Shown here piece after piece: positions 1-64,000 of a DNA stretch of 64,000 bases. The notes below the pieces were generated by a model. That model searched no databases. It saw only the letters and a program-made list of their open reading frames with translations, and was not told where the DNA came from. The stretch lies in the NCBI RefSeq assembly GCF_025641885.1, contig NZ_JAOTQN010000001.1, positions 1 to 64,000 on the forward strand, in the 5' to 3' direction. Each line of letters opens with the position of its first letter. Position 1 is the first letter of the stretch. The DNA comes from Pyrobaculum sp. 3827-6. GTDB lineage: Archaea > Thermoproteota > Thermoprotei > Thermoproteales > Thermoproteaceae. The position numbers were made by a program, and so were the translations under genes.

Positions 1-3000
1 ACACCCGCCTCATGTACGCCAGCCATGAGTGCTCCATTCCGAATCTGCGGAAGTACTCAAAGGACTCCCTAAGCACCTCCCTTCTAGCCTTCTCGTCGCC
101 CTCCCTCGCCGCCTTGACGGCCTTCTCCAACAGCTTAAGAGCCCACGGCTCTGCGGCCATTGGCGTCAAGGCGGAGACGACGTAGACGTCTCTATACGCC
201 GACTCGGCCATCTTCTCAGTTTTCAACACAGCGAGCCTTTCGGCCAGCCCTTGCCTCGCTACGTGCGGCCTGACCGGGGCGCCTCTCTCAAGAGGCGTTA
301 CTCTACCTACATACTCCTCGACGCCCAGCGTCAGCTCCTTCACGGGAGGCCTCAGCATCCTCTCCGCCTCCTCAGGCTTCACCGCGCCTATGGCCACGGC
401 CCTGGCAACGGCCACGGCGCGTAGCGTCGGCAGACTCGCCCTAATCTCGTCCACAGCCAAAGCCCTGGCGAACCTCCTCGCGTCGTATGGCACCGGGCGC
501 GACAGCCAGTACTCCTCCCACAGCGCCCAGAACTGCTCAGCGTGTCTGAGGAACCTAGCTCTGAGTGAGGGGTCTACCACAACTCTCTCGCCCTCTATCC
601 TAGCGCCAACTAACAGCTCAGCCGCCTCCCTCGCAGTTCTAGGCTCCACCCCCGTGATTTGTCTGAAGAACGCGGCGAATTTGGAGAAGGCCCCCATGTG
701 CATCTCTAGAAACGGCTCGTATACTCCCCTCACCAGCCTCTCCACGTCTCCAACCACCTCGGAGACGGCCCTCCTCACCGCCTCCTCCCTCGACACGCCG
801 CCTCTCATCAGCTCCTCTACGCTTTTCGTGATTTCGCGCTCCCAGTCCTTAACCGCCAGCCTTCTGATGAGCTCCATGTAGGCTTGTCTAGCGCGCTGGA
901 CCGCCTCGCGCTCTATCTCCCTCATTTTCTGAGCCACAGCGAATTCCTCAACACGCTCGGCGACTGCTCTGGCCTTAGCCGCCGCCCTCCTCGCCAGGAT
1001 GTACTCCCTAAGAGCCATGAGCTCCTCGTACCTCTCCCGCGTAATTCTGCCCTCCAAATACAGCCTTCTGAGATACGCCGGGTTTATCAACGCCACCCAC
1101 CTCGGCTTGTCGTCTAGATGCCAGAGTAGCGTGTAGTAGAGCCATGGGTGGCGCCTAGCCACTTCGTCCATGAGGGCGTCTATGGCGTAGTCAACCTTCG
1201 GCAAAATCCTCCTAAGCAGGTGGATTAGGTCCCCTCTTGTGTACTCATGCACCGTCTTGGCTACTCTATACCCCACCTTAGCCGCCTCGTAGGCGGCCTT
1301 CGCCGCCTCTTTGGCAACCTCGGCGGCTCTTCTGCCTCCCCTCGCCAGAGCCTCCTCGGCCCTCCTCAGCCTCCGCCACACAGCCTCCTCGATGCGCCTC
1401 CTCACCTGCTCATTCACCGCCTCCGGGTGTACGCCGAAGCGCCTCTCCACGTACTCCCTAGCCCTATCCCTATACCGCCTTGCAATGACAGCCCCCTTCA
1501 GCGCCAGGCGCCTAACTAGCCTTATCGAGGCTCTCTTTATCGGAGAGCCCATGAACCTCGCCAGCCGGGTGAACCACTTAGACTTCAGCATAAGGCGGAT
1601 TTGGAACCAGAAAGCCAGCTCCTGCACCACGTGTACAGCCAGCCTCATGAGGTACTGCCCAAACGACGGAAAGCCAAACACAGCAGAGAGCACCTCGAGA
1701 ACGACGACGGGCGCGAACACCGCCACGAACAGCGCCACGAAGAGCCTCCCCCATATCTCTGAGAAAGCCCAAGGTATGTTCAGCGTAAACCCCACGTCCC
1801 AGATAGAGACACCCCACCTCTTGTCAGGCTTAGGCATGGGCGGGGTCTGCGCCGGCACGTACGGAAGCGCCACTGTGTTATTCCACGGGATTGGCCAGCT
1901 GGCGGCTAGAGAGGCGGGAGGAGGCGGGGGCGGGTTGTTCATAATCCACCTCCACCTCTGGATCCACACCCCGATGAGCTTACGCGTGGTGTTTGAGTCT
2001 CCCATTGGAAAGTATACAAGCCAGGTGGAGTTTCCGGGGTAGAGGACCACCCGGCCGTACGCCAGCTTGCTTCCGTTGCCCGGCCTCCAGTCGAAACGGA
2101 CGCACGCAACATAGAAGTTGTACGGCGAGTAGCCCCTCGGCTCTGTCTCTGGCATTGGGTGGAAGACCCTGGGCCTCACCGCCTCTTGGTAGTATCGGTA
2201 GACAGAGGCGGCGGGCTCCACCTTGTCAACCGGGGCAAACATTCTGAGAAAGTTTAGATACGCCCGGCTGTAGTTCCCGCTGGCGAGGAGGGCAAAGAAG
2301 AGGTCGCGGTTCACCCGGGTCATGTTCCCCGCCGCCTTCGGCACCAGACTCCACTTGGGCTGGCCGGCCGCCATGACGAAGGTAGAGCACTCCTGGTCGT
2401 ACTCTGCGCCTCTCAGCAGGTTTATCAGCTCGACGTTGCCCTCCTTTGTGGGGGCTTCGTCGTAGGTGTCTGGCAACTGGACGCTTCTCGCGTCTGCGGA
2501 GAGGGCCACTCCGCCGAGCCAGGCGAAGCCGTACACATATGCGGAGTTTCGCTGGACGTCCCAGAAGATGATGCGTTTGTATACCGTTTTGTTCTCCTCT
2601 GTGCAACTTGCGCCGCTGGGCGGCTCTCCGTTGCTCCACTTGCCGTACTTCTCCTCCTTCGTCACCGTCCAGTTGCGGTATGTAAAGGCCACGCGGAGCC
2701 TCTCCTCTCTCCTACCCTCAGGCACCCACGGCCTTCCGTAAAGCGGCACAGTTAGATTAGCCGCCGAGGGCTTCAGCACCTTCTGGTACTTCGGCTCCTC
2801 CCACTCCTCCCGCGAGGTGGAGCACCACTTGTCGCACCAGCAGTAGCCAGTGGGGTCACATGTCCAGCCACAACACCAGGTACACACCTTAGTCCAATTG
2901 TAGAAGTCCAGCGAACCGCCCTTCTGGGGCTTACCGGCGTTTGGCACCTGGATTGTGAAGTTGGAGTGGGTGGGCTTCGTCGCCGGTTTTGTGTAGTTGG

Positions 3001-4399
3001 TGGCGTTCAGCCCGACGTCGTACCTCAACACTCCCCTCTTCGCAGTGACGTTTCCGCCTTTGTAGGCCTCGGAGGCGGGCGGCACCAGCCAGCCCCATAC
3101 GCCTACATAGCCGGCCCTCGTCTCGTTGAGGAGGGTTTTGTTGTTGTAGGTCACAGTGATGTTTACGTCTGCCGTCAGCATCTTCCAGAAGTCTTGTGGG
3201 CCGGCGTATATCCTGGCCCAGGGGAGGAGCTTTTTGTAGAAGTCGCATTCAGCTTTCTTCATCTTGTCCATCCACTCCTGCGCCGATACGTTGCCCAACA
3301 TGGCGTTTCCCACCGCCGCTCTGTAGTAGGGCTCAAGCATGGAGTAGTCCGGACACCAGTATAGGGTCTCCACCTTACGCGGAACGTCTAGCCAGGTGTG
3401 GACTATGTAGGTGCGGCTCTGCCCGAGGCCGGTCCAGTTCTTGACGCCCACCAGCGTGGGCGTCCACCAGCCGGCGGCTACCCAGTCCGAGCCGTTCTTC
3501 GCCAGCGATGAGAAGAAGTCGAGGGCATGCTTCAACGTGGTTTTGTTAAAGAGGGCGATGGGGTAGGCCGATCTGTTCAGCTCAATGAGTGCCTCTCTCA
3601 CCTGTGAGAGGCGCACCGTGGCGTTGTACCTCAGCAAAGCTATGCCGTCCCCCTCCACCGCCAGCGCCGTGTATATCTGGGGCTCCGGCTTGGGGGCTTG
3701 GTTAGCCCACTGGCTTGTGGCGCCCATCCACTGCAGAAGGGGGATGCCCTGCGCCGTCGTGTAGGCGCCGGCGATGGTGGCTACGTAGAGGAAGAGGCCG
3801 ACTCCAAACAGAAGGGCCCCCAGACCCCTCACCCTCGGCAGTAGCATTAACAACATGCCGAGGAAGAAGAGGGTGGGGACCCACGTCTCTGCTATTTCGC
3901 CGAGCCAGTGCATGATGTGGTAGGTCATCATCATGCCGGTGGCTACGTTGTAGCCGGTGGCGGCTACGTGGAATATCGCGTCGGCGATTTCGTAGACGCG
4001 CATGGCGGTGGCTGTGACCGCCAGCGAGGCGCCTCCGGTGAGAGGCGCCAGAAGCACTCCGAATAACACCGCCGCCAGCGCCGCCGTCATGGCGGCCGCC
4101 GCCCCCTCAATGGCGTAGGCAAAGACCAGCGCCGCGTTATACGCAAGATCGAAAGCCTCCTTCATACGCTTTACGCTTTCCTTGAGGACACCCTCTACGT
4201 CGTAGAAGCCGTAGAGGTAAACGGGGGTGGGGGCAAAGGGAGCCACCAGCCTGAAGGCGAAGTCCACCACGAAGGGGGTGAGCAACACGAGGCCTAGGGC
4301 AAAGAGAGGAAAGTACCACTCCTCGTCTCCCCTAATGAACAAGAGGTACAAAGCCGAGAGGACGCCTACTAGGAAGAGGGCCTCGGTTAGGGGTATCAT
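1..4399 (-). CDS. Giant membrane-anchored surface protein of a Ted-like DNA-exchange locus (partial)
   Basis: One uninterrupted frame runs from ATG at 4399 to the left edge of the window, giving at least 1466 residues with no stop, so the C-terminus is missing. Residues 1-215 hold about six hydrophobic segments. Residues 230-860 look extracellular: many N-x-S/T sequons and a cysteine cluster near 503-528 (motifs CTWCCGW and CWCDKWC). A proline run precedes another membrane helix near 878-905. The remaining ~560 residues are charged, Arg/Glu-rich and probably helical in the cytoplasm. The start overlaps the stop of the preceding gene (ATGA), so the two are likely translationally coupled. Lying in the same operon as a pilin, it may be a channel or scaffold of the pilus machine. 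That role is inferred from context; I do not recognise the family. Confidence 0.85.
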   Translation of the reverse strand, partial: MIPLTEALFLVGVLSALYLLFIRGDEEWYFPLFALGLVLLTPFVVDFAFRLVAPFAPTPVYLYGFYDVEGVLKESVKRMKEAFDLAYNAALVFAYAIEGAAAAMTAALAAVLFGVLLAPLTGGASLAVTATAMRVYEIADAIFHVAATGYNVATGMMMTYHIMHWLGEIAETWVPTLFFLGMLLMLLPRVRGLGALLFGVGLFLYVATIAGAYTTAQGIPLLQWMGATSQWANQAPKPEPQIYTALAVEGDGIALLRYNATVRLSQVREALIELNRSAYPIALFNKTTLKHALDFFSSLAKNGSDWVAAGWWTPTLVGVKNWTGLGQSRTYIVHTWLDVPRKVETLYWCPDYSMLEPYYRAAVGNAMLGNVSAQEWMDKMKKAECDFYKKLLPWARIYAGPQDFWKMLTADVNITVTYNNKTLLNETRAGYVGVWGWLVPPASEAYKGGNVTAKRGVLRYDVGLNATNYTKPATKPTHSNFTIQVPNAGKPQKGGSLDFYNWTKVCTWCCGWTCDPTGYCWCDKWCSTSREEWEEPKYQKVLKPSAANLTVPLYGRPWVPEGRREERLRVAFTYRNWTVTKEEKYGKWSNGEPPSGASCTEENKTVYKRIIFWDVQRNSAYVYGFAWLGGVALSADARSVQLPDTYDEAPTKEGNVELINLLRGAEYDQECSTFVMAAGQPKWSLVPKAAGNMTRVNRDLFFALLASGNYSRAYLNFLRMFAPVDKVEPAASVYRYYQEAVRPRVFHPMPETEPRGYSPYNFYVACVRFDWRPGNGSKLAYGRVVLYPGNSTWLVYFPMGDSNTTRKLIGVWIQRWRWIMNNPPPPPPASLAASWPIPWNNTVALPYVPAQTPPMPKPDKRWGVSIWDVGFTLNIPWAFSEIWGRLFVALFVAVFAPVVVLEVLSAVFGFPSFGQYLMRLAVHVVQELAFWFQIRLMLKSKWFTRLARFMGSPIKRASIRLVRRLALKGAVIARRYRDRAREYVERRFGVHPEAVNEQVRRRIEEAVWRRLRRAEEALARGGRRAAEVAKEAAKAAYEAAKVGYRVAKTVHEYTRGDLIHLLRRILPKVDYAIDALMDEVARRHPWLYYTLLWHLDDKPRWVALINPAYLRRLYLEGRITRERYEELMALREYILARRAAAKARAVAERVEEFAVAQKMREIEREAVQRARQAYMELIRRLAVKDWEREITKSVEELMRGGVSREEAVRRAVSEVVGDVERLVRGVYEPFLEMHMGAFSKFAAFFRQITGVEPRTAREAAELLVGARIEGERVVVDPSLRARFLRHAEQFWALWEEYWLSRPVPYDARRFARALAVDEIRASLPTLRAVAVARAVAIGAVKPEEAERMLRPPVKELTLGVEEYVGRVTPLERGAPVRPHVARQGLAERLAVLKTEKMAESAYRDVYVVSALTPMAAEPWALKLLEKAVKAAREGDEKARREVLRESFEYFRRFGMEHSWLAYMRRV

Positions 4400-5305
4400 T
4401 CGACAGATATTCTCTCTGGTATCTTGGTCATGGCGTATGTAATGGCGGCTGTCAGCGCCCCGGCCATGGTGAAGGCTAGGGCCGCCGCGGCGGCTATGTT
4501 TGCGGCCGGCACCACTGCGTTCAGCACGGCGCCGTAGTTGACGGGGTAGCCGAAGGAGGTAATCTCGATTCTCCTCACGTAGTCTGCGTACGCCGCCAGG
4601 GCGGGGGGCATGGCCATGTTGAAAGCCGCGATGACGGCCCCCAGCAACTCAAGCCTCTCCACGGCGATTAAAATCGCGGCTAGGCCGGCGAGGACTAGTA
4701 GGCCCGTCGAGAGGAGGGAGGCGGCGTAGGCGGTGGCTAGGGACAGCATTGCCCCGTTGGCGGCTCCGCTAAACGGCATGGCCACCTGGAAAAGGCCCAT
4801 GGAGAACGGCGAGGTTACGCCCAGCATGCCGGTGGCGGTGGTAAGGCCGAAGAGGAAGCCGTAGGCATCTACGTACCGGCTGAACTTCTGCTGAAAGACA
4901 GAGGCGGCGCAGTTAAGCGCCTTGGCGCCGGCTGTGAGATAGGCGTCTATGTCGAACGACGGAGCCAGGTCGAAGTACTTGAGGCAGTAGGGCTGGAGGG
5001 GCTTGCTCCCCGTCTGGCTGGCCGCCGCCTCCACAGCCTCAAGAAAGCCCCTAACGCCGAAGCCCACCAGCGCCGTGGAGAGCATAACCGCGGCGAACAA
5101 CAGCCCGGCGATTAGGGCTCTGTACAGAGTGTGGCGGGCCTCCTGCGGCGAACAACAGCCCGGCGATTAGGGCTCTGTACAGAGTGTGGCGGGCCTCCTC
5201 CCTCTCCCTAGCGCCGCCCAGGGTATACAAAATCGAGGCGTAGAGGCCGTAGATGAAGATGATGGAGGAAGAAAAAAGGGTTATGATTTCGGGAGTGGTT
5301 AGCAT
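4396..5305 (-). pseudogene. Polytopic membrane protein (VirB6/CedA-like candidate) split by a 55-bp tandem duplication
   Basis: Reading starts at ATG 5305 (MLTTPEIITLF...), which overlaps the pilin stop codon by one base (TAATG). After residue ~54 a perfect 55-bp tandem duplication (5090-5199) shifts the frame and the ORF ends at 5051. A second frame, open from TTG 5100 to 4396, carries the rest. Deleting one repeat copy joins them exactly into a 284-aa protein with about six hydrophobic segments and no soluble domain. Multi-pass proteins next to a pilin gene are typical of the VirB6/CedA component of conjugation-type machines; that assignment is inferred. Alternatives to a true mutation are an assembly error or a reversible slippage switch. 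The downstream piece could still be made from TTG 5100. Confidence 0.75.
5090..5199. repeat. Perfect 55-bp tandem duplication
   Basis: Positions 5090-5144 and 5145-5199 are identical, base for base. The unit is 55 bp, not a multiple of three, and sits inside the membrane-protein gene, where it breaks the reading frame. The bases flanking each copy differ, so the repeat is exactly 55 bp. Perfect identity points to a very recent event or an assembly artefact. Confidence 0.95.
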
Positions 5306-5859
5306 TACCAGAACCTCAGCGCATTGGACGCGTCTACTATGCTTTTGATTAACACCTGGCTTAGGAAGTTCTTCACGGTGTCTAATGGGTTAAGCTGGCT
5401 CTGGACGTTCCACGCACTCGCCGCCAGGTTTACTCCAAGCACCACGAGGCCAACTGCGAAGGGCGACAGTATCATAGCCAGCAGTAGCCACTTGTACTTG
5501 TCTATCAAGTCGTTGATGTAGCCCCACCTCGCCCAGGAGGCGGGGGCTAGTTTCGACATTACGAAGTAGTAGATGCCGAAGATTATCAACGAGGCCCACC
5601 AGGCTATGCCCCATATGGCCATGAGGGCGCCGGCGGCCGACTGGACGCTCTGAACCGCGCCGCTTCCGAGCACGAGGTCCCTACCTTGACTAACGCCGCC
5701 TCCGCCAGTGGCGTTGGCGGCGGTTGTGGTGGTGGTCTGCTGGGCGAGTATGGGCACCGCCAGCACAAGCAACGCCAGCGCGGCTATTGCAAGCTTCTTA
5801 GCCTTCTCCCCAGCTGGCCTCTCCTTGTTTTCTATCTGGGGTGTGTTTTTCGGGGGCAT
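5305..5859 (-). CDS. VirB2/TedC-like conjugative-type pilin precursor
   Basis: 184 aa from ATG 5859. A basic N-terminus is followed by a hydrophobic stretch (about residues 21-39) ending in PILAQQ, a plausible signal-peptide cleavage site, then a low-complexity TTTTTAANATGGGG segment. Two long hydrophobic helices follow at about 72-101 and 122-147 with a short charged loop (DLIDKYKW) between them. This layout, a signal peptide plus two transmembrane helices joined by a small loop, is that of VirB2-type pilins. Conjugative-type pili in Pyrobaculum calidifontis are reported to be built from such a protein (TedC). The gene is first in an overlapping set with two membrane-protein genes. A T-tract element centred 27 nt upstream of the ATG is the probable promoter. 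Confidence 0.7.
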   Translation of the reverse strand: MPPKNTPQIENKERPAGEKAKKLAIAALALLVLAVPILAQQTTTTTAANATGGGGVSQGRDLVLGSGAVQSVQSAAGALMAIWGIAWWASLIIFGIYYFVMSKLAPASWARWGYINDLIDKYKWLLLAMILSPFAVGLVVLGVNLAASAWNVQSQLNPLDTVKNFLSQVLIKSIVDASNALRFW

Positions 5860-5880
5860 GTACGCCTTGCTCGGGAGGGC

Positions 5881-5891
5881 GGAAAAACCTT
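5881..5891 (-). promoter_or_regulatory. T-tract promoter element AAGGTTTTTCC upstream of the pilin gene
   Basis: On the minus strand AAGGTTTTTCC is centred 27 nt upstream of ATG 5859, where a TATA box would sit for a leaderless transcript. The same element occurs at matching distance before other genes of this locus (8725, 16746, 17897, weaker at 7156). Confidence 0.5.
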
Positions 5892-5970
5892 ACATATCCC
5901 CTAAAGTTCCTCCACGGGCTGGGCTGTGGGTGGCGGCTTGTGGAGTTACGTGTGTTGGATATGTGGTGTC

Positions 5971-6183
5971 TTACCGCCTTCTTTTTACGACTATGATCCA
6001 GATGTTGTCATACGCCTTCCTCTCCACAACCCCGCCTCCTGCGGCCCTGCCCCTCCTCCTAACGGTCCTCTCCGAGACGCCGAGGAGAGAGGCCACCTCC
6101 TCTACGGAGAGCCCCCTCTCCAGAAGCTTGACGGCGGCCTCCCTCAGCTTTTCACAGCAGAGGCGGCCCGGGGTCCTGGGCAT
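5971..6183 (-). CDS. Small helix-turn-helix protein
   Basis: 70 aa from ATG 6183. Residues 13-45 read as a helix-turn-helix of the homeodomain/resolvase type: KLLERGLSVEEVASLLGVS then RTVRRRGRA. The C-terminal half is basic (KRRR end). It lies upstream of the pilin operon in the same orientation and may regulate it or bind DNA in another role. No enzymatic domain is present. The size and clear HTH make it a likely real gene. Confidence 0.6.
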   Translation of the reverse strand: MPRTPGRLCCEKLREAAVKLLERGLSVEEVASLLGVSERTVRRRGRAAGGGVVERKAYDNIWIIVVKRRR

Positions 6184-6213
6184 GTGGATAGTTTTCTACG
6201 GGTGGATAAGGGT

Positions 6214-7131
6214 CTATTGTTTGATTTTGAAGTAGGCTTTTAGTGTCTCTAGGTAGTCTGCCCCCGTTTCTATCATCACCACCACTGGGTTTCCCCAGAG
6301 GCCCAGCGCCGTGAGCATCTCCGCGGCGGCGTCGTCGAAGGGGGCTTCAGCCCTCGGGGCCAGCTCTCTGTAGGCCTTTAAGACGCTACGCTGAGGCTCT
6401 CTGTCAAAGTCCTCCCACTTGTAGATGTTGAGTACCCCCCTCGCCAGTCTGTAGGCGGCCTCCCCCACGGCCGCCAGTGTGGGCGGCCACGGCGCATAGA
6501 CGCCGCCGAAGAGAAGCCAGGCGGCCGCAGTTGCCATGACGTGCTCCACCCTCGGCTCGCCTAGCAGAACCACCGAGTCTCTGTAGACGTAGGCCTGGGA
6601 GAGGAGCGACTCCGCCGCCGGGTTCCCCAGGCTCTCCAAGAGGAGGAGCATAGCCGTCCTCAAGTTCTCCACACGCCCCGCCCTCCCAACGCGCCTCCAG
6701 TCCAGCTCCCACGGCTCCACGAGGGCGTAGACATAGGCCTCCACATCTCTCCTCTTCCCAGTCCTAAACTCTTGAAATCTTTGGGAAAACCTCAGGGTGA
6801 TCGCCTTCACAAGAGCCACAGCCTCCGCCGCCCTAGTCCTGTCTGTCAAGATGTAGCGTGGGTAGTAGACGCGCCTAGGCGAGGCCATGGGAAGCGGGGC
6901 GCAGCGCTCCGACTTGGCGATCGGCTCGGTGCAGTCGGCGGACTGGGCCACCTGGTCAAGGTGGCGCTGTCTACACATCTCGTACACCTCGTAAGAAGAC
7001 AGGTCTCTGTACGTCCGCCGCAGGTCGTCGCAGAAGAGGGGGCAGTTGGGGTATCTCGACGCCAGCTCTCTCACCACCCACCTAGCCCTAGCCTCGGCCT
7101 CCTCCTCCGGGAGGCCCGCGAGGCGGAACAT
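6214..7131 (-). CDS. Unknown protein of the Ted-like locus
   Basis: About 305 aa. I chose ATG 7131 (MFRLAGLPEEEA) because a GTTTTTCC element lies about 29 nt upstream; an in-frame GTG at 7155 would add eight residues. The protein is mostly helical and soluble, with several cysteines in the first 85 residues (CPLFCDD, CRQRH, DCTEP, ERCAP) that could bind metal, and a later segment with two mildly hydrophobic helices (residues ~195-235). No P-loop or catalytic signature was seen. It sits between the pilin operon and the hairpin array in the same orientation. Function unknown. Confidence 0.65.
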   Translation of the reverse strand: MFRLAGLPEEEAEARARWVVRELASRYPNCPLFCDDLRRTYRDLSSYEVYEMCRQRHLDQVAQSADCTEPIAKSERCAPLPMASPRRVYYPRYILTDRTRAAEAVALVKAITLRFSQRFQEFRTGKRRDVEAYVYALVEPWELDWRRVGRAGRVENLRTAMLLLLESLGNPAAESLLSQAYVYRDSVVLLGEPRVEHVMATAAAWLLFGGVYAPWPPTLAAVGEAAYRLARGVLNIYKWEDFDREPQRSVLKAYRELAPRAEAPFDDAAAEMLTALGLWGNPVVVMIETGADYLETLKAYFKIKQ

Positions 7132-7155
7132 CCGCTTTAAGAGGCCGCAGACCAC

Positions 7156-7167
7156 GGAAAAACAAAA
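7156..7167 (-). promoter_or_regulatory. Weaker T-tract element (GTTTTTCC)
   Basis: On the minus strand TTTTGTTTTTCC lies about 29 nt upstream of ATG 7131. It matches the right half of the AAGGTTTTTCC element found before other genes of the locus and argues for the downstream ATG rather than GTG 7155. Confidence 0.3.
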
Positions 7168-7176
7168 CGCCCAGTT

Positions 7177-7518
7177 TTAAACCTCTCCACACGCCACTTC
7201 AAACTCCTCCAGAGCGTCCCTAACCGCGCGGGGTGGGTAGGCCCACTCCCCAAGGGCCTCCGCGGCGAGGGGGTCTCTCACGGAGTCCCTCGCTCTTCTG
7301 GCCAGCTCCACGAGGCAAGCCACCTCCCTCAGCACAGCCCTCAGCTTCTCCACGCAGTCCCCCTCTTTGTTTGCGGCTTCTCGGGGTTCCCACCTGCCGA
7401 GGTACACTGTCTTCTTCCTCCCGCCGTAGTAGAGAGTGGCGTAGAGAGAATCGCCTCGGCGCCAGACGTAGACAGACACACCCCCCACAACCCCCTCGGC
7501 AACCCTCTGGTAGGCCAC
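7177..7518 (-). CDS. Small unknown protein with N-terminal beta-rich segment
   Basis: 113 aa from GTG 7518. Residues 12-43 alternate in a beta pattern (VSVYVWRRGDSLYATLYYGG, then KTVYLGRW), reminiscent of small DNA-binding beta-sheets on integrases and element proteins. The remainder is helical with two cysteines. It is downstream of the hairpin array and codirectional with its neighbours. No family was recognised, so any DNA-binding role is only suggested by the fold pattern. Confidence 0.5.
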   Translation of the reverse strand: MAYQRVAEGVVGGVSVYVWRRGDSLYATLYYGGRKKTVYLGRWEPREAANKEGDCVEKLRAVLREVACLVELARRARDSVRDPLAAEALGEWAYPPRAVRDALEEFEVACGEV

Positions 7519-7580
7519 GTCCTACCGTCTAAACAAGTCCTCACCTCCGGCGGCGGGGGCAACGCGCCCCGCGGCCCCGA

Positions 7581-7775
7581 CGTTCCTCACAAGACGGGAG
7601 ACTCGGCGTCGTGTTGGCGGGTGAGAACGCGGCGCCGCGGAGCCGAACGCCGCTTCCTCACAAGGCGGAGAATCCGCCTCAGACACGGCGTGTGAGGAAC
7701 GCCGCTCCGACTAGCCCAGCGCCGCCTCCTCACAAACCGAAAAACTCGGCGGGGAGACGCCGAGTGAGAACTAGT
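7581..7775. repeat. Array of three imperfect hairpin units (~49 bp each, ~71-73 bp period)
   Basis: Three units at 7581-7629, 7652-7701 and about 7725-7772 share the plan (C/T)TCCTCACAA - about 27 nt - GTGAG(G)AAC, so each is bounded by inverted arms (TTCCTCAC / GTGAGGAA). Inside are further stems: GGCGGA-GAA-TCCGCC in unit 2 and ACTCGGCG-GGGAGA-CGCCGAGT in unit 3. Spacers are about 22-25 nt. The array fills the gap between a small gene and the RadA-like gene, whose stop codon (7771-7773) lies in the last unit. Candidates are a transfer or replication origin, a protein-binding array or a structured transcript. It is not a CRISPR array, because the spacers and arms are too short and variable. 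Confidence 0.7.
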
Positions 7776-8703
7776 AGAGGCCGTCATCTCGAATCTCGTA
7801 GCGGATTTCCGTGGTGGGCGCCATGCCGGGGACGTCCAGCGGAATCATCACGCCCTCAGCCTTCTGCTTGTTAGGCCTCCTCATGAGAAACAACGCGTGG
7901 ACTCCGTGAAGCAAGACGTTGCCGCCGGCAGGCCTCTTGCTACTGAAAAAGTCCGGCACGTCGATAACCTGGTCCGTTAGTATCGACAGGGTGCCGTAGA
8001 CGGCGGCCATTCTGCGGAGTATGTCAAGGAAGTAAGCCAGCAGTTGCTGACGGGCGGCAAGCCTCTCCCGGCCGCGGAACTGCGCACGTAGAGCGTGCGA
8101 CACCATGGAGTCCACCACAACCACGTCCACGGCCCTAAGCGAGAGGAGGACTTCCTTCAAATCCACCGGGTCGATGACCTGGGTGATGTGTAGCCTGTCA
8201 GACAGCGCGGTCAAGTCGGAGCCGAATCTCTTGGCTACGCGTTCAAACAGCGAGAGGTTCAGCGCACCCTCGGTGTCGATATAGACAACGCGTTTGCCGG
8301 CGAGGGCCGCCAGCACGGAGGCTTGAATTGCAAACATGGACTTCCCCGCCCCGTACTCCCCGGCCAGCCCGTAGATGTAGCCGAAGCGCAGGCCGCCCCA
8401 AGGCGTCTTCTCGTCAAATTCGCTCACATGAGTCTTCAACACCTCGGCCGCGGCGTAGGTCTTCACAGCCTCAGACACCGGCACAACCCTCGCCCCGACG
8501 CCCGCCGCTCTCCTTATCGAGGCCAGGACCTCCTCGGCCTTCTCTAGGTCGTCCTCCAGCTCCAGCATCTGCGCCAGCTCGACGACGTTCTTAACCGCGA
8601 GGTGCCTCAGCCCCCCCAGCTCCGCACACAGCCTAACCACGTCCTCCCTCTTCGGCCCCCTATACTGCTGGCACTCCTCGGGAGCCTCCGCCTTCTTAGG
8701 CAC
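7771..8703 (-). CDS. RadA/RecA-family recombinase paralogue
   Basis: 310 aa from GTG 8703. Residues 18-70 form a small helical domain like the helix-hairpin-helix N-domain of archaeal RadA. The RecA core has Walker A GEYGAGKS (115-122), VVYIDTEGAL after it, and Walker B VDVVVVDS (192-199), followed by a loop with TDQVID where RadA has its L2 NQV region. The C-terminus is short and ends near the core. It probably binds or remodels single-stranded DNA; within a DNA-exchange locus it could help protect or recombine incoming DNA, an inference from context. A SWIM-domain gene, whose eukaryotic and archaeal relatives partner Rad51/RadA paralogues, is encoded in the same locus (10833-11417). A T-tract element sits 27 nt upstream of the start. 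Confidence 0.8.
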   Translation of the reverse strand: MPKKAEAPEECQQYRGPKREDVVRLCAELGGLRHLAVKNVVELAQMLELEDDLEKAEEVLASIRRAAGVGARVVPVSEAVKTYAAAEVLKTHVSEFDEKTPWGGLRFGYIYGLAGEYGAGKSMFAIQASVLAALAGKRVVYIDTEGALNLSLFERVAKRFGSDLTALSDRLHITQVIDPVDLKEVLLSLRAVDVVVVDSMVSHALRAQFRGRERLAARQQLLAYFLDILRRMAAVYGTLSILTDQVIDVPDFFSSKRPAGGNVLLHGVHALFLMRRPNKQKAEGVMIPLDVPGMAPTTEIRYEIRDDGLY

Positions 8704-8797
8704 GGCTTCTCCTCATCTCCTCTTGGAAAAACCTTGCGAACTCGGCCCACTCCTCCTCTGTGAAGAGCTTTCGCAGGCGCCACGCCTCCGACGGCAA
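8696..8797 (-). CDS. Possible very short ORF or gene remnant upstream of the RadA-like gene
   Basis: A 33-aa reading frame from TTG 8797 ends in TAA overlapping the GTG of the RadA-like gene. Its composition (EAWRLRKLFTEEEWAEF...) is protein-like and amphipathic, but no ATG or GTG start is available and the frame upstream is closed by TAG. It may be the tail of a decayed gene. The rest of the interval up to 9035 shows no convincing gene. Confidence 0.25.
   Translation of the reverse strand: MPSEAWRLRKLFTEEEWAEFARFFQEEMRRSRA
8725..8735 (-). promoter_or_regulatory. T-tract promoter element upstream of the RadA-like gene
   Basis: AAGGTTTTTCC on the minus strand is centred 27 nt upstream of GTG 8703, the same spacing as at the pilin gene. 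Here it also overlaps the short upstream reading frame (codons for R-F-F). Confidence 0.45.
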
Positions 8798-9035
8798 CGA
8801 TGAAGCCTCTGCTGAGGAGCTCCTCCCTCGACCGCCAGACAGCCGCCTGGGGCCCGCGTGCAGTTGCGGATTCCCGGCGGCTCCCGCGGATCTCTATGCG
8901 GCCGTGTCGTTAGATCTGCCGACGCGGTAGGCAATATACAACAGCGTTAAGACAGCCGCACGCGAAGTCCCGTAAAGTGGAGCCGCACCCGCTTGTAAGA
9001 CTACCGATTAAGTCTAAGCAACAGAGCCCGCAACG

Positions 9036-9374
9036 TTAATCAGCAGAGCTTTTCCCCCTCTTTTCCAGCCAAGCCGATAGGAAGAGTACTAAGATCATTG
9101 ACACATACACGCCCACAATAAATAAAAAGTCCTTAAAAGGGTCTTCGTCATATACAAGAAAATAGAAGAATGCCAACATAACAAGAGCGTTTTCATTTAG
9201 CCGCTTCACGGCAGTTATGTACCAAAGAATTGTATATATTGTTAGAAATACCGCGAGATTAAACAGATAAACATAAAGCGGCACCCCCCTAATCCACGCG
9301 AAAATAGCTGATATCGCTATCCCAAGTATAAGAGCGATGAGGGGAGGCGAAAAAACCCTAGCAATGGATTTCAT
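9036..9374 (-). CDS. Small integral membrane protein
   Basis: 112 aa from ATG 9374, with four hydrophobic segments (about 9-27, 31-53, 61-75 and 82-101) and a charged C-terminal tail (EKRGKSSAD). The base composition is more AT-rich than its neighbours, which may indicate a separate origin. It lies 15 bp downstream of a secreted/membrane protein gene in the same orientation, so the two are probably cotranscribed. Function unknown. Confidence 0.65.
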   Translation of the reverse strand: MKSIARVFSPPLIALILGIAISAIFAWIRGVPLYVYLFNLAVFLTIYTILWYITAVKRLNENALVMLAFFYFLVYDEDPFKDFLFIVGVYVSMILVLFLSAWLEKRGKSSAD

Positions 9375-9389
9375 GAATGTATTTTTGCT

Positions 9390-10412
9390 TTAACACATAA
9401 GGAAACTTCCGGCTGTCGCTCTAACTCCAAAATATACACTCCACCAACCACCTAAGGCACCTGCAAAAAACGAATTTACTCCAACCCACAGGCCGACGGC
9501 CACTGCCCTTCCTAAACTCCCAGTTCTCCGATAGCAGTCATAGGCGGCCAAGCCACCGAAGATGACTGCACTTGCTAACCCTACACCAATGGTTACGTCT
9601 GTTACAAGTGCGTATCCTTTTCCTAATGGCTTGTCTATGTCTGTTCCGGCCACCGCTCTTGATATCTGCATAAGGGCTTGTGATATCTGTGGATATGCCT
9701 GTGGCTTGTACTGCCTGTCTGAGGACTGCCACTTCTTGGCTAGTCTGTCCACCGCGGTGGAGAGTAGTGCGTAGTACTGGGAGAGGGTGAAGTTGCCCTC
9801 CACCACAACCCAGTCGCCGAAGTACACGGTCTTGTTTTTAAACCAGTAGTTAGCCCAGGTAAAGACGTCGCCGTACCCAGCCGCGCCCACCTCGGCTAGG
9901 GTGATGACGTAGAGGCGGTGGGTCTCGTTGACGTACTTCACGTAGTACAGAACAAACCACTGCCTACCCCCCGCCGCGGCTGTGGTGTAGTTAAGCCAGG
10001 TGTTGCTGTCCAGCTGGAGAGAGGTCCAGTTGCCGAATTCAAGAGTGAGAAATCCTTCGCGCGGAGTGTTAGATATGGCGTAGATCAAAGTGCCGTTTTG
10101 GTACGTGTATACGCCGGTTTCGTTAGCCACCACCGTGACGGCCCCCGCGTCGATCTGGCGCTTTAGGTCGTAGTAGTAGGCCTTGGCGAGCCTGGCCAGC
10201 TCTGTCACGTTGGCGCCGGGGACCAACGGGCTGTCTACAATAGTCACGCCGCTTTGGGTGACGTACGCAGTGTGGAAAAGCTCGTAACGCGGAAGCAATA
10301 CATCCGGCGTGCCCAGTAGAGAGAATGTGGCGTAGAGGTTGTTAATTACGTCGCCTGCCGTCTGCCCCATAGCCACAGCCGCCAACACCATTACCAACCC
10401 GAGCCACCGCAT
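9390..10412 (-). CDS. Exported glycoprotein-like protein with C-terminal membrane segment
   Basis: 340 aa from ATG 10412. Residues 1-17 form a signal peptide (MRWLGLVMVLAAVAMGQ). The middle has several N-x-S/T sequons and a Tyr/Trp-rich beta pattern, typical of archaeal surface proteins. From about residue 265 there are two or three hydrophobic segments (IGVGLASAVIFGGLAAY and onward), so the protein is probably anchored. A TATA-like run (TTAAAAAAA on the minus strand) lies upstream. Within this locus it may be another surface part of the pilus system; no family was recognised. Confidence 0.7.
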   Translation of the reverse strand: MRWLGLVMVLAAVAMGQTAGDVINNLYATFSLLGTPDVLLPRYELFHTAYVTQSGVTIVDSPLVPGANVTELARLAKAYYYDLKRQIDAGAVTVVANETGVYTYQNGTLIYAISNTPREGFLTLEFGNWTSLQLDSNTWLNYTTAAAGGRQWFVLYYVKYVNETHRLYVITLAEVGAAGYGDVFTWANYWFKNKTVYFGDWVVVEGNFTLSQYYALLSTAVDRLAKKWQSSDRQYKPQAYPQISQALMQISRAVAGTDIDKPLGKGYALVTDVTIGVGLASAVIFGGLAAYDCYRRTGSLGRAVAVGLWVGVNSFFAGALGGWWSVYFGVRATAGSFLMC

Positions 10413-10432
10413 ATCCGCAAGAACCCATTTTT

Positions 10433-10849
10433 TTAAGTTTTACTGCTATGAACGCGCCAGAACCTCCCGCCTCTAAACAATAGGACGGCGCATTTCTTGA
10501 CTACCGCAACGGCGTCGTAGTCCCTTGTAACGACGGCGCACCCCGCCCCGCACTCAGCCTCGCACAGCTCCGCGGCGTACAGCTCCGCAGGCTTCTGCTC
10601 GGAGAGGCGACAGTCGAGGCGGTACATGCCGCAGAGCTCTATATAGCGCCTAGCGAGAGGCATGTGGGTCTCGCTCCAGGCGTCTACCACAAACACAGCC
10701 TCCACACCGGCCTCCGCGGCAGATCTGAAGAGCTCCTCCGGATCGCTGAGGGCGGCTGCGATGGAAAAGACGTCTACGTACAGCCTCCGGTAGTTGGCCG
10801 GAGAGTCAGGCTTAAGCTCGAAGACGCCCTTCCTAGTCCTTACCCTCAT
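10433..10849 (-). CDS. PIN/NYN-like nuclease candidate
   Basis: 138 aa. The order of short hydrophobic strands ending in acidic residues resembles the PIN/NYN fold: YVDVFS (about 25-30), VFVVDAWSETH (about 53-63) and CAVVTRDYDAVAVV (about 104-117). Four cysteines cluster in the middle (CEAECGAGC). It is the last gene of the overlapping nine-gene set, overlapping the SWIM gene by 17 bp. A metal-dependent nuclease acting on transferred DNA or RNA would fit the context, but the active-site acidic set has not been confirmed. Confidence 0.55.
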   Translation of the reverse strand: MRVRTRKGVFELKPDSPANYRRLYVDVFSIAAALSDPEELFRSAAEAGVEAVFVVDAWSETHMPLARRYIELCGMYRLDCRLSEQKPAELYAAELCEAECGAGCAVVTRDYDAVAVVKKCAVLLFRGGRFWRVHSSKT

Positions 10850-11417
10850 GGAATTTTGCGATGAGGAACTTCGCCACGGCTAGGGGCACCTCCTCCCCCT
10901 CTGCCTCATAAACCACATAGCCGCCGCATTTGACCGCAATACGCCTGCTCCTCGACACCACAAGCACTCTGAAACGCGGCGAGGCGAAGAAAGTCAAGTC
11001 CACCTTCTCCACAGCAGGCTTGACGTACACCTCTCCATTCGCCGATATGCGCCCCCGGCACTCCACCACAGCCTCGGCCACGTAGACGGGGGTCTTCTCA
11101 ACCCTCTCCAGAGCCCTCTTGTACCTCCTAAACAGCATGACGGCGGCTACGTGTGTGCATATGTCTCTTCTGCGTCTGAGGCCGAACTGTGTGTAGTAGC
11201 AGGTGCAGAGCCACCTGCCCTCAGCAGAAGACCACCACACCTGGTAAAGAGGCCTCCAGTCGCCGAGCTCACGCCTCCCTTCCACCACGTAGAGCTCCTC
11301 CCTCACCTCCTTAACGTCTCCCAGCCTCAAGAGGGCCCTCTTAATCCAGCTCCTCGACTTGTCTGGGAAGTCTGCTCTAAGCGCCTCCACGGCGCTACGC
11401 AGTGGGTCTCTCTGCAT
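10833..11417 (-). CDS. SWIM zinc-finger protein
   Basis: 194 aa from ATG 11417. Around residues 69-90 the sequence reads WLCTCYYTQFG...RRDICTHVAAV, matching the CxC-x(n)-CxH SWIM zinc-binding pattern. N- and C-terminal parts are mixed alpha/beta. SWIM proteins of the SWS1/Shu type act with Rad51/RadA paralogues in recombination, and a RadA-like gene is 2.1 kb downstream in the same orientation, so a functional pair is plausible. The gene overlaps the end of the HerA-like gene by 23 bp and the nuclease candidate by 17 bp. Confidence 0.75.
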   Translation of the reverse strand: MQRDPLRSAVEALRADFPDKSRSWIKRALLRLGDVKEVREELYVVEGRRELGDWRPLYQVWWSSAEGRWLCTCYYTQFGLRRRRDICTHVAAVMLFRRYKRALERVEKTPVYVAEAVVECRGRISANGEVYVKPAVEKVDLTFFASPRFRVLVVSRSRRIAVKCGGYVVYEAEGEEVPLAVAKFLIAKFHEGKD

Positions 11418-12312
11418 AGGGAGGCACGGTGATGCGGAACTGGGCCCAGGTCCCGCGTAGAGGCAGAAGCTTAGCCAACGCCTCAGCCGAGCGGAGAGAG
11501 GCGGCCCTAACCGTTATAAAAGCCTCCGAGGGCTGGAGAGGCGTTGTTTTAGACTCGTCCAAGTCCCAGTCTGGGAATCTCACAACCATCTTGACGTAGC
11601 CGACGTGGCGCTGGAATTCTCTATAGGAGTGGGAAACCAAGACAAAGAAGCGGCCGCGGCTTCTCCCGGTGCGTAGGTGGTCAGTGAGGAGGGAGTACCT
11701 CGACGTGAATGCCAGGAATCGGTGGGCCTCGTCTACTACGTAGATGACGTTCTTCACGTCGCGCGTAAGCTCTAGATGCGCCAGCACGTAGGCCAGCCTC
11801 CCCACTCTATCCAGCCCCGAGACGTCGACGCAGGTCGAGGCTCCGTGCCGGATGGGTACGTCCGTCTTCTCGAACTGAGGACCGTCGAAGTGGACTAGAC
11901 GCCTACGCAAGGCGTAGGCTGTGTCCATCTCGTGAGGCTCGGCCACATCTAAGACGCCGCGCCTAACCTGCGAAAGGGTGTGTGCGCCTTTCTCAACCGT
12001 TCTGTGTAGAAGCTCGGCCATCGCGGGAGTCAGCAGATAGGGATATTCGCCGTACGTGGCCGCGAGGCTCTCCTCCAAAATCTCCACGACGCGCGGCGTG
12101 GGGAGGTCTAGGGGGTTTACCGAAAACCTCCCCGCGAAATCGCAGTTCCTAAAGTCGCCGGCCGTGTCGTAAACCACCACGGCGTAGTCGCTGGGAACAT
12201 CGCGGAGAGACCACTTGACGAAAGAGGTCTTGCCAGTGCCGGGAAGCCCCGTAATCAAGGCGTTGCCCTCAACAGCCGTGACAAGTCTGAAGAGCTGGGT
12301 GTAGAGAGTCAT
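11395..12312 (-). CDS. HerA/FtsK-superfamily ATPase
   Basis: 305 aa from ATG 12312. Walker A is GLPGTGKT (22-29), a second strand reads VVVYDTAGD (about 46-54), and Walker B is NVIYVVDEAH (about 188-197), followed by the R-rich segment HLRTGRSRG typical of HerA/VirD4-like motors. The sequence is soluble with no membrane helices, unlike the larger VirB4-like ATPase nearby. It may act as a coupling ATPase or DNA translocase for the exchange system, a role inferred from family and context. The start overlaps the preceding gene by four bases (ATGA). Confidence 0.8.
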   Translation of the reverse strand: MTLYTQLFRLVTAVEGNALITGLPGTGKTSFVKWSLRDVPSDYAVVVYDTAGDFRNCDFAGRFSVNPLDLPTPRVVEILEESLAATYGEYPYLLTPAMAELLHRTVEKGAHTLSQVRRGVLDVAEPHEMDTAYALRRRLVHFDGPQFEKTDVPIRHGASTCVDVSGLDRVGRLAYVLAHLELTRDVKNVIYVVDEAHRFLAFTSRYSLLTDHLRTGRSRGRFFVLVSHSYREFQRHVGYVKMVVRFPDWDLDESKTTPLQPSEAFITVRAASLRSAEALAKLLPLRGTWAQFRITVPPYAERPTA

Positions 12313-13082
12313 ACGCCAAGCGCCCTAATCCCCAGGTCTGTGAGCCTCACCGTGAGGGTGAGGGCGTCTAGCCTCACCAGGCCTAGCTGGGAGGCTTTGA
12401 CAACGGCTTGGCCGTACTTCTCCTGGGCGTACTTCAGGCTCAGAAAACCGCCAGCCTCCCATAGTGTGCGGAGTAGCTCATTGACGTCGGGGTCTTCCAC
12501 CTCGGCGGCTGGCGGAGGCGTGTACGCCCTACAGAGGCGGCCCCCGCTCCAAGCCTTCTTCATCGCCAGCCCCTCGTACGTCAAGCCCTGGACAGCGAGA
12601 ACAACCCTATCGGCGACAGCCGCCTTGAGGTCGTAGACAGAGGTGTAGATGCGCAGAACGCCGGAGAGGGGCTTAGCCATGGCTAGCAAATCGCTAAACG
12701 CCGGCCAGACGTCTGTGTAGATCTCGACGGCCCAGCCCTCAGCCGAGGCGTCGAGGTGGAAGGCCAAGGCGAGGCCCATCGCCAAGAGGACGGGGTCGAC
12801 GGGAGGCGCCTTGTACTGGAAGACGCCCTCCCCCCTCTGCAACTCTCCGTAGTCCACGTAGCGGAAGAGGGCGCATAGAGGCGCGCTGCACTGAGCCAGC
12901 TCCGCCGTGTGCTTGGGAAAGAGGGGAGGGTTGTTATTCCTAAGGAAGACTGTGGTGAAGACCAGGGAGCCCTCCGGCGTAAGGTCGAAGCCGAGGCCGG
13001 TTGTCCTCTCGGCTTGGCAGAAGGTGTACCTTGTTTTCGCCTCAGGCGGCTCTGCAAGGCCGCCTATTACAATCTCCAGCAT
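12309..13082 (-). CDS. Unknown protein with C-terminal winged-helix-like segment
   Basis: 257 aa if started at ATG 13082 (MLEIVIGGLAEPP), which overlaps the preceding stop codon (TGATG). A longer frame up to 13262 lies wholly inside the neighbouring gene and has no better start. The central part is alpha/beta with a Cys pair (QCSAPLC). The last ~75 residues (DVNELLRTLWEAGGFLSLK, then KASQLGLVRLD and LTVRLTDLGIRAL) look like a winged helix. It is part of the overlapping nine-gene set. Function unknown. Confidence 0.65.
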   Translation of the reverse strand: MLEIVIGGLAEPPEAKTRYTFCQAERTTGLGFDLTPEGSLVFTTVFLRNNNPPLFPKHTAELAQCSAPLCALFRYVDYGELQRGEGVFQYKAPPVDPVLLAMGLALAFHLDASAEGWAVEIYTDVWPAFSDLLAMAKPLSGVLRIYTSVYDLKAAVADRVVLAVQGLTYEGLAMKKAWSGGRLCRAYTPPPAAEVEDPDVNELLRTLWEAGGFLSLKYAQEKYGQAVVKASQLGLVRLDALTLTVRLTDLGIRALGV

Positions 13083-13870
13083 CAGCAAGTTAACTGGATG
13101 GGTATCCCCACTAATTGTAGCAGTTGGTTTGCGTAGTGTGAGAAGACTGGGCAACCTTTGCCGAAGTAGTCCACGGCGAACTTCGGCTTCTTCCCGTCGT
13201 CTAGCCGTATAACGGCGAGTCTGGCGGGGGAGGCGTTTACCACGTAGCCCTCGTAGCGCCATATGGAGTACAGCTCCTCCCGCTTAGGAGGCTTGACGAC
13301 AGCCCGCCTGTCACAGCCGAGGACCAGGGCGTATCCCCCAGACCTAAACAGCTGGGCGATGTGCTCAATAGAGCCGCGTAGTATAAAGCCGTAGGTGCAC
13401 AGCTGTTTCTCCACATAGCCGGCGATGTAGAAGCGGTAGTCCGGCTCAGTCCACCTATCCGCCCTCTTCACCCTCCGCAACAGATAGACCTCTTGAGGAG
13501 ACTTCACCACAACCACGTCGCCTAGGCGGGCGTACGGCTCGTTCACCGGGAGCCAATACACCGAGAGGAAAAACATCCTCTGCCTAATCGGCAGAACCCA
13601 GCCGGGCTCCACGGGGGGCGGAGGCGGGGGCGGCGTGTTCTGCATAAAGCCGGGCTCAGGAGCGTCAGTCTCGAAGCTGGCGGGGGGCTTCCTGGGCGCC
13701 GCCGGCGCGGCCGGGGTCTGCGGGCGGGAGCCGTCTCCTCCGAGTATCCTCCGCAGATACTCGGCCATGTCGACAGTCCCCGTCCCGCGCGCCGTCTCTT
13801 CTCTGGCCAGGGTCTGGGTCTCTCCGCAGAGGTCGGGCCTCCTCGCGCAGATCTCTCTCGGGTCGGTCAT
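13082..13870 (-). CDS. Unknown protein with Pro-rich linker
   Basis: 262 aa from ATG 13870. The first ~90 residues are charged then Pro/Ala-rich, with a run of seven prolines near 80, so probably a flexible linker. Residues 90-262 form a compact beta-rich domain with five cysteines (QLCTYGF, LGCDRR, KGCPVF, final C). It overlaps the VirB4-like gene by four bases and may dock onto that ATPase, though this rests only on gene order. Confidence 0.65.
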   Translation of the reverse strand: MTDPREICARRPDLCGETQTLAREETARGTGTVDMAEYLRRILGGDGSRPQTPAAPAAPRKPPASFETDAPEPGFMQNTPPPPPPPVEPGWVLPIRQRMFFLSVYWLPVNEPYARLGDVVVVKSPQEVYLLRRVKRADRWTEPDYRFYIAGYVEKQLCTYGFILRGSIEHIAQLFRSGGYALVLGCDRRAVVKPPKREELYSIWRYEGYVVNASPARLAVIRLDDGKKPKFAVDYFGKGCPVFSHYANQLLQLVGIPIQLTC

Positions 13871-15828
13871 TTTAGCCGCGGGTCTAGGGGTATTTTGACG
13901 TGGTATTTCAAGTTGCGGGGTTTTATGCGCATGATGGCCATGGCGTAGGGCTGTCCCGAGAGGGAGGCCTCCCTCGGCGTAACCGTGGTCAGAAGGTAGG
14001 CGGTGTCTGCCTCGTCTAGGTAGAGGACGTGGGCCAGCGGCTTGACAACGTCCTCGCCCCCGCCGAAGAGGAGCTGGACAGAGGCGCTCCGCAACAGGTC
14101 ATGCTCCAGCTGAGTCTCCAGCTGGAGGACAAACCAAATGGCCAGCCCGTACTTCCTCCCGCCCATCACAATCTCCTCAAGCATAGAAGAGAGTGTGGAG
14201 TAGCCCGGCACGCCCCTCTTAGAGATCAGCCTAGCCTCGTCAAAGACAATGACGGTCCTCACCCTCTCCACCCTCTCATCCACGTGCTTTGCGAGGAGGT
14301 ACACCAGCAAAACTCCGTAGAAGAAGGCCTGCAGCGCCGCGTCCTTCCTAGCCTTGTACACGCTGAAGACCACGTGCCTCCCGCCGACGTCCACAAAGCG
14401 GGGGCTGTAGCCAGCCATAGAAGCCATCCGCTCCAGCACCGCCTTCACAGCCTCCGCGTTCTCCCCCGCATCCAGCCCGTACTCCCCCGCCAGCCTCCTA
14501 AACCACATAGACCTGGACAGCACCTCCGGCATGTCCGACGGAAGCTCCTCCGGCACCTCCACCACCTGCGCCCCGTGCAACACAGCCCACTTCAAGTAGT
14601 CCCCGTGGGGGTCCACCACCACCACGTCTACGCCAGCCTCTGCCAAAACCCCGAGCCAGCTACCCACAGTCCAGGACTTGCCGAGGCCGGAGGCGCCTAT
14701 GACAACGCCGTGGACGGTGGGGAGGGCGTCTAGGTCGACGGAGACCGGCCTGCCGAATCTGTCGTAGGCCAGCACCACCTCCCTCCCCACCGCCAGGAGC
14801 TTCCCTCCGTAGAACATGGGGAAGCGGGAGAGGTCGTGGCTGAGGGCCTTCACCCCGTTTCTCAACGCCCAGAAGTCGTATGTGGCTATCCAGTCCTGGG
14901 TCATGTATATGGAGTGGAGGTCTTTGGAGCCGTATGGGTAGAGGAGGATGGGCCTCTCGTTGTACCTAGCCATCCTCTCCACGAATTCGGAGAGCTCCCT
15001 AATCCTAATCAGCCGCTTCCCCGTGTCCCTACCCTCGTAGACCTTGACGAACTTTTTGTGGACTACCTCTGGGGGCATGTCTGTGAAGGCCACCGCCCAC
15101 TTCTCCATCATTCCGAAGGCGGCGGCCTCCGCAGACGCCATGGCCTCCAGCATCTCCCGAGACGCCGGCAGGAAGGAGGCCCGGGAGACGTGCGACAGCG
15201 AGAGGAGGAGGTACGGCACTCTGTACCACCTCCTAACCCGTCTATAGACAAACAGCCACAGCGGTATCGCCAGCAGAAACCAGCCGCTTGAAATTAAGGC
15301 CAGGGGGATGAACAAAAGGGCGGTTAGGTAGGGCCACCTCCCCGGCTGCTTTCTGCTGGAGAGCCAGGGCTCCGCCTTGTTGAGGACGTAGTACTCTTTG
15401 AGGATTAGCTCTACCTGCCTAAGCCTCTCCGGCGCCAGCCGCCTCGCGGTGTAGCGTATGTATTTGCGGTCTCCCCAGACGAAGTACGCCACCCACTCGC
15501 CTCTCCTCAGCGACAGCTTTGCGTACATTTCGTGCAACCTCGGCGCCGCGGATATGCCGTATACCGAGTGTATAGGCTCGGCGCGCCAGAAGACGTGGTA
15601 GAGCCCGCGGCGGGGGTCGAAAGCCGCCTCCACCCCCGGCTCTCTATGAGCCACGCGAAGAGGCTCCAGAGGGGCGACCCTCGTGTGAATCCACACAAGC
15701 ACCTCCTCACCCCACGCCACCACGGGCAGTACCGCCAATAACGCCAGAGGCGGATACGCCTTGGCCATAATCGCTATCGCCAAGAGCGACAGGCCGAACA
15801 GCGCAAGGGTCTTGTCGTAGTAGTTCAT
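13867..15828 (-). CDS. Membrane-anchored VirB4/TedB (CedB)-like ATPase
   Basis: 653 aa from ATG 15828. Two hydrophobic segments at the N-terminus (about 9-41) and two more near 166-195 precede a HerA/VirB4-type motor domain. Walker A GASGLGKS lies near 376-383, followed by VDVVVVDPHGDYLKW. Walker B VIVFDEARL is near 526 and a conserved WFVLQLETQ segment follows. Membrane-anchored HerA-type ATPases power the Ced/Ted DNA import systems of crenarchaea and correspond to VirB4 of bacterial conjugation. With the pilin at 5305-5859, this is the best evidence that the locus is a Ted-like machine. Four-base ATGA overlaps on both sides point to one transcript. Confidence 0.8.
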   Translation of the reverse strand: MNYYDKTLALFGLSLLAIAIMAKAYPPLALLAVLPVVAWGEEVLVWIHTRVAPLEPLRVAHREPGVEAAFDPRRGLYHVFWRAEPIHSVYGISAAPRLHEMYAKLSLRRGEWVAYFVWGDRKYIRYTARRLAPERLRQVELILKEYYVLNKAEPWLSSRKQPGRWPYLTALLFIPLALISSGWFLLAIPLWLFVYRRVRRWYRVPYLLLSLSHVSRASFLPASREMLEAMASAEAAAFGMMEKWAVAFTDMPPEVVHKKFVKVYEGRDTGKRLIRIRELSEFVERMARYNERPILLYPYGSKDLHSIYMTQDWIATYDFWALRNGVKALSHDLSRFPMFYGGKLLAVGREVVLAYDRFGRPVSVDLDALPTVHGVVIGASGLGKSWTVGSWLGVLAEAGVDVVVVDPHGDYLKWAVLHGAQVVEVPEELPSDMPEVLSRSMWFRRLAGEYGLDAGENAEAVKAVLERMASMAGYSPRFVDVGGRHVVFSVYKARKDAALQAFFYGVLLVYLLAKHVDERVERVRTVIVFDEARLISKRGVPGYSTLSSMLEEIVMGGRKYGLAIWFVLQLETQLEHDLLRSASVQLLFGGGEDVVKPLAHVLYLDEADTAYLLTTVTPREASLSGQPYAMAIMRIKPRNLKYHVKIPLDPRLK

Positions 15829-16232
15829 GGCCTCGCCGCCCTCTCGGCCTCTTCTAACTCACCGCGCCACAGCAGATCGACAACTTTGGCTATGTCGGCG
15901 CCGGTCCAGGCGGCTTTGAAAATCACCTCGCGGCTTTTGGCGTCTTCCCAGAGCACAGACAGCTTACGGTAGCAGTCAAACACCTCGGGACACGTCGTAG
16001 CCAGATCGTACAGCTCCGGCTGGGTAGGCTCCACCCCCAGCTCCCTCATAGCCCTCTCCAGCGGAATGGTCCTAGGCCTCCACCTCTCCGGTGGAGGCTC
16101 TGGGATTCTAACCTTCTCCTCCGGGCTGAACTTAAGAGCCTCCTCCCTCTGCCTCTTCAAAATCTCCATAAGCTCCTCCCGGGGCGTCTTCGGCTTCTCG
16201 GCCTTCTCCGCCTTCTTCTTACGCCCTATCAT
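15825..16232 (-). CDS. Small charged protein between the ParA-like and VirB4-like genes
   Basis: 135 aa from ATG 16232 (MIGRKKKAEKAEK), which overlaps the preceding stop by four bases; the frame extends to 16358 but that part lies inside the preceding gene. It has a Lys/Glu-rich N-terminus, a Pro/Arg middle, and a helical C-terminal half (ERAMRELGVE, CPEVFDCYRKL). It could be an adaptor of the neighbouring ATPases. No family was recognised. Confidence 0.65.
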   Translation of the reverse strand: MIGRKKKAEKAEKPKTPREELMEILKRQREEALKFSPEEKVRIPEPPPERWRPRTIPLERAMRELGVEPTQPELYDLATTCPEVFDCYRKLSVLWEDAKSREVIFKAAWTGADIAKVVDLLWRGELEEAERAARP

Positions 16233-16723
16233 AGCCACTGGGCTATCTGCTTGAGGATTTTGCCTATCTTCCTTCTGAACCGCGTCAGCTCTGCGGCTAG
16301 GAGGGGGTGGAGGCCTTCGCGCATATACCACCCCACCTCTCTTACGTGGGGTATCCACCCCCTAGCCCAGGCCGAAAGCGCGCCGGCCTTGTTCACAACG
16401 ATGAAGTAGCCCCGCCTCTCCAGCGACTCCACGTCGATGCGCCTCAGATCAGTGGGCTCGAGGACTGCGACGTACTTGTCTGCGCTGGGTATGTTGTATA
16501 TCGAGGTGTCCACCACGGCGTACCTTGCCTTCATCTCCCTAGCCTCTGAGACGTCGGCGGCGAGGGGGACAACCCCCTTCAGCAACCTAGCCCCCGTCTT
16601 GTCGGGCGACGCGTCTATGAAGACGGCGCGCGCCGAGGCTAGGTGGAGGTAGAGAGCCAGCGACGTGGCTAGGAAGGTCTTGCCGGCCCCCAGTGGGCCG
16701 ATGACGGCCACGGTTTTTGTCAT
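16229..16723 (-). CDS. Short ParA/MinD-superfamily P-loop protein
   Basis: 164 aa from ATG 16723. Walker A is GPLGAGKT (9-16), followed by VFIDASPDKTGA (about 34-45), like the switch region of MinD/ParA proteins, and YAVVDTSIYN near 68. It lacks the signature first lysine of ParA and is short, with a basic helical C-terminus (FRRKIGKILKQIAQ) that could bind membrane or DNA. It may position or pace the pilus machine; this is inferred. A T-tract element is centred 28 nt upstream, inside the end of the preceding gene. Confidence 0.65.
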   Translation of the reverse strand: MTKTVAVIGPLGAGKTFLATSLALYLHLASARAVFIDASPDKTGARLLKGVVPLAADVSEAREMKARYAVVDTSIYNIPSADKYVAVLEPTDLRRIDVESLERRGYFIVVNKAGALSAWARGWIPHVREVGWYMREGLHPLLAAELTRFRRKIGKILKQIAQWL

Positions 16724-17034
16724 GTGGCCTCTAGACAGGTTGGGGGGAAAAACCTTGTAAGAAACCTCTCCACCTCTTCCAGCGCCTCGCCTACCAACCT
16801 GCCGTAGTCTGTTAACACGTAGACGCCTTCCAGCGCCGCCGCCTCGCGTCTAACGAGCTGGGGCCAAACCCGCCAGTCGTAGCGGAGGCCGGCGCACCTA
16901 ACGGCCTCTCTAGCCAGGGCCTCCAGCTCACCCGCCGCGGCCGGACCCCTCATCAACCTCCTAATCAACCTGTAGCGGATGAGCTCCCCCACCGGCGAGT
17001 AGACCTCAACCCACCCAACCGCGTACATAACCAA
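16720..17034 (-). CDS. Winged-helix-like protein, first gene of the nine-gene set
   Basis: 104 aa from ATG 17034. The pattern of two helices (GELIRYRLIRRLMRGP, AGELEALAREAVRCAG) and a C-terminal ALEGVYVLTDYGRLV strand-turn-helix resembles a winged helix. It opens the run of overlapping genes down to 10433 and may regulate it. The assignment is weak and the family was not identified. Confidence 0.55.
   Translation of the reverse strand: MVMYAVGWVEVYSPVGELIRYRLIRRLMRGPAAAGELEALAREAVRCAGLRYDWRVWPQLVRREAAALEGVYVLTDYGRLVGEALEEVERFLTRFFPPTCLEAT
16746..16756 (-). promoter_or_regulatory. T-tract element upstream of the short ParA-like gene
   Basis: AAGGTTTTTCC on the minus strand is centred about 28 nt upstream of ATG 16723. 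It lies in the 3' end of the preceding gene (codons for R-F-F), so an internal promoter and a coding coincidence are both possible. Confidence 0.4.
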
Positions 17035-17183
17035 GTCTTGCGAAAGAGGGGGATAAACATCACACAGATACGCAGAAATTTTAACCCCCTCCCCCCTAAT
17101 ACAGGAATAATAAATTTTCAGCGGACTCCCCCGTTTCCATTTCTGAAAATTGCGAATATATACCCTGTAAGAGAATTGTACTA

Positions 17184-17250
17184 GTGATGGTAGAAGGGGG
17201 TATCAGGACCCCCATCCGCTGATGGGTGATTGGCGTCGGGGTTTCTGAGG
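17184..17250 (+). ncRNA. Candidate box C/D-like small RNA
   Basis: A TATA-like run (AATATATA near 17154-17161) lies about 26 nt before GTGATGG (17184-17190, C-box-like). Then come a perfect hairpin GGGGGT-ATCAGG-ACCCCC (17196-17213), CTGA (17219-17222, D'-like), GTGATTG (17226-17232, C'-like) and CTGA (17245-17248, D-like). The C'-to-D gap is exactly 12 nt, the usual archaeal guide length, while the C-to-D' interval carries the hairpin instead. No ORF covers it. Confidence 0.4.
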
Positions 17251-17273
17251 TCCCTCATCCCCCATTACTTCTT

Positions 17274-17642
17274 TCAAAACCGAAATTTAAACCTGTCTCG
17301 TAAATACATAAGTAATACGGCTCTCTTTATAATATTAACAAGACTGAGAAGGTTTGTGTGTTCAGAAACGTTTTCCAGCTCGGCCACAGCCTCGGCTACT
17401 GTGTAGCCCTGTTTGACTTTTCTAGCGACGTACTCGGCGTATTTGGCGAGCCTCCCCCTCACGGATGAGATCAGCAGACGCCACTCCTCCTCCGCAAGCC
17501 ACACGCCCTGCTTAGCGGCTTTGAGGACTGCCTTGAGCATCTCCCTCTCAGAGACGCCCAGTTGCTGAGCTAGCTGGCAGATCCACTGCGCAGTAGCGGC
17601 GGTGAGGCCTCTCCTCATCGCCGTGTTCACTATGCGGCACAT
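17274..17642 (-). CDS. Unknown small helical protein
   Basis: 122 aa from ATG 17642, one base after the preceding stop. It is almost wholly helical (QWICQLAQQLGVSEREMLK..., RGRLAKYAEYVARKVKQG...) and ends in a hydrophobic/basic tail (LLMYLRDRFKFRF). It is the last gene of the 20405-17274 set. It may be a DNA-binding or adaptor protein of the ParA module at 17912-18610; not recognised. Confidence 0.6.
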   Translation of the reverse strand: MCRIVNTAMRRGLTAATAQWICQLAQQLGVSEREMLKAVLKAAKQGVWLAEEEWRLLISSVRGRLAKYAEYVARKVKQGYTVAEAVAELENVSEHTNLLSLVNIIKRAVLLMYLRDRFKFRF

Positions 17643-17643
17643 G

Positions 17644-17877
17644 TCACTTCTTGGTCAACAATATGAGGGCGAATTTGACGTAGGGGTCGCTCACCGAGGA
17701 GAGGATCTTGACGGCGTAGTCCTGGGGGATGCAGTTGACAATTCTCGTGGCGAGGTCCTCAGGCATCGACGCAATAGCCCTAACCAACAGGTCCACCCAG
17801 CCCTCGGAGGGGGTTTGCAGAGACTGAGCCTTCTCTTGTTGATCCTGCTGTCCCCTTAAGACACCTAGGTTTAGCAT
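17644..17877 (-). CDS. Small unknown protein downstream of the ParA gene
   Basis: 77 aa from ATG 17877. It has a Gln-rich N-terminus (GQQDQQEKAQSLQ) and then two amphipathic helices. A T-tract element is centred about 26 nt upstream, in the 34-bp gap after the ParA-like gene, so it probably has its own promoter. As a small gene directly downstream of a ParA it might be the partner (ParB/adaptor-like), which is speculative. Confidence 0.55.
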   Translation of the reverse strand: MLNLGVLRGQQDQQEKAQSLQTPSEGWVDLLVRAIASMPEDLATRIVNCIPQDYAVKILSSVSDPYVKFALILLTKK

Positions 17878-17896
17878 GTGTGGCGTGGGGAGGAGG

Positions 17897-17908
17897 GGAA
17901 AAAACCTT
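17897..17908 (-). promoter_or_regulatory. T-tract element in the gap after the ParA-like gene
   Basis: AAGGTTTTTTCC (one extra T) on the minus strand is centred about 26 nt upstream of ATG 17877 and lies outside any gene, which argues that the motif is not just shared coding sequence. Confidence 0.45.
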
Positions 17909-17911
17909 GTC

Positions 17912-18610
17912 TTAGCTTTTGATTTTAGTTAACAACTCCTCTACCGAGCGGCGGTTTTCTCTATCCCGCAGAATGGCGGCGGCTACGCTGTCTGCGTGGT
18001 ACTGCCTAATGTGGCCGACGTGCCTCAGCACGTAGGGGGTTATGCGCCTCGCCTGCAACACCTCCGACCTGTCTATCTGGTTGATGACAACAGCCGACGC
18101 GAAGCCGGTGTACCTGTTGTACTGCTCGGCCTTGACGTCTGAGACCTTCGACAACATGCGGCCGTCTCCCACAAACACTGTGTACAACCCAAGCTTCTGG
18201 AGGCTCTCCAGAAGCTCCGTCCTCAGCGCCGGGGTGGTGTCGATGACGACGGTGTCTACTGGTAGTTTCGTCTTGTCGACGAACTGGGGGAGGTACTCTA
18301 TCCACTCAAGGAGCGCCAGCTCCAGCTCCTTCACAACAGACTGGTCTTTTTGGTAAAGTTCCACCGCGTCGTATCCCGGCAGTATGTACAGCGTGGGGTT
18401 GACTTGGTGAACGTATATCTGCTTCCCTTGAAAGGGGGCGACCCAGCCGGGCCTCCTGGGGACTCTGAAGAGTTGGGAGAGCTCGGCCTTCTCCCAGTCT
18501 GCGTCTATGACGAGGGTGAAGCCTTTGGCTATTGACATCACGGTGGCCAGTGTGGTCTTCCCCACGCCTCCGTCTAGGGAGTAGACGACGGCGGTTTTTA
18601 CCGTCCTCAC
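17912..18610 (-). CDS. ParA/MinD-family ATPase
   Basis: 232 aa from ATG 18610. The P-loop is DGGVGKT (13-19). Switch region LVIDADWEKAEL (about 33-44) and VVIDTTPALRTELL (about 120-133) follow, with VVINQIDRSEV further on, as in ParA/Soj/MinD. The residue aligned with the ParA signature lysine (KGGVGKT) is Asp, which would normally impair cross-subunit catalysis, so activity may differ. The gene overlaps its upstream neighbour by four bases. It could partition an element or position the exchange apparatus. The ParA fold is clear; the role is inferred. Confidence 0.8.
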   Translation of the reverse strand: MRTVKTAVVYSLDGGVGKTTLATVMSIAKGFTLVIDADWEKAELSQLFRVPRRPGWVAPFQGKQIYVHQVNPTLYILPGYDAVELYQKDQSVVKELELALLEWIEYLPQFVDKTKLPVDTVVIDTTPALRTELLESLQKLGLYTVFVGDGRMLSKVSDVKAEQYNRYTGFASAVVINQIDRSEVLQARRITPYVLRHVGHIRQYHADSVAAAILRDRENRRSVEELLTKIKS

Positions 18611-19065
18611 GCCTCCTTCACTTCTACAGTGGATAAAGTTCTCGTAAGCACAGCCGCGAGGCGGTCTAGCAACTCTGTTACCGACCCCCCGCCTAGGGCG
18701 GCCTTGAGGGCGTCTCTCGTCTTTTTGTATGTGTATGCGGCGTAGGTGAGGAATACCGTGTAGGGGACCGCCCCCTCTCTGTGCGGCAGAATTCTGGCTC
18801 TAGCCGCCCCCAGCGCCCTCCTGTCCCCAGCCAGTCCCCCCAGATACTCCTCGAAAGCCGCCCTCACAACGCCTCCCCTGGCGTCCAGCACGGCGGCGAA
18901 GGAGGACAGGCACAGAGCCGTGAGGATAGGCGTCTTGTAGACGACGCTGTGGGCGCCCTCGGCCTTCATCCTACGCACACACCAACACCATGCGGAGGCC
19001 ATCTCCACCGCCAGCGCCCCAAGCTCCGAGAGAGCCCGCCGGGAGGGGGCGCAGCTCACAGCCAC
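18607..19065 (-). CDS. Unknown Ala-rich helical protein
   Basis: 152 aa from ATG 19065, overlapping the preceding gene by 10 bp and the ParA gene by 4 bp. It is helical with a mildly hydrophobic middle (SVVYKTPILTALCLSSFAAV) and cysteines near the start (WCWC). No motif was recognised. Its position in the overlapping set says it is coexpressed with the ParA-like ATPase. Confidence 0.55.
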   Translation of the reverse strand: MAVSCAPSRRALSELGALAVEMASAWCWCVRRMKAEGAHSVVYKTPILTALCLSSFAAVLDARGGVVRAAFEEYLGGLAGDRRALGAARARILPHREGAVPYTVFLTYAAYTYKKTRDALKAALGGGSVTELLDRLAAVLTRTLSTVEVKEA

Positions 19066-19664
19066 TCTCTAAGCCTCCTAACCCACTCCCCGGCCCTAGC
19101 CGCCAGCCTCTCCAACTCCCCCACGCCGAACTCCTCCAAAAGAGCCACAACAATCTCAGCCACGGCCCGCGCCGGCCTCACCCCGGCCCCCGCCAAAGCC
19201 CTAGCCACCGCCGACACCCCGGGGGCCGGCCCGCGCCAGCGGGTACCCACGGCCCGTAGAAGCTGGCGGTTCTCCGCCTCTCTCAGCGTCTTCAGCAGAG
19301 CCTCGGCGTCTCTCTCATCGTGTAGCCTCACGCCCAACGCGTCGAGAGCCCCGAAGTCTATTTTGTAGACGTCCAGCAGGCCGGCGCCTCTAAGCGCCTT
19401 CACCACGGCCCCCACCACCTCCTCGAAGCAGGTGGTCTCCACAACGGCGGCGGGCCTAAACTCGTAGCGGTCTGGCAGAAGCCTAGCCCTCCTCCCGCCT
19501 CCGCCCTTCTCCACAACGAGCAGAGCCCCCTCCAGCGACAGCTTGACGCCGCCCACCTCCACCACCAGCGGCGAGGACTGGCCTAGGTGGTACCCCGCCA
19601 CAACGTCCACAGCCTCTGCCCCAGCCACCTCCTCCACAGATGCCGGCCTAGCCTCGACGCACAC
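19056..19664 (-). CDS. Unknown protein of the ParA cluster
   Basis: 202 aa from ATG 19664, nine bases after the upstream stop. The first ~80 residues are beta-rich (VVAGYHLGQSSPLVVEVGG, LSLEGALLVVEKGGGGRRA) and the rest is helical (VARALAGAGVRPARAVAEI, ERLAARAGEWVRRLREW). There is no P-loop or metal motif. Function unknown. Confidence 0.55.
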   Translation of the reverse strand: MCVEARPASVEEVAGAEAVDVVAGYHLGQSSPLVVEVGGVKLSLEGALLVVEKGGGGRRARLLPDRYEFRPAAVVETTCFEEVVGAVVKALRGAGLLDVYKIDFGALDALGVRLHDERDAEALLKTLREAENRQLLRAVGTRWRGPAPGVSAVARALAGAGVRPARAVAEIVVALLEEFGVGELERLAARAGEWVRRLREWL

Positions 19665-19673
19665 GGCCGCTAT

Positions 19674-20405
19674 CTACGTCTCCAGCCCTTTACTGACGTA
19701 AAGGCCCGGAGCACTATCTAAATGCTCCGGCCCTCTACCAATATAAACGGCGTATAGCTTGAGGGCGGGTGGGGCGTAGACCGCCGACAGCCTGCCCAGG
19801 AGGTAGTCGGCCTCCGGCACAGCGCTGTGTCTGCAGTAGTAGATCCAGCTGGCCAGGGGCTGGAGGCTCCTTCTGTAGCCCCCCTCCCTTCTGTAGTACG
19901 CGGCGAGGGCCCAGGAATCCCCCGGCAGGCCCAGCGAGCTAACCAGCTCCTCGGCAATTCGGCAGAAGAACTCCCCCGGCCTCCTCACGGCTAGGCCCCA
20001 TGACCTCCTCCCCCGGGGGGCCTTTAGGGGGGCCAACCTGGCGAAGGCTGTGCACTGCCTGTTGTATACCTGGTAGAAGTTCTGCGGCTGGGTTAGAACC
20101 GCGGCGGGTCCGCACCTCAGCAGTACGTCCACCTCTCCGCCGGTGCCTACGGCGGCGAATTTGACGAGAGGCGCCGTGGATAAGACGCCGCTCTCTACAA
20201 AACGCCTGAGGGCGGGGGCGAATGGGCCTTGAGCCAGCGCGGCTAGGGGCTTTAGATAAGTCCTCAAAACCCAGGGCCTCTCCTCCACCGCGCGTCTAAG
20301 CGCATCCACGCCGCCCGCCGCCTCCACAAGCCTCTTGTACAGAGGCCCCAGTAGGATAGGCCACTCCTCCACCCGGGGGTGTACGAATAAGTGAAGAGGA
20401 GGCAC
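19674..20405 (-). CDS. Unknown protein, first gene of the ParA cluster
   Basis: 243 aa from ATG 20405. A TATA-like TTTATATTTT on the minus strand is centred about 25 nt upstream, fitting a leaderless start. The protein is soluble, mostly helical, with a segment LTQPQNFYQVYNRQCTAF near 105-122 and a Tyr/Trp-rich C-terminal half. No family was recognised. It starts the set that runs through ParA down to 17274. Confidence 0.6.
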   Translation of the reverse strand: MPPLHLFVHPRVEEWPILLGPLYKRLVEAAGGVDALRRAVEERPWVLRTYLKPLAALAQGPFAPALRRFVESGVLSTAPLVKFAAVGTGGEVDVLLRCGPAAVLTQPQNFYQVYNRQCTAFARLAPLKAPRGRRSWGLAVRRPGEFFCRIAEELVSSLGLPGDSWALAAYYRREGGYRRSLQPLASWIYYCRHSAVPEADYLLGRLSAVYAPPALKLYAVYIGRGPEHLDSAPGLYVSKGLET

Positions 20406-20715
20406 AAAACTACAAAATCCCGAAAATATAAACTTAAAGTTTCAACTAAAAATTGAAATAAATAAATTCACTAAAAATTTATAGAGAAAAATTTAACTCA
20501 AGATGTGTCTCCAGCCGCGTCTTGAATCTTTTTAAAAACTGAAATTTATCAACTCCGTGAGTTAATTACTTTCAGCCTACTCCCTCCCCGGCGAAATGCT
20601 TTACCTTCTCGCATTCAGTTGTTTATAAAGGGAAGGCGTGTTTTTTAGTTTCGGCCTACCCCCGCATCTGTGTAAAATACATGGTGTGGATTTTTGGCGG
20701 TGCTTCACGTAGGGA
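20406..20715. other. AT-rich divergent intergenic region
   Basis: This 310-bp gap between divergent genes is strikingly AT-rich from 20410 to 20560 in otherwise GC-rich DNA. It contains repeated (A)CTAAAAATT/TTTATA-type runs near 20440-20490 and TTTTTAAAAA near 20530. It must hold the promoter of the gene starting at 20405. No ORF or clear RNA gene was seen. An AT-rich unwinding region (replication or transfer origin) is possible but not shown. Confidence 0.5.
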
Positions 20716-21183
20716 GTGGATTTTGTGGAGCTTGGCAAGGTGTGGCGCGTGGTGAAGATCGCGGTTGGGCTGGGCGGCGAGGTGTCTTACTGGGATCTGC
20801 ACAGGGCATTCGGCGGGGAGGCCGTCTACGTGCTGGAGAAAGCACAGGAGCTACGCCTCCTCAAGTGGACGAGGGTTGAGAAGGGAGGGAGGACGCGCGT
20901 CGTCTACCGCCTCACGAAGAGGGCCATCGAGATGATAGACTTGACAATGGACAGATGCCCCGTGGAGGCCGAGGTGAGAAGGGGCCGTCTGATATTCACA
21001 ACGCCCCTCGGCGCCTACGCCGTCGGCTACAGCCCATCGGCGTTGCTGTCTCTGGCAGAGAAGCTGGCCGAAGCCTGCGGAGAAGACAGGAGGGAGATGC
21101 ACAACAAGCTGAAAAGAGCCGCCGAGAGGGCCATCAAGCTGGCGAGGGGGCTGGAGAAGTGGCTAGTCGGTGCTCCTATCTAG
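20716..21183 (+). CDS. Winged-helix DNA-binding protein
   Basis: 155 aa from GTG 20716 (a second GTG at 20725 is possible). Residues 5-65 read as a winged helix: VWRVVKIAVGLGGEVSYWDL, then an LEKAQELRLLKWTRVE recognition segment and a GGRTRVVYRLTKRA wing. The C-terminal half is helical and basic (RREMHNKLKRAAERAIKLARG), perhaps for dimerisation. It is divergent from the ParA cluster across an AT-rich gap, so it may regulate that cluster. It converges on the large ATPase gene. Confidence 0.6.
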   Translation: MDFVELGKVWRVVKIAVGLGGEVSYWDLHRAFGGEAVYVLEKAQELRLLKWTRVEKGGRTRVVYRLTKRAIEMIDLTMDRCPVEAEVRRGRLIFTTPLGAYAVGYSPSALLSLAEKLAEACGEDRREMHNKLKRAAERAIKLARGLEKWLVGAPI

Positions 21184-21251
21184 AGAGACTTATTAGCCGC
21201 GGCGGCGTAGTCTAAAGACGCCTCCTCCAGCTATTCACTAGCCTCGGCGGA

Positions 21252-24200
21252 TTAGAAGTGGAGGTAGTAGAGTTTGAGTAGCGCCAGCTTTAAGTCCTCG
21301 CAGTTTTCCACTTGGCCGCCGCATTTCTCAACCGCCTTGGCCGCTTCACCGAAAAGCGTTCTGGCCATAGTCTCCTTATAGGCGTATTTGCCCACCAGCG
21401 CGTGCGCCCGCGCCAGCTCGATGCGCCTCTCCCGCTCTGGGCCTCCGGCGCGTCTAGCCTCGTCGAGGGCCCTAAGCAGAAGAATAAGCCGGCCGAATGA
21501 GTTACTAGGCGCCATAACCTGCACAAGCCCCCCCGCGTCAAGCCAGCCCAGTATAGAAAGGAACTCTGAGCTTTCCCTATACAACTCTTCTACAGATATA
21601 CGTATTAGGTTTTCTTCTACAAATATACGTATTAGGTTAAACGCCACTATGTCTCCCTTAACGGCGCTGTAAGCGTCGAGACAGAGCTCGAAATCCCCCA
21701 GTTGAGATAAGCCCCCTCCCTCGGTTGTGCGTATGGACGAATCGGGATGCACTCCGGCGGCTTCCTCACACTGCGCCGCCGCCTCTCTAGGCTTTAGCGG
21801 AACGCCCAGCGAAGCCGCCAGGGCTGGCTTGAGAAGCGGTTTGATATGGCCTTCCAGCGCTTGTAACAGCTCCTTGGTGTCTGGCGCCTCCGCCGCAAAG
21901 CCAAGTAGCCTCAACATGTAGACGGTAGCCACGTGTCTATCGCTTTTATATCTCAGCAACCAGCCGTGCTCTCTCAGCACCTCGGCCGCCTTCTCCATTC
22001 TGCCCAAAGCCGCCAAGTAGACAAGATACTCAGCCAATACGACAGAGGTAATATGCAAAATACCGGCCGTCGGCATTATGCGCTCCTCCGCCTCTTTCCA
22101 CAGTTTTTCAAAAACCTCGGCGGCCTTTACAACCCCGCCGAGATCCCCGGCCCTCAACACGCCAGCTACAGCGGCTAGAGAAGAGTCGATTAGGTAATTT
22201 TCCCAATTCCCCAGCTCCTTGGAGAGCTCAGCGGCCTTGGCGTAGTATTTCTCAGCTTCCTCTAGCCTGCCAGCGTCCAGCTTGGCCTTCGCGAGGCTGT
22301 AGTACAGCACGGCCTCGGCCTCCGACAACTCACTCCAAAGCACCTCCGGCGGCCTCACTAGAGATAGGGCGGCTAGGTACTTCTCCAGTTCTTTGCTCAG
22401 CTCGCCTTTCTCCGCTTTTTTCCTCAGCTCCTCCAGTTTAGGCAACAGCTCGCCTACCCTCCTTTCAAAAGCCTTCTCCAGAGACTCTACGCAGTCCTCC
22501 CTCGCCTCTCCCGTGCACAAGTCGACGCCGCACGGCGGGAGGCCTTTCCTGGCGAGGTGCATAAGCGCATAGGTCTCTGCCAGAGTTCTCATATCCGGGT
22601 CTTGAATACCGCCTAGAAGCTGGCAGACGTCTTCACGTAATTTCTTAGCATCGGCAGATGTAGTAAGGACTGCTGCGTAGGCGGTGGCGAGGTTCGCCTT
22701 CGCCCAGTCCTCCCTCACCTGCTCTTTGACCCACTTAACCTCTTCTAAAATACGCCTGGCCAGTTCCAGCCGCTCAACTACCGCTGGCGTAGCCGCGGCG
22801 TGAAGCACGGCGGCCCACCAATCCGGCGCGTGCTCTCTCAGCGGCGAAAGCGCGTTGAGAATAACACCAACAGCATCCGGAGACGCCACCAGTTGTACAG
22901 CTGGCAGAGCCGCCTCCAGCGCCTTGATAGCCACCTGTCCGCTCAACACCCCCGACCTCGCCGCCACAACGGCCAAACCAAGGCCGTTGAGACGCTCCCA
23001 CAGCTTGGCGTAGCCTCTCTCCCTCCACGTCTTTACCAGCTTCTCCACCTCCTCCATAGCTTTGCTGTGCTGGCTTGCTAAGGGCTTTGGTATCTTGTCC
23101 AATACGGCCATTGCCCGCAGAAGCTCGCGGGTGAACGGCGTCAGCTCGCCGTCTGCCAGCAGATAGCCGTCTATCACACATCCCCTCCTTATCCTCTCGG
23201 CGGCGTTCTTCATATCTTCTCCAGCCCTCTCCGCCGCCTCGGCAACTGGCTTGTAAGGATAGCCGGAGATGGCGGCGCCGAGCATTAACGCAAATTTCTC
23301 TAGACAGACCGCCACCTCCCACTCCCGTTCTAAATCGGGGCCGTGTTCCCTCAAGAAGTCTTGGATGTCGTAACTCTCGACGCCGTATTTGACCCATACG
23401 TCCAATTCTTTCAACTTCTCCACCCCTTCTAAGACGTGGTCTTGTCCGATGCTTGATTTGGCTTCTGCCGCTAGTTTTAATGCAGATTCTATTAAGTCGT
23501 GGTGTCTGACTGAGAGCCAGCTGAACACCCTCTGAGGCAAAGCCTCTCTGCCGCAACGGACGCCGTTGTACCTGGCCCACCTCCACTCAACCCACTTCTC
23601 CAGCAGAGTGGGCGGGATGAGGACGTCGCCTGGCCTCGCTTTCTCGGCAAGCTTCGCCCTAGCCGCCAGCACCGCAGAGAACACCCAAGCCAAGTCGGGG
23701 CACTTCACATCGCCGCCACCCCGCTCAACCCCCAACACCTCGTTGACGTAGGTAAGCATAAACCTAAGGGCCTTCCCCCCAGCCGCCTTCACCATCTCCT
23801 CCACCTTCTCAAGCTGGCAACCCCGCTCTCTCAACTCCTCGCCGACGAGCTTGGCGATTAGGGCGTAGCCTTCGTCGAATTTCGTAATTTCCCCGGCCAG
23901 CGCCTCCAGCCCCTCTCCCTCTAGCCGACAGCCGGAATACCGCCTTATTACCTCGGCGAGGAAATCCAAGCTCTTCAAATCAAGGACGATGGGGGTCATG
24001 CGCCTCTTCACCTCCTCACCCAGCGCGTTGTAGACGTCCGTCGGCAGTACCAAAACTACAGAGGCTGTGGGCCGCCCCCCGCGGTGCGTCAAGTTGACAA
24101 GCTCAGCCACTACGCCGGCGGCCTCGGGCTTTGGCTTTTCCAGCGGCTTTTCAAGACCACCCAGCTCGTAGAATCTAGGCGTAGAGGGATCATAGAACAA

Positions 24201-25415
24201 GATATAGCTACGGCCTACCCTATCCACCACCTCTGGCAGATTATCGGGCTTCAGCCTATTTACGTTTATCACGCCTCTAACCGCCGCCTTTCTCAGAACT
24301 TCGCCCAGCACGGCTCTGGCTAGTGTGGACTTGCCGACTCCTCTTGGGCCGACTATGGCTAGGACGCCACCTTTCTCCACCACCTCCCACACCCTCCTCT
24401 CCACCTCCTCCACGGCTTGGGCTAGTCCGTACTGCGCCGGGTTTACATACGGCGCGCCCATTACGTACAAGACGCCGCCTCTGCGCTCCACGCCCAGCTC
24501 CTCCGGCTCGGTGTAGACGGCGCTGTCGGGCCTAAGCTTATCCTCAAGCTTAGAGACTCTGGCCTCCAGCTCGGCGAGCTTCTCCTCGATTTTCTCCACC
24601 ACCTCCTCCAGCTTTGTGGTGTCTATTCCGTAGAGTGCGTCTAGCGCCTTCTCCACCTCCTCTCCGCTTCTCCCCAGCGTAGCGGCGGCTTTCCACGCCA
24701 ACACCTTCCGCAGATCTTCGTGTAGGCCTCTCCACCTCTCCCTCTGCTCTATCCACTGCCTGACCCAGTTGCTCCCCGCGGCGCCCACCACAGCGGCTAC
24801 TACGTCCGAGACGGCGTCAGGCACCGAGACGCCGTACTGCAGTAGAGGTACAGCCGCGGCTTTCAGCGCCGCGCCCCCCACACTTTTCAACACTTCACGC
24901 ACCCTACCCCAGACACCCGGCGCCAGCAACGAGGAAAGCTCTTCATAGGCCTCTCGTTGCTTCCCTAGGTACTTCACGGCGGCCTCCTCGCCGCCTTGCC
25001 TCAGCCTCTTCACAACCTCAGCCACGAAGCCAGGCGGCACGTACTTAACGCCGAGGTATTCGACAGGCCGGTGGCGGAAGTGTTGTTTGATGAGTTCGAC
25101 GGCCCTCTCTGCGTCGCCGCTGGCGTATCTCTCCGCGTCGTCCCACGGGATGTAGTAGACCAGCCTATACGGCCCCCCGCCCACCTCCTCGGCGAGTTCT
25201 CCCTTCTCGACGGCGGTCTTCTCTATGAAATTCACCTTCTGCTGGTCCGCGTTCTTCTGCCCGTAGTTAGTTATGAAGAAGGTCTTGCCGCTACGAGGCG
25301 GCCCGATAACTACCACAGTGTGAAAAGGGTACATATTAGCCCTCTCCTTGTTATATGGCGCAAATAAGTCGCCAGCGACTTCCACGGTGAGATAGGCGGG
25401 CTTATATTTATTCAT
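21252..25415 (-). CDS. Large two-P-loop ATPase with coiled coil and helical repeats (STAND-like)
   Basis: 1387 aa from ATG 25415. A first P-loop GPPRSGKT (38-45) lies in an N-terminal domain. A coiled coil (VVEKIEEKLAELEARVSKLE) follows near 272-295. A second NTPase has GPRGVGKS (~355-362) and a Walker B-like ILFYDPS near 405. The C-terminal ~700 residues are helical, with a clear TPR-like pair near 1045-1085 (AKAKLDAGRLEEAEKYYAKA). An NTPase followed by long helical repeats is the layout of STAND signalling and defence ATPases. It stands 140 bp from a BrxL/methyltransferase pair on the same strand, so a defence role is plausible but not shown. An in-frame 27-bp tandem repeat lies near the C-terminus. 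Confidence 0.8.
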   Translation of the reverse strand: MNKYKPAYLTVEVAGDLFAPYNKERANMYPFHTVVVIGPPRSGKTFFITNYGQKNADQQKVNFIEKTAVEKGELAEEVGGGPYRLVYYIPWDDAERYASGDAERAVELIKQHFRHRPVEYLGVKYVPPGFVAEVVKRLRQGGEEAAVKYLGKQREAYEELSSLLAPGVWGRVREVLKSVGGAALKAAAVPLLQYGVSVPDAVSDVVAAVVGAAGSNWVRQWIEQRERWRGLHEDLRKVLAWKAAATLGRSGEEVEKALDALYGIDTTKLEEVVEKIEEKLAELEARVSKLEDKLRPDSAVYTEPEELGVERRGGVLYVMGAPYVNPAQYGLAQAVEEVERRVWEVVEKGGVLAIVGPRGVGKSTLARAVLGEVLRKAAVRGVINVNRLKPDNLPEVVDRVGRSYILFYDPSTPRFYELGGLEKPLEKPKPEAAGVVAELVNLTHRGGRPTASVVLVLPTDVYNALGEEVKRRMTPIVLDLKSLDFLAEVIRRYSGCRLEGEGLEALAGEITKFDEGYALIAKLVGEELRERGCQLEKVEEMVKAAGGKALRFMLTYVNEVLGVERGGGDVKCPDLAWVFSAVLAARAKLAEKARPGDVLIPPTLLEKWVEWRWARYNGVRCGREALPQRVFSWLSVRHHDLIESALKLAAEAKSSIGQDHVLEGVEKLKELDVWVKYGVESYDIQDFLREHGPDLEREWEVAVCLEKFALMLGAAISGYPYKPVAEAAERAGEDMKNAAERIRRGCVIDGYLLADGELTPFTRELLRAMAVLDKIPKPLASQHSKAMEEVEKLVKTWRERGYAKLWERLNGLGLAVVAARSGVLSGQVAIKALEAALPAVQLVASPDAVGVILNALSPLREHAPDWWAAVLHAAATPAVVERLELARRILEEVKWVKEQVREDWAKANLATAYAAVLTTSADAKKLREDVCQLLGGIQDPDMRTLAETYALMHLARKGLPPCGVDLCTGEAREDCVESLEKAFERRVGELLPKLEELRKKAEKGELSKELEKYLAALSLVRPPEVLWSELSEAEAVLYYSLAKAKLDAGRLEEAEKYYAKAAELSKELGNWENYLIDSSLAAVAGVLRAGDLGGVVKAAEVFEKLWKEAEERIMPTAGILHITSVVLAEYLVYLAALGRMEKAAEVLREHGWLLRYKSDRHVATVYMLRLLGFAAEAPDTKELLQALEGHIKPLLKPALAASLGVPLKPREAAAQCEEAAGVHPDSSIRTTEGGGLSQLGDFELCLDAYSAVKGDIVAFNLIRIFVEENLIRISVEELYRESSEFLSILGWLDAGGLVQVMAPSNSFGRLILLLRALDEARRAGGPERERRIELARAHALVGKYAYKETMARTLFGEAAKAVEKCGGQVENCEDLKLALLKLYYLHF
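21591..21638. repeat. In-frame 27-bp imperfect tandem repeat
   Basis: The 21-bp core TACA(G/A)ATATACGTATTAGGTT starts at 21591 and again at 21618, a period of 27 bp. In the large ATPase it encodes two near-identical nine-residue steps (LIRIFVEEN / LIRISVEEL). The segment is AT-rich compared with the rest of the gene. Confidence 0.85.
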
Positions 25416-25555
25416 TATCTGGGGCTATAGAGACTGTTTCTAATTCTCCGTATGTATGTTATGTGGCGGGGTTTAGAAGGTTGTGGGTTTTGTTCTACAA
25501 CTGCCCGGTTCTTAATCTACGGGGTCGAGGGGGCCGCTGACGTGTTTTGCCGAGA

Positions 25556-26992
25556 TTAGTGTATTACGTATCTCATTTGTTCTCTTGGAAACTCGCCGGG
25601 GGATAGTCTGTGTAGCCAGTCTCTTACTCTCTGTCTCATATTTACCACAAAATCTACAACTACCCTCAGCTCCTTCTTGTCAAACTCTAAGTTGGGAAAT
25701 AATAATTTTAAAAAGGCGCTCATCATTCTCCTAACGGCTTTCTCATCTCTAATAGAGACGGCGCCTGAGAGCTCCAAATACCTACCCACCTCCCCCGCTA
25801 AGCTTTCTTTCCTCATTACGTGCATAGCTTCTGAGAAGTAGTCTAGCGCTATGCCGTAGCCTTGGGAGAGGTGGTAGCTGGCCTGTCTAATTTTGGGAAG
25901 AATCCAGCCTGGGACAACTCCATGTATTCTATCGATCAAGGCGGAGTCTCGCATGGGCTGCGGCAGTATGTAGGTAAAGTCCTCCACAGGCACGTAAACA
26001 CCGCCCCTCTCCTCTACCTCCACATTGCCTAACATAACAATAGAGCAACCAGAGGTTACCTTCTGCTTACCTCTCTCGTAATGGCCGCTCTCCATGAAAT
26101 CCTTTAACTTAGCCACTATCTCGTCTGGGTTGGGGAATCTCACTCTGGAGATCTCGTCAAAAACCACGGCGTCTCTAACAGCAATTTCGCCAGGTATTCC
26201 AGATCTTAAATTGTAAAATAGGGCGGCTGGCGATATCATGCCGCCTACAATTATCCTCGTATACCTACTGGCGTTTCTAAAAATAAAAGTCTTGCCAGTG
26301 GCTCTGGGGCCAAACTCCACAAGGTGGACATTCTCCTCCACCAGCGGCAACAGTCTAGAAAGTAGAGCCAGCTTCCTCTCAGTAGTGGGGTAGGCGTTGT
26401 GGTTATAACCCACTGTGTTAATTAAGACGTCGAGCCACTCCTCAAATGAAAACTCCCGCCTCGCCTCTTTCAAAATTCCCGGATCTGACGTGGGGCTTTG
26501 AAAAGGCTGAAAATCGACTACCATTACGGGATTTTCTAAAAGCTCTCCTTTTTGATCAGTCCTAGCGGTCTCCGGGGAGTACTCCAGCTCGATCAAGCCC
26601 CACATACCGGTGATCATCGTATTGGGGTGGCTTCTGGCTATGTCGGCGGGCACCCTCACGTCGTTTTCCCCAATAGAGGGGATTATGGCTCTGTGCTCCC
26701 CCGTCTCTAGATCAACCCAAATCCGCAACTCGTCTATAATCTTAATTCTCTTCTCCTCCACTAGGAGGTGTTTGACGTACTCCTTCTCGCTAGCCTCGAA
26801 ATAATGTTTCTTTACAAATTCTCTAAGTCTATTCATCCAGTCGCTGGGGTACTGTAGCGAAAACTCCGTCATTAAATACTCGGCGACGAAGCCAGGCAGT
26901 TTAGAAACCACAGCCTCCTGCAGAAGTTTTTTATCCACAGCATAGTCGCCAAAAACCCTCTTAATCTTAGCAAAAATATCTCCCCCCGTCAC
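25556..26992 (-). CDS. BrxL-like AAA+ ATPase lacking a Lon-protease-like C-terminus
   Basis: 478 aa from ATG 26992. The N-terminal ~200 residues match the general layout of BrxL (VDKKLLQEAVVSKLPGFVAEYL at the start). The AAA+ core has VEFGPRATGKTF (P-loop ~228-236) and Walker B VRDAVVFDEISRV (~273-285), then SIVMLGNVEVEE as the sensor-1 region and DSALIDRIHG. BrxL proteins of BREX systems are about 650-700 aa and end in a Lon-like domain; this one stops soon after the AAA+ lid. It overlaps the methyltransferase-nuclease gene by four bases (ATGA), a strong sign of a joint function in DNA defence. No PglZ or BrxC gene lies in the window. Confidence 0.7.
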   Translation of the reverse strand: MTGGDIFAKIKRVFGDYAVDKKLLQEAVVSKLPGFVAEYLMTEFSLQYPSDWMNRLREFVKKHYFEASEKEYVKHLLVEEKRIKIIDELRIWVDLETGEHRAIIPSIGENDVRVPADIARSHPNTMITGMWGLIELEYSPETARTDQKGELLENPVMVVDFQPFQSPTSDPGILKEARREFSFEEWLDVLINTVGYNHNAYPTTERKLALLSRLLPLVEENVHLVEFGPRATGKTFIFRNASRYTRIIVGGMISPAALFYNLRSGIPGEIAVRDAVVFDEISRVRFPNPDEIVAKLKDFMESGHYERGKQKVTSGCSIVMLGNVEVEERGGVYVPVEDFTYILPQPMRDSALIDRIHGVVPGWILPKIRQASYHLSQGYGIALDYFSEAMHVMRKESLAGEVGRYLELSGAVSIRDEKAVRRMMSAFLKLLFPNLEFDKKELRVVVDFVVNMRQRVRDWLHRLSPGEFPREQMRYVIH

Positions 26993-29900
26993 AGCTTCAG
27001 AGTACTAGGCCTCCTAGGCGACTTACCCACAGACCGCGAGGCCTTAACCTCCACCACCCCATCTCTAACATACTTCCCACACCTAAAACTATAGGACACT
27101 TTATAGACACCCTCATCCAGCTTTACCTCAACTCTATGCCTCCCGTCGCCCACAGACAGCCTCTCTGAGCCCCACGGAGCTTCTAAAACAACCTCAGCCT
27201 CTTTACACAAGCCAGATGTGGAAATTCCAAACTCTATAAAATCTCTCTCACCAGCAACCACGTCGGTCTTTGTAAAATCTATAGAGGGCGGAACCTCCTC
27301 TTCTTCTTCAACCTCCTCCTCAACCACTTCCTCTCCAGAGAGGATTTCAAACAGTTTTTTGAATTCGTTAAGTGCCTCATCAGGAATACCATAAAGCTGT
27401 GCAACAGCCCTATCAAGCTCATCCTCAACCTTTGCAAGCTCATCCTCAGGATTCCTAAACTCTCTACAGTAATCAGGCTTAGTCTGAGCATAGAGACACT
27501 TAGCTAGTTCATGGGCTTTCTTCGAAAGCTCTGCTATCCTCCTATGTACGGGATCACTAGGATTAAACTTACGCACGGTGATGTATTCCTCTACACTCGA
27601 AACAACAGCATATTGAAGTACGAACTGAATAATTGTTGAATTGAGAACACCTGCTAGGTAATAAGCCTCCTCTTCGTTTTGCAAGGGGATCATCACCACA
27701 GTATGATCCGGTACTACTGCACGTAAGCCTAAATACTTATCCTCTACAAGACCTATAACAGCAACATGGAAACCACCAGCTTGCATTCTTGCTGAGACTT
27801 CTTTCCAAACAACTTTGTAGGGAGCAAAGGCGGGCTCAATATTGAATAGATAATAGAATGGCGGTGCTCGTAGCTCCCCTTTCTCAAGCCCAAGCTCACG
27901 GTACGGTTTTAACTGTGACTTATAGGGTTCTCCACCTCTGTTAATTAAATCATTAAAGTAATTAAGAAAGTATCTCCACGTCAAAGGATACCTTGTTTTC
28001 ATATCAGAGTGAGAAATAGGATTGCCTGTCTTAGGATCGTGTGGGATTATGATATATCTATTTTTATATTCAACGTACCATTTCTTCACGTCTCTCCCTC
28101 TTATCAGCGGGTAGATCAGATCCGGCTCCACGGCGGCTTCAACTTGTTTAACCTTCTTTTTCTGCCCAGGCTCTGGCGGGTTGGTTATTACCAGCTTGCC
28201 ATCCGGCGTTTTATCCTTAATCTGGATGAAATAGACTTGATTAAGAGCTACATTAACTCCTTCGCGCGCCTCATATGGTGAGGATCCCTGGGTTATCCTC
28301 CTCACGTAGGGGAGCACCTCTTCGGTCACTTGCATCCACGGGCTCGACACATCGCCTTCCGCGACAGGAGCCATGACGGCGTTGAATCTATCCGTTATTT
28401 TCAGGACTTCTTCGAGAGGAGTGTCGGTCGGTATAGCTTTACCTGATTTGTTAATCCAAATAATGTGATTAACCCTCCTATTCTCCCTCATGATTCTACT
28501 TGCCTCCGGGCACTTACCTGAGTTAATGTCTCCCAGCTCGCAGATCTTCTCAATAATGATAGCAGACGTTCTATTCACCGCTCCCTCGAATGGATATAGA
28601 GTAACCATGTCGTGGATCTCGATGATTCTAGACTTAGTGGCTATGAATTTCCTGAAACCTGCACCCGCCTGTGTCTTGAACACAGTGAATGGCATTAGGA
28701 AGCCATGCCTACCCCCAGGCTTTAGGTATAGGTCGAAGCATCTTGCTAGGAAGAGCATCGCTAGGTCTCTCTTAACCTTTCCAAGACCTGTCTTGCCCTT
28801 TATCTCTGCCAGCCCATACTGAGACCAGAGGATTTTGCTCGTCTCTCTATATGCCTCAGGTAGATTCTCCCAGTTCACCCACGGCGGGTTGCCGACTATA
28901 TAGTCGTACCTACCCTTTAACACTGGGGCGAAGGCGTTTCTAATAATCGAAATCCATATATCGTCTTTTCCCTCTTCCTCTAGCTTAAGAAGAACTTTGT
29001 AGAGATCCTCTAAGAGCTTGAGCTCAATATCTTCAACATTAAATCTATACTTCACCCTGTTCCTAAAATCTGAGACGCTATACCTATTTCTCAGTGCAGA
29101 GGAAACCTCGCCGAGTATGCTAGGCAACATTCCTTTTTCAACAATGTTTGCAGGTATTTGAAACTCGCCGGCCACGGTCTTGAGGACGTAGACGTTGCCT
29201 GTGAGCGCTGTCCTCTTCTCTACCATGAGGGAGTCTGTGAGGTAGATTGGTATCTCAATATTGCCGCGTCTTCTCGGCAGGAGATCTGCGATTACGAGCA
29301 GGTAGTTGGTCCTGGCGGTTAAGACCGCCAGGGGGTTGAGGTCGTAGCCAACCACGTTATTCACTAAGTAGTCCAGCAAGACGTCTTCCAAAAAGTGCTC
29401 TCTCGCATAGTCTCTAAGCCTGGCTATATACCTCACGAGAAATGTCCCTGAGCCGCACGCCGGGTCGAGGACCCTCGCCTCCAGAGGCTTAAGCGGGTTT
29501 TCGGCGCCTATTTTTTCGAGATTTTCTCTGCTGAGGCCTACTCTGTCTAGGAGGTAGTCGGCTAGCCAGTCGGGGGTGTAGTACTCGCCGAGGCTGTGTC
29601 GAATTTCTCTTGGAACTAGGTTTTGGTAGAGTCTTTTGAGCAGATCTCTGGCAAATTCTGGCTCTAGTTGTGGAGTAGCTGGCTCGAAGTCGCCGAGGCG
29701 TCTCGCTATCTCTGCTATGACGTCGGCGAGATCTTGATCTAGTTCTTCCAGGTACCACGAGAAGTAGTCACCCTCTAAGAAGTTTTCGATGCCGAAGGTT
29801 TTGAAGACGCCGCCGCTTTCGAGATCCTTCAGCACTTCTTTAAGCGCGTCTGCGCCTCCTCTGCTGTATGCGTCGTCTAGCTCAGCTATATAGGAGCGGT

Positions 29901-30705
29901 AGAATTTGCCGCCGCCGTAGAGATAGACCACCTCTGCGGCAAGTAGCTTCAGGATTAAGGTGTAGTACGTCTGTATTGCGAAGAGGAGTTTGTCGTAGTT
30001 CAGATCTTTAGCTATTCCGTATTCCTCTCCTAGTTGCTTCAGTTCTTTCAGCTTATCTGGACTATACCCAGTGGCTTGTCTAAAGTGGTTGAGCCAGTCT
30101 TCAAATAGTATTTTAGTCCTCTCGCTCCTCGGCGCAAGGAGTTTTTCGTAGAGGACTTTAACCGCTTTTTTAGCCAGCGGCGACTCAGGCCCGAATTCCT
30201 TGAGGAGCAGATCTACTCTGAGGGCTTTTCTCCTCAGCCCTCTGATTGCCTCTATTAGTTTTATAATACTTTCTCTAGTCATCTCATAAGGACCTCTGAG
30301 AAGCCATGTGTCGCGGAATCTGTCGTATCTAACAAAAGCGATTTTATCGCTTATTATTACTCCCAGATATCTATCCCACTCGACTTTTGAGGTGGCCTCG
30401 TGTTGTATGTATCTTATGACTTGTTCTTTTGCTTTGTTTATTTCGGAGAGGGAAGACAGCTTCCCCGGCGCCTTGTATTCTACAATTACATGTCCATACA
30501 GCGCGTCTACTCTGGCGCCGGAGACCAGGGTGTATTCATAATGGCCATATTGGGTAATCCCGAGACGTTTTAATATCCTTTCCTCGATACATTCCTTTGA
30601 GACGTGGATTCTCAGCTCCTCCTCGTTTCTAGCCATCCGTGTATATGTCTTGAAACAGTTAACTACCTCGTCTATATCGAGCTGTATAGACTTAGATATG
30701 CTCAT
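26989..30705 (-). CDS. Nuclease-N6-adenine methyltransferase fusion (type IIG / PglX-like)
   Basis: 1238 aa from ATG 30705. Residues ~43-105 form a PD-(D/E)xK-like nuclease domain (GARVDALYGHVIVEYKAPG: D67, E76, K78). A gamma-class N6-adenine methyltransferase follows, with motif I DPACGSGTF (~412-420) and motif IV NPPW (~605). A long target-recognition-type region comes next. Near 1150 an acidic Glu run leads to a C-terminal beta-sandwich-like domain. One polypeptide with cutting and modifying domains is the type IIG arrangement, and the methyltransferase also resembles PglX of BREX. The downstream BrxL-like gene overlaps by four bases. Base composition is more AT-rich than the flanking genes, consistent with transfer. 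Confidence 0.75.
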   Translation of the reverse strand: MSISKSIQLDIDEVVNCFKTYTRMARNEEELRIHVSKECIEERILKRLGITQYGHYEYTLVSGARVDALYGHVIVEYKAPGKLSSLSEINKAKEQVIRYIQHEATSKVEWDRYLGVIISDKIAFVRYDRFRDTWLLRGPYEMTRESIIKLIEAIRGLRRKALRVDLLLKEFGPESPLAKKAVKVLYEKLLAPRSERTKILFEDWLNHFRQATGYSPDKLKELKQLGEEYGIAKDLNYDKLLFAIQTYYTLILKLLAAEVVYLYGGGKFYRSYIAELDDAYSRGGADALKEVLKDLESGGVFKTFGIENFLEGDYFSWYLEELDQDLADVIAEIARRLGDFEPATPQLEPEFARDLLKRLYQNLVPREIRHSLGEYYTPDWLADYLLDRVGLSRENLEKIGAENPLKPLEARVLDPACGSGTFLVRYIARLRDYAREHFLEDVLLDYLVNNVVGYDLNPLAVLTARTNYLLVIADLLPRRRGNIEIPIYLTDSLMVEKRTALTGNVYVLKTVAGEFQIPANIVEKGMLPSILGEVSSALRNRYSVSDFRNRVKYRFNVEDIELKLLEDLYKVLLKLEEEGKDDIWISIIRNAFAPVLKGRYDYIVGNPPWVNWENLPEAYRETSKILWSQYGLAEIKGKTGLGKVKRDLAMLFLARCFDLYLKPGGRHGFLMPFTVFKTQAGAGFRKFIATKSRIIEIHDMVTLYPFEGAVNRTSAIIIEKICELGDINSGKCPEASRIMRENRRVNHIIWINKSGKAIPTDTPLEEVLKITDRFNAVMAPVAEGDVSSPWMQVTEEVLPYVRRITQGSSPYEAREGVNVALNQVYFIQIKDKTPDGKLVITNPPEPGQKKKVKQVEAAVEPDLIYPLIRGRDVKKWYVEYKNRYIIIPHDPKTGNPISHSDMKTRYPLTWRYFLNYFNDLINRGGEPYKSQLKPYRELGLEKGELRAPPFYYLFNIEPAFAPYKVVWKEVSARMQAGGFHVAVIGLVEDKYLGLRAVVPDHTVVMIPLQNEEEAYYLAGVLNSTIIQFVLQYAVVSSVEEYITVRKFNPSDPVHRRIAELSKKAHELAKCLYAQTKPDYCREFRNPEDELAKVEDELDRAVAQLYGIPDEALNEFKKLFEILSGEEVVEEEVEEEEEVPPSIDFTKTDVVAGERDFIEFGISTSGLCKEAEVVLEAPWGSERLSVGDGRHRVEVKLDEGVYKVSYSFRCGKYVRDGVVEVKASRSVGKSPRRPSTLKL

Positions 30706-30803
30706 ACCCCGCCGCTGTCTGCCGCGTAGCTTTCGAGATTCCAGAGGTGTATATGCTTAATGAAGGCGGCGTGGTCATGTTGTTAGTATGTAGCGTTTTT
30801 ATA

Positions 30804-31305
30804 TCAGTTCTGTGCTATTCTGGTAATCCCACAGCAGACACGTGGGCGGGGCGACGTGTGGCGCTTCTCGAGCAACTTGTAGAATATGACCTTGTTCACG
30901 AACACGTAGAGCTTCAACTTTGCCAAGTCCTTGACTCTCTCCCGGTTTTGTCCACTATGTCCGCCTACGCGTTGCCCCCTTTTTAGCCTAAAGGCCACTT
31001 GGCCTAGATATGGAGGTGACCTGGTGGGGATTTCTAATGCTGGAGAGGTTAGATCTGGCGTACAAGTGCCACGGACACGTCGTGTACCGGACCAGCCCCT
31101 TGGGGGTCGTCGTTGCGCCGTAGAAGATAGGCGCGGCGGCGTGGTCGAAGAGGGAGAATATGAAAGACTTGCCGCCGCCCGGAGGCCCCAGCAACAGCAC
31201 GGCTCTCTCCCGCGCGCCGGATGTCCTAGTGAGCAACATAGGATCGAGATGTGGGTGGAATTGTGAGAGAGTTTGTGGAGACTTCGCTAATTTAAACCAC
31301 GCCAA
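30804..31305 (-). pseudogene. Remnants of a type IIG-like enzyme and of a P-loop ATPase
   Basis: Two short open pieces lie head to tail. In 30804-30998 the phrase RVKDLAKLKLYVFVNKVIFY followed by KLLEK resembles the conserved segment near the start of many adenine methyltransferase/restriction proteins, but nothing follows it. In 30988-31305 the stretch AVLLLGPPGGGKSFIFSLFD is a P-loop with its following helix, without the rest of an ATPase. Both look like broken ends of former genes next to the active restriction-type gene. Confidence 0.4.
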
Positions 31306-31316
31306 AGGATGAGACG

Positions 31317-31702
31317 TTGCTGGTGGACGGCCTTCTCCGTTACGGCTGTAGAAGCCTAGAGGAGCTGGATAGGATGAGGGTGGAGGCTTTGTGGGAGAGG
31401 AGGGCGGTGGCGGTGGTGAAGAGGCTTAAGAAGTCTAAGAAGCTTTGTAGAGCTAGGAAGTGGCTTGAACAACACGGTGTGTAGTTAAGTAACCACAAAC
31501 ACCAGGTTGCGACGGTGGAGCTGGGGAAGATATACGCCAGGTCTGTTACGGACGTGGTGGTTTTCGTCTTGATTAAACTCGAGATCCTCCCCGGATCGAC
31601 CCGCCTTGGAAGAGGGCTAGAAAAGCCGCCATCGAGACGCCGGGGTGGGCTAGAGACGTCGTGGAGAGGGCCGCCTCGGCGTTGCAAGAGGCCTCTGGCT
31701 GA
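31317..31702 (+). pseudogene. Degenerate small gene (in-frame stop and frameshift)
   Basis: From TTG 31317 a basic helical peptide is readable for 55 codons (YGCRSLEELDRMRVEALWER..., ...CRARKWLEQHGV) to TAG at 31482. The same frame resumes with HQVATVELGKIYARSVTDVV, and after a shift near 31590 continues as KRARKAAIETPGWARDVVER to TGA at 31700. A TATA-like ATTTAAAC is centred about 25 nt before the start. This looks like one gene broken by a stop and a frameshift; the first 55 codons could still be expressed. Confidence 0.4.
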
Positions 31703-31708
31703 GGGGTG

Positions 31709-31936
31709 TCAATTGCCGTGGGGGTACTGCCTTACCGCCGCCAGCACCGCCTCCACCAGGGCTTTTATCTGCTGGTCCTCCGTCGGCTTCCCGTCGACGT
31801 ATATCCTCTCCCCGTCGTATTCTATCACCGTCTTGTCTTCCAGCACGATGAAGGCGCCTATCTCGAAGAGGTGTATCTCCGCGGTTTTGTCGCCTATTTT
31901 GACGCGGTAGGCTGAGGGGCCTATTCTCTCCACCAC
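31709..31936 (-). CDS. Small unknown beta-rich protein
   Basis: 75 aa from a GTG start at 31936. Alternating hydrophobic/charged strands (YRVKIGDKTAEIHLFEIGAF, TVIEYDGERIYVDG) are followed by a C-terminal helix (QQIKALVEAVLAAVRQ). The pattern is that of a small folded protein rather than an antisense artefact, but no family was recognised. It is divergent from the gene starting near 31990. Confidence 0.45.
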   Translation of the reverse strand: MVERIGPSAYRVKIGDKTAEIHLFEIGAFIVLEDKTVIEYDGERIYVDGKPTEDQQIKALVEAVLAAVRQYPHGN

Positions 31937-31989
31937 GCCCCGTCAATATTTAATACTTAAAGATGTTTGGGGGTGTGTGGCTCTACTAC

Positions 31990-32217
31990 ATGGATGAGTT
32001 TGTAGAGGTGGACTGCGGCGGCCTTTCTCTGCTGGAATGCGCCTTGGCTAAGGCCGGGGAGGCGGGTTGCCGCGCCTCTAGGGCATGTCTCTGGGACGGC
32101 GTAGTTGAGATCTTCTGCGCCGGGGGAGGCGCCGCCAAGCTGTTGCCAACCCCCCAAGCGCTTTACCAATACTACCAACACCAAGACGAGGCAAACTGCC
32201 TAGAAGGGCTGAGCTGA
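31990..32217 (+). CDS. Small cysteine-containing unknown protein
   Basis: 75 aa from ATG 31990 (MDEFVEVDCGGLS). An in-frame ATG at 31963 would add nine residues, but the TATA-like TATTTAATA (31947-31955) is too close to it and about 39 nt from the second ATG. It contains five or six cysteines (VDCGG, LECAL, GCRASRACLW, FCAGG, NCLEG) and ends in a Tyr/Gln-rich helix. Function unknown. Confidence 0.4.
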   Translation: MDEFVEVDCGGLSLLECALAKAGEAGCRASRACLWDGVVEIFCAGGGAAKLLPTPQALYQYYQHQDEANCLEGLS

Positions 32218-32746
32218 CAGCCGGCGCCCCCGGGAGCTGAAGAAACAAACACGTAAAGCCGCCGCCCCGGCGCCGGGGCCACAGCCAGAAGAGCGGAGGC
32301 CATGACTCCACCGCATACCCTAACATACCTAGTCAACTCCAACTCTTCGGCCGGTGAAGCAGGTAATTGCCCTGCGCACGGCGTCTTGCGTTCTGTTGGG
32401 ATTTCCCGAGCCGTTTTTCGCAGTCGGGCGGCGCTGGTATACCCATCGCCGCCGCGTCAAGTTTTGCCACATGAGGGGGCTTTGGCTGGCCTCTTCACGT
32501 CTTGATGTTTTTCAATAAATCACGGTTGTCTGTAGAATTTGTACATATATACGCCGTATATATTTGTAGGTTTTGCAACAGGTTTTTAAAGCCCCCTGCA
32601 TAGGGGGGCATGGGCTGGGTAAAAAGCAGGAGGGTGGGTAAAACCAATGTTTTTCCCAAGGCGGGTGCCCCGCAAGGCGGGGCCTCTGCGGCGCGTATGG
32701 AGGCTTGGGGTGCGCTGTGGGTGGAGGGGTGGCGTGGGGGTGGGGT
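32218..32746. other. Non-coding stretch with hairpins
   Basis: No convincing gene was seen. Features present are a perfect AT palindrome (32545-32563), a TATA-like TTTTTAAAG (near 32583), a hairpin GCCCCC-loop-GGGGGC (32591-32609), and a perfect stem GCCCCGC-AAG-GCGGGGC (32667-32683). The last 130 bp before the next gene are very G-rich. A structured RNA or a regulatory region for the gene at 32747 is possible. Confidence 0.4.
32545..32563. repeat. Perfect 9-bp inverted repeat ATATATACG-C-CGTATATAT
   Basis: Two 9-bp arms flank a single C. In an intergenic AT patch within GC-rich DNA, this is a candidate operator or symmetric promoter element. Confidence 0.7.
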
Positions 32747-33010
32747 ATGAGGGTGCTGTCTGTTGCTGAGTTGGGTAGGTGCGTTGAGGAGTGTAGGTGG
32801 GTCTGCGGCGGCGTTATCGTCGCCGACGTGGGGGGCGCGGCTGAGCTGGCCCTTGCATTAAAGAAGACACTTGGGGGCGAGGCTTATGTAAATGGGAGGG
32901 ACATCCACCTGATTTCCGAGAGGTGCTACATAGTGCTGACTGTGGAGGAGAGGGCTGGCGGCGTGGCCGTAAGGGACGCGCTGGGGTGGGGCTCCGTGGA
33001 GGAGAGCTGA
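32747..33010 (+). CDS. Small unknown protein
   Basis: 87 aa from ATG 32747; the frame extends 14 codons upstream but that part is low-complexity Gly-rich. The sequence (RCVEECRWVCGGVIVADVGG, LALALKKTLGGEAYVNGRDI, RCYIVLTVEER) alternates helices and strands like a small alpha/beta domain with four cysteines. Codon use matches neighbours. No family was recognised. Confidence 0.45.
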   Translation: MRVLSVAELGRCVEECRWVCGGVIVADVGGAAELALALKKTLGGEAYVNGRDIHLISERCYIVLTVEERAGGVAVRDALGWGSVEES

Positions 33011-33316
33011 GAAACACGGCGCCTCCTCCGAGGTGGCTTATTCGGGAGCGGGTTGCGGAGCCCAGAGGAGTGGGGCAACCGCGGTGAAAAAAGCGGCTTT
33101 AGTTGGACCCGCGTTGCGGGGCGCGGCGGATGGCCGTGAGCTGGGCGGGTGGGACATGTCAAGTGGCCGTGTTGCCAGGGGCAGAATTGCAACAACCGGT
33201 TTTTCGCCGTTGATTTTTCCAAAACCTTTAGATATTTGTCAAACTGTACATAATATCAACTGATATTTTTAACGCTTTCAAGAAAAAGTTTATAAATTCC
33301 AGAGTTTCTTCAGGTC
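33011..33316. other. Intergenic region with GC-rich stem and downstream promoter
   Basis: The first 190 bp are GC-rich and contain an imperfect stem (GCGGGTTGC at 33048, GCAACCGC at 33075). The last 80 bp are AT-rich and hold the promoter of the gene at 33317, TATA box TTTATAAATT centred about 25 nt before its ATG. No ORF of substance was seen. Confidence 0.4.
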
Positions 33317-33676
33317 ATGGCCGGGTTTATAAAGGCAGTGGCTAAAATAAACAGGGCGCGGGGTCTTCCCAAGCCTCAGCGCTACGGCCTCTACCTGGAG
33401 GCCTTTCTGGAATGGCTCTCCTCTATTGCGCCTAGGGGGTCTGCGTTTAGAGTGGCGTACGACATATGCGGAGGTAGTAGCTCATGTATAGAGGCGATAC
33501 ACGGCGCTGTGAAGTGGGCTGTGGAGAGGGGCCTTGTGGAGGGTGTGGTGAAGCTGGCAGGCGGCTGGCTTGTGCCAAAAAGCCAACTCCCCAACCTAAA
33601 AGCCGCAGTCCTGATGTACAAGGCGGTGGTAGAAGGCGAAGGAAAGCTGGGAGTCAAGAAGAGAAGAGGGGGTTAA
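33317..33676 (+). CDS. Unknown small protein with helical fold
   Basis: 119 aa from ATG 33317, with a TATA box TTTATAAATT centred 25 nt upstream (leaderless). The sequence looks winged-helix-like: LYLEAFLEWLSSIAPRGSAF, then SCIEAIHGAVKWAVERGLVE and VKLAGGWLVPKSQ. It ends basic (KKRRGG). A DNA-binding role is possible but no family was identified. The 200 bp downstream hold only a possible 23-codon ORF at about 33838 behind a TTTTTAAATATT box. Confidence 0.55.
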   Translation: MAGFIKAVAKINRARGLPKPQRYGLYLEAFLEWLSSIAPRGSAFRVAYDICGGSSSCIEAIHGAVKWAVERGLVEGVVKLAGGWLVPKSQLPNLKAAVLMYKAVVEGEGKLGVKKRRGG

Positions 33677-33875
33677 AAATCCCCTGTAAAGATGTGTAGC
33701 ACTGAGAAGCGGCCGAGAGACGCCGGCGGGGGCGGCGCGCCGTAATCTGAGACACGCGCCGGGGAACGCGCCGTTGAGAGCCACGGGCCCTTTACATTTA
33801 TCATGTGGATTTTTAAATATTTTCTTGTAGTGATCATGAAATTCGGAGAGGTGACGATGTGGTTAAGTTTCGTGG

Positions 33876-34295
33876 CTACTGCCCCCTTGGTCTTTTGTAC
33901 TGTGTGATGTGCTTCGCGTTTGTGTGGTTTAGTAGCTTCTCGTCTGCTGTGTAGAAGTCGACTCCGAGGGACTCCGCCAGCGATATGTACGCCGCGTCGT
34001 AAACTGTGACTCCTAGCCTCAGCGCGGTTTCTAGCACCCGCGCCGGCTCGACGTCGATAATCTCGATTTCCGTCTGGTGGAGGAGCCTAAGCGCCTCGAC
34101 AGCCTTGTCTCTGCCGATTATCCCTCTGAGTGCGTATTTCCGCAGGGCGCTGGCCACCTCGAGCCATAGGCACGGCGGGGCGGCGGCCCTCACTCTGCCG
34201 GCTAGGTGGTCGTCTCTCAGCCTCCTCGCCTCTTGGTGGTGGGGCTCGGGGAGCGCCCACTTGACGACTACCGAGGCGTCAACTACGAGCCTCAC
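33876..34295 (-). CDS. vapC: VapC-type PIN-domain toxin
   Basis: 139 aa from ATG 34295. PIN signatures are in order: LVVDASVVVKWAL (D6), LWLEVASAL (E46 region), TVYDAAYISLAESLG (D near 96-100) and FYTADEKLL (D near 116). These four acidic residues bind the metal of VapC ribonucleases. The antitoxin gene lies directly upstream and overlaps by 17 bp. VapC toxins cleave RNA, often tRNA, when freed from the antitoxin; the target here is unknown. Confidence 0.85.
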   Translation of the reverse strand: MRLVVDASVVVKWALPEPHHQEARRLRDDHLAGRVRAAAPPCLWLEVASALRKYALRGIIGRDKAVEALRLLHQTEIEIIDVEPARVLETALRLGVTVYDAAYISLAESLGVDFYTADEKLLNHTNAKHITQYKRPRGQ

Positions 34296-34503
34296 GCTCC
34301 TCTCTTATCCACTGGGTGGAGTAGTCGCTGTCTATCTCCAGCCCGGCTGATAGGCTGTCCAGCGCGGCGGCCAGCCTCCTGGCTTTCTCCTCCCGCACCC
34401 TCTGCTCTAGGTACCTTCTTATCTCCTCTGCGTAGTTTATGCCGAGTTTTTCAAGCTCCTCCTTCAGCCTCCTGGACACCCTCACGCCGATCACCACGCT
34501 CAC
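34279..34503 (-). CDS. vapB: VapB-type antitoxin
   Basis: 74 aa from GTG 34503. The N-terminus (VVIGVRVSRRLKEELEKLG, then EIRRYLEQRVREE) is a ribbon-helix-helix-like DNA-binding segment, and the C-terminal acidic part (GLEIDSDYSTQWIREERE) would bind the toxin. It precedes and overlaps vapC, the standard operon order. A TATA-like TTTTTAAAG is centred about 27 nt upstream of the GTG, in the gap shared with the divergent oxidase gene. Confidence 0.75.
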   Translation of the reverse strand: MSVVIGVRVSRRLKEELEKLGINYAEEIRRYLEQRVREEKARRLAAALDSLSAGLEIDSDYSTQWIREEREARS

Positions 34504-34569
34504 GTTTACATACTGTGTTTACTTTAAAAAGTTAACGCATAACTTTATAAGTTACGCGTTGAGAGATGT
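34504..34569. promoter_or_regulatory. Divergent promoter region (vapBC / FAD-linked oxidase)
   Basis: This 66-bp AT-rich gap carries a minus-strand TATA-like TTTTTAAAG for vapB and a plus-strand ACTTTATAAG centred about 25 nt before GTG 34570. Repeated GTTAACGCATAAC/AAGTTACGCGTT sequences overlap both and could be an operator, perhaps for VapB autoregulation. Confidence 0.5.
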
Positions 34570-35898
34570 GTGGAGTTTTTGAGAAGGGAGTTTGGGGAGA
34601 GGTTTATCGAGGACGGGGTGACGGCGCGTCTGTATATACGCGACGCCTCTTTTATAGAGTTTTCCGAGTCCATTGCCGGGGTTGTCTTCCCCGTCGACGA
34701 GGAGGAGGTGGTTAAACTGGTCCGCTGGGCGGCGAGAAACAAGGTGCCTCTGTTCCCCCAGGGGAGCGCCACCAGCCTTTCTGGTAACGCCTCGGCCACT
34801 GCGAAGGGCGTTGTGGTGAGCTTCGAGAAGATGGATAGAGTTGAGATCGACCCGGTGGACGGCGTCGCGGTCGTGGGACCGGGGGTGAGGCTGGAGGAGC
34901 TGAACGTGGAGCTTGCTAGGCACGGCCTCTTCTTCCCGGTGGACCCCGGCTCGGTGAAGAGCGCGACGGTGGGCGGCGCCATAGCCAACGGGGCGGGGGG
35001 AATGAGGGGGGCCAAGTACGGCACCATGAAGGACTGGGTGCTGGGGCTGAGGGTGGTGACGGGCAGGGGGGACCTCCTGAGGATCGGTTGCAGGACGTAT
35101 AAGTGCCGCAACGGCTACGACTTGGTGAGGCTTTTCGTGGGTAGCGAGGGGACTCTCGGCCTCGTTACGGAGGCGACTCTCAAGCTGGCGCCGGTGCCGG
35201 AGTCCGCCGTGGCTGTGCTGGCCTACTACGACGACCTCGAGACTCTGGTGGAGGACGTGGTTAGGGTGAGGGCGGGGAGGCTGTGGCCGCTGTTCGCCGA
35301 GTTCCTCGACGCCCCGACCTCGGCCGTCGTGGGGCTGGAGAGTAGGAACGCCCTGTTCCTCGGGGTGGACGTCAACGGAGGCGCCGAGGAGAGGGCCTTG
35401 AGGAGGTTGGAGTCTCTGGTGAGGGGCGAGGTGGCGCAGAGGGCACTGGACTGGGGCAACGCCATGAAGCTACTGGAGCCGAGGAGGAGGCTCTTCTACG
35501 GCCAGATATCCACCGCCCAGAGAGACGGCGGGGTGCTTGTAATTGAGGACGTGGCCGTCCCCATTTCGAAGCTTCCCGAGGCTGTGCGCGGGTTGAAGAA
35601 GCTGGCAGAGAGGCACGGCCTGCCGCTACTGCTAGGCGGACACATAGGCGACGGCAACCTCCATCCGGCCACTTGGTACAGGAGGGAGGAGGGGCTCGGG
35701 AGAGTTGAGAAATTCCTTAGAGACATGGCGGAGCTTGTGGTGAAGCTAAACGGGACTGTGTCGGCGGAGCACGGAATTGGCGTCCTCAAGAAAGACCTTA
35801 TAAAAATGGAGCTGGGAGAGGATGCGCTTAACTACATGAGGGAGCTGAAGAGAGTTTTCGATCCCTACAACATACTCAACCCCGGGAAAATTTTGTAG
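34570..35898 (+). CDS. FAD-linked oxidase, GlcD/D-lactate dehydrogenase type
   Basis: 442 aa from GTG 34570. The N-terminal PCMH-type FAD-binding domain shows VVFPVDEEEVVKLVRWA, PLFPQGSATSLSGNA, VVGPGVRLEELN and FPVDPGSVKSATVGGAIANG (FAD pyrophosphate loop). GSEGTLGLVTEATLKL closes the domain. The C-terminal part has GGHIGDGNLHP, SAEHGIGVLKKD and FDPYNILNPGKI, the usual end of GlcD-type 2-hydroxyacid dehydrogenases. It oxidises a hydroxyacid such as D-lactate or glycolate; the exact substrate cannot be read from sequence. The 3' end overlaps the convergent membrane-protein gene by 23 bp. Confidence 0.9.
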   Translation: MEFLRREFGERFIEDGVTARLYIRDASFIEFSESIAGVVFPVDEEEVVKLVRWAARNKVPLFPQGSATSLSGNASATAKGVVVSFEKMDRVEIDPVDGVAVVGPGVRLEELNVELARHGLFFPVDPGSVKSATVGGAIANGAGGMRGAKYGTMKDWVLGLRVVTGRGDLLRIGCRTYKCRNGYDLVRLFVGSEGTLGLVTEATLKLAPVPESAVAVLAYYDDLETLVEDVVRVRAGRLWPLFAEFLDAPTSAVVGLESRNALFLGVDVNGGAEERALRRLESLVRGEVAQRALDWGNAMKLLEPRRRLFYGQISTAQRDGGVLVIEDVAVPISKLPEAVRGLKKLAERHGLPLLLGGHIGDGNLHPATWYRREEGLGRVEKFLRDMAELVVKLNGTVSAEHGIGVLKKDLIKMELGEDALNYMRELKRVFDPYNILNPGKIL

Positions 35899-36355
35899 CG
35901 TACACCACAAGGGAGAGGCCTAGGAGGAAGAGGGCGAGGGCCACTGGGTAGTCGAGGCGGGGGGCGAGGTCTTTCAACAGGATCAGGGCGGCGGCGGGCG
36001 CCGCCGCTGAGGCTAGATAGAGGCCGTGGGTCCCCTCGGCGCTTGACGCGACGAGCAACAGCACCGTGGCTACGCCGAGCGCCGTGTCTGGGGGCGGCAA
36101 CTCGGGTAGGGGCAGGGCCAGGCGCAGAGTCGGCGACGAAAGCGCCGCCTCCGCCAGATAGAGGGTCAGCGTGCTGAACGCCGATGTGTAGGGGTAGCGC
36201 GTAGAGACGGCGAGGTTCGCCACTAACAGCAACGCGGCGAAGGCCCCCTGCCCCAGGGCCCCGTCCACGGACCTGGGGTATATCGAGAGTATGGGGTGGG
36301 CGCTGAACATCATGTACTGGAGGACTCCCGACAGAGCCCCGATGATGGGCCTCAT
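35876..36355 (-). CDS. Integral membrane protein of the DUF58 locus
   Basis: 159 aa from ATG 36355, overlapping the DUF58 gene by four bases (ATGA). Four or five hydrophobic segments are visible (for example FAALLLVANLAVS, LGVATVLLLVASS, YPVALALFLLGLSLVVYA). It probably works with the DUF58/MoxR/transglutaminase products encoded alongside. No domain was recognised. Confidence 0.7.
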   Translation of the reverse strand: MRPIIGALSGVLQYMMFSAHPILSIYPRSVDGALGQGAFAALLLVANLAVSTRYPYTSAFSTLTLYLAEAALSSPTLRLALPLPELPPPDTALGVATVLLLVASSAEGTHGLYLASAAAPAAALILLKDLAPRLDYPVALALFLLGLSLVVYATKFSRG

Positions 36356-37296
36356 AGCGCCCTCCTGAGGGCCTCGGCGCCTCTCAGGACTACTGCGCCG
36401 GAGCCTCTAAGCCTCTTGTAGAGGGCGAGCCTCCTCAGGGCGACCAAGGCGTTGGCCCCCGCGACGTCGACGTAGTACATAGGCCTGCAATTCATGACGA
36501 TGCATACGTCGGACAGCGAGCCGACGTATACAGTCACGTCGCCGCACGGCGGGTTTCCTTCACAGGCGGGCGTGAAGTCGCCGGGCAACGAGGTGGCCGG
36601 GCCGTGTCCCAAGACGTAGTAAGTCACCTCAAAACCCTTCTCTGAGAGTATCTCGGCGGCTCTGGCCGCCTCGGCCGCGACTAGGGAGCGGAGGCGCCTC
36701 GCGTCTACCACCACCACCGCGTTTCTCAGCTCGGGGCCTGTGCGCACATTTACATAGAGCTCCCCGGTTTTCGCAGAGGCCTTCCAGTTGATAAGCTTCA
36801 TCGGGTCCCCCGGCTGGTACTGCCTCACCTCCACAAACTCCTCGACGCCGCGTCCCCGCTGTGCGGGGTTCGCGGCGGGGCGCCGCTCCTCGACATACGC
36901 CACGATCCTCCTCCTTGTGAATACGGCGTTGTAGGACACGACCACCAGGGGGAGGGGTTGAGACCTCTCCGTCAGGGGGTACCTCAGCCTCACCACCCTC
37001 TTGAAGGGGGGTTTGAAAACTCTCCACCGAGGCGCCTCCACGGGGGCGTCGATTGGCGCCGCGTCGTATATGTAGAGGACCCCGGGGCGCCTGTCCGCCT
37101 CCACCACCACCTCCACCTCGCTGCCGACCCGCCTCCTCGACGCAGACACCTTCGGGGGGTCAAGCGCCGCGTTTACGCCGTAGGCGAATAGCGGGATGAG
37201 GGAGAGGAGGGCCAGGTCTGTATTAGCCAGCGCGAGGCCCGCCGTTATCAACACCGCGGCCGCCGCCAGCAGATTCCTAGCCACGCCTCTCAACAC
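36352..37296 (-). CDS. DUF58-family protein
   Basis: 314 aa from ATG 37296. Two N-terminal hydrophobic helices (about 9-43) precede a beta-sandwich segment. The DUF58 signature VEEFVEVRQYQPGDPMKLIN followed by WKASAKTGELYVN lies near 150-182. A VWA-like core follows (AVVVVDARR). DUF58 proteins are regularly encoded with MoxR ATPases and transglutaminases, in which the ATPase is thought to act as a chaperone for the VWA-like partner. Here the MoxR gene is divergent, 26 bp away. Confidence 0.85.
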   Translation of the reverse strand: MLRGVARNLLAAAAVLITAGLALANTDLALLSLIPLFAYGVNAALDPPKVSASRRRVGSEVEVVVEADRRPGVLYIYDAAPIDAPVEAPRWRVFKPPFKRVVRLRYPLTERSQPLPLVVVSYNAVFTRRRIVAYVEERRPAANPAQRGRGVEEFVEVRQYQPGDPMKLINWKASAKTGELYVNVRTGPELRNAVVVVDARRLRSLVAAEAARAAEILSEKGFEVTYYVLGHGPATSLPGDFTPACEGNPPCGDVTVYVGSLSDVCIVMNCRPMYYVDVAGANALVALRRLALYKRLRGSGAVVLRGAEALRRAL

Positions 37297-37322
37297 CTTT
37301 ATAGATATAACACTTCTCGGCC

Positions 37323-38231
37323 GTGAGGAGGGTGGTGGAGGTGCTGTCTAGCTTCTACGTGGCGCCGAGGCAGACGCTGGAGCTCATCCTCGCCGCGGTG
37401 ATCGCCAGGGGGCACATACTCTTCAACGACCCCCCGGGGCTGGGGAAGACCACCCTGGCTAAGCTGGTGGCGAGGGCTCTCGGCCTCGCCTTCAAGAGGA
37501 TACAGTTCACGCCAGACATGTTGCCCAGCGACGTCATCGGCGTGAACGTGTGGAGGCCCCACGAGGGGAGGTTCGAGTTTGTGAGGGGGCCCGTATTCAC
37601 CAACGTCCTCCTCGCCGACGAGATAAACAGGGCGCCTCCGAAGACCCAGGCGGCCCTCCTAGAGGCCATGGAAGAGAGGCAGGTGACGGTGGACGGCGTG
37701 ACCTACAGGCTGGAGGAGCCCTTTATCGTCCTGGCCACCCAGAACCCGGTGGAGTTCCGCGGCGTCTACCCATTGCCAGAGGCCCAGCTCGACAGGTTCC
37801 TAATACAGCTCTCGGTGGGCTACCCCGGTCCGGCCGAGGAGGCGGAGATTTTAAAACGCCGCCTCTCATGGCGCGGCGACGACCCCTCTGTGTATGTAAA
37901 GCCGGTGACCACCAGGGAGGAGGTTATGCAGTGGGCGCAGTACGCCGAGGCTGTGTACGTCGACGAGGCGGTGGTTCAGTACATTGTGAAAATTTCGCAG
38001 AGCCTCAGAGCCCACCCCCTCAACACCTACGGCCCCAGCCCCCGGGGCTCCATAGCTTTGATGAAGATGGCGAGGGCCCTGGCCCTCCTCGACGGGAGAA
38101 ACTACGTCACGCCCGACGACGTCAAGAAGGCGGCGGCGGCCGCGCTGATCCACAGAATAGCGCCGAAGGAGGGGGACCCCAGAGACCTCGTGAGAGAGGT
38201 TCTGGACAAGACCCCGATACCCTACAAGTAG
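37323..38231 (+). CDS. MoxR-family AAA+ ATPase
   Basis: 302 aa from GTG 37323. Walker A DPPGLGKT (36-43), FTPDMLPSDVIGVNVW, Walker B NVLLADEINRAPPKTQ (~97-112), sensor 1 LATQNPVEFRGVYPLPEAQLD and the lid motif YGPSPRGSIALM identify the MoxR family. MoxR proteins are chaperone-like ATPases acting on VWA-domain partners, here probably the DUF58 protein encoded divergently. The 3' end abuts the convergent membrane-protein gene with no gap (38231/38232). Confidence 0.92.
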   Translation: MRRVVEVLSSFYVAPRQTLELILAAVIARGHILFNDPPGLGKTTLAKLVARALGLAFKRIQFTPDMLPSDVIGVNVWRPHEGRFEFVRGPVFTNVLLADEINRAPPKTQAALLEAMEERQVTVDGVTYRLEEPFIVLATQNPVEFRGVYPLPEAQLDRFLIQLSVGYPGPAEEAEILKRRLSWRGDDPSVYVKPVTTREEVMQWAQYAEAVYVDEAVVQYIVKISQSLRAHPLNTYGPSPRGSIALMKMARALALLDGRNYVTPDDVKKAAAAALIHRIAPKEGDPRDLVREVLDKTPIPYK

Positions 38232-39146
38232 CTACAGGTACCTCTCCAGGAGAGCCATCACCTTCTTGAGGTGTTGCGCACGCCTGCGCCTATTCAGCCG
38301 GCGCAGGAGCTTAACCACCAGCGGAGGCGCGAAGGGGGAGGAGGTCACGTCTCTATAGTCGAGAGCGGCTCTGACCACCTCCAGCGCCTTCCCCTCGTCA
38401 ACGCCGCCGCGCGCCATGTGGTACGCCACGTAGGTAGCCAGGAGAGCCACGTCGCCGGTCTCGATAAACCTCTTCTCTAGCCTCTTCACCTCAGCCACGT
38501 CGAGGTCGTCGTAGAGCTGGACTGGGCGCGGCCTCACGGCGTCGCCGCCCAGCAGGAGGATGGCCGCCACCGAGCCGACGGCAACCGAGTAGAACAGCCA
38601 CGTCGCCCCCGTCAGAGAAGCCACTTGGTACAACACGGATAGGAGGCCCCCGAGGACGCCGAAGGCCGCTGTGTGCCGGGCGAAGAACCTCCCTACTCTC
38701 CGCAGGCGGCCGCCCAGCAACCCAAGGGCAGAGGCGGCGGCGCCGCCGGCCCCTACGCCCCAGACCACGGAGGAGAGCCAGTGGAGGTGGGTGAGTTGCA
38801 GAAACGAGCCCAGCCCCCAGGAAGACACGGCTATGGAGACCGGGGCCAGGGGCTTCTTGAGCCGGCGGGTGAAGAACCTCGCCGAGTTGAGAAAAAAGCC
38901 GAAGGCAACCACCACGAGGTACTCCCTGTGCCTAGGAGTCAGCGCAGGCAGGGGGATGAGGTACACCGCCGCCGCGACCCCCAGAAAGGCGGCTAGGTAG
39001 CCCCAGACGTGCCGCCCCCGCCTGTGCAACAGCTGGCCCACGCCGAACGCAGTGAAGAAGGCCCCCAGGGGCTGGGAGACCAGCCTCAGCACAGGCTCCA
39101 TATAGCCCAGGAGTAGGAGGAGAAGACCCAGCGCTATGTAGGTCAT
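38232..39146 (-). CDS. Polytopic membrane protein of the MoxR/transglutaminase locus
   Basis: 304 aa from ATG 39146. About seven or eight hydrophobic helices fill residues 1-200 (LGLLLLLLGYM, YLAAFLGVAAAVYLIPL, FAVLGGLLSVLYQVA-type segments). A soluble tail follows (residues ~210-304), helical and Arg-rich (VKLLRRLNRRRRAQHLKKVM). It overlaps the transglutaminase gene by four bases. Likely a membrane partner of that enzyme; the family is not known to me. Confidence 0.7.
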   Translation of the reverse strand: MTYIALGLLLLLLGYMEPVLRLVSQPLGAFFTAFGVGQLLHRRGRHVWGYLAAFLGVAAAVYLIPLPALTPRHREYLVVVAFGFFLNSARFFTRRLKKPLAPVSIAVSSWGLGSFLQLTHLHWLSSVVWGVGAGGAAASALGLLGGRLRRVGRFFARHTAAFGVLGGLLSVLYQVASLTGATWLFYSVAVGSVAAILLLGGDAVRPRPVQLYDDLDVAEVKRLEKRFIETGDVALLATYVAYHMARGGVDEGKALEVVRAALDYRDVTSSPFAPPLVVKLLRRLNRRRRAQHLKKVMALLERYL

Positions 39147-40627
39147 AACGCCCTCCTCAGCCTCTCCACGTCACCCCTCCCCGCGGAGGGGCCAAACCTA
39201 ATCCTCTCGAAGAGGAGGGCAAACTCCCCGTACTCCGGCCTAATGGCGGCGAGTTCCCTCGGCGTCACCGTAGGCGGCAGACCCAGCCTCCTCAACACCC
39301 TAAGATAGATAGCCCCCGCCAGCCTCTTGTAGTCCAGCACTCTCACCAGGTAGATCACGGGGCCCGCCCTCACCAGGTAGAGGCCAGGCTTGTCGAACAC
39401 CAGCCTCACCGGGGGCCTGCCCACACGCCTCTTGTTTACATATACCGAGAACCCCGGCGGCCCCCTCACCACGAACTCCTCGCCGAGGCCCAGGGTTACG
39501 TACCTACGAGAGGCAAACACGGCCAGCGACGCCGCGGCGGCGGCAGAGACAGCCGCTATAAAAAGCCAGGTGGGCAAAGCCGGAGAGGGGGGCGTGGGGA
39601 GGTCGGGGGTCCGCGGGGGGCTGGGTTGCGGAGGCAGAGCGGTGAGGGGGATCGGGGGCGCGACGGGGATCTGCACCCCTCCGCCAGGGGTCGCCTCGAC
39701 GCCCACCCAGCCCACCCCCTCCACGTAGTACTCCGCCCAGGCGTGGGGGCTGAAGGCCTTGAGTGACCACTCCTGGGGGACGGGGCCGTCGGATAGGTAG
39801 CCGACCACGAGGCGGGCGGGGACGCCGGCGGCTCGGGCCAGCAACACGAAGACCGAGGCGAAGTGTATACAGACCCCCCGCCTCCCCTCGGTGAGGAACC
39901 ACAGCACGGGGTCGGCCCCGGGTGGGATCTCCGGCCACAAGGCGTCCATTGTGCCGTCGTATTTAAAGCCGGTGGTGAGGTACTCCTTAATCCGCGCCGC
40001 CGCGCAGGCGGCGTCGCGGCACCCGGCGGTCACGTTGGCAACTATCCTCTCAAGGACGGGCCTCAGCCCCGGCGGCACCTGCAGGTAGCGCCCGTCCGGC
40101 CTCTCCACGGCCGTGCCTCTGCCTATGTACGACGCCACGTATCTAGGCGAGCCCCCGGCCAGCGAGACGTAGAGGCCCTCTATGTCTGCAGAAAGCCTAG
40201 CCCCCGGCGCCACCTCCCTAAAAGAGCCGATGGCCAAGCCGTCTACTGGGGGAGACGCCACCGGGACGCAACTCCCCATGAGCGGCCCGGAGAGGTTCAG
40301 CTCGCCGCCGAGCCTAAGCGGCCCGGCCCCCACGGTCACCACCCCGTCGCCGAAGGCGCGGCCGCCCTGCCCCGACCAGCTCCACAAACCCCCCGCGTAT
40401 GTGTCGAAGACGTAGCACTTGAGGTACATCTCGCCCCCCGCCCCCCTCGCCTCTATGTATGCCTTGAAGTACAGCCCGCCCGACACGCTGACGACCGGGG
40501 GCTGCGGCGCCGCGAAGCCGCCCTGGCCAAACGGGGGGGCCCGGCCAGGCGCGTAGACGGGGTGTATCAGGGACGCCAGCCCCACCGCGGCGAGGAGGAC
40601 CCCAACTACGGCGAGTACCCACCTCAC
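39143..40627 (-). CDS. Membrane-anchored extracellular transglutaminase-like protein
   Basis: 494 aa from ATG 40627. An N-terminal hydrophobic helix (3-23) serves as signal or anchor. The transglutaminase-like core has GVCIHFASVFVLLARAAGVP (Cys ~250), SPHAWAEYYV (His ~294) and GWVGVEATPGG. The third catalytic position is Glu rather than the usual Asp. A Pro-rich linker and a second helix (~350-370) follow, then a small C-terminal domain of about 120 residues. Such proteins are thought to act as peptidases or isopeptidases outside the cell. It is coupled to a membrane-protein gene (downstream) and an HTH regulator (upstream) by ATGA overlaps. Confidence 0.85.
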   Translation of the reverse strand: MRWVLAVVGVLLAAVGLASLIHPVYAPGRAPPFGQGGFAAPQPPVVSVSGGLYFKAYIEARGAGGEMYLKCYVFDTYAGGLWSWSGQGGRAFGDGVVTVGAGPLRLGGELNLSGPLMGSCVPVASPPVDGLAIGSFREVAPGARLSADIEGLYVSLAGGSPRYVASYIGRGTAVERPDGRYLQVPPGLRPVLERIVANVTAGCRDAACAAARIKEYLTTGFKYDGTMDALWPEIPPGADPVLWFLTEGRRGVCIHFASVFVLLARAAGVPARLVVGYLSDGPVPQEWSLKAFSPHAWAEYYVEGVGWVGVEATPGGGVQIPVAPPIPLTALPPQPSPPRTPDLPTPPSPALPTWLFIAAVSAAAAASLAVFASRRYVTLGLGEEFVVRGPPGFSVYVNKRRVGRPPVRLVFDKPGLYLVRAGPVIYLVRVLDYKRLAGAIYLRVLRRLGLPPTVTPRELAAIRPEYGEFALLFERIRFGPSAGRGDVERLRRAL

Positions 40628-40986
40628 GATTTGCCTATCATCTTTCTCAAAAGCTCGGCGATGTGGGGAGCCTTCCTCTCCAGAACCCCAAGGGCCTCGC
40701 CGACGGTCATATCCGGCTTCACCCCAAAAGCCGAGAGGGTGAGGAGGAAGTCCTCAAGGACGTCGGAAACCCTCACGTTGCCCATCCAGTCCGTGGCCTT
40801 CAGCGCCACGTAGCGCCTCTTACCTATCTTAACAGTCTCGACGACGCCGTCCCGCTCCAGAGAAAAGACGTACCACTGCACAGCGCCGTACGAAAGCCCC
40901 AGCTCCTTCGCCAGCCTGTATATGGGCACAGGGCCCTCGCGGCGCAGAATATCCAAAATAGCCTCCTTGGGGTCCCTACTCCCCAC
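40624..40986 (-). CDS. Winged-helix transcriptional regulator
   Basis: 120 aa from ATG 40986. Residues 6-65 are a clear winged helix: KEAILDILRREGPVPIYRLA, KELGLSYGAVQWYVFSLERD and GVVETVKIGKRRYVAL. The C-terminal helices may bind a ligand or dimerise. It overlaps the transglutaminase gene by four bases and probably controls that operon. Confidence 0.8.
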   Translation of the reverse strand: MGSRDPKEAILDILRREGPVPIYRLAKELGLSYGAVQWYVFSLERDGVVETVKIGKRRYVALKATDWMGNVRVSDVLEDFLLTLSAFGVKPDMTVGEALGVLERKAPHIAELLRKMIGKS

Positions 40987-41050
40987 AGTGTGTGTAGAAG
41001 CCCCATTTATTAACCTAACGCCACAATTACAACAAAGCCGGCGACGCAGG

Positions 41051-42229
41051 CTACGCCCTAAACACGATCCTCCCCCCCTCCTCCACCACCCTTAGCTCGT
41101 GGATGGGCCACCCAAGCGCCGACTTCACCACGACGGCGCGGTCGGGGAAGTACCTCCACACAGTGTTGAACAGGTTGAGCAACTCCGGCGTCGGCTCCAC
41201 GCCCCTAAAGGTGGCCAGCACAGCCACCCCCGGCAAAGCGCTTTGGATAAAATCGAGGACGTAGGCCACCCTCTCAGGGCCGTACATCGCCAGCACCTCC
41301 TCCAAGCCGTACAGCGAAACCACAGACGCCCCGGCCACCTTCTCCACCGCCTCCTCCAAGACGTAGTCCTCCGCCAGCGCCGACGCGGGCACCACCACCT
41401 CCTCCACGTCGCAACCCATCTGCCTCGCCACCAGGCCGACGAAACGCGACGTAGACAAGACGCCCACCCTCACGTTATCCACATAGTCGCAGAGGTACCC
41501 CGCGCTGATCCTGAGACACCTGGGGTGCTCGCAGATAAACGCGGCCACCCTGCTATTGTTCAACAACCCCGGCCGCCTAACCCCAGGCATGAGCTCGGCC
41601 AGAGACTTCGCCACATCCTCCGCAAACGCCACCCTCCTCCCAGACGCCACAGCCACAGACCTATCCCCAAGCTCGCTCTGAGACCACCTCCTAATTATAC
41701 GCACACCCCTCCTGGAAATCGTGAAGTAGAACTCAGCCCCCGGCGCCGGCCCCAGCCTAGTCTTGACAACCCTAATCCGCCTGTAGCGGGCCCCCCGGTG
41801 GAAGAACTGAGCCACCTCCAGCAGTGCGTCGGCCATGTAGGCGAAGTGGGAACCCCCGATGCCCTCCTCGCCGATGGCTATAACCGGGCCGCTGAAGAGG
41901 CGGTACATGGAAGACGCCGCCTCTCTGCTCTGCGGAAGCGCGTTGATGCCGTCGAGAATCACCACGTCGGGAGACACCTTGACGTACTGCTCCACCACGC
42001 CGTTCAGCAGAAGGTCGGCGTCTGAAATCGAGACGTAGTCCAGCACCACGAACTTAGAGGGGTCGAGGCCGAGCCCCTCTATCTTCCCCCGTACCTTATC
42101 CCCCGTCTCGTAGAAACCCACGTACAAAACCCGACCACCCATCTGAGCCGCGGCGTAGAGAGCCAGAGAGGTCTTCCCAGAGCCAGGCGGGCCGTAGACA
42201 AGGGTAAACCCCTGGAAGAAATCTTTCAT
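41051..42229 (-). CDS. KaiC/RadA-like P-loop ATPase
   Basis: 392 aa from ATG 42229, which overlaps the preceding stop (ATGA); the frame extends to 42262 but that part lies inside the neighbour. Walker A is YGPPGSGKT (12-20), then VLYVGFYETGDKVRGKI, and Walker B is VVILDGINALP near 105. C-terminal half: a second alpha/beta region with four cysteines, of unknown role (CEHPRCLRISAGYLC). Single-domain KaiC-like ATPases in archaea are often regulators or parts of surface-structure machines. A related gene is encoded divergently at 42717, so the two may work together. Confidence 0.75.
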   Translation of the reverse strand: MKDFFQGFTLVYGPPGSGKTSLALYAAAQMGGRVLYVGFYETGDKVRGKIEGLGLDPSKFVVLDYVSISDADLLLNGVVEQYVKVSPDVVILDGINALPQSREAASSMYRLFSGPVIAIGEEGIGGSHFAYMADALLEVAQFFHRGARYRRIRVVKTRLGPAPGAEFYFTISRRGVRIIRRWSQSELGDRSVAVASGRRVAFAEDVAKSLAELMPGVRRPGLLNNSRVAAFICEHPRCLRISAGYLCDYVDNVRVGVLSTSRFVGLVARQMGCDVEEVVVPASALAEDYVLEEAVEKVAGASVVSLYGLEEVLAMYGPERVAYVLDFIQSALPGVAVLATFRGVEPTPELLNLFNTVWRYFPDRAVVVKSALGWPIHELRVVEEGGRIVFRA

Positions 42230-42528
42230 ACCCCGCCGAGCCTCTGGACAAACCGCCGCCACCCCTCCTCACTCCAAAGCGCCTCAGCCGCCACACTCGC
42301 GTCGACCCTATACCTCCTCACAAACTCTACAAAAAGCATTGAGATAAGCTCGGCGTTGTGCCGCCCCATAGCCGCCTCCACATACCGCAGAAAAAGCCAC
42401 GGCTTCTCAAAAACCTCCCCAGGGTTTCCACCTCTCCGCCTGACCTTAAACTCCACCACCGCCCTCAGCGGCACCCCCAGCGACATGTAGAACTCCCGAA
42501 ACAGTTGATACGCGTCCACGGGCTTCAA
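42226..42528 (-). CDS. Small unknown protein cotranscribed with a KaiC-like ATPase
   Basis: 100 aa from ATG 42528. Entirely helical (AYQLFREFYMSLGVPLRAVV, FLRYVEAAMGRHNAELISML, ALWSEEGWRRFVQRLG). The stop overlaps the ATPase start by four bases, so it is probably its partner. No family was recognised. Confidence 0.65.
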   Translation of the reverse strand: MKPVDAYQLFREFYMSLGVPLRAVVEFKVRRRGGNPGEVFEKPWLFLRYVEAAMGRHNAELISMLFVEFVRRYRVDASVAAEALWSEEGWRRFVQRLGGV

Positions 42529-42609
42529 CTACCACCACCTTAAATACCTTACTATACACACGGCGGACCCCACCAGAAGAAGCATTTAAACCACGCCGCA
42601 GATACATAC

Positions 42610-42662
42610 AGTGATGTAGCCAGGCGCTGCCGACAAGTGAAGACAGCTCGAGAGGGCTGACC
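42610..42662 (+). ncRNA. Candidate box C/D sRNA
   Basis: A TATA-like ATTTAAACC (42585-42593) is about 24 nt before AGTGATGT (42610-42617, C-box-like). Then 9 nt, CTGC (42627-42630, imperfect D'), GTGAAGA (42637-42643, C'-like), 13 nt, and CTGA (42657-42660, D). Promoter distance and box order fit an archaeal C/D guide RNA, but two boxes deviate from consensus. Confidence 0.35.
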
Positions 42663-42716
42663 CCTACGTTACACCCCACGACCCACACCAAAGAATATAT
42701 AAGATGGAGGAAAAAG

Positions 42717-43724
42717 GTGGGCGTGTCCGAGATACTAGACGTCGCCGTACGCGGCATGACCCTCATATACGGGCCGCCAGGCTCGGGAAAAACATCACTA
42801 GCCCTACGCGTGGCGGGAAGTATGGCCAACAAAACCCTCTGGATATCCACAGCAGAAGGCCCCGACCTCCTCAAAGAAGCCGCCAAGAGGCTGGCGGTAG
42901 ACCCCTCCAAATTCGACTTCCTAGACTTCCCCCGCGCCTTCCAAAAAGACATAGCCCGCTACATCCTAGACCACGCATCCAGCTACGACGCGGTGGTAAT
43001 AGACTCGGTGGAGGGCGTCGCCGGCCGGCAGAACATAGACGTCGTCACCCACTCAGTCCTGTACCAAGTAGCGAAGGAGAAGCCAGTCATCCTAGTCGCA
43101 GAGGAGGAGACGCCGAGGATAGCCTACGTGGCAGACCACGTAATACACGTGTGGTACAGGATAAACAGCCTAGGCCACATAATAAGATACATACAGCTAG
43201 AAAAATCAAGAACACGCCCACCAAGCCCCCGCTACCTCTTCGACATAATCGAAGGCGCAGGCATAATGTACATATACCCCACCCCCACAAGAGGAAAAGG
43301 CGAAGTAGTCGAAGACGAAAAACTAGGCATCACAGCACCACGCCGAAGCACAATATGCATACACTCAGAAAAAGTAAAAAATGTGACAAGTCTTCTTTCC
43401 AAAATAAAAGATAGGTCAATATTCCTACAAGTAAGCTACTGGACATCATTCCATGGACTAGAAATAAAGGAGGAACAGATACACGTTGTTAAGATATTTC
43501 ACGATATATACAAATTCATTTACGACCTAGCCACTAACGGCCCGAAAGCAAGTTATTTAGTAGTGGGAGGTCTGCTAAACATGCCAGAAGAAGACCGCAG
43601 GGAATATCTTATCCCCCTTGGGATAGCATTGAATTTTGTAGACTTCTTACTGCTTGTAGATGTGGGATCAAAAGAAGAGACAGATCGTCTTAAAAAATAC
43701 TGTGATGATATTATTGAGGTCTAG
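42717..43724 (+). CDS. KaiC/RadA-like P-loop ATPase, paralogue of the divergent gene
   Basis: 335 aa from GTG 42717, with a TATA box ATATATAAG centred about 24 nt upstream. Walker A is YGPPGSGKT (18-26), then TLWISTAEGPDLLKEA and Walker B AVVIDSVEGVAG (~93-104). N-terminal half: alignable by eye with the ATPase at 41051-42229 (same RGMTLIYGPPGSGKTSLAL-type start and DPSKF-LDF phrase). The last third is markedly more AT-rich (from ~43370), suggesting a spliced-on or faster-drifting domain. It converges on a small gene, the two stops overlapping in CTAG. Confidence 0.75.
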   Translation: MGVSEILDVAVRGMTLIYGPPGSGKTSLALRVAGSMANKTLWISTAEGPDLLKEAAKRLAVDPSKFDFLDFPRAFQKDIARYILDHASSYDAVVIDSVEGVAGRQNIDVVTHSVLYQVAKEKPVILVAEEETPRIAYVADHVIHVWYRINSLGHIIRYIQLEKSRTRPPSPRYLFDIIEGAGIMYIYPTPTRGKGEVVEDEKLGITAPRRSTICIHSEKVKNVTSLLSKIKDRSIFLQVSYWTSFHGLEIKEEQIHVVKIFHDIYKFIYDLATNGPKASYLVVGGLLNMPEEDRREYLIPLGIALNFVDFLLLVDVGSKEETDRLKKYCDDIIEV

Positions 43725-43885
43725 ATTATGCCAAAGCCGGCGTTTACGCTGTTGGTGGGTAACACGCCCGTAAGCGTCAGGACAGCTGCCACTCCCAGTA
43801 TTCCGAATTTCATTACTACCCTGACTGTTTCAAATGTTTTAACCACCTTCATGCACTGTGTTCTGCACCTCTCCGGTGGGTGCAT
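43721..43885 (-). CDS. Possible small membrane or exported peptide
   Basis: 54 aa from ATG 43885. A TATA-like AATATTAC on the minus strand lies about 27 nt upstream. The C-terminal half is a single hydrophobic segment (KFGILGVAAVLTLTGVL then PTNSVNAGFGII), with two cysteines near the start. The frame runs much further upstream, but that part is antisense to the hydrolase gene. Small size keeps confidence low. Confidence 0.35.
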   Translation of the reverse strand: MHPPERCRTQCMKVVKTFETVRVVMKFGILGVAAVLTLTGVLPTNSVNAGFGII

Positions 43886-43957
43886 ACAAGTAGGCGTGTA
43901 ATATTTTTTGTTTGGCGATCCAAAAAATAGAATAAGGTTAAAGTTTCCCCTCTTTAC

Positions 43958-44818
43958 ATGGAGTTTGGGGTTTTTGACAACCATGCTCATGCTAACGAGT
44001 ATTTGGGTATTGGTGCTGTTGAGGTGGTGAGGAGGTTCAAGGCGGCTGGGGGGAGCGGCATAGTATTCGTCTCGCTCCTCACGTGGTCTATCGGCGGGAG
44101 GCCTGGGGATAGGGACTGGGTCGTGAGGCTGTACGACCACACCGTGAGGAACGCGGAGGTGGCCCGGGGGGCTGGGCTGGTGTCGGGGGCCGTGGTTGGG
44201 GTGCACCCCGCCGAGTGTGTGAAGCTTCTGGAGGCTGGGTGGGCGCCGGGGGAGGTGGAGGAGTTTATGCGGTGGGCCGCCGACCTCGCGGCTAGGTACG
44301 TGGAGGAGGGGAGGGCGGTGGGGCTGGGGGAGTTTGGGAGGCCTCACTGGCCCGTGCCGCGGGAGGTGAGGGAGCTCTGCGACAGGGTTGTCCTCTACGT
44401 GTTGCAGAGGGCTAGGGACGTCGACGCGGCTGTCCACCTCCACCTGGAGCGGGAGGGCCAGGCCACTGTGGACTCCGTGGCGCGCCTCGCGGCGGAGGCA
44501 GGAGTCGATCCCAGGCGGGTGGTTATGCACCACATAGAAGGGGCCTTGGCGGGGTATGCCCACGCCAGGGGCCTCTCGCCGTCCGTGCCCATGGGCCGCA
44601 GGGGGGAGTTCGAAGAGGCGCTTAAGGCTGGCCCCGTGTTTGTGGTGGAGAGCGACTACATAGATGACAGGTCTAGGCCGGGGGCCGTGATTCCGCCGTG
44701 GACCCTGGCCTCGAAGCTTAGGCAGTATGTATCGAAGGGGGTCCTCTCGGCGGACGATATGTACAAGATATGCGTAGAAAACGTGAGGAGTATATACAGA
44801 TGGAGGCTCCCTCTATAG
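43958..44818 (+). CDS. TatD-like metal-dependent hydrolase
   Basis: 286 aa from ATG 43958. Metal ligands of the TatD/amidohydrolase TIM barrel are in order: FDNHAHANEY (HxH, 9-11), GVHPAE, GLGEFGRPHW (Glu ~129), AVHLHLEREG (His ~166), VMHHIEGA (His ~190) and VESDYIDD (Asp ~230). Family members are DNases or small-molecule hydrolases; substrate unknown. The AT-rich gap upstream contains its promoter. Confidence 0.85.
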   Translation: MEFGVFDNHAHANEYLGIGAVEVVRRFKAAGGSGIVFVSLLTWSIGGRPGDRDWVVRLYDHTVRNAEVARGAGLVSGAVVGVHPAECVKLLEAGWAPGEVEEFMRWAADLAARYVEEGRAVGLGEFGRPHWPVPREVRELCDRVVLYVLQRARDVDAAVHLHLEREGQATVDSVARLAAEAGVDPRRVVMHHIEGALAGYAHARGLSPSVPMGRRGEFEEALKAGPVFVVESDYIDDRSRPGAVIPPWTLASKLRQYVSKGVLSADDMYKICVENVRSIYRWRLPL

Positions 44819-44863
44819 AGGCCATCTGTAATTATATTTATATTTCACAGAAATTTACTGATA

Positions 44864-45340
44864 GTGCAGTCAGTTAGAGGGTTGGCGGTTGACCTATCGA
44901 AAAGAGCGGCGAATTCTCTCGAAGACGTCGGTAGAGCGGCTAGGCTGTTTGTGGGCGGCCGGGGGGTGTCTACCTACTACTTCTGGAGGTTTGGGGCCAC
45001 CTGGCCGATCCCCTGTCTGGGGATAATCCGCTCATCTTCGCGGCGGGGCCTCTTACTGGGACTGGCGTCCCTATGTCGGGGAGGGCCGCCGCGGTTTTCC
45101 GGTCGCCGCTGACGGGGATTCTCGGGGCTTCTAATTTGGGTGGTAAGCTGGGCCCGGTTATGCGGTTCGCGGGGGTTGATGTGCTGGTGGTGCTCGGCAG
45201 GGCCGAGAGGCCGACTTATCTCGTTGTGCAGGAGGGCCGCGTCGAGTCTAGGGATGCGTCGCACCTCTGGGGGATGGATGCTATTGAGACTGAGGAGGTG
45301 TTGCTTAGGGAGCACGGGCGCAATACCCCCTTTCTACTCT
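44864..45340 (+). pseudogene. Aldehyde ferredoxin oxidoreductase, N-terminal fragment (frameshifted)
   Basis: From GTG 44864, with a TATA-like ATATTTATA centred about 26 nt upstream. The start is typical of AOR (LAVDLSKRA..., LFVGGRGVSTYYF). A frameshift near 45000-45020 moves the reading to the frame of PLSGDNPLIFAAGPLTGTGV, SPLTGILGASNLGGKLGP, RFAGVDVLVVLGRAERPTYL and HLWGMDAIETEEVLL, all matching the tungsten-bis-pyranopterin N-domain. Similarity ends near 45340. The C-terminal end of the same gene is found at 47595-47885, so the middle is lost and replaced by foreign DNA. Intact AORs are about 600 aa. Confidence 0.85.
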
Positions 45341-45344
45341 CCGG

Positions 45345-45510
45345 GCGTCCCGGGGGGCACGGGGCACCGGGTCGCCGGCGGCTCCCGGGGCGGGGCCGCG
45401 CCAGGAGGATCGCCGGCCCCCTCGGCGGGTTTTGCCCCCGATGGGGGCTTCCCCGCCTTAGGCCCGTTTTGTAGGGCCACCCCGCGCGGCCCGGCGCGGG
45501 GCGGGGGGCA
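45345..45510. other. Extremely GC-rich hairpin-dense segment
   Basis: About 165 bp made almost only of G and C, with many short inverted repeats (for example GCCCCC-GAT-GGGGGC near 45430 and GCCGGCGGC/GCGCCGG-type arms). It follows the point where AOR similarity stops. It does not read as AOR in any frame. It may be a structured RNA, a mutation-scarred junction or an insertion remnant; nothing identifies it. Confidence 0.4.
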
Positions 45511-45698
45511 ACTATCTGTCCATGTGTCTAGAAACACACCCCCTATTTACGAATTATGGATGGCGTGGGTTAAGTTTTGCCGATTCCGCCTTCTTCAGTT
45601 CCAAATTTTTAGATTTAGAAGTGGCCTCGGCGCCTCCCTCTTTCAGTTGCAACGACATGCAGACAATTCTTAATTACGCACAGGCGTAACATCCCATT

Positions 45699-45795
45699 TA
45701 CAATCTTCCTGATCTGCAATCGGACAATCTTCCTGAATCAGGTAAAATATCTGACGTCAAGTCAGGAGGAATGTAGAGGGTGGGGTTGAAAGTCG
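45699..45795. repeat. Left palindromic border (tnpB 3' end type)
   Basis: Centred on CCTGAATCAGG (45732-45742), with outer arms TACAATCTTCCTGAT and TCAGGAGGAATGTA. From 45732 it matches 47542-47605 without gaps at 51 of 64 positions by hand count. It contains the tnpB stop codon and last ten codons, so it is the 3' boundary region of a tnpB unit, where a guide RNA end would lie. Confidence 0.75.
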
Positions 45796-46949
45796 TGTTG
45801 TGTGGAAAAAAGGGGTAGTATTTCCCGGTATCTCTTCTGTGCCCATATTATGGGCACTTCATCGCGTTGGGCCTCAAAGCCGCATTTGCATTTTACGCGG
45901 CGGTTTGGAAGCTCCTCCATCTTGCTTCCGCATACGGGGCAGATGGTGGAGTACAATCTTTCCTCTCTGTAGGGTACTCCATACCACTCGGCGAGCTCCC
46001 TTAATCTTTTTACAAACTTCCCCACGTTTAGGTATATCTTGTTTCTCCTCGCCACCGAGCCACCCTCTTTCAACTCCCTTACGGATTTATCCTCTGGCGC
46101 GTCTACCACAACTGCGGCTTTGTACTGCATAGCGAGTTTAATAATTTTCTTCGTAGCCTCTATCGTCCACTGCCTCCAGAGGCGCCACAATCTGCTTTTT
46201 GCCTCTACTGCCTTTCTGCAGTAGGCGCCGCCTTTTGTGGCGCATAGGGAATCTAGCCTCGCCACCTCATCCTCGATATTTCTAATCTTTTTCAAATCCG
46301 GCCTCAAGACGCCACTCTGCAACACCCTGCCCTCCTCTATAGTGGCGATAACAACACCGTTGTGGAGAGCATTGACGTCGACTACGAGAAGCCTCTTGGG
46401 CTGATACGGCTGTATCTCTCTGTGAAACACCAGCGCCACGTTGAAAGTGGCGATATTGCTGTTCCGCCTCTTATCTACCCATGCTAAGGCTAATTTCAAC
46501 TGGCCCCCCTCCCTTATCCGCTCCTCAATCCATTTAACCTCTGCTCTCTTCAGCTTAATCACGATAGTGTTGCCGCGCTGGCCACTCCACTTCCTCACCT
46601 TAATCACTTTTTCCTCTTGGTTTACCTGATTAGAAGCGGCGAAATCTACAAGGACGCCGCGGCTGTTGTCCCTCTCGCCCTCCCTCAGCCTCAGCTCTGC
46701 GTCGAAAGGCAGAGGCATCTTCCACACGCCATTCTTTAGCCCGTTTGTGGGTAGAAGCCTTAAGACGTACTTTAGCTTTTCTGCAAAACGTTTGTATGGA
46801 TTCTCCTCTGGTATCGGCGCCTTGAATCCCGATTTGTACCACTCCGTTGCCCACTGCCGAAACCTCTCCTGCACCTCTAGAAACTTGGCCAGTTGCTCCG
46901 GCGGTATCTCCTTAATCCGCCTCTTTATTACCAATGTTCGGTAGCCCAT
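45762..46949 (-). CDS. tnpB: TnpB-family RNA-guided nuclease
   Basis: 395 aa from ATG 46949. The N-terminal ~180 residues are the helical/beta nucleic-acid-binding part. RuvC motifs: LLVVDVNALHNGVVIATI (Asp ~190), AAVVVDAPEDKSVREL (Glu ~285) and GFEAQRDEVPII (Asp ~365, in place of the usual DRDxNAA). The zinc ribbon CPVCG...VKCKCG lies at about 337-357. All three acidic positions seem present, so it may be active. TnpB proteins are guided by an RNA from the 3' end of their element and cut DNA to favour its retention. It starts six bases after the GIY-YIG gene, so they form one operon. Confidence 0.85.
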   Translation of the reverse strand: MGYRTLVIKRRIKEIPPEQLAKFLEVQERFRQWATEWYKSGFKAPIPEENPYKRFAEKLKYVLRLLPTNGLKNGVWKMPLPFDAELRLREGERDNSRGVLVDFAASNQVNQEEKVIKVRKWSGQRGNTIVIKLKRAEVKWIEERIREGGQLKLALAWVDKRRNSNIATFNVALVFHREIQPYQPKRLLVVDVNALHNGVVIATIEEGRVLQSGVLRPDLKKIRNIEDEVARLDSLCATKGGAYCRKAVEAKSRLWRLWRQWTIEATKKIIKLAMQYKAAVVVDAPEDKSVRELKEGGSVARRNKIYLNVGKFVKRLRELAEWYGVPYREERLYSTICPVCGSKMEELPNRRVKCKCGFEAQRDEVPIIWAQKRYREILPLFSTQHDFQPHPLHSS

Positions 46950-46955
46950 GTCCCG

Positions 46956-47507
46956 CTACACACACCTCCACACGTGGAATTGGCACTCCGCCGTTGCCCC
47001 TATCCAGCCAGACGGCGGCTTGTCCACATACGTACCTGGGATCGCGCCTTTGACAAAGCCGTCTCTGACAGGCGCCTCTACAAAACGTGTAGAGGCGCCG
47101 GCTGACGAAACGCCCACAAGCTTGGCGTATTTCGCCATGGTCACCGACTCCTCCACTGGCTTGTCCCAGCGCCTCGCTCTGGGGAGGAGGGGAGGCTTCC
47201 TAGGCGGCGCCCTCGACCTCCTCTCGGCATATGGCGGGCTGAAGACCGCGTGGAGCCACGCCTCCCACATCTCCGCCAACCGCCTCTTGTAGGTGTAGGC
47301 CACCACAACGAACACATCCGCCCTCAGCCCCCTCCTCGCCGCGGAGGAGTGCCCCCGGAGGTGCATGTAGACGCGGTCGTAGTAGCCGTCCCGCTTGCCG
47401 ACGCCTACATATGCCACACGCCCACCCGCCAGCGCCAGATAGGCGTAGTGGACAGCCCCACACCTAAACCAGGGTTTAAAACCAGCTACGGCTTTCTCCT
47501 CTCTCAT
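46956..47507 (-). CDS. GIY-YIG-type nuclease encoded with TnpB
   Basis: 183 aa from ATG 47507. Residues ~20-95 match the GIY-YIG layout: AYLALAGGRVAYVGVGKRDG (Tyr...YVG strand pair), YDRVYMHLRGH (catalytic-type Arg followed by His), DVFVVVAYTYKRRLAEMWEA (Glu on the next helix) and AVFSPPYAERR. The remaining ~90 residues are basic and unlike anything I recognise. GIY-YIG enzymes include homing endonucleases that spread their own gene. Here the gene sits just upstream of tnpB and directly beside a copy of the border repeat. The fold is assigned by motif, without a database check. Confidence 0.6.
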   Translation of the reverse strand: MREEKAVAGFKPWFRCGAVHYAYLALAGGRVAYVGVGKRDGYYDRVYMHLRGHSSAARRGLRADVFVVVAYTYKRRLAEMWEAWLHAVFSPPYAERRSRAPPRKPPLLPRARRWDKPVEESVTMAKYAKLVGVSSAGASTRFVEAPVRDGFVKGAIPGTYVDKPPSGWIGATAECQFHVWRCV

Positions 47508-47605
47508 CTACATTTTTCCTGACTTGACGCCGTACGTTCCTCCTGAATCAGGAAAATTGTCTGACGGAAGATCAGGAAGAATGTAGAAGGGGGAGTGGAA
47601 AGCCG
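47508..47605. repeat. Right palindromic border, a second tnpB-3'-end-like copy
   Basis: Outer arms CTACATTTTTCCTGA / TCAGGAAGAATGTAG can pair over about 15 bp, around CCTGAATCAGG (47542-47552). Read on the minus strand, 47605-47572 encodes GFPLPLLHSS-stop, close to the true TnpB end DFQPHPLHSS-stop. This border is therefore a relic of the 3' end of another tnpB unit. Confidence 0.7.
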
Positions 47606-47885
47606 ACGTTATTCGGGAGGAGCCTCGGCGCGGGAGGTGGCGGTTAGGATAGTGAACATGACGCGCTTCCTAAATCTCCAAATGGGGGCGGGCCCCGACT
47701 TCCTTCCCGAGAGGTTTTTCAAACCGGTGCGGTTCGAGGACAGGGAATACGTGCTGACCCGCGAGGAGCTGGAAAACGCGCTTAGGATCTACTACGAGCT
47801 GAGGGGGTGGGACGGCGAGGGGAGGCCTCTGCCCGAGACGTTGCGGAGGCTACAACTAGACTTCTTAACGCCGCAGGGCGTTTAG
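47595..47885 (+). pseudogene. Aldehyde ferredoxin oxidoreductase, C-terminal fragment
   Basis: The readable part from about 47625 (REVAVRIVNMTRFLNLQMG, FLPERFFKPVRF, LENALRIYYELRGWDGEGRP, ETLRRLQLDFL) matches the conserved end of AOR proteins, including the YYELRGWD motif near the C-terminus. Together with 44864-45340 it represents one AOR gene missing roughly 330 central codons. It overlaps the convergent aminotransferase gene by 21 bp, an arrangement probably older than the insertion. Confidence 0.8.
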
Positions 47886-49079
47886 CACCTTTTTCACAGC
47901 AGTGGCCGTGTCCACGGCGTCTTGCTCCGTGAGGTTTGGCATGACTAGCAGGGTGACTACCCGCTCCGCGGCCCACTCGGCGTTGGGGAGGGGCTTGTAC
48001 TCCACCTTGCGTCTGTAGTAGGGGCACGTCCAGGGGCAGCCGAGGCCGTGGCCTTCCTGTCTCTGGAAGAGGGGGGTTTTGTAGAGGGGGGTTGGGTAGG
48101 CCACGAAGGCGTTCCCCACGCCCTCCGCCCTCAGCGCCTCGATGACGTAGTCCCTGGGCCTCCTCAGCTTCTCCACGGCGACGAGGATCTGGACGAGGTG
48201 CCAGGAGTGCTTCATGTAGGGCCTCGGCTTGGGTATTGTGAGCAGGTCGCCCTCCAGCGGCGCCAGCTCCTCAAGCAAGGTCTTGACGTAGGCCTCCCTC
48301 CGCCTCTGCATCTCCGGCAGTTGCTTAAGCTGGTAATACGCCAACACGCCCTGTATCTCCGTCATGCGGTAGTTGTAGCCCAGCATCTCGTAGCTGTACT
48401 TCCCCACCTCGCCGTGTGCCCTTATGAGGCGGGCCCTCTCGGCGTAGGCCGCCGTGTCCGTGGCCACGGCGCCCCCCTCGCCCGAGGTTATGTGCTTCGT
48501 GGCGTATAGGCTGAAGGTGGAGATGTGGCCGATGGAGCCGGCCCTCCTCCCCCTGTACTCCGCGCCGAGGGCCTGGGCCACGTCCTCCACGATCTTGACC
48601 CCGTGCCTCTCGGCAAGCTTCATGAACTGGTCCATCTCGGCGGGCATGCCGGCTAGGTGCACCACCACCACGGCCTTGGTCTTGTCCGTAATCCTCTCCT
48701 CTACGGAGGCCGGGTCTAGGTTCAGCGTCTCTCTGTCGATGTCTGCAAATATGGGCACGGCGTTTGCGTGGAGGACTGCCGTCGCCGACGCGGCGAAGGT
48801 GAAAGGCGTCGTCACCACCTCGTCCCCCGGCCCCACCCCCACCGCCTTCAGCGCCGTGTGGAGAGCCGCCGTGCCGTTTGAAACCGCGAGGACGTGCCTC
48901 ACGCCCAGGTAGGAGGCCAGCTCCGACTCGAAGGCCTTTACCCACTTGCCGTGTTGCGCCGTCAAGATCCCGGACTTCAGCACCTCGGCAATAGCCTGGA
49001 GGACCTCGTCGCTGTACACCACCGGCCTGGCCACGATGGGAGTCTCCCTCACAGGCTTGCCGCCCTCTATGGCGAGCAT
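47865..49079 (-). CDS. DegT/DnrJ/EryC1/StrS-family aminotransferase
   Basis: 404 aa from ATG 49079. PLP fold-type I features: VSNGTAALHTALKAVGVGPG (phosphate-binding start), TTPFTFAASATAVLHANAVP, ADIDRETLNLDP, VEDVAQALGAEYRGRRAG (Asp for the pyridine N) and SLYATKHITSGEGG (Schiff-base Lys ~195). Family members add amino groups to nucleotide sugars for surface glycans; the substrate is not evident here. A TATA-like TTTAATATG lies about 26 nt upstream in a 29-bp gap shared with the divergent gene at 49109. Confidence 0.9.
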   Translation of the reverse strand: MLAIEGGKPVRETPIVARPVVYSDEVLQAIAEVLKSGILTAQHGKWVKAFESELASYLGVRHVLAVSNGTAALHTALKAVGVGPGDEVVTTPFTFAASATAVLHANAVPIFADIDRETLNLDPASVEERITDKTKAVVVVHLAGMPAEMDQFMKLAERHGVKIVEDVAQALGAEYRGRRAGSIGHISTFSLYATKHITSGEGGAVATDTAAYAERARLIRAHGEVGKYSYEMLGYNYRMTEIQGVLAYYQLKQLPEMQRRREAYVKTLLEELAPLEGDLLTIPKPRPYMKHSWHLVQILVAVEKLRRPRDYVIEALRAEGVGNAFVAYPTPLYKTPLFQRQEGHGLGCPWTCPYYRRKVEYKPLPNAEWAAERVVTLLVMPNLTEQDAVDTATAVKKVLNALRR

Positions 49080-49108
49080 AGGTTTTAAAGTAGAGACATA
49101 TTAAAGCT

Positions 49109-49546
49109 GTGAGGTGGCTCTACCTCACATACGTGGTGTACTGGTCCGCCTTCCTCATCACCCTTCTGCTAACCGCCGCGGGGCACCCGCCAATAAGGCC
49201 GGAGGCGGTGGCCCAGGCGGTGAACGAAACCTCGTCGCTACCCTACGAGCAGAGGTTTGCCCAAGCCGCGGCGGACTTCGCCATAGTCGCCGCCTTGTCC
49301 TACCCCGCGCTTCTATACGCCGCCTCTGTATACGGCGCGGCGACAGCCGCGGCGGCCGCCGCCCTCGGAGCCGCGCAGGCGCTTCTCTACGCCGCGGTCT
49401 ACCACGTGGCGCTCCTCTTCATGGAGGAGGCGGCTAGGTGGCACCCGCTGGCGCAGAAGCTAGGAAAGAGGAGGAGGGTGGAGTGGGGCCGGTATATACT
49501 GTGGGTAGCCGCCTCGATTTCCCTCGCCGGGGTCCTGTCTCTCTAG
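49109..49546 (+). CDS. Integral membrane protein
   Basis: 145 aa from GTG 49109 with a TATA-like TTTTAAAG centred about 24 nt upstream. Four hydrophobic helices are evident (6-24, 55-75, 78-103, 129-145), Ala/Tyr-rich. It ends four bases into the convergent DUF59 gene. No family was recognised. Confidence 0.65.
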   Translation: MRWLYLTYVVYWSAFLITLLLTAAGHPPIRPEAVAQAVNETSSLPYEQRFAQAAADFAIVAALSYPALLYAASVYGAATAAAAAALGAAQALLYAAVYHVALLFMEEAARWHPLAQKLGKRRRVEWGRYILWVAASISLAGVLSL

Positions 49547-49929
49547 GCCTGTTGCGCGGCTAGGTACTGCTCGACGATATCGTAGCCGTAAATCGCTTTG
49601 AACATCTCCCTGCCGCGCGGCGTCATCTGCGTCGGGTCCCAGGGCCTTTCGAAATCAATCTCCACCTCCACGTCCTGGGCCTCGGGCACCGCCGACTGAA
49701 TCACGTAGCCTACCTCCTGCGCCAGGTTGCCAGCTACGGGGCAACCCACGGCGGTCAGAGTCATGACCACCTTCAAGACGCCGTTCTCCAGCACCACCTT
49801 CCTAATCAGCCCCAGGTCGTAGACGTTTATCGGGATCTCCGGATCAAAAACCTCTCGAAGTATCTCCACCACCTTCTTGGCCCTGTCTGGCGGGAGGTTC
49901 GTCTCGAATACTATCTTCTCGTCTTCCAT
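49543..49929 (-). CDS. MIP18/SufT-family (DUF59) Fe-S assembly protein
   Basis: 128 aa from ATG 49929. The DUF59 core shows VVEILREVFDPEIPINVYDL, GLIRKVVLENGVLKVVMTLT, AVGCPVAGNLAQEV (conserved Cys ~62) and VEVEIDFERPWDPTQMTPRG. A C-terminal extension (REMFKAIYGYDIVEQYLA) is typical of archaeal members. These proteins help insert or mature Fe-S clusters. The neighbouring TusA-like gene is divergent across an 80-bp AT-rich gap with TATA boxes for both. Confidence 0.85.
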   Translation of the reverse strand: MEDEKIVFETNLPPDRAKKVVEILREVFDPEIPINVYDLGLIRKVVLENGVLKVVMTLTAVGCPVAGNLAQEVGYVIQSAVPEAQDVEVEIDFERPWDPTQMTPRGREMFKAIYGYDIVEQYLAAQQA

Positions 49930-50009
49930 GGCTGTAATATCGATTTGATGTTAAATACGTTAAAGGGATCTGGCTGATTAGCTTTAATAAACAGAACGTA
50001 GAGACGGGC

Positions 50010-50222
50010 GTGGAGGTGATTGATGTAAGCGGACAGCAGTGCCCCGACCCCCTTAAGACCGTCGCGTCTGCGCTGGCCAACGCCCCGGCGGGGGCCAGGT
50101 ACAGGATAGTGACTGACGACTACGTGTGCTACATGATGCTCAGGAGGCTCATGGCTCTCAACGACGTGAAAATTCTAGAAGCCGAGGAGGGCGGGCCCTA
50201 CGTGCTGGTAGTAGAGAAGTAG
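50010..50222 (+). CDS. TusA/SirA-family sulfur-carrier protein
   Basis: 70 aa from GTG 50010, with a TATA box CTTTAATAA centred about 24 nt upstream. The signature QQCPDPLKT (Cys11, CPxP) near the N-terminus and the small alpha/beta fold with VTDDYVCYMMLRRL identify TusA/SirA. It relays persulfide sulfur, here perhaps towards Fe-S or tRNA thiolation pathways, in keeping with the adjacent DUF59 gene. It abuts the convergent antitoxin-like gene (50222/50223). Confidence 0.85.
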   Translation: MEVIDVSGQQCPDPLKTVASALANAPAGARYRIVTDDYVCYMMLRRLMALNDVKILEAEEGGPYVLVVEK

Positions 50223-50450
50223 CTAGACCAGGGGTATCCCCGCCTCCCTCGCCTTTTCTAAAAACTCCTCAACCCCGAGCCCGGCCAGCCTCGCCGCGGT
50301 TCTGAAGTCCCCCGTCTCCACGTAGTAGACAAGGGCGTGCCTCAGCCTCGGCGGCAGTTTGTTTATGAAGCCCCAGTTGGCCTCCCTCCTCCTAATCTCC
50401 CTGGCCTCCTCTATAAACGCCAGCCAGAACTCCCTCTCCACGCTACTCAA
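50223..50450 (-). CDS. Small helical protein, probable antitoxin (copy 2)
   Basis: 75 aa from GTG/ATG 50450. It shares REIRRREA-W-FIN--PP, AL-YYVETGD and EA/RIPLV-type phrases with the product of 50951-51163, about half the residues by eye, so the two are paralogues. The second half looks like a short HTH (GDFRTAARLAGLGVEEFLEK). It overlaps the PIN-like gene upstream by 8 bp, as antitoxin-toxin pairs do, though here the toxin comes first. Confidence 0.6.
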   Translation of the reverse strand: MSSVEREFWLAFIEEAREIRRREANWGFINKLPPRLRHALVYYVETGDFRTAARLAGLGVEEFLEKAREAGIPLV

Positions 50451-50871
50451 CGCCCAGCCTTCTTAAATCTCTTTTGGCAAAGCGGTGGCCCGTCTCCGCT
50501 TGATACCTCTCTATCTCTTCCCTTAGGCTAATTACGCCGCGTTGCGCGAGGGCGTGGAGCACGTCTACGGCGCGCATCACCCTAACGCCGCTAAGCTCTT
50601 GAATAAAGCTGGGGGCCATCGCGGCCCCTCCATTTTCCGTAAGCACCGTGTATCCAAACCTAGCCCCCGCCGCCAGGCAGACGGCCTCCGGCAAGTCCAC
50701 GCCTCTCATAGGGAGGGCGCGGGACAGCGATACGACACGCCTAGCGTACGTAACCAAGTCTTCTGTTTCTGTGAAAAGCGCCATTTTGCCCGAGGCGAGG
50801 CCCTCTGTAATCCACGCCAGCGTGTTCTCGCTGAAAACCTCGGCGAGTACAGACTCAGGAATGTTTACCAC
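50443..50871 (-). CDS. PIN-like toxin candidate
   Basis: 142 aa from ATG 50871. The central part (VDLPEAVCLAAGARFGYTVL, TENGGAAMAPSFIQEL) resembles the acidic third motif and following strand of small PIN-domain toxins, and the C-terminus has VLHALAQRGVISLREEIERY. The first PIN aspartate is not obvious, so the active site may be degenerate. It is sandwiched between two paralogous antitoxin-like genes on the same strand. Confidence 0.5.
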   Translation of the reverse strand: MVNIPESVLAEVFSENTLAWITEGLASGKMALFTETEDLVTYARRVVSLSRALPMRGVDLPEAVCLAAGARFGYTVLTENGGAAMAPSFIQELSGVRVMRAVDVLHALAQRGVISLREEIERYQAETGHRFAKRDLRRLGVE

Positions 50872-50950
50872 CGTAAAGAGGGTGTACAGAAGATTGCGCC
50901 TGCTGTAACGCGCCCAGTCTATTAGGAGGGGGCATCGGCTATCGCCTCCA

Positions 50951-51163
50951 TTACACAGTAGGTATCTTGGCCCTCCTCCTCAGCTCGTCGAATTGCTCCA
51001 CCCTCATGCCGGCTATCCGCGACGCCACGTATATATCGCCAGTCTCGACGTAGTAGATAAGGGCGTATTTAAGCTTAGGCGGCTGCCTATTTATAAAATC
51101 CCAGTCTGCCTCCCTCCTCCTAATCTCCCGGGCCTCCTTGAGGAGCTCCAGCCACTCGGCCAC
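50951..51163 (-). CDS. Small helical protein, probable antitoxin (copy 1)
   Basis: 70 aa from a GTG start at 51163. Paralogue of the 50223-50450 product (EIRRREADWDFINRQPP, ALIYYVETGDIYVASRIAG). It lies 79 bp upstream of the PIN-like gene, giving the order antitoxin - toxin - antitoxin. A duplication within the cassette is the simplest explanation. Confidence 0.6.
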   Translation of the reverse strand: MAEWLELLKEAREIRRREADWDFINRQPPKLKYALIYYVETGDIYVASRIAGMRVEQFDELRRRAKIPTV

Positions 51164-51211
51164 GTACCCCCCGGGGGCGTAGTGTTATAAACCTTTGCCC
51201 ACGCTCCAGAC

Positions 51212-51754
51212 ATGTACGGGGGGAAGTTCTACCGCCTCCTCCACCCAAGGCCCACCGTGGTCATCGCGTCGAGGTGCCCCAACGGCCGCGTAAACCTCAT
51301 GCCGGCCTCCTGGAACACCCCCGTCTCGGAGGAGCCCCCCACAGTCGCCGTGGCCGTGGAGAGGGAGGCGTATACACACCAGTGCCTCCAGCACCACAGA
51401 TACGCCACCCTCAACGTACTCCCCATAGACGCCGCCGACTTGATATACAAACTCGGCACCGTAAGCGGTAGAGATGTGGACAAGGCGTCGCAGTTCGGGG
51501 TAAATCTGGAGCCCTCCACAAAGGTAGACGTGCCGAGGATCGCCGGCGCCCTGGCCGTCTACGAAGTGGAGGTGTACAAGGAGGTGGAGGTGGGCGAGGT
51601 GACGCTCTACATCTTCCACGTCTTAGAGACTTGGGCCGCCCCGGGCGCGGCCGACCAGTGGGGCTTCGACTTTAAAAAGGTCAACATCCCCCTCCACGGC
51701 GCTGGGAGGGCCTTCTACCGCGTCGACCCCAAGCCCGTCTTCGCCAAGAAGTAG
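51212..51754 (+). CDS. Flavin reductase-like FMN-binding split-barrel protein
   Basis: 180 aa from ATG 51212, with a TATA box GTTATAAACC centred about 25 nt upstream. The phrases RLLHPRPTVVIASRCPNGRV, NLMPASWNTPVSEEPPTVAV, THQCLQHHRYATLNVLPID and KTVSGRDVDK-like turn (GTVSGRDVDKASQFG) follow the flavin-reductase-domain pattern: FMN phosphate and ring contacts. It probably reduces free flavin or acts on a small substrate; the partner is unknown. Its 3' end overlaps the convergent VWA gene by about 130 bp. Confidence 0.85.
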   Translation: MYGGKFYRLLHPRPTVVIASRCPNGRVNLMPASWNTPVSEEPPTVAVAVEREAYTHQCLQHHRYATLNVLPIDAADLIYKLGTVSGRDVDKASQFGVNLEPSTKVDVPRIAGALAVYEVEVYKEVEVGEVTLYIFHVLETWAAPGAADQWGFDFKKVNIPLHGAGRAFYRVDPKPVFAKK

Positions 51755-52915
51755 CCTAACCGCCCGCACATACGGCGGAGGCCTCGCGTCGCCCACCAAG
51801 ACAAACACCACGTCTCTAAACACAGCCCTGGCCTCCCTAACCACAAAAGGATTCACCCTATCGTCCTCCCCGTCGGTCACAACGACGAGCGTGTAGCCCC
51901 TCAGCCCCCGCGCCCTTGCGTCGCCAACGGCGGCCTCCACGGCTCTAGTGATGTCGGTGCCGCCGCCGGCAACCACTTTGGTGAGCACATCGACAAGCCT
52001 CTCCACATCGCCCACAGGCTCGTACACATCCGCGTCGAAGAAGCGGACAACGACATTCCTAAACCTCCCCAGCGCCGCTATGGCGTACGCGGTCGCCACG
52101 GCTATCTTCTCCACCCCCCTCACCGCTCCGTACATAGAGCCCGACTTGTCCACCAGGAGATAGACCCCCCTGTCCCCGCCCCACCTGGCGCGGAGGACGG
52201 GCAACTCGGCCGACGCCGCCTTATAGAAGAAGAGGGCGGGGGCCCCCACCGACAGCGCCTTGGCGAACAGCGTGGCTCTCCTAACCCTCTCCAACGAGCC
52301 GTGCGACCTCTCCGCCTCGAAGCCAGACGCGCCGCGGCCCTCAAACAAAGCGCCGAGCCTAGGGGCCAGCCGAAGCGCCTTGGCCAGAACCCCGGCGAGC
52401 CTCAGCCTCCGGGGGTCAGAGGCGACCGACAGGGCGAGCGCCGCCGGGTCCCCAGACCTGTCCCTCCCCAGCACCTCCCCAAGCTTCTTAAACACGCGGT
52501 GGAGCTCCACCACGTCCGCGGGGTCGCCCAGATGCCTCCTGACGTGCCGCATGGCCTCCACCCACGCCTCGCGCCTCCCCCTGCCGAACCACGCGCGTCC
52601 CCCGGCGTCGAGGTAGCGCAGATACGCCTCGAAAGCCCTCAAAAGCCTAACCGCCGCCTCCATAGACGCCCTGTGGCTCAGCCTACACACCCGCGCCACC
52701 GCCTCGTAGTACGGCGACTTGACGTAGTCAAGAACGAACCTCCTCCACACAGCGCTGGCCGACCTCCCGCCGAAGATAGGCGTTCGGTAGTGAATGTAGT
52801 ACGCGTCGGCCGCCTCCTCGACACCCACAGACCCAATCCCAGCCGCCCTCAAAACCCTGAAGGCCCTAGCCCTAACAAGCGCGTCCCCATAGTCCACATT
52901 CAACAGGAGGCCCAC
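51623..52915 (-). CDS. VWA-domain protein (CoxE-like)
   Basis: About 430 aa. I place the start at GTG 52915, since a TATA-like GGTTTTTATA is centred about 20 nt upstream; TTG 52903 is also possible, and the longer frame to 53056 has no promoter. The N-terminal ~220 residues are helical. The VWA domain has the MIDAS motif LLVDKSGSM, then VVVRFFDADV, GGGTDITRAVE and VVVTDGEDD. CoxE-like VWA proteins pair with MoxR ATPases in metal-centre or complex assembly. The C-terminal ~44 codons are antisense to the flavin-reductase gene. Confidence 0.8.
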   Translation of the reverse strand: MGLLLNVDYGDALVRARAFRVLRAAGIGSVGVEEAADAYYIHYRTPIFGGRSASAVWRRFVLDYVKSPYYEAVARVCRLSHRASMEAAVRLLRAFEAYLRYLDAGGRAWFGRGRREAWVEAMRHVRRHLGDPADVVELHRVFKKLGEVLGRDRSGDPAALALSVASDPRRLRLAGVLAKALRLAPRLGALFEGRGASGFEAERSHGSLERVRRATLFAKALSVGAPALFFYKAASAELPVLRARWGGDRGVYLLVDKSGSMYGAVRGVEKIAVATAYAIAALGRFRNVVVRFFDADVYEPVGDVERLVDVLTKVVAGGGTDITRAVEAAVGDARARGLRGYTLVVVTDGEDDRVNPFVVREARAVFRDVVFVLVGDARPPPYVRAVRLLLGEDGLGVDAVEGPPSAVEGDVDLFKVEAPLVGRARGGPSL

Positions 52916-53097
52916 GTTACCTACTACAGCTATAAAAACCTCAGCCCCCCAACACACGACGAAGAGCCACATCGTACCCATCAGCGCCGCCAGGCGCCAA
53001 GCAACCGAAACACCCCCAGACGTGGAGAAGACCCCAACACCAGCTACGGACACCAAGTCCTAAACAACATTCGGGGAATATCAACCACTGCGTGTGC

Positions 53098-53445
53098 ATG
53101 CGGCTGGACGTGCTACTGCGCTACTCCTTTGCCAACGTCAAGACGCTTGATGGCATTGTCCAATTGGCGATTGCTAGAAACAGCGAATACTGGCTGTACC
53201 TTCATCCTAAGCGGGACAAAAGCGAAAAGAGAGTTGGGTGGATTGAGCCTCTGGACTCCATAGGGTTGCTCCGCGCCAAAATGGCACGGGCATATGGCAT
53301 TAACTACTCAGTGGATCCCTACACACCCGCCAATGACAATGAGATCTTCCACCTGTTCGATTATGCAGCCAACGTCTTATCCTTCATGTCGCTGGACGAA
53401 ATTATGGCGACGACAGAGCGCGATTTGGTGCATATACACAGGTAG
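53098..53445 (+). CDS. Unknown small protein
   Basis: 115 aa from ATG 53098 (GTG 53092 is also possible). Mixed alpha/beta and Tyr-rich (SEYWLYLHPKRDKSEK, AYGINYSVDPYTPANDN, IFHLFDYAANVLSFMSL). More AT-rich than its neighbours, suggesting transfer. The 3' end overlaps a possible gene on the other strand. No family was recognised. Confidence 0.45.
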   Translation: MRLDVLLRYSFANVKTLDGIVQLAIARNSEYWLYLHPKRDKSEKRVGWIEPLDSIGLLRAKMARAYGINYSVDPYTPANDNEIFHLFDYAANVLSFMSLDEIMATTERDLVHIHR

Positions 53446-53585
53446 GCTCCGTATCTTGTTGCGGACTGCGTACGGTACCTCTTGAGGCACAAGCGCGTCG
53501 ACTTTACACTTGGGCGCCACTTCGTGTGGAGGTCCTCGGGGTATTCGTAAATTACTTCTATATTGCCAGATGGCGTCTTAATCAT
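53361..53585 (-). CDS. Possible small gene following the membrane protein
   Basis: 74 aa from ATG 53585, whose start overlaps the stop of the upstream membrane-protein gene. The first 50 residues (IKTPSGNIEVIYEYPEDLHT, KWRPSVKSTRLCLKRYR) look protein-like, while the last ~25 are antisense to the gene on the other strand. A genuine product is uncertain. Confidence 0.35.
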   Translation of the reverse strand: MIKTPSGNIEVIYEYPEDLHTKWRPSVKSTRLCLKRYRTQSATRYGAYLCICTKSRSVVAIISSSDMKDKTLAA

Positions 53586-54408
53586 GTGCGCCTTCAGCAA
53601 CCTCTTTGTAAGCAATCGTCAAAATTATGAGCCTCACTATGTCTAACATCAGCATGAAGAAGTTATAGGGTATGAGTAATAGAACCATGAATATTATATA
53701 AAGTAAATATGCTACACGGAATTTGGCAATGGAGGTATGTTTGTACATATTATTTAGAAATAGTATGCTAATAATTATCAATGGGCCATAAATTATAATA
53801 AACAATAGGCTTGCTAAATATGCTGATAACTCTGAATATAGATATGATGGTTTTGCCAGTGCTATTATGACTAAGATTACAATAGATAAAATCACAGCTA
53901 TTATGGGCCACCAAGCCATCCACTTCGCCCACTCAATGCCTAGTTTGTCAAGCGCCATGTAGCCTCTGAACAAGTAGCGGAGGAATATAAGCAGAGCGGC
54001 TACTATAAACGAGATTATAAATAACGTAATTGCGACAGCCATTACATTTATGGCTGGCAACATAGCGGTAACTCTGTCGATATTATGAATAGATGTGAAG
54101 AGTACACTAACCCAAATAATAACACCAGCAAAAATAGTAGCAATGGCCGCGATGTAGAGAATCAACATGTATAGATGGCCTTTATAGAGTAACTTATTCG
54201 CTTCCCGAAATTCTATGGATGTGAGAATTGCCATACTCATATGCTTTGCGCCAGTGATGCGTAGTGGTGGCGGTGGAGGCTTTCTAACGTATGGCTCCTC
54301 GCTCTGTGGGCGGTAGCTGGTGTTGCGGGCTTCCCACAAAGGCTCGCGATCTAAAGGCTGTGTCAGTTTGTCGCCGCGCCCCATCCACTCAACTGTGCGT
54401 GGGCGCAC
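53578..54408 (-). CDS. Polytopic membrane protein, C-terminal part of a broken larger gene
   Basis: 276 aa from GTG 54408. A charged and Pro-rich stretch (PPPPP near 46-50) precedes six or so hydrophobic segments (for example MLILYIAAIATIFAGVIIWV, IAVILSIVILVIIALAK, LLFIIIYGPLIIISILFL). Upstream, the same frame continues into a sequence homologous to the repeat domain of the 54389-55081 gene (YLHNIRGEVLWILYDIFPN), so it was once the C-terminal half of a repeat-membrane fusion. It may be expressed alone from the GTG. Very AT-rich compared with the window. Confidence 0.6.
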   Translation of the reverse strand: MRPRTVEWMGRGDKLTQPLDREPLWEARNTSYRPQSEEPYVRKPPPPPLRITGAKHMSMAILTSIEFREANKLLYKGHLYMLILYIAAIATIFAGVIIWVSVLFTSIHNIDRVTAMLPAINVMAVAITLFIISFIVAALLIFLRYLFRGYMALDKLGIEWAKWMAWWPIIAVILSIVILVIIALAKPSYLYSELSAYLASLLFIIIYGPLIIISILFLNNMYKHTSIAKFRVAYLLYIIFMVLLLIPYNFFMLMLDIVRLIILTIAYKEVAEGAHD

Positions 54409-55081
54409 TAGGGGTACAATATTTGGAAAAATGTCGTACAGTATCCAGAGAACTTCTCCTCTGATGTTGTGGAGATACGCTTATACCTCTTATACCTGTC
54501 GATGCCAGCCTCGTCCAGCGCCTTGGGGATGTATTCCTCCGCCGCGGATATGCCATCGCAACCATTTCTACCCCCTCCTCAATAAATTTTTGAATGACCA
54601 TAGATGTCCTGCTTATAAACTGCCAGTCATCTAGCTTATAATAGGCCGCAATCACATCTTCCAACGCAATTAGTGCCTCGGGAAAGCATTCTTTAGGCAG
54701 GGATATAGTCTTCGTTTCAAAAGGCTGTATTGATGCGGCGTATTCTGTATCTGTGACCATCCTTTTCAACTCTCTCGGGGATTTTAGATTTAGATCAATT
54801 AAGTTGGGAAATATTTCACGTAATACGCTCACTACCTCGCTTCTTAAGCCGTGAAGATACGCCCTATATTTCTTGTGCCTATCTACTCCAGCCTTTTCCA
54901 AAGCACTAATTATGTATTGCCTCGCCATCGCGGCGCCATCATAGCCGCATTGCCTACTCCCTTCAATAAAAATCGAAATTATCAGCGCGATGCGGGCTAC
55001 CAATTGCCAATCTTCAAGAAGTTTCAATGATGAAACAAGATAATTAAGCTCGGCCAAAGCTCTGCTAAAACACTTTTCCAC
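54389..55081 (-). pseudogene. Two-repeat helical protein, frameshifted in its second repeat
   Basis: From ATG 55081 the first ~95-residue repeat reads cleanly (CFSRALAELNYLV..., LEDWQLVARIALIISIFIEG, YIISALEKAGVDRHKKYRAY, LREIFPNLIDL). A second copy starts with CFPEALIALEDVI and KLDDWQFISRTSMVIQKFIE. It loses frame near 54565: the expected GCDGISAAEEYIPKALDEAG is in the next frame. It shifts again near 54485, where AYLHNIRGEVLWILYDIFPN continues into the membrane protein. So one gene encoding two repeats plus a membrane domain has been broken twice. Family not identified. Confidence 0.65.
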
Positions 55082-55285
55082 TTTTAACTTTTAAGTGCGT
55101 TTAAATAAAGTTAGCACCATGGCTGGAAGCGTTGTGCATAGTGATAGCTTGCATGTGAGTTGAACCACGAGTAGATTACGAATAAAGCGCACATCTTTTC
55201 CACGTTTTCAGCGCAGTTCACAAGTCTGGGCGCCTTATGTTAACGGCGCCGTCGACTGATCAACGCATCCAAGAGAGTAGAAAGG

Positions 55286-55370
55286 TGCGGGGGGTGGGAT
55301 TTGAACCCACGCAGGCCTACGCCACAGGGACCTGAACCCTGCCCCTTTGACCTGGCTCGGGCACCCCCGC
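55286..55370 (-). tRNA. tRNA-Leu (anticodon CAG)
   Basis: 85 nt without the CCA end. The acceptor stem GCGGGGG pairs with CCCCCGC. The anticodon stem-loop is CAGGG-TTCAGGT-CCCTG (anticodon CAG, codon CUG). A long variable arm (class II) and T-loop TTCAAAT complete it. No intron. CCA is not encoded (CCT follows). A minus-strand TATA-like CTTTAAATC lies about 28 nt upstream. Confidence 0.93.
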
Positions 55371-55494
55371 CCAAGGCTCAGTGAATACGGGATTTAAAGT
55401 TTTACTGCCTGTGGCGGCGCCTTAGCGTAGCCACTCGTTGCCGGTGGCTTTGTGAAGATGTTAAACTTTTAAAATGAGTTGTAAATAGGATCTA

Positions 55495-55620
55495 GCCGCC
55501 GTAGCTCAGCCTGGAAGAGCGCTCTGGGGCTGAGCCCCGCGTATGGCTCATAACCGGGTCGTCCCGCCGAGCCCCCTACGGGGGGTTCGGGACAGGGTTC
55601 AAATCCCGGCGGCGGCACCA
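55495..55620 (+). tRNA. Elongator tRNA-Met (anticodon CAT) with two introns
   Basis: The acceptor GCCGCCG pairs with CGGCGGC, and CCA is encoded at 55618-55620. Removing about 20 nt (55525-55544) restores the anticodon stem CTCGG/CCGGG with loop CTCATAA. Removing about 29 nt (55566-55594) restores T-stem CCGGG/CCCGG. The introns thus sit at the anticodon 5' stem (about 29/30) and in the T-stem (about 50/51), both outside the canonical 37/38 site, as known for Thermoproteales. The mature length is 77 nt. Exact splice points may shift by a base or two. A TATA-like TTTTAAAA is about 23 nt upstream. Confidence 0.9.
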
Positions 55621-55685
55621 AGTGAGTTTAATCCGATTTGTTTTTGCATGTGTCTGTCTGTTGGTGTGATGAGGGCGTCGGGACA

Positions 55686-56315
55686 CTATGGATTGGTGAT
55701 AGCCACCTGGAGGGCTGACTGGTCTTGGGGTGCTGTTTGGCATTGGGCGTCTAGTAGGGGGGTTAGTGGGGCCTCCGCCACTCCCTCGTCTATGGCCCAG
55801 GTGGCTGTGTGTAGGGCGGCTCTGGAGACGGGGCCTAGGGGGAGGGGGTTGTCTATGGGCTGTGGGTCGTGGGTGTAGTCTGCCTGGGGGCAGTCTCCTC
55901 CGTATCTCGACGCTATTAGGGTGAGGTCTGGGGCGTGTTCTCTCGCTCTTTTGGCCAGGGCGCGCGCCAGGGGCTTGTCTGCGCAGGGTATTACCAGCGC
56001 GTCTGCCGAGGGGGTCTGTGCCATTACCCTGTCGGCTAGGTGGTTGTAGTAAGCCTCCTCCAGCACCTTGTCTATGTCGGCGCCTGTTGGGGACTGTCTG
56101 CATTGCCGGTTGCAGGCGATCTCAATAATTCTCGCCGCGTGGGGGTTGTCGTGTCTGAATTCTGTTGTTCCCATCTCCGCAAGCCTCTTGGCCACATACG
56201 GCGCGACGTGTTGTATGTAGTGGAGTGTGGGGGTTGTATATAGTGCTATGGTGGGTATTTTCCGGCCTTTGTAGTAGATGGCTAGGCTGTCTTGGTAGAG
56301 CTGGTATGTTATCAT
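55686..56315 (-). CDS. Unknown soluble protein
   Basis: 209 aa from ATG 56315; a TATA box directly before this ATG would suit a more internal start or belong to the divergent gene. The alpha/beta pattern (KIPTIALYTTPTLHYIQHVA, SADALVIPCADKPLARALAK, HAPDLTLIASRYGGDC) resembles a Rossmann-like or racemase-like domain with cysteines at C69/C73 and in IPCAD and GDCPQ. Not recognised. Confidence 0.6.
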   Translation of the reverse strand: MITYQLYQDSLAIYYKGRKIPTIALYTTPTLHYIQHVAPYVAKRLAEMGTTEFRHDNPHAARIIEIACNRQCRQSPTGADIDKVLEEAYYNHLADRVMAQTPSADALVIPCADKPLARALAKRAREHAPDLTLIASRYGGDCPQADYTHDPQPIDNPLPLGPVSRAALHTATWAIDEGVAEAPLTPLLDAQCQTAPQDQSALQVAITNP

Positions 56316-56340
56316 TTAAATAGAGTATGTAGTGGAATAT

Positions 56341-57561
56341 ATGGACTTCGGCTTGTCGAGGGAGGACAAGCTTTTTCTAGACTCGGTTAGGGCTTTTGCG
56401 GAGAGGGTCATCGCCCCCCGCTGGGTTGAGATTGACGAGAGGAGGTTGCCTATTGAGGAGGTGGCGGCGAGGCTTGGGGAGGCCGGCCTGTTGGGGATCC
56501 CTCTGAGTTCTAAATACGGGGGACAGGACGGCACGTTTCTACAAGCCGCCTTGGCGGCTGAGGAGCTGGCTTACGCGGATCCTTCTCTCGCCACCGCTGT
56601 CTACATGTTGCTGGAGACGGCGTGGCCTTACGTGGTTCAGCGCTATGGTAGGGAGGAGGTGAGGGGGGAGGTTCTGCCGGAGGTGGCCAGGGGCCGCGCG
56701 TTTATCGGCATAGCCTCCACGGAGCCGCAGGGGGGTAGCGACGTGGCTTCTGTGCAGACGAAGGCTGTGAGGGGGGATGGCGGCGTCTGGAGGCTCTACG
56801 GGGAGAAGAACATGGTCACTGGGGTGACCACTATCCTAAACCTGCCGTACGGCGGGGGCGTGGTGGCTATTACGCGGACGGGCAGGCCCGAGGACAGGCA
56901 CAGGGGGATAACTGTGTTCCTCGCCTTGTTGAAGAGGAGGGGGAGGGTGAGCCCGGGCTTCAGCCATAGGGACTGGGATGAGGTGGGGCGGCACGGCCTG
57001 CCCACTGGCTACCTAATGCTGGAGGGGCTGCCGGTGGAGGAGGTTTTTATGCTGGGCGAGTTGAATGGGGGGTTTAAGGTGGCGATGGAGGGCTTCAACC
57101 TGGCCAGAACCATCATCGGGGCCGCCTCCATCGGGGCGGCGCGGTGGCTTATGGACCGGGCGCTGGAGTGGATTAGGCAGAGAGTTGTCTTCGGGAGACC
57201 CATCGCCTCCTACCAGGCGGTGTCGTTTAAATTCGCCGAGTTGTACGCGAGGCTGGAGGCGGCTAGGCTCGCGGTTTACAAGGCGGCGTGGGTGGCGGAT
57301 AGGCACTACGGCGGGGACCCAGCCTTCTCGGTTCAGGAGGTCGCCACCGCGGGGGCCTCGGCTAAGTATCTGGCGGTCAGCCTGGCGGTGGAGGTGGGGC
57401 TGGAGGTTATGAAGTGGTTCGGCGGCGCCTCCTACTTCAAGGAGACGAACGTGGCGAGATCTCTCCTCGGGGTGCTGTCCTACTACGTGGGCGCTGAGGG
57501 CGCTGAAAATATCCTTAAGGTCATCATCGCGAGGAATGTGGTAGGCAGGGAATTTGTTTAA
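56341..57561 (+). CDS. Acyl-CoA dehydrogenase
   Basis: 406 aa from ATG 56341, chosen over GTG 56332 because a TATA box (CATTTAAATAG) is centred about 24 nt before the ATG. The domains follow the ACAD order: N-terminal helices (FAERVIAPRWVEID), middle FAD-binding sheet (GIASTEPQGGSDVASVQTKA), GEKNMVTGVTT, and the C-terminal four-helix bundle (RQRVVFGRPIASYQAVSFKF, ASAKYLAVSLAVEVGLEVMK, GGASYFKETNVARSLL). It oxidises acyl-CoA to enoyl-CoA with FAD; chain length is not predictable. Confidence 0.92.
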   Translation: MDFGLSREDKLFLDSVRAFAERVIAPRWVEIDERRLPIEEVAARLGEAGLLGIPLSSKYGGQDGTFLQAALAAEELAYADPSLATAVYMLLETAWPYVVQRYGREEVRGEVLPEVARGRAFIGIASTEPQGGSDVASVQTKAVRGDGGVWRLYGEKNMVTGVTTILNLPYGGGVVAITRTGRPEDRHRGITVFLALLKRRGRVSPGFSHRDWDEVGRHGLPTGYLMLEGLPVEEVFMLGELNGGFKVAMEGFNLARTIIGAASIGAARWLMDRALEWIRQRVVFGRPIASYQAVSFKFAELYARLEAARLAVYKAAWVADRHYGGDPAFSVQEVATAGASAKYLAVSLAVEVGLEVMKWFGGASYFKETNVARSLLGVLSYYVGAEGAENILKVIIARNVVGREFV

Positions 57562-57577
57562 TTTCTCCCATTGTTTT

Positions 57578-58276
57578 GTGTGCGTGAAGCGGATTGAGGG
57601 TGTGAGGACGCAACTGGACGCCGTTGGCTACTTGAAGTCCGTCAAGGGCCTGCTGGGGGTGACCTATAGGGAGCTGTCCGCCGTGTTGGATATACCTGAG
57701 AGCGTCTTGTCCCGCTACGTCACTGGCGATATGTTGCCTTCTGTGGAGACTGCGGGGGAGATTTTGGCGAGATTGAGGGAGAGGTATCCAATTACTGAGG
57801 TTGTTAGGGCGAGGTTTCGGATGTACGATACATATGTGGACATGTCGTTTGTAAATACGCCGGATTTCTGGCGCCTCTATGAGATCTACCTCACGTGGAG
57901 GTTTCCGGATGTGGAGGTTGATGTGGTGCTCACGGCGGCAGCCGACGGGATACCCCTCGCCGTGGCGGCGGCGTCGAGGTTTGAGGCGTCGCTTGTGGTG
58001 GCTAAGACGTATAGGGAGCCGGGGGTGGAGAACTACGAATACACGTACCTCAGGGAGGGGAGGCCTGTGACTCTCTACGTGCCCGCCGCCCAGCTGAGGC
58101 GCGGCGACGCTGTGTTCATCGTCGACGACATCGCGCGGACTGGCAAGACGCTGAGAGCTCTGGCGGGCCTCGCCGCCAAGGCCGGGGCACGCGTCGTGGG
58201 GGCCTCTGTGTTGGTGGCGAGGAGCGGGCTGAATATAGATCTGGGGTTTCCCGTCGATGTACTTTACACGTATTAA
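57578..58276 (+). CDS. HTH-phosphoribosyltransferase regulator (PyrE/GfcR-like)
   Basis: About 232 aa from GTG 57578 (GTG 57584 is equally possible), starting just after the acyl-CoA dehydrogenase stop. The N-terminus is a helix-turn-helix (LLGVTYRELSAVLDIPESVL, SRYVTGDMLPSVE). The rest is a type I phosphoribosyltransferase fold with the PRPP loop VFIVDDIARTGKT near 192-204. Archaeal proteins with this pair of domains (GfcR-like, PurR-like) are transcription regulators that sense PRPP or nucleotides rather than enzymes. Confidence 0.85.
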   Translation: MCVKRIEGVRTQLDAVGYLKSVKGLLGVTYRELSAVLDIPESVLSRYVTGDMLPSVETAGEILARLRERYPITEVVRARFRMYDTYVDMSFVNTPDFWRLYEIYLTWRFPDVEVDVVLTAAADGIPLAVAAASRFEASLVVAKTYREPGVENYEYTYLREGRPVTLYVPAAQLRRGDAVFIVDDIARTGKTLRALAGLAAKAGARVVGASVLVARSGLNIDLGFPVDVLYTY

Positions 58277-58306
58277 AGTATATAAACAAAGGGACATGTT
58301 GTGTAT

Positions 58307-58723
58307 ATGTTGGCGGTCAGAGATCTTCTAAAGAGGCCCGCTGTCTCTCTTCCGGAGACGGCCACGATTAGGGAGGTCGCTGTGGAGCTTGCAAAAAACA
58401 GGGTGGGCCTGGCCGTGCTTACTGCTAGGGACAATCCTAAAAAGCCGGTGGCGGTGGTCTCCGAGCGAGATGTCTTGAGGGCGGTGGCGCAGAGGCTGGA
58501 TCTCGACGGCCCCGCCTCGTCGATAGCCAACCCGCCGATCACGGTGCTGGACACGGACCCGGTCCGCGTCGCCGCGGAGAAGATGAGGCGGCACAATATT
58601 AGGCACGTGGTGGTGGTGGATAGAAACGGCGATCTTGTAGGCGTCTTGTCAATACGCGATCTCTGTTTTGAGAGAGCCATCCTTATCGAGCTGGCCGCCG
58701 CCGAGGCGCCCGCGACGCCGTGA
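58307..58723 (+). CDS. CBS-domain protein
   Basis: 138 aa from ATG 58307, supported by a TATA box GTATATAAAC centred about 25 nt upstream; GTG 58301 is less likely. Two CBS motifs: [20 protein letters not shown] with [15 protein letters not shown], and [20 protein letters not shown] with [21 protein letters not shown] stand-alone CBS pair binds adenine nucleotides and usually regulates a partner. The stop overlaps the queC start by four bases. Confidence 0.88.
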
Positions 58724-59523
58724 TTATTGAAAAGCCTTGTAAAGCCGTCGCTGTGGTCTCAGGCGGGCCGGACAGCACCTGCTACACGGCGCTGTGGCTG
58801 AGGAGGGGTTGCGACGTCCACGCCCTCTCCTTCCTCTACGGCCAGAAGGCCGTTGTCGAGGTTGAGAGGGCGCGGGCCCTCCTCCGGAGGCTCGACGAGG
58901 TGGCGGCGGGGAGGGGCTGGGGCCGGGTGGTGGAGCACAGAGTGGTGGACCTCTCCTCGCTGGGGGAGCTCTGGCGCGGCACTCAGCTTACAGACGCCGC
59001 GGTGAACGTGGAGGCGAGCTACACCCCAACGGTCGTGGTGCCTATCAGGAACGTGGTGATGGCCGCCGTGGCCGCGGCCTACGCCTACACCGTGGGGAGG
59101 GGGGTGAAGGCCTATGTAGTTCTGGGGGCCCAGTACGACGACGTGAGGCCTCGGGGGGATACGTGGGAGCCTATGTACCCCGACTGCTCTCCTGAATGTG
59201 TAGAGGCTCTGCAGGCCGCCCTGCGCATCTGCCACTTCCGCGCCGAGCGTGCCGTAGAGGTGTGGACGCCTTCTAGAGAGGGGCTCAGGAAGCCGCAGCT
59301 GCTTAAGATGTGCTACGACGAGGTCGGCGACTTGGTGTACGAGACCTGGTCGTGCTACAAATCTGGCGAGGCGCACTGCGGGGAGTGCGAGAGCTGTAGG
59401 AATAGACACGCCGCGTTTCTAGAGGCGGGGATTCCTGACTGCACCACATACGCCAAGCCCCCCGGCCAGGGCTTCGAGAGGCGGGGGCAGTTCTACATCC
59501 ATATGAGCTGTAGACGGCGGTGA
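58720..59523 (+). CDS. queC: 7-cyano-7-deazaguanine synthase (QueC)
   Basis: 267 aa from GTG 58720. The N-type PP-loop SGGPDST (14-20) and [16 protein letters not shown] fit Que[19 protein letters not shown] and [21 protein letters not shown] complete the active site. The zinc ligands are four cysteines in [20 protein letters not shown] (about 211-225). It makes preQ0 from carboxydeazaguanine with ATP and ammonia, the precursor of archaeosine at tRNA position 15. Translationally coupled to the CBS gene. Confidence 0.92.
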
Positions 59524-59577
59524 TGAGCTCTTCGCTGCTTAGGAGCGGTGACAATTCCGGCGGAGCTGGTCAGCTAA

Positions 59578-60393
59578 TCAAGCCTTCGCCACCTGTCGGC
59601 CGTTCCCATGTTCATCACAGCCGCAGATCCTCTTGTAGAGGTGGGGCTTTCTGAGATTTAAAACTGGCACCGTCCTCCTCGCCTCCTCCACCAGGCTGGG
59701 GTCGACCTCCACTACTCTAAACCTCTCGCCTATCCCCAGCTCGGCCTCCACCACGCCGAAGGGGTTGACCACCAGCGAGCGGCCGGTGAAGCGCTGGCTG
59801 TACGACGCGGCCACCGCCACGTATACGCCGTTCTCGACGGCTCGGGCCCGCGCCAGGACGTGGAGGGTCTCCTCCTTCAGAGGACCCGAGTACCACGCGG
59901 CGGGGACCGCCACCAGCTGGGCGCCCCCCAGGGCCAGCTCTCTAAACACCTCGGGGAACCTCAGCTCGAAGCACACGGCGAAGCCCACCTTTACCCCCCT
60001 CACGTCGTATATCTGAGAGAGCTCGGCGCCCGGCTCCACCACGTCGGACTCCCTGTAGCCGTATGCGTCGAAGAGGTGGGTTTTTCTATAGAGGCCGACG
60101 ACCCCGCCGCCGGGCTCCACGAGCACGGTTGTGTTGTACACCCTCGGCCGCGGCCCCCTTTCGAGAAACGCGCCGGCCACGTAGGCCCCGGTCTCCGCGG
60201 CGATTTTGGCCAGCCCCTCGGCGAATTTATCCAGCGCCGAGGCGTTGCTCCACACCTCCTCCGGCCCCATCCCCGTGGGGTCGAAGAGGGAGTACTCCGG
60301 CAAGACGATTAGGTCAGCCCTGGCCCCAGCCACCATGTCCACAACCTTCTCCACAGGCCCCGGCGCCCTCTGCACAATCCCAAGCCTAAACAT
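59578..60393 (-). CDS. Carbon-nitrogen hydrolase (nitrilase superfamily)
   Basis: 271 aa from ATG 60393. The catalytic triad is visible: LPEYSLFDPTG (Glu33), GLYRKTHLFDAYGYRES (Lys ~103) and VGFAVCFELRFPEVFREL (Cys ~141). The VPAAWYSGPLKEETLHVLAR and RAVENGVYVAVAAS segments are typical of omega-amidase/ureidopropionase-type members. It hydrolyses an amide C-N bond; substrate unknown. A TATA-like TTTTAAAAAA lies about 24 nt upstream. Confidence 0.9.
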   Translation of the reverse strand: MFRLGIVQRAPGPVEKVVDMVAGARADLIVLPEYSLFDPTGMGPEEVWSNASALDKFAEGLAKIAAETGAYVAGAFLERGPRPRVYNTTVLVEPGGGVVGLYRKTHLFDAYGYRESDVVEPGAELSQIYDVRGVKVGFAVCFELRFPEVFRELALGGAQLVAVPAAWYSGPLKEETLHVLARARAVENGVYVAVAASYSQRFTGRSLVVNPFGVVEAELGIGERFRVVEVDPSLVEEARRTVPVLNLRKPHLYKRICGCDEHGNGRQVAKA

Positions 60394-60421
60394 GTCGGTT
60401 TAAAAAAGCCTTTTTTAAAAG

Positions 60422-61228
60422 CTATAGATCCAGCACCAGGCCGGCCCCGCCCTGCCTCGCGACGCCGGGCAACGCCGCCTGAAGCGCGGCGATGCCAGAA
60501 ATGCCGGTGCAGTGCGTGCCCACCACTAGGCCTGGGCTCCTCTTCTTTAGGTACTCCGCGACTTCGCGAATTCTGGCTTCTGGAAGGCCCATGAAGTGGA
60601 GGCCGCCGATTATGGCATAGAGCCTCTCCGCCCCGGTCACCTCCAGGCCGTACTCCACGATGTTCTCAACCCCCGCGTGGCCGCAACCGGTCAACGCGAC
60701 CAGCCCGCGGGGGTGCTTAACGTAGAGAGCCATGTCGTCCGGGACGAGATCCGCCACGGCGCCAGTGTGGCTCGGCCCCCAGCGCCTCGGGATCTCCCCC
60801 GAGGCCCAGATCCCCTCCGCCACCTTGTACGGCTCTTTTATCAAGATTAGCTTAGCGCCCCTCGACTCTAGAAAGTCTTTTGTAAAGTCGACGCCTATCT
60901 CCACCTCCCCCATGTCGTCCTTGGCGTAGGCCTTTGTGAAGAGGTTTTCATGTGCTATGATGGTGAGGGGTCTGCTCCTGGCTCTGAGCAGGTCTTTTAG
61001 CCCTCCTGTGTGGTCGATGTGGCGGTGGCTAAGCACAAGCACCTCCGGCTCGTCTGGCCTAATCCCCAGAGCATGCATATTGTTGAGAAGAGCCCTCCCC
61101 GAGAGGCCCGTGTCGTATAGGATTTTGTAGTCGTAGAGATACGCCGCGAAGCCCCACTCGGCCAGTATCCTAAGTCTGAGGGAGGTGAGGTTGGTTAGGT
61201 AGTTGTCTACCAATACCGCAACCCGCAT
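60422..61228 (-). CDS. Metallo-beta-lactamase-fold hydrolase
   Basis: 268 aa from ATG 61228, TATA box GTTTAAATAG centred about 25 nt upstream. The motif LVLSHRHIDHTGGL gives the HxHxDH metal site (68-73); later ligands are in LTGCGHAGVENIVEYGL and VVGTHCTGISG. ILYDTGLSGRALLNN precedes it. The layout matches the group that includes the archaeal dihydropteroate-type synthase of methanopterin synthesis. Whether it has that activity is open. Confidence 0.85.
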   Translation of the reverse strand: MRVAVLVDNYLTNLTSLRLRILAEWGFAAYLYDYKILYDTGLSGRALLNNMHALGIRPDEPEVLVLSHRHIDHTGGLKDLLRARSRPLTIIAHENLFTKAYAKDDMGEVEIGVDFTKDFLESRGAKLILIKEPYKVAEGIWASGEIPRRWGPSHTGAVADLVPDDMALYVKHPRGLVALTGCGHAGVENIVEYGLEVTGAERLYAIIGGLHFMGLPEARIREVAEYLKKRSPGLVVGTHCTGISGIAALQAALPGVARQGGAGLVLDL

Positions 61229-61319
61229 ATATATGCTCCGATTGCTCTATTTAAACATATACCACGACTGCTCTATTGAAACCGTAGCGAAAGATATATT
61301 AGCAATATATCTAGTGGTC

Positions 61320-61955
61320 ATGGACGCGCTTCCCCTGGTCATCTCGGTTATGGCCATCACCCCCTCGGGGGCCTTTTCCCCCGGCCCCCTAACCGCCTCG
61401 GCTGTGGCTCTGGGCTCCGCGAGGGGGTGGAGGGCGGGGCTGTTGATTGCCCTGGGCCACATGGCTTTTGAACTGCCCTACGTAGCCGCGTTGGCCTACA
61501 TCCTAAAGCAGATAGACGTGGGGGGCTACAAAATCCCCATGGCGCTGGCCGCCGTCTTCTTCATAGCCTACTTCTCATACCTCCTGCTGAGAGACGCTTG
61601 GGCCATAGCGAGGGGGGTCCCGCCGTCGTTGCCGGCCTCCCGGTTTGCGAACCCCCTCGTCGCCGGCCTCGCGCTGACCGCCCTAAACCCCTACTTCCTA
61701 ATCTGGTGGGTCACCGTGGCTCTGCCCGTAGTCACCGCCCTCTCGGCGCAACCCCTCCACGTCTTTGCAGTTGTATACGCCGCACACGTCTGGATGGACT
61801 ACTTCTGGCTGACCCTAATGGCCTCCCTAGGCCGCGCCGCGGCCCGCATGCTCTCCGCCAGGCTATACGCCGTGTTCCTCGCGGCGCTTGCGGCGCTTCT
61901 CATGTTCTTCGGCGCGGAGCTAATATTGGGCGTACTCGCCCCGCAGGAGGGCTAG
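61320..61955 (+). CDS. LysE-family exporter
   Basis: 211 aa from ATG 61320, with a TATA-like GATATATT centred about 24 nt upstream; the frame continues further upstream but without support. Six hydrophobic segments, with the LysE/RhtB start VMAITPSGAFSPGPLTASAV and ALTALNPYFLIWWVTVAL in the second half, which corresponds to the conserved NP motif. The family exports amino acids or related solutes. The 3' end overlaps the convergent DUF72 gene by 36 bp. Confidence 0.85.
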   Translation: MDALPLVISVMAITPSGAFSPGPLTASAVALGSARGWRAGLLIALGHMAFELPYVAALAYILKQIDVGGYKIPMALAAVFFIAYFSYLLLRDAWAIARGVPPSLPASRFANPLVAGLALTALNPYFLIWWVTVALPVVTALSAQPLHVFAVVYAAHVWMDYFWLTLMASLGRAAARMLSARLYAVFLAALAALLMFFGAELILGVLAPQEG

Positions 61956-62621
61956 CATAGACCTCGCGTTTTCAAGCATGGCGTGGTTGTTGTTGAAAAA
62001 GACGTACACCCTGCGGGGGCGGAGGGCGGCCACTCTCTCCGCGACCTCCCTAAGCTCCTCAGCCTCGTAGTAGTGGGAGTACCAGAGAGTCCTCCCGTGC
62101 ATCCTCAGATACACGACGCCGCCTGTGGACACGACCCACGACGCGTCGGGCGAATCCACAGACACCAAGGTGACGCCGATTCGCTCAGCCCACTCAACCA
62201 CGTCCTCCACAAACCAAGAGGGGTGCCTAAACTCGAAGGCAGCCCTCCCGCCCAGGAGGGAGGCCACCCTCTCCACCCTGGACATGTTGACGCCGCTCCT
62301 CTGGAACGCGGGCGGCATCTGGAATAGGTAGAAATCCACCAGCCCCTCCATGGGCTCGAACAGCGCGAGAAACCGCCTTAGGAGCTCCATCGACCTCTCG
62401 GAGAGCTTGCCGAAGTGGGTGACGCCCCGGAACACCTTCACAGACCACCTCAACCCGCGCCCCACCTCCGCCCAGCCCCTCACCTGCCCCGCCGTCGGCA
62501 TCCTGTAGAAGCTGGCGTTGAGCTCCACCGCGTTGAGGCCCGAGTTCTCCACATACCACCTCAGCGACCTCCCCAAATTCCACGAATACAGCCAGCCGGA
62601 GGTCCCCACGTAAACCTCCAC
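61920..62621 (-). CDS. DUF72 (YecE-like) protein
   Basis: 233 aa from GTG 62621 (VEVYVGTSGWLYSW). The frame is open further upstream but crosses the promoter gap, and a T-rich TATA-like TTTTTTAAGG lies about 22 nt before this GTG. Family phrases: VGTSGWLYSWNLGRSLRWYV, VELNASFYRMPTAGQVRGWA, FYLFQMPPAF, AAFEFRHPSWF, VSVDSPDAS and VYVFFNNNH. DUF72 proteins form a TIM barrel of unknown biochemical function. Confidence 0.88.
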   Translation of the reverse strand: MEVYVGTSGWLYSWNLGRSLRWYVENSGLNAVELNASFYRMPTAGQVRGWAEVGRGLRWSVKVFRGVTHFGKLSERSMELLRRFLALFEPMEGLVDFYLFQMPPAFQRSGVNMSRVERVASLLGGRAAFEFRHPSWFVEDVVEWAERIGVTLVSVDSPDASWVVSTGGVVYLRMHGRTLWYSHYYEAEELREVAERVAALRPRRVYVFFNNNHAMLENARSMLALLRGEYAQY

Positions 62622-62697
62622 ACAACGCCCAGCCCCCGGCCTTAAAAAACTCACCAAAAGTGAGTCCACTTTATAAACCGCGGCACAACCCACACCC

Positions 62698-63216
62698 ATG
62701 AAGGCGCGAACAGCGGCGCTGGCGGTGGCCGCGGCGCTTATAATCGCCGCGGCCGCGCTGGCCTACGCCCAAAACACGACCAACACGGCACAGGTGGCCG
62801 CGGAAAAATCCACGGTCAAGCACTGGTGGCACGGAGCCAAGGGCGGCTGGACCGCCGCCGGCCGTTGCGGAGGGAGGGGGGCCAACGCCACCCTATACGC
62901 GGCCAGTAGAAAGCTTACCATTAGCGGAGACGGCATAAACGTCAGCCTAAACATAGACGTGGTAAACGCCAACGCCACGTCACCCTACGGCAGGGTTGTA
63001 TACGGCACGGGCACCGTCCAGCTAGGCGGCAACACATACACGGCTAAGAGCGTGTACGGCGCCGTCGGCCCCCGCGGAGCCCGCCTAACCATCTACACCG
63101 GCGACGCCTTGATATCCCTCCACTACTACAACGGGCGGTACCGCGCCGTGGTCAAGACACTAGGCCAGCCCGGCTACGCTACATACAACGGCACAGCCAC
63201 GCTCCAAATATCCTAA
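62698..63216 (+). CDS. Exported small beta-rich protein
   Basis: 172 aa from ATG 62698, with TATA box CTTTATAAACC centred about 25 nt upstream. Residues 1-24 are a signal peptide (ALAVAAALIIAAAALAYAQ). The mature part has several N-x-S/T sequons (NTT, NAT, NVS, NGT), a His/Trp patch (KHWWHGAKGGW) and regular beta strands with Gly turns. Probably a secreted or surface glycoprotein. A T-tract (63224-63229) just after the stop may be the terminator. The 186 bp that follow hold only promoter sequence for the next gene. Confidence 0.7.
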   Translation: MKARTAALAVAAALIIAAAALAYAQNTTNTAQVAAEKSTVKHWWHGAKGGWTAAGRCGGRGANATLYAASRKLTISGDGINVSLNIDVVNANATSPYGRVVYGTGTVQLGGNTYTAKSVYGAVGPRGARLTIYTGDALISLHYYNGRYRAVVKTLGQPGYATYNGTATLQIS

Positions 63217-63219
63217 AAA

Positions 63220-63240
63220 CCCGGTTTTTTCCTCCCCTCC
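63220..63240 (+). terminator. T-rich terminator
   Basis: GGTTTTTTCCTCCCCTCC directly after the stop of the exported protein is the pyrimidine-rich T-tract type of archaeal terminator. No stem is needed or seen. Confidence 0.4.
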
Positions 63241-63383
63241 ACACTTTTAATCTTTCTTCTGCATCTCAGCTAACACCTTATTAGGTCACTTCAATATTAG
63301 ACGGTGTGTAGCTACATCGTGACATCTAAGTTATCAAAACTCAAATGCATCGAGGCTGTATCCGAGATTAGAATGTTTTTAAG

Positions 63384-63397
63384 TTCGTAATTTCGAA
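63384..63397. promoter_or_regulatory. Dyad operator candidate TTCGTAATTTCGAA
   Basis: A symmetric TTCG-N6-CGAA lies between a TATA-like GTTTTTAAG (63374-63382) and the GTG start of the XRE-cupin regulator at 63403, where a repressor would block its own transcription. Confidence 0.45.
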
Positions 63398-63402
63398 CCG
63401 GC

Positions 63403-64000
63403 GTGGATAATTCGCTGGGGAGAAGGATTTCTGAATTGAGAGAGAGGAGGGGGCTGAGCATTACTCAATTGGCGAAGCTGGCCGGCGTGTCGAAGTCTAC
63501 TCTGTGGGATATTGAAAACGGCAAGATTATGCCAACCATAACCACTTTGTGGAGCATCGCCAACGCGTTGGGGGTCACCTTTGGCGAACTGGCGCCCTAC
63601 GATATTGTAATCAAAGACGGCGGCATCGAGGTTCGTCTTATAGAACGTGGACACGGCCGGGAGGTGTATCTAATGAAGCTAAGCCGCGGCGGCTACAGGA
63701 GGGCCGCGCCCCACGGGAGCAATCCCCTAGAGGAGGTGTATGTGGTGGATGGGGCGATGGTTGCGGGATGTGTGGAGAGTCCCCAGTTCATATGGCGGGG
63801 GAAGAGAGCAGTTTTCAATGGAGGCCTAGAACATATATACCTGGGGGTGGCCGGCGAAACGGTCGCCCTTGTCATAATGAGATACGGCGAGAGGTTTGAG
63901 GAATCCTCACCGCCCGCGAGGCGCGCCGCTCCACACTTCCCGCGTTATAGAGATCTCATAGATGACGTAGTCAGCAACGAGCTACTCTCTGACTTAGTGA
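63403..64000 (+). CDS. XRE-family HTH regulator with C-terminal cupin (partial)
   Basis: Open from GTG 63403 to the right edge (199 codons, no stop). Residues 3-60 form an XRE HTH: RRISELRERRGLSITQLAKL, AGVSKSTLWDIENGKIMPT and TLWSIANALGVTFGEL. From about residue 75 a cupin-like beta barrel follows (VYLMKLSRGGYRRAAPHGSN, EEVYVVDGAMVAG, HIYLGVAGETVALVIM). XRE-cupin proteins sense a small ligand and repress nearby operons. A dyad operator candidate precedes the start. The C-terminus is beyond the window. Confidence 0.85.
   Translation, partial: MDNSLGRRISELRERRGLSITQLAKLAGVSKSTLWDIENGKIMPTITTLWSIANALGVTFGELAPYDIVIKDGGIEVRLIERGHGREVYLMKLSRGGYRRAAPHGSNPLEEVYVVDGAMVAGCVESPQFIWRGKRAVFNGGLEHIYLGVAGETVALVIMRYGERFEESSPPARRAAPHFPRYRDLIDDVVSNELLSDLV

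Follow-up and report, generated by a model that had tools for sequence, protein, structure and literature searches.

A Ted-type DNA-exchange system with a DNA-handling cassette on a probably mobile genomic island of about 43 kb in Pyrobaculum

Archaeal conjugation is without an identified relaxase, nuclease or coupling protein, and the Ced and Ted systems are cited as cases in which a T4SS was tamed to exchange chromosomal DNA. A locus in Pyrobaculum sp. 3827-6 that joins Ted genes to genes for likely DNA-handling proteins raises the question of whether Ted is here one fixed import system or part of a mobile element. The window, the whole stretch of DNA analysed, comprises 64,000 nt (contig NZ_JAOTQN010000001.1 of GCF_025641885.1, positions 1-64,000; Table 1). 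Its genome (G000) was compared with that of a closed relative that is about 95% identical (G003), and with P. calidifontis (G002). We assign a probability of roughly 0.7 to the reading that a Ted-type T4SS/DNA-exchange system with a DNA-handling cassette is carried here on a mobile genomic island of about 43 kb, the mechanism proposed below included.

Table 1. Positions of the island and its genes in the window
Feature	Position	Strand	Basis or remark
Island E1, right part	1..33777		leaves contig; other end near 7.9 kb of contig C5
Giant membrane protein	2..4399	-	N-terminal 1466 aa; contig ends within the gene
TedA-like multi-pass membrane protein	4396..5305	-	split into ORFs 5051-5305 and 4396-5100
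TedC pilin	5305..5859	-	PDB 8dft match
g04, 313 aa, hypervariable	6214..7155	-	96% to G003a, 31-59% to other copies; no family match
g05, 113 aa, small, conserved	7177..7518	-	kept among copies
RadA/Rad51-family paralogue, island-borne	7771..8703	-	Rad51 PF08423 E=4e-21; RadA/Rad51 PDB chains
Variable cargo slot between g09 and RadA-like gene	9036..10412	-	content differs by copy
g09, predicted PIN/FEN-like nuclease	10433..10849	-	predicted fold; acidic residues D26, D56, E84, D110, D112 conserved
SWIM zinc-finger protein	10833..11417	-	Shu2/SWS1-type CxC..CxHxxA signature
g11, FtsK/HerA-superfamily ATPase (TrwB/HerA-like)	11395..12312	-	family models across homologues
g12, conserved	12309..13082	-	start is M61 of longer ORF
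g13, conserved	13082..13870	-	kept among copies
TedB, membrane-anchored VirB4/HerA-like ATPase	13867..15828	-	DUF87, HerA_C; synteny
g15, conserved	15825..16358	-	tandem-duplicated in most other copies
ParA/MinD-like P-loop ATPase, short	16229..16723	-	weak match; kept in copies; P. calidifontis counterpart
g17 and g18, small conserved genes	16720..17642	-	kept among copies
ParA/MinD-like ATPase	17912..18610	-	weak match; kept in copies
g20-g22, fast-evolving left-arm genes	18607..20405	-	copy comparison
AAA/TPR (STAND-like) protein, 1387 aa	21252..25415	-	homologous region kept in other islands
Cargo BrxL and Eco57I/PglX-like methylase (BREX-like pair)	25556..30705	-	Pfam
orf120 (119 aa), outward-facing border gene	33317..33673	+	recurs at other island borders
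5' 13 bp of target tRNA gene	33778..33790		whole tRNA gene on other flank, C5:7888

Between positions 2 and 20405 the window encodes a pilin, TedA, the TedB/VirB4 ATPase and a giant protein together with DNA-handling genes, as a sequence-only reading of this DNA had proposed. The same gene order is found in four further copies in the window's genome and in three other genomes, and is therefore not due to chance. The pilin, claimed to be of VirB2/TedC type, has a signal peptide and two hydrophobic helices, and its residues 70-171 match a solved conjugative-type pilin, that of P. calidifontis (8dft_A, E=2.2e-10). The membrane-anchored VirB4/TedB-like ATPase was also upheld, as a protein of 653 aa that matches DUF87 (E=2e-10), scores above cut-off for HerA_C and is syntenic with the P. 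calidifontis VirB4. The multi-pass membrane protein is TedA, encoded directly downstream of tedC; it is orthologous and syntenic to the P. calidifontis gene in that position, seven homologues were aligned, and a profile comparison aimed at kinship with CedA/VirB6 gave no relevant match among PDB sequences. Its reading frame is, however, broken: 55 bp are duplicated in tandem at about 5083-5197, which leaves the N-terminal part on the first of the two ORFs, and the window's island copy may therefore be dead. The giant protein is present but not whole, as the contig end truncates it at base 1. Homologues that are intact measure 4594-5058 aa and have a PaRep2b/LAGLIDADG-like C-terminus.

The proposed recombination and partition genes could also be placed in families. 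The RadA paralogue was confirmed by its Rad51 match and carries the Walker A motif GEYGAGKS. The nuclease candidate, g09, found no match in a sequence search, and its PIN kinship is seen by fold alone: the AlphaFold model (pLDDT 92.8) predicts a PIN/FEN-GEN fold, similar to GEN1/FEN1 in Foldseek (E=3.5e-4, probability 1.00, TM 0.53-0.59), with conserved acidic residues. The SWIM protein of the window taken alone matches PF04434 weakly (16.2 bits against a cut-off of 19.6); six of the nine family members match SWIM, and CxC..CTHxA is invariant across nine loci, the final Ala of the CxHxxA signature being kept in eight of them (Ser in G014, and also in P. calidifontis). A RadA-like gene is found in the same locus as the SWIM gene in most loci compared. 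The second ATPase, g11, had been called HerA-like. It does belong to the FtsK/HerA superfamily, but among its homologues the TrwB_AAD_bind coupling-protein model of Pfam is commoner (8/9) than HerA_C (3/9), with DUF87 in 2/9; PDB sequences gave no relevant match to it. Matches for the two ParA/MinD-like ATPases are weak and below threshold, yet both proteins are conserved among copies. The function of the cassette was read from protein families only, and it is plausible that its proteins act in recombination or positioning of imported DNA.

The RadA-like and SWIM genes are kept beside the pilin and TedB in Pyrobaculum, Thermoproteus-like and Vulcanisaeta-like genomes. The outcome by which the sequence-only reading would have been refuted, genes not kept there or a pilin unlike conjugative ones, thus did not arise. 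The HerA-like gene and g12 are likewise kept there, and g09 in Thermoproteaceae. We assign no function to g12, the model being of low confidence and without a significant PDB match. The Ted locus of P. calidifontis has nearly the same gene set as the window. TedB is absent from six of eleven Pyrobaculum genomes, and neither TedB nor the TrwB/HerA-like ATPase had relatives in viral contigs. The linkage of DNA-handling genes to Ted therefore stands, but its novelty does not for HerA, ParA and 'Rad50': the available part of Beltran 2023 (PMC9905601) already reports HerA and MinD/ParA at Ted loci, and 'Rad50' in Pyrobaculum and Vulcanisaeta. We infer that this 'Rad50' is probably a Rad51/RadA-family gene, since a protein of that family is the sole recombinase-family gene found at the P. 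calidifontis Ted locus. The same part of that account calls Ted domesticated and contains no mention of SWIM, a PIN-like nuclease or mobility, nor of a SWIM-RadA-nuclease cassette at Ted loci.

How far does the locus extend? Ted genes do occupy positions 2-20405, but the unit does not end there. It runs on to 33777, where sequence collinear with G003 starts (95.9%, from 33778; C5:8238 is the opposite flank of this G003 site), and we estimate the total length of the island at about 43 kb. The conserved ends are an outward-facing 119-aa ORF (orf120) on one side and the PaRep2b/LAGLIDADG-like C-terminus of the giant on the other. orf120 is also found beside solo PaRep2b genes, and these solo orf120-PaRep2b pairs share the outward orientation. 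The LAGLIDADG match to the giant reaches 25.0 bits (cut-off 22.5) in one copy and is below cut-off in three others; PF07775 matches the solo PaRep2b proteins only, not the giant. At 5 of about 11 right ends the giant or PaRep2b gene stops 23-75 bp upstream of a tRNA gene, a proximity to which a simple uniform model gives a chance of about 4e-12, and the islands have repeatedly inserted a short way upstream of tRNA or protein genes. We looked for a universal target-site duplication and found none: 13 bp are repeated at E1, about 50 bp of target (24 bp perfect) at both ends of E3, and nothing clear at E2 or G003a.

The window's genome contains five islands (E1-E5, of which E1 is the window's), and G003 contains three (G003a, G003b and G003c) and one giant-only copy (G003d). 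The insertion sites of E1-E4, G003a and G003c were examined by comparing stretches of G000 and G003, and are non-orthologous between the two genomes wherever they can be compared. The site of E1 (window 33778/C5:8238) is empty in G003 at the tRNA gene 228675-228764, that of E2 (C3:191499/C5:163159) at circular position about 70307, and that of E3 (C1:1406641/C2:222231) at 1824160-1824220. Conversely, the site of G003a (2309932 to about 2351012) is empty in G000 at C3:55513/55537. Rearrangements affect the E4 site and the junction of G003c. The Ted locus of P. calidifontis is also an insert, the interval measuring 36.4 kb there against 2.5 kb in G003. In P. oguniense the Ted regions are 485-530 kb and 2420-0020 kb, which are listed as islands without counterpart in P. 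arsenaticum (PMC3558965, Table 5). In view of the strong divergence of some homologous genes among the copies, a part of the insertions may be old. Several copies, conserved ends, sites that are empty in a relative and insertion close to tRNA genes are best read as marks of a mobile element, not of one fixed import system.

A rival reading keeps the published view of Ted as a domesticated chromosomal system for DNA import; Ted would serve DNA repair rather than its own spread, and its extra copies would be in-genome duplications scattered through recombination between PaRep2 repeats. The recombination genes within the locus and the solo PaRep2b copies, as dispersed repeats, would agree with this, as would the homogenisation of pilin, TedA and giant within each genome (the G003a and G003b pilins are 96% identical, against 74-82% to those of the window and C2). 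Set against it are the insertions, whose empty sites are intact and whose outward-facing ends are conserved, and the distinct TedB (96%) and g04 (96%) types common to the window and G003a, which occupy different sites in two genomes. Ted is also missing from six of the eleven Pyrobaculum genomes, and the P. calidifontis archetype is itself an insert. Multicopy islands at non-orthologous sites do not describe a fixed locus, and we consider domestication unlikely in Pyrobaculum. It is also possible, though doubtful, that the islands are decayed remnants of formerly conjugative ICEs that are now mostly immobile and mutating. The frameshifted TedA of the window, the split HerA-like gene of G003a, the split giant of G003c, the giant-only G003d, the solo PaRep2b copies and a TedB fragment in P. 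oguniense all point in this direction, but there are also copies with intact cores, among them G003b and the assembled part of C2, and non-orthologous sites in genomes that are 95% identical imply movement since their split.

Another view sees mere passengers in the RadA-like, SWIM, nuclease and TrwB/HerA-like genes: like BrxL and the methylase, they would be cargo for defence or anti-defence that is carried along with Ted. The left arm and the slot between g09 and the RadA-like gene are variable, with BrxL/Eco57I-type genes and, in the cargo of G003a, NurA-HerA; the slot holds a 112-aa membrane protein and a 340-aa exported protein in the window, and other genes in other copies. Unlike such cargo, the RadA-like, SWIM, HerA-like and g12 genes are kept with TedB and the pilin in two families and their signatures are conserved, which makes passive carriage very improbable.

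The islands are best read as ICE-like mobile Ted elements, being discrete insertions with empty sites in relatives. A tyrosine integrase was considered as the mobility gene and rejected: PF00589 is absent from G003 and G002, and its sole G000 matches, at C1:672-674 kb and 727 kb, are not near the islands. No relaxase was found among the Pfam matches of the window proteins, and relaxases are stated to be absent from archaea in the available part of PMC9905601. No circular or free form of the island was seen. Tentatively, and at slightly less than even odds, we suggest that Pyrobaculum Ted is not domesticated but is the transfer apparatus of self-spreading integrative elements. These would have new ends (the 119-aa border protein and a 4.6-5-kaa membrane protein with a PaRep2b/LAGLIDADG-like C-terminus), would insert between a gene and its promoter with a preference for the 5' side of tRNA genes, and would bring their own relaxase-independent set of PIN/FEN-like nuclease, TrwB-like ATPase and RadA-SWIM pair.

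We infer a mechanism of mobility in which, in the donor, the nuclease and the TrwB/HerA-like ATPase would prepare DNA and feed it to TedB/TedA and the TedC pilus, and the ParA-like ATPases may position the DNA in the manner of VirC1. In the recipient, the RadA-SWIM pair could protect or load the incoming single strand as a Shu-like complex. The island would then enter a tRNA or promoter site, perhaps one opened by a cut of its PaRep2b end, and by resupplying a promoter would allow the target gene to survive. If Pyrobaculum Ted does ride on mobile islands, the domestication account needs revision for Thermoproteales, and the steps of DNA processing that are missing gain specific candidates in the nuclease, the TrwB/HerA-like ATPase and the RadA-SWIM pair. 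Mobility can be tested directly, since closely related strains have the same sites empty or occupied.

The nearest known system is the Ted of P. calidifontis (TedA/TedB/TedC), which has the same core genes, nearly the same cassette and a homologous TedC pilin; the pilin encoded at the G002 locus is almost exactly that of 8dft. In contrast, here there are five copies on islands with PaRep2b/orf120 ends, and TedB and the pilin are each 31% identical. The Ced system of Sulfolobales (CedA/CedA1/CedA2/CedB, CedD, CedE) shares the VirB2/VirB4/VirB6-type logic and a link to recombination, but differs from Ted in having no pilin processing and no linked cassette, and the papers state that components of the two share no recognisable sequence similarity. 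Bacterial ICEs and the conjugative plasmids of Sulfolobales resemble the Ted islands in their island-borne T4SS-type genes, their empty sites and their insertion close to tRNA genes. The islands described here differ in being without an identifiable integrase (PF00589) or relaxase, in inserting at the 5' side of tRNA genes, and in having the C-terminus of a giant fusion protein as one end. That end is a homologue of PaRep2b and has the same outward orientation as the solo pairs; the paREP2/PaRep2b sequences of Pyrobaculum appear in PMC3558965 only as repeats or putative transposons, whereas here PaRep2b is fused to a Ted-linked protein of 4.6 kaa. Finally, a SWIM gene next to or near a RadA/RAD51 paralogue recalls the Shu complex, in which a Shu2/SWS1 SWIM protein partners a RAD51 paralogue (PMC6316741), but the putative SWIM-RadA pair of the islands is archaeal and island-borne, and two homologues carry Ser in place of the last Ala of the motif.

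The minus-strand genes at the start of the window exist in the order that a sequence-only reading had given, and its assignment of the pilin to the conjugative type held, the protein matching the solved P. calidifontis pilin 8dft (E=2.2e-10). The homologue in genome G002 (2,009,313 bp) matched 8dft over its full length starting at residue 38 (E=7.5e-64), where the published atomic model also begins, according to the model description in PMC9905601; on this match G002 is judged to be P. calidifontis or a very close relative. Because its Ted locus has nearly the same gene set, the DNA-handling cassette of the window is, by gene content, a component of the archetypal Ted locus. Conservation of the recombination genes beside the pilin and TedB, chosen beforehand as the point on which the reading of a joint exchange and DNA-handling locus could fail, was found in Pyrobaculum, Thermoproteus-like and several Vulcanisaeta-like (family f3) genomes. 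The Thermoproteus-like G011 and G014 have the same gene set; in G033, G036 and G044 of f3 the RadA-like, SWIM, HerA-like, g12 (a conserved protein), pilin and TedB genes lie within ~40 kb, and in G020, G022, G023 and G031, also f3, TedB is alone in the stretch compared. The motif CxC..CTHxA is kept in nine SWIM homologues. TedB is absent from six of 11 Pyrobaculum genomes.

Structure prediction gave the candidate nuclease g09, with high confidence (pLDDT 92.8), a PIN-superfamily nuclease fold nearest to GEN1/FEN1/ExoIX. The second ATPase, g11, had been called HerA-like. This is just one reading, since HerA_C was found in three of nine homologues and the coupling-protein model TrwB_AAD_bind in eight. 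Every Pyrobaculum genome examined also encodes a canonical RadA (~31% identity to the Ted protein), and most a further paralogue remote from Ted (~48%); by these identities the Ted RadA-like protein is an extra paralogue. The giant protein of the window is cut by the contig end; its homologues, of 4594-5058 aa, have N-terminal membrane segments and then a large extracellular-looking part. In the copies analysed, the C-terminal ~500 aa show homology to PaRep2b, and LAGLIDADG_3 scored above cut-off in the giant copy completing the window's own island. The tedA duplication in the window either makes a true pseudogene of this copy or is an error of the assembly.

The genome encodes five TedB proteins, that of the window (100%) and four at 61-63% identity, and the four other copies share the gene order of the window. 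There are two TedB types, the window with copy a of the closed relative G003 (G003a; 96%) and the remainder (95-98% mutually), with 60-62% between types. Among copies of the G000 (window genome) and G003a/b type, pairwise identity is 85-99% for the RadA-like, HerA-like, SWIM and ParA1 proteins. Pilin and TedA have their closest matches within their own genome, which points to gene conversion. The g04 protein is 31-96% identical between copies, in both the window and G003a its type matches that of TedB, and it is possibly a specificity or exclusion factor.

The Ted loci lie on islands, and their sites differ between genomes whose backbones are ~95-97% identical. We compared the sites of G003a, P. 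calidifontis and three of the five islands of G000 (E1, the window's own, E2 and E3); the junctions of E4 and G003c are rearranged. Four of these sites are empty in the other genome (table), and the P. calidifontis Ted interval spans 36.4 kb, while G003 and G005 have 2.5 kb in the orthologous position. PMC3558965 lists the two P. oguniense regions that bear Ted among those missing from P. arsenaticum. The G000 assembly has 13 contigs, several cut inside islands; E1 and E2 each join contig ends otherwise broken inside the island, which accounts for assembly gaps.

Features of the Ted islands and their sites
Feature	Location	Orientation	Remark
Ted-locus genes	window 2-20405	minus strand	
tedA duplication	window ~5083-5197		55-bp tandem; frameshifts the copy
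g04	window 6214-7155		hypervariable
Cargo slot	window 9036-10412		nuclease/RadA-like interval; contents differ between copies
STAND-like protein	window 21252-25415		AAA/TPR, 1387 aa; kept in several islands
BREX-like pair	window 25556-30705		cargo; BrxL-like Lon protease/ATPase adjoining Eco57I/PglX-like methylase
Border ORF	window 33317-33673	outward-facing	119 aa; one island end
Backbone flanking E1	window from 33778		
tRNA-Leu, intron-containing tRNA-Thr	window 55284-55620	divergent	
HerA-like + NurA gene pair	L069:5698-8533		left arm of G003a island
Solo 119-aa ORF/PaRep2b pairs	G003 203.4-205.7, 326.9-328.9, 1238.6-1240.7 kb	outward-facing	
Giant-only copy (G003d)	G003 1203-1217 kb		
Empty G003a site	G000 contig C3 55513/55537		continuous; versus G003 2309931 and 2351029
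Empty E1 site	G003 228675-228764		tRNA gene uninterrupted
Empty E2 site	G003 ~70307		uninterrupted
Empty E3 site	G003 1824160-1824220		uninterrupted
P. oguniense copy	2429-2435 kb		TedB fragment, PaRep2b-like end beside tRNA-Leu(cag)
Ted locus of G002			ParA-like - TedB - g13 - g12 - g09 - RadA-like - HerA-like - SWIM - pilin - TedA - 5058-aa giant

The island end opposite the border ORF is the giant's C-terminus, likewise outward-facing. In E1, E4, G003c, G003d and the P. oguniense 2429-kb copy, apparently a decayed island, the giant/PaRep2b stop codon is found upstream of a tRNA gene, at a distance of 23-75 bp; five of 11 ends at tRNA genes has a chance of ~4e-12 under a uniform model assuming ~46 tRNA genes in 2.4 Mb. 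The TATA-like AAACTTAAAAA often follows the giant stop, and for this reason we propose that the element may give a promoter back to the gene that it cuts off from its own. The G003c island is inserted at the counterpart of the tRNA-Leu/tRNA-Thr pair, with two tRNA-Thr-like copies in inverted orientation at its ends.

In contig C2 the cargo slot encodes a protein of 468 aa that has a weak trypsin-like match, and in G003a one of 766 aa. The STAND-like protein possibly has a defence role.

The Ted apparatus would, by homology with Ted and the T4SS, move DNA; g09, g11 and RadA-SWIM would process it, and the PaRep2b end would take part in integration. In the window TedA is broken, in G003a the HerA-like gene is split, and one copy consists of the giant only; all three fit islands that are mosaic, recombining and partly decayed. 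The Ted islands and their surroundings gave no match to the tyrosine-integrase family PF00589, the Pfam hits of the window proteins included no relaxase, and no circular form was seen; we therefore call them ICE-like rather than ICEs. No open-access paper that we found describes Ted on islands with PaRep2b ends. Coating of single-stranded tails is an activity of Rad51/RadA, and a Rad51/RadA-family protein was found in the P. calidifontis Ted locus. Beltran et al. (PMC9905601), in their account of Ted loci, had already noted HerA and MinD/ParA genes there, and a 'Rad50' in Pyrobaculum and Vulcanisaeta described as coating such tails; since both the locus content and the ascribed activity fit, we infer that the published 'Rad50' is the Rad51/RadA-family gene of the Ted locus.
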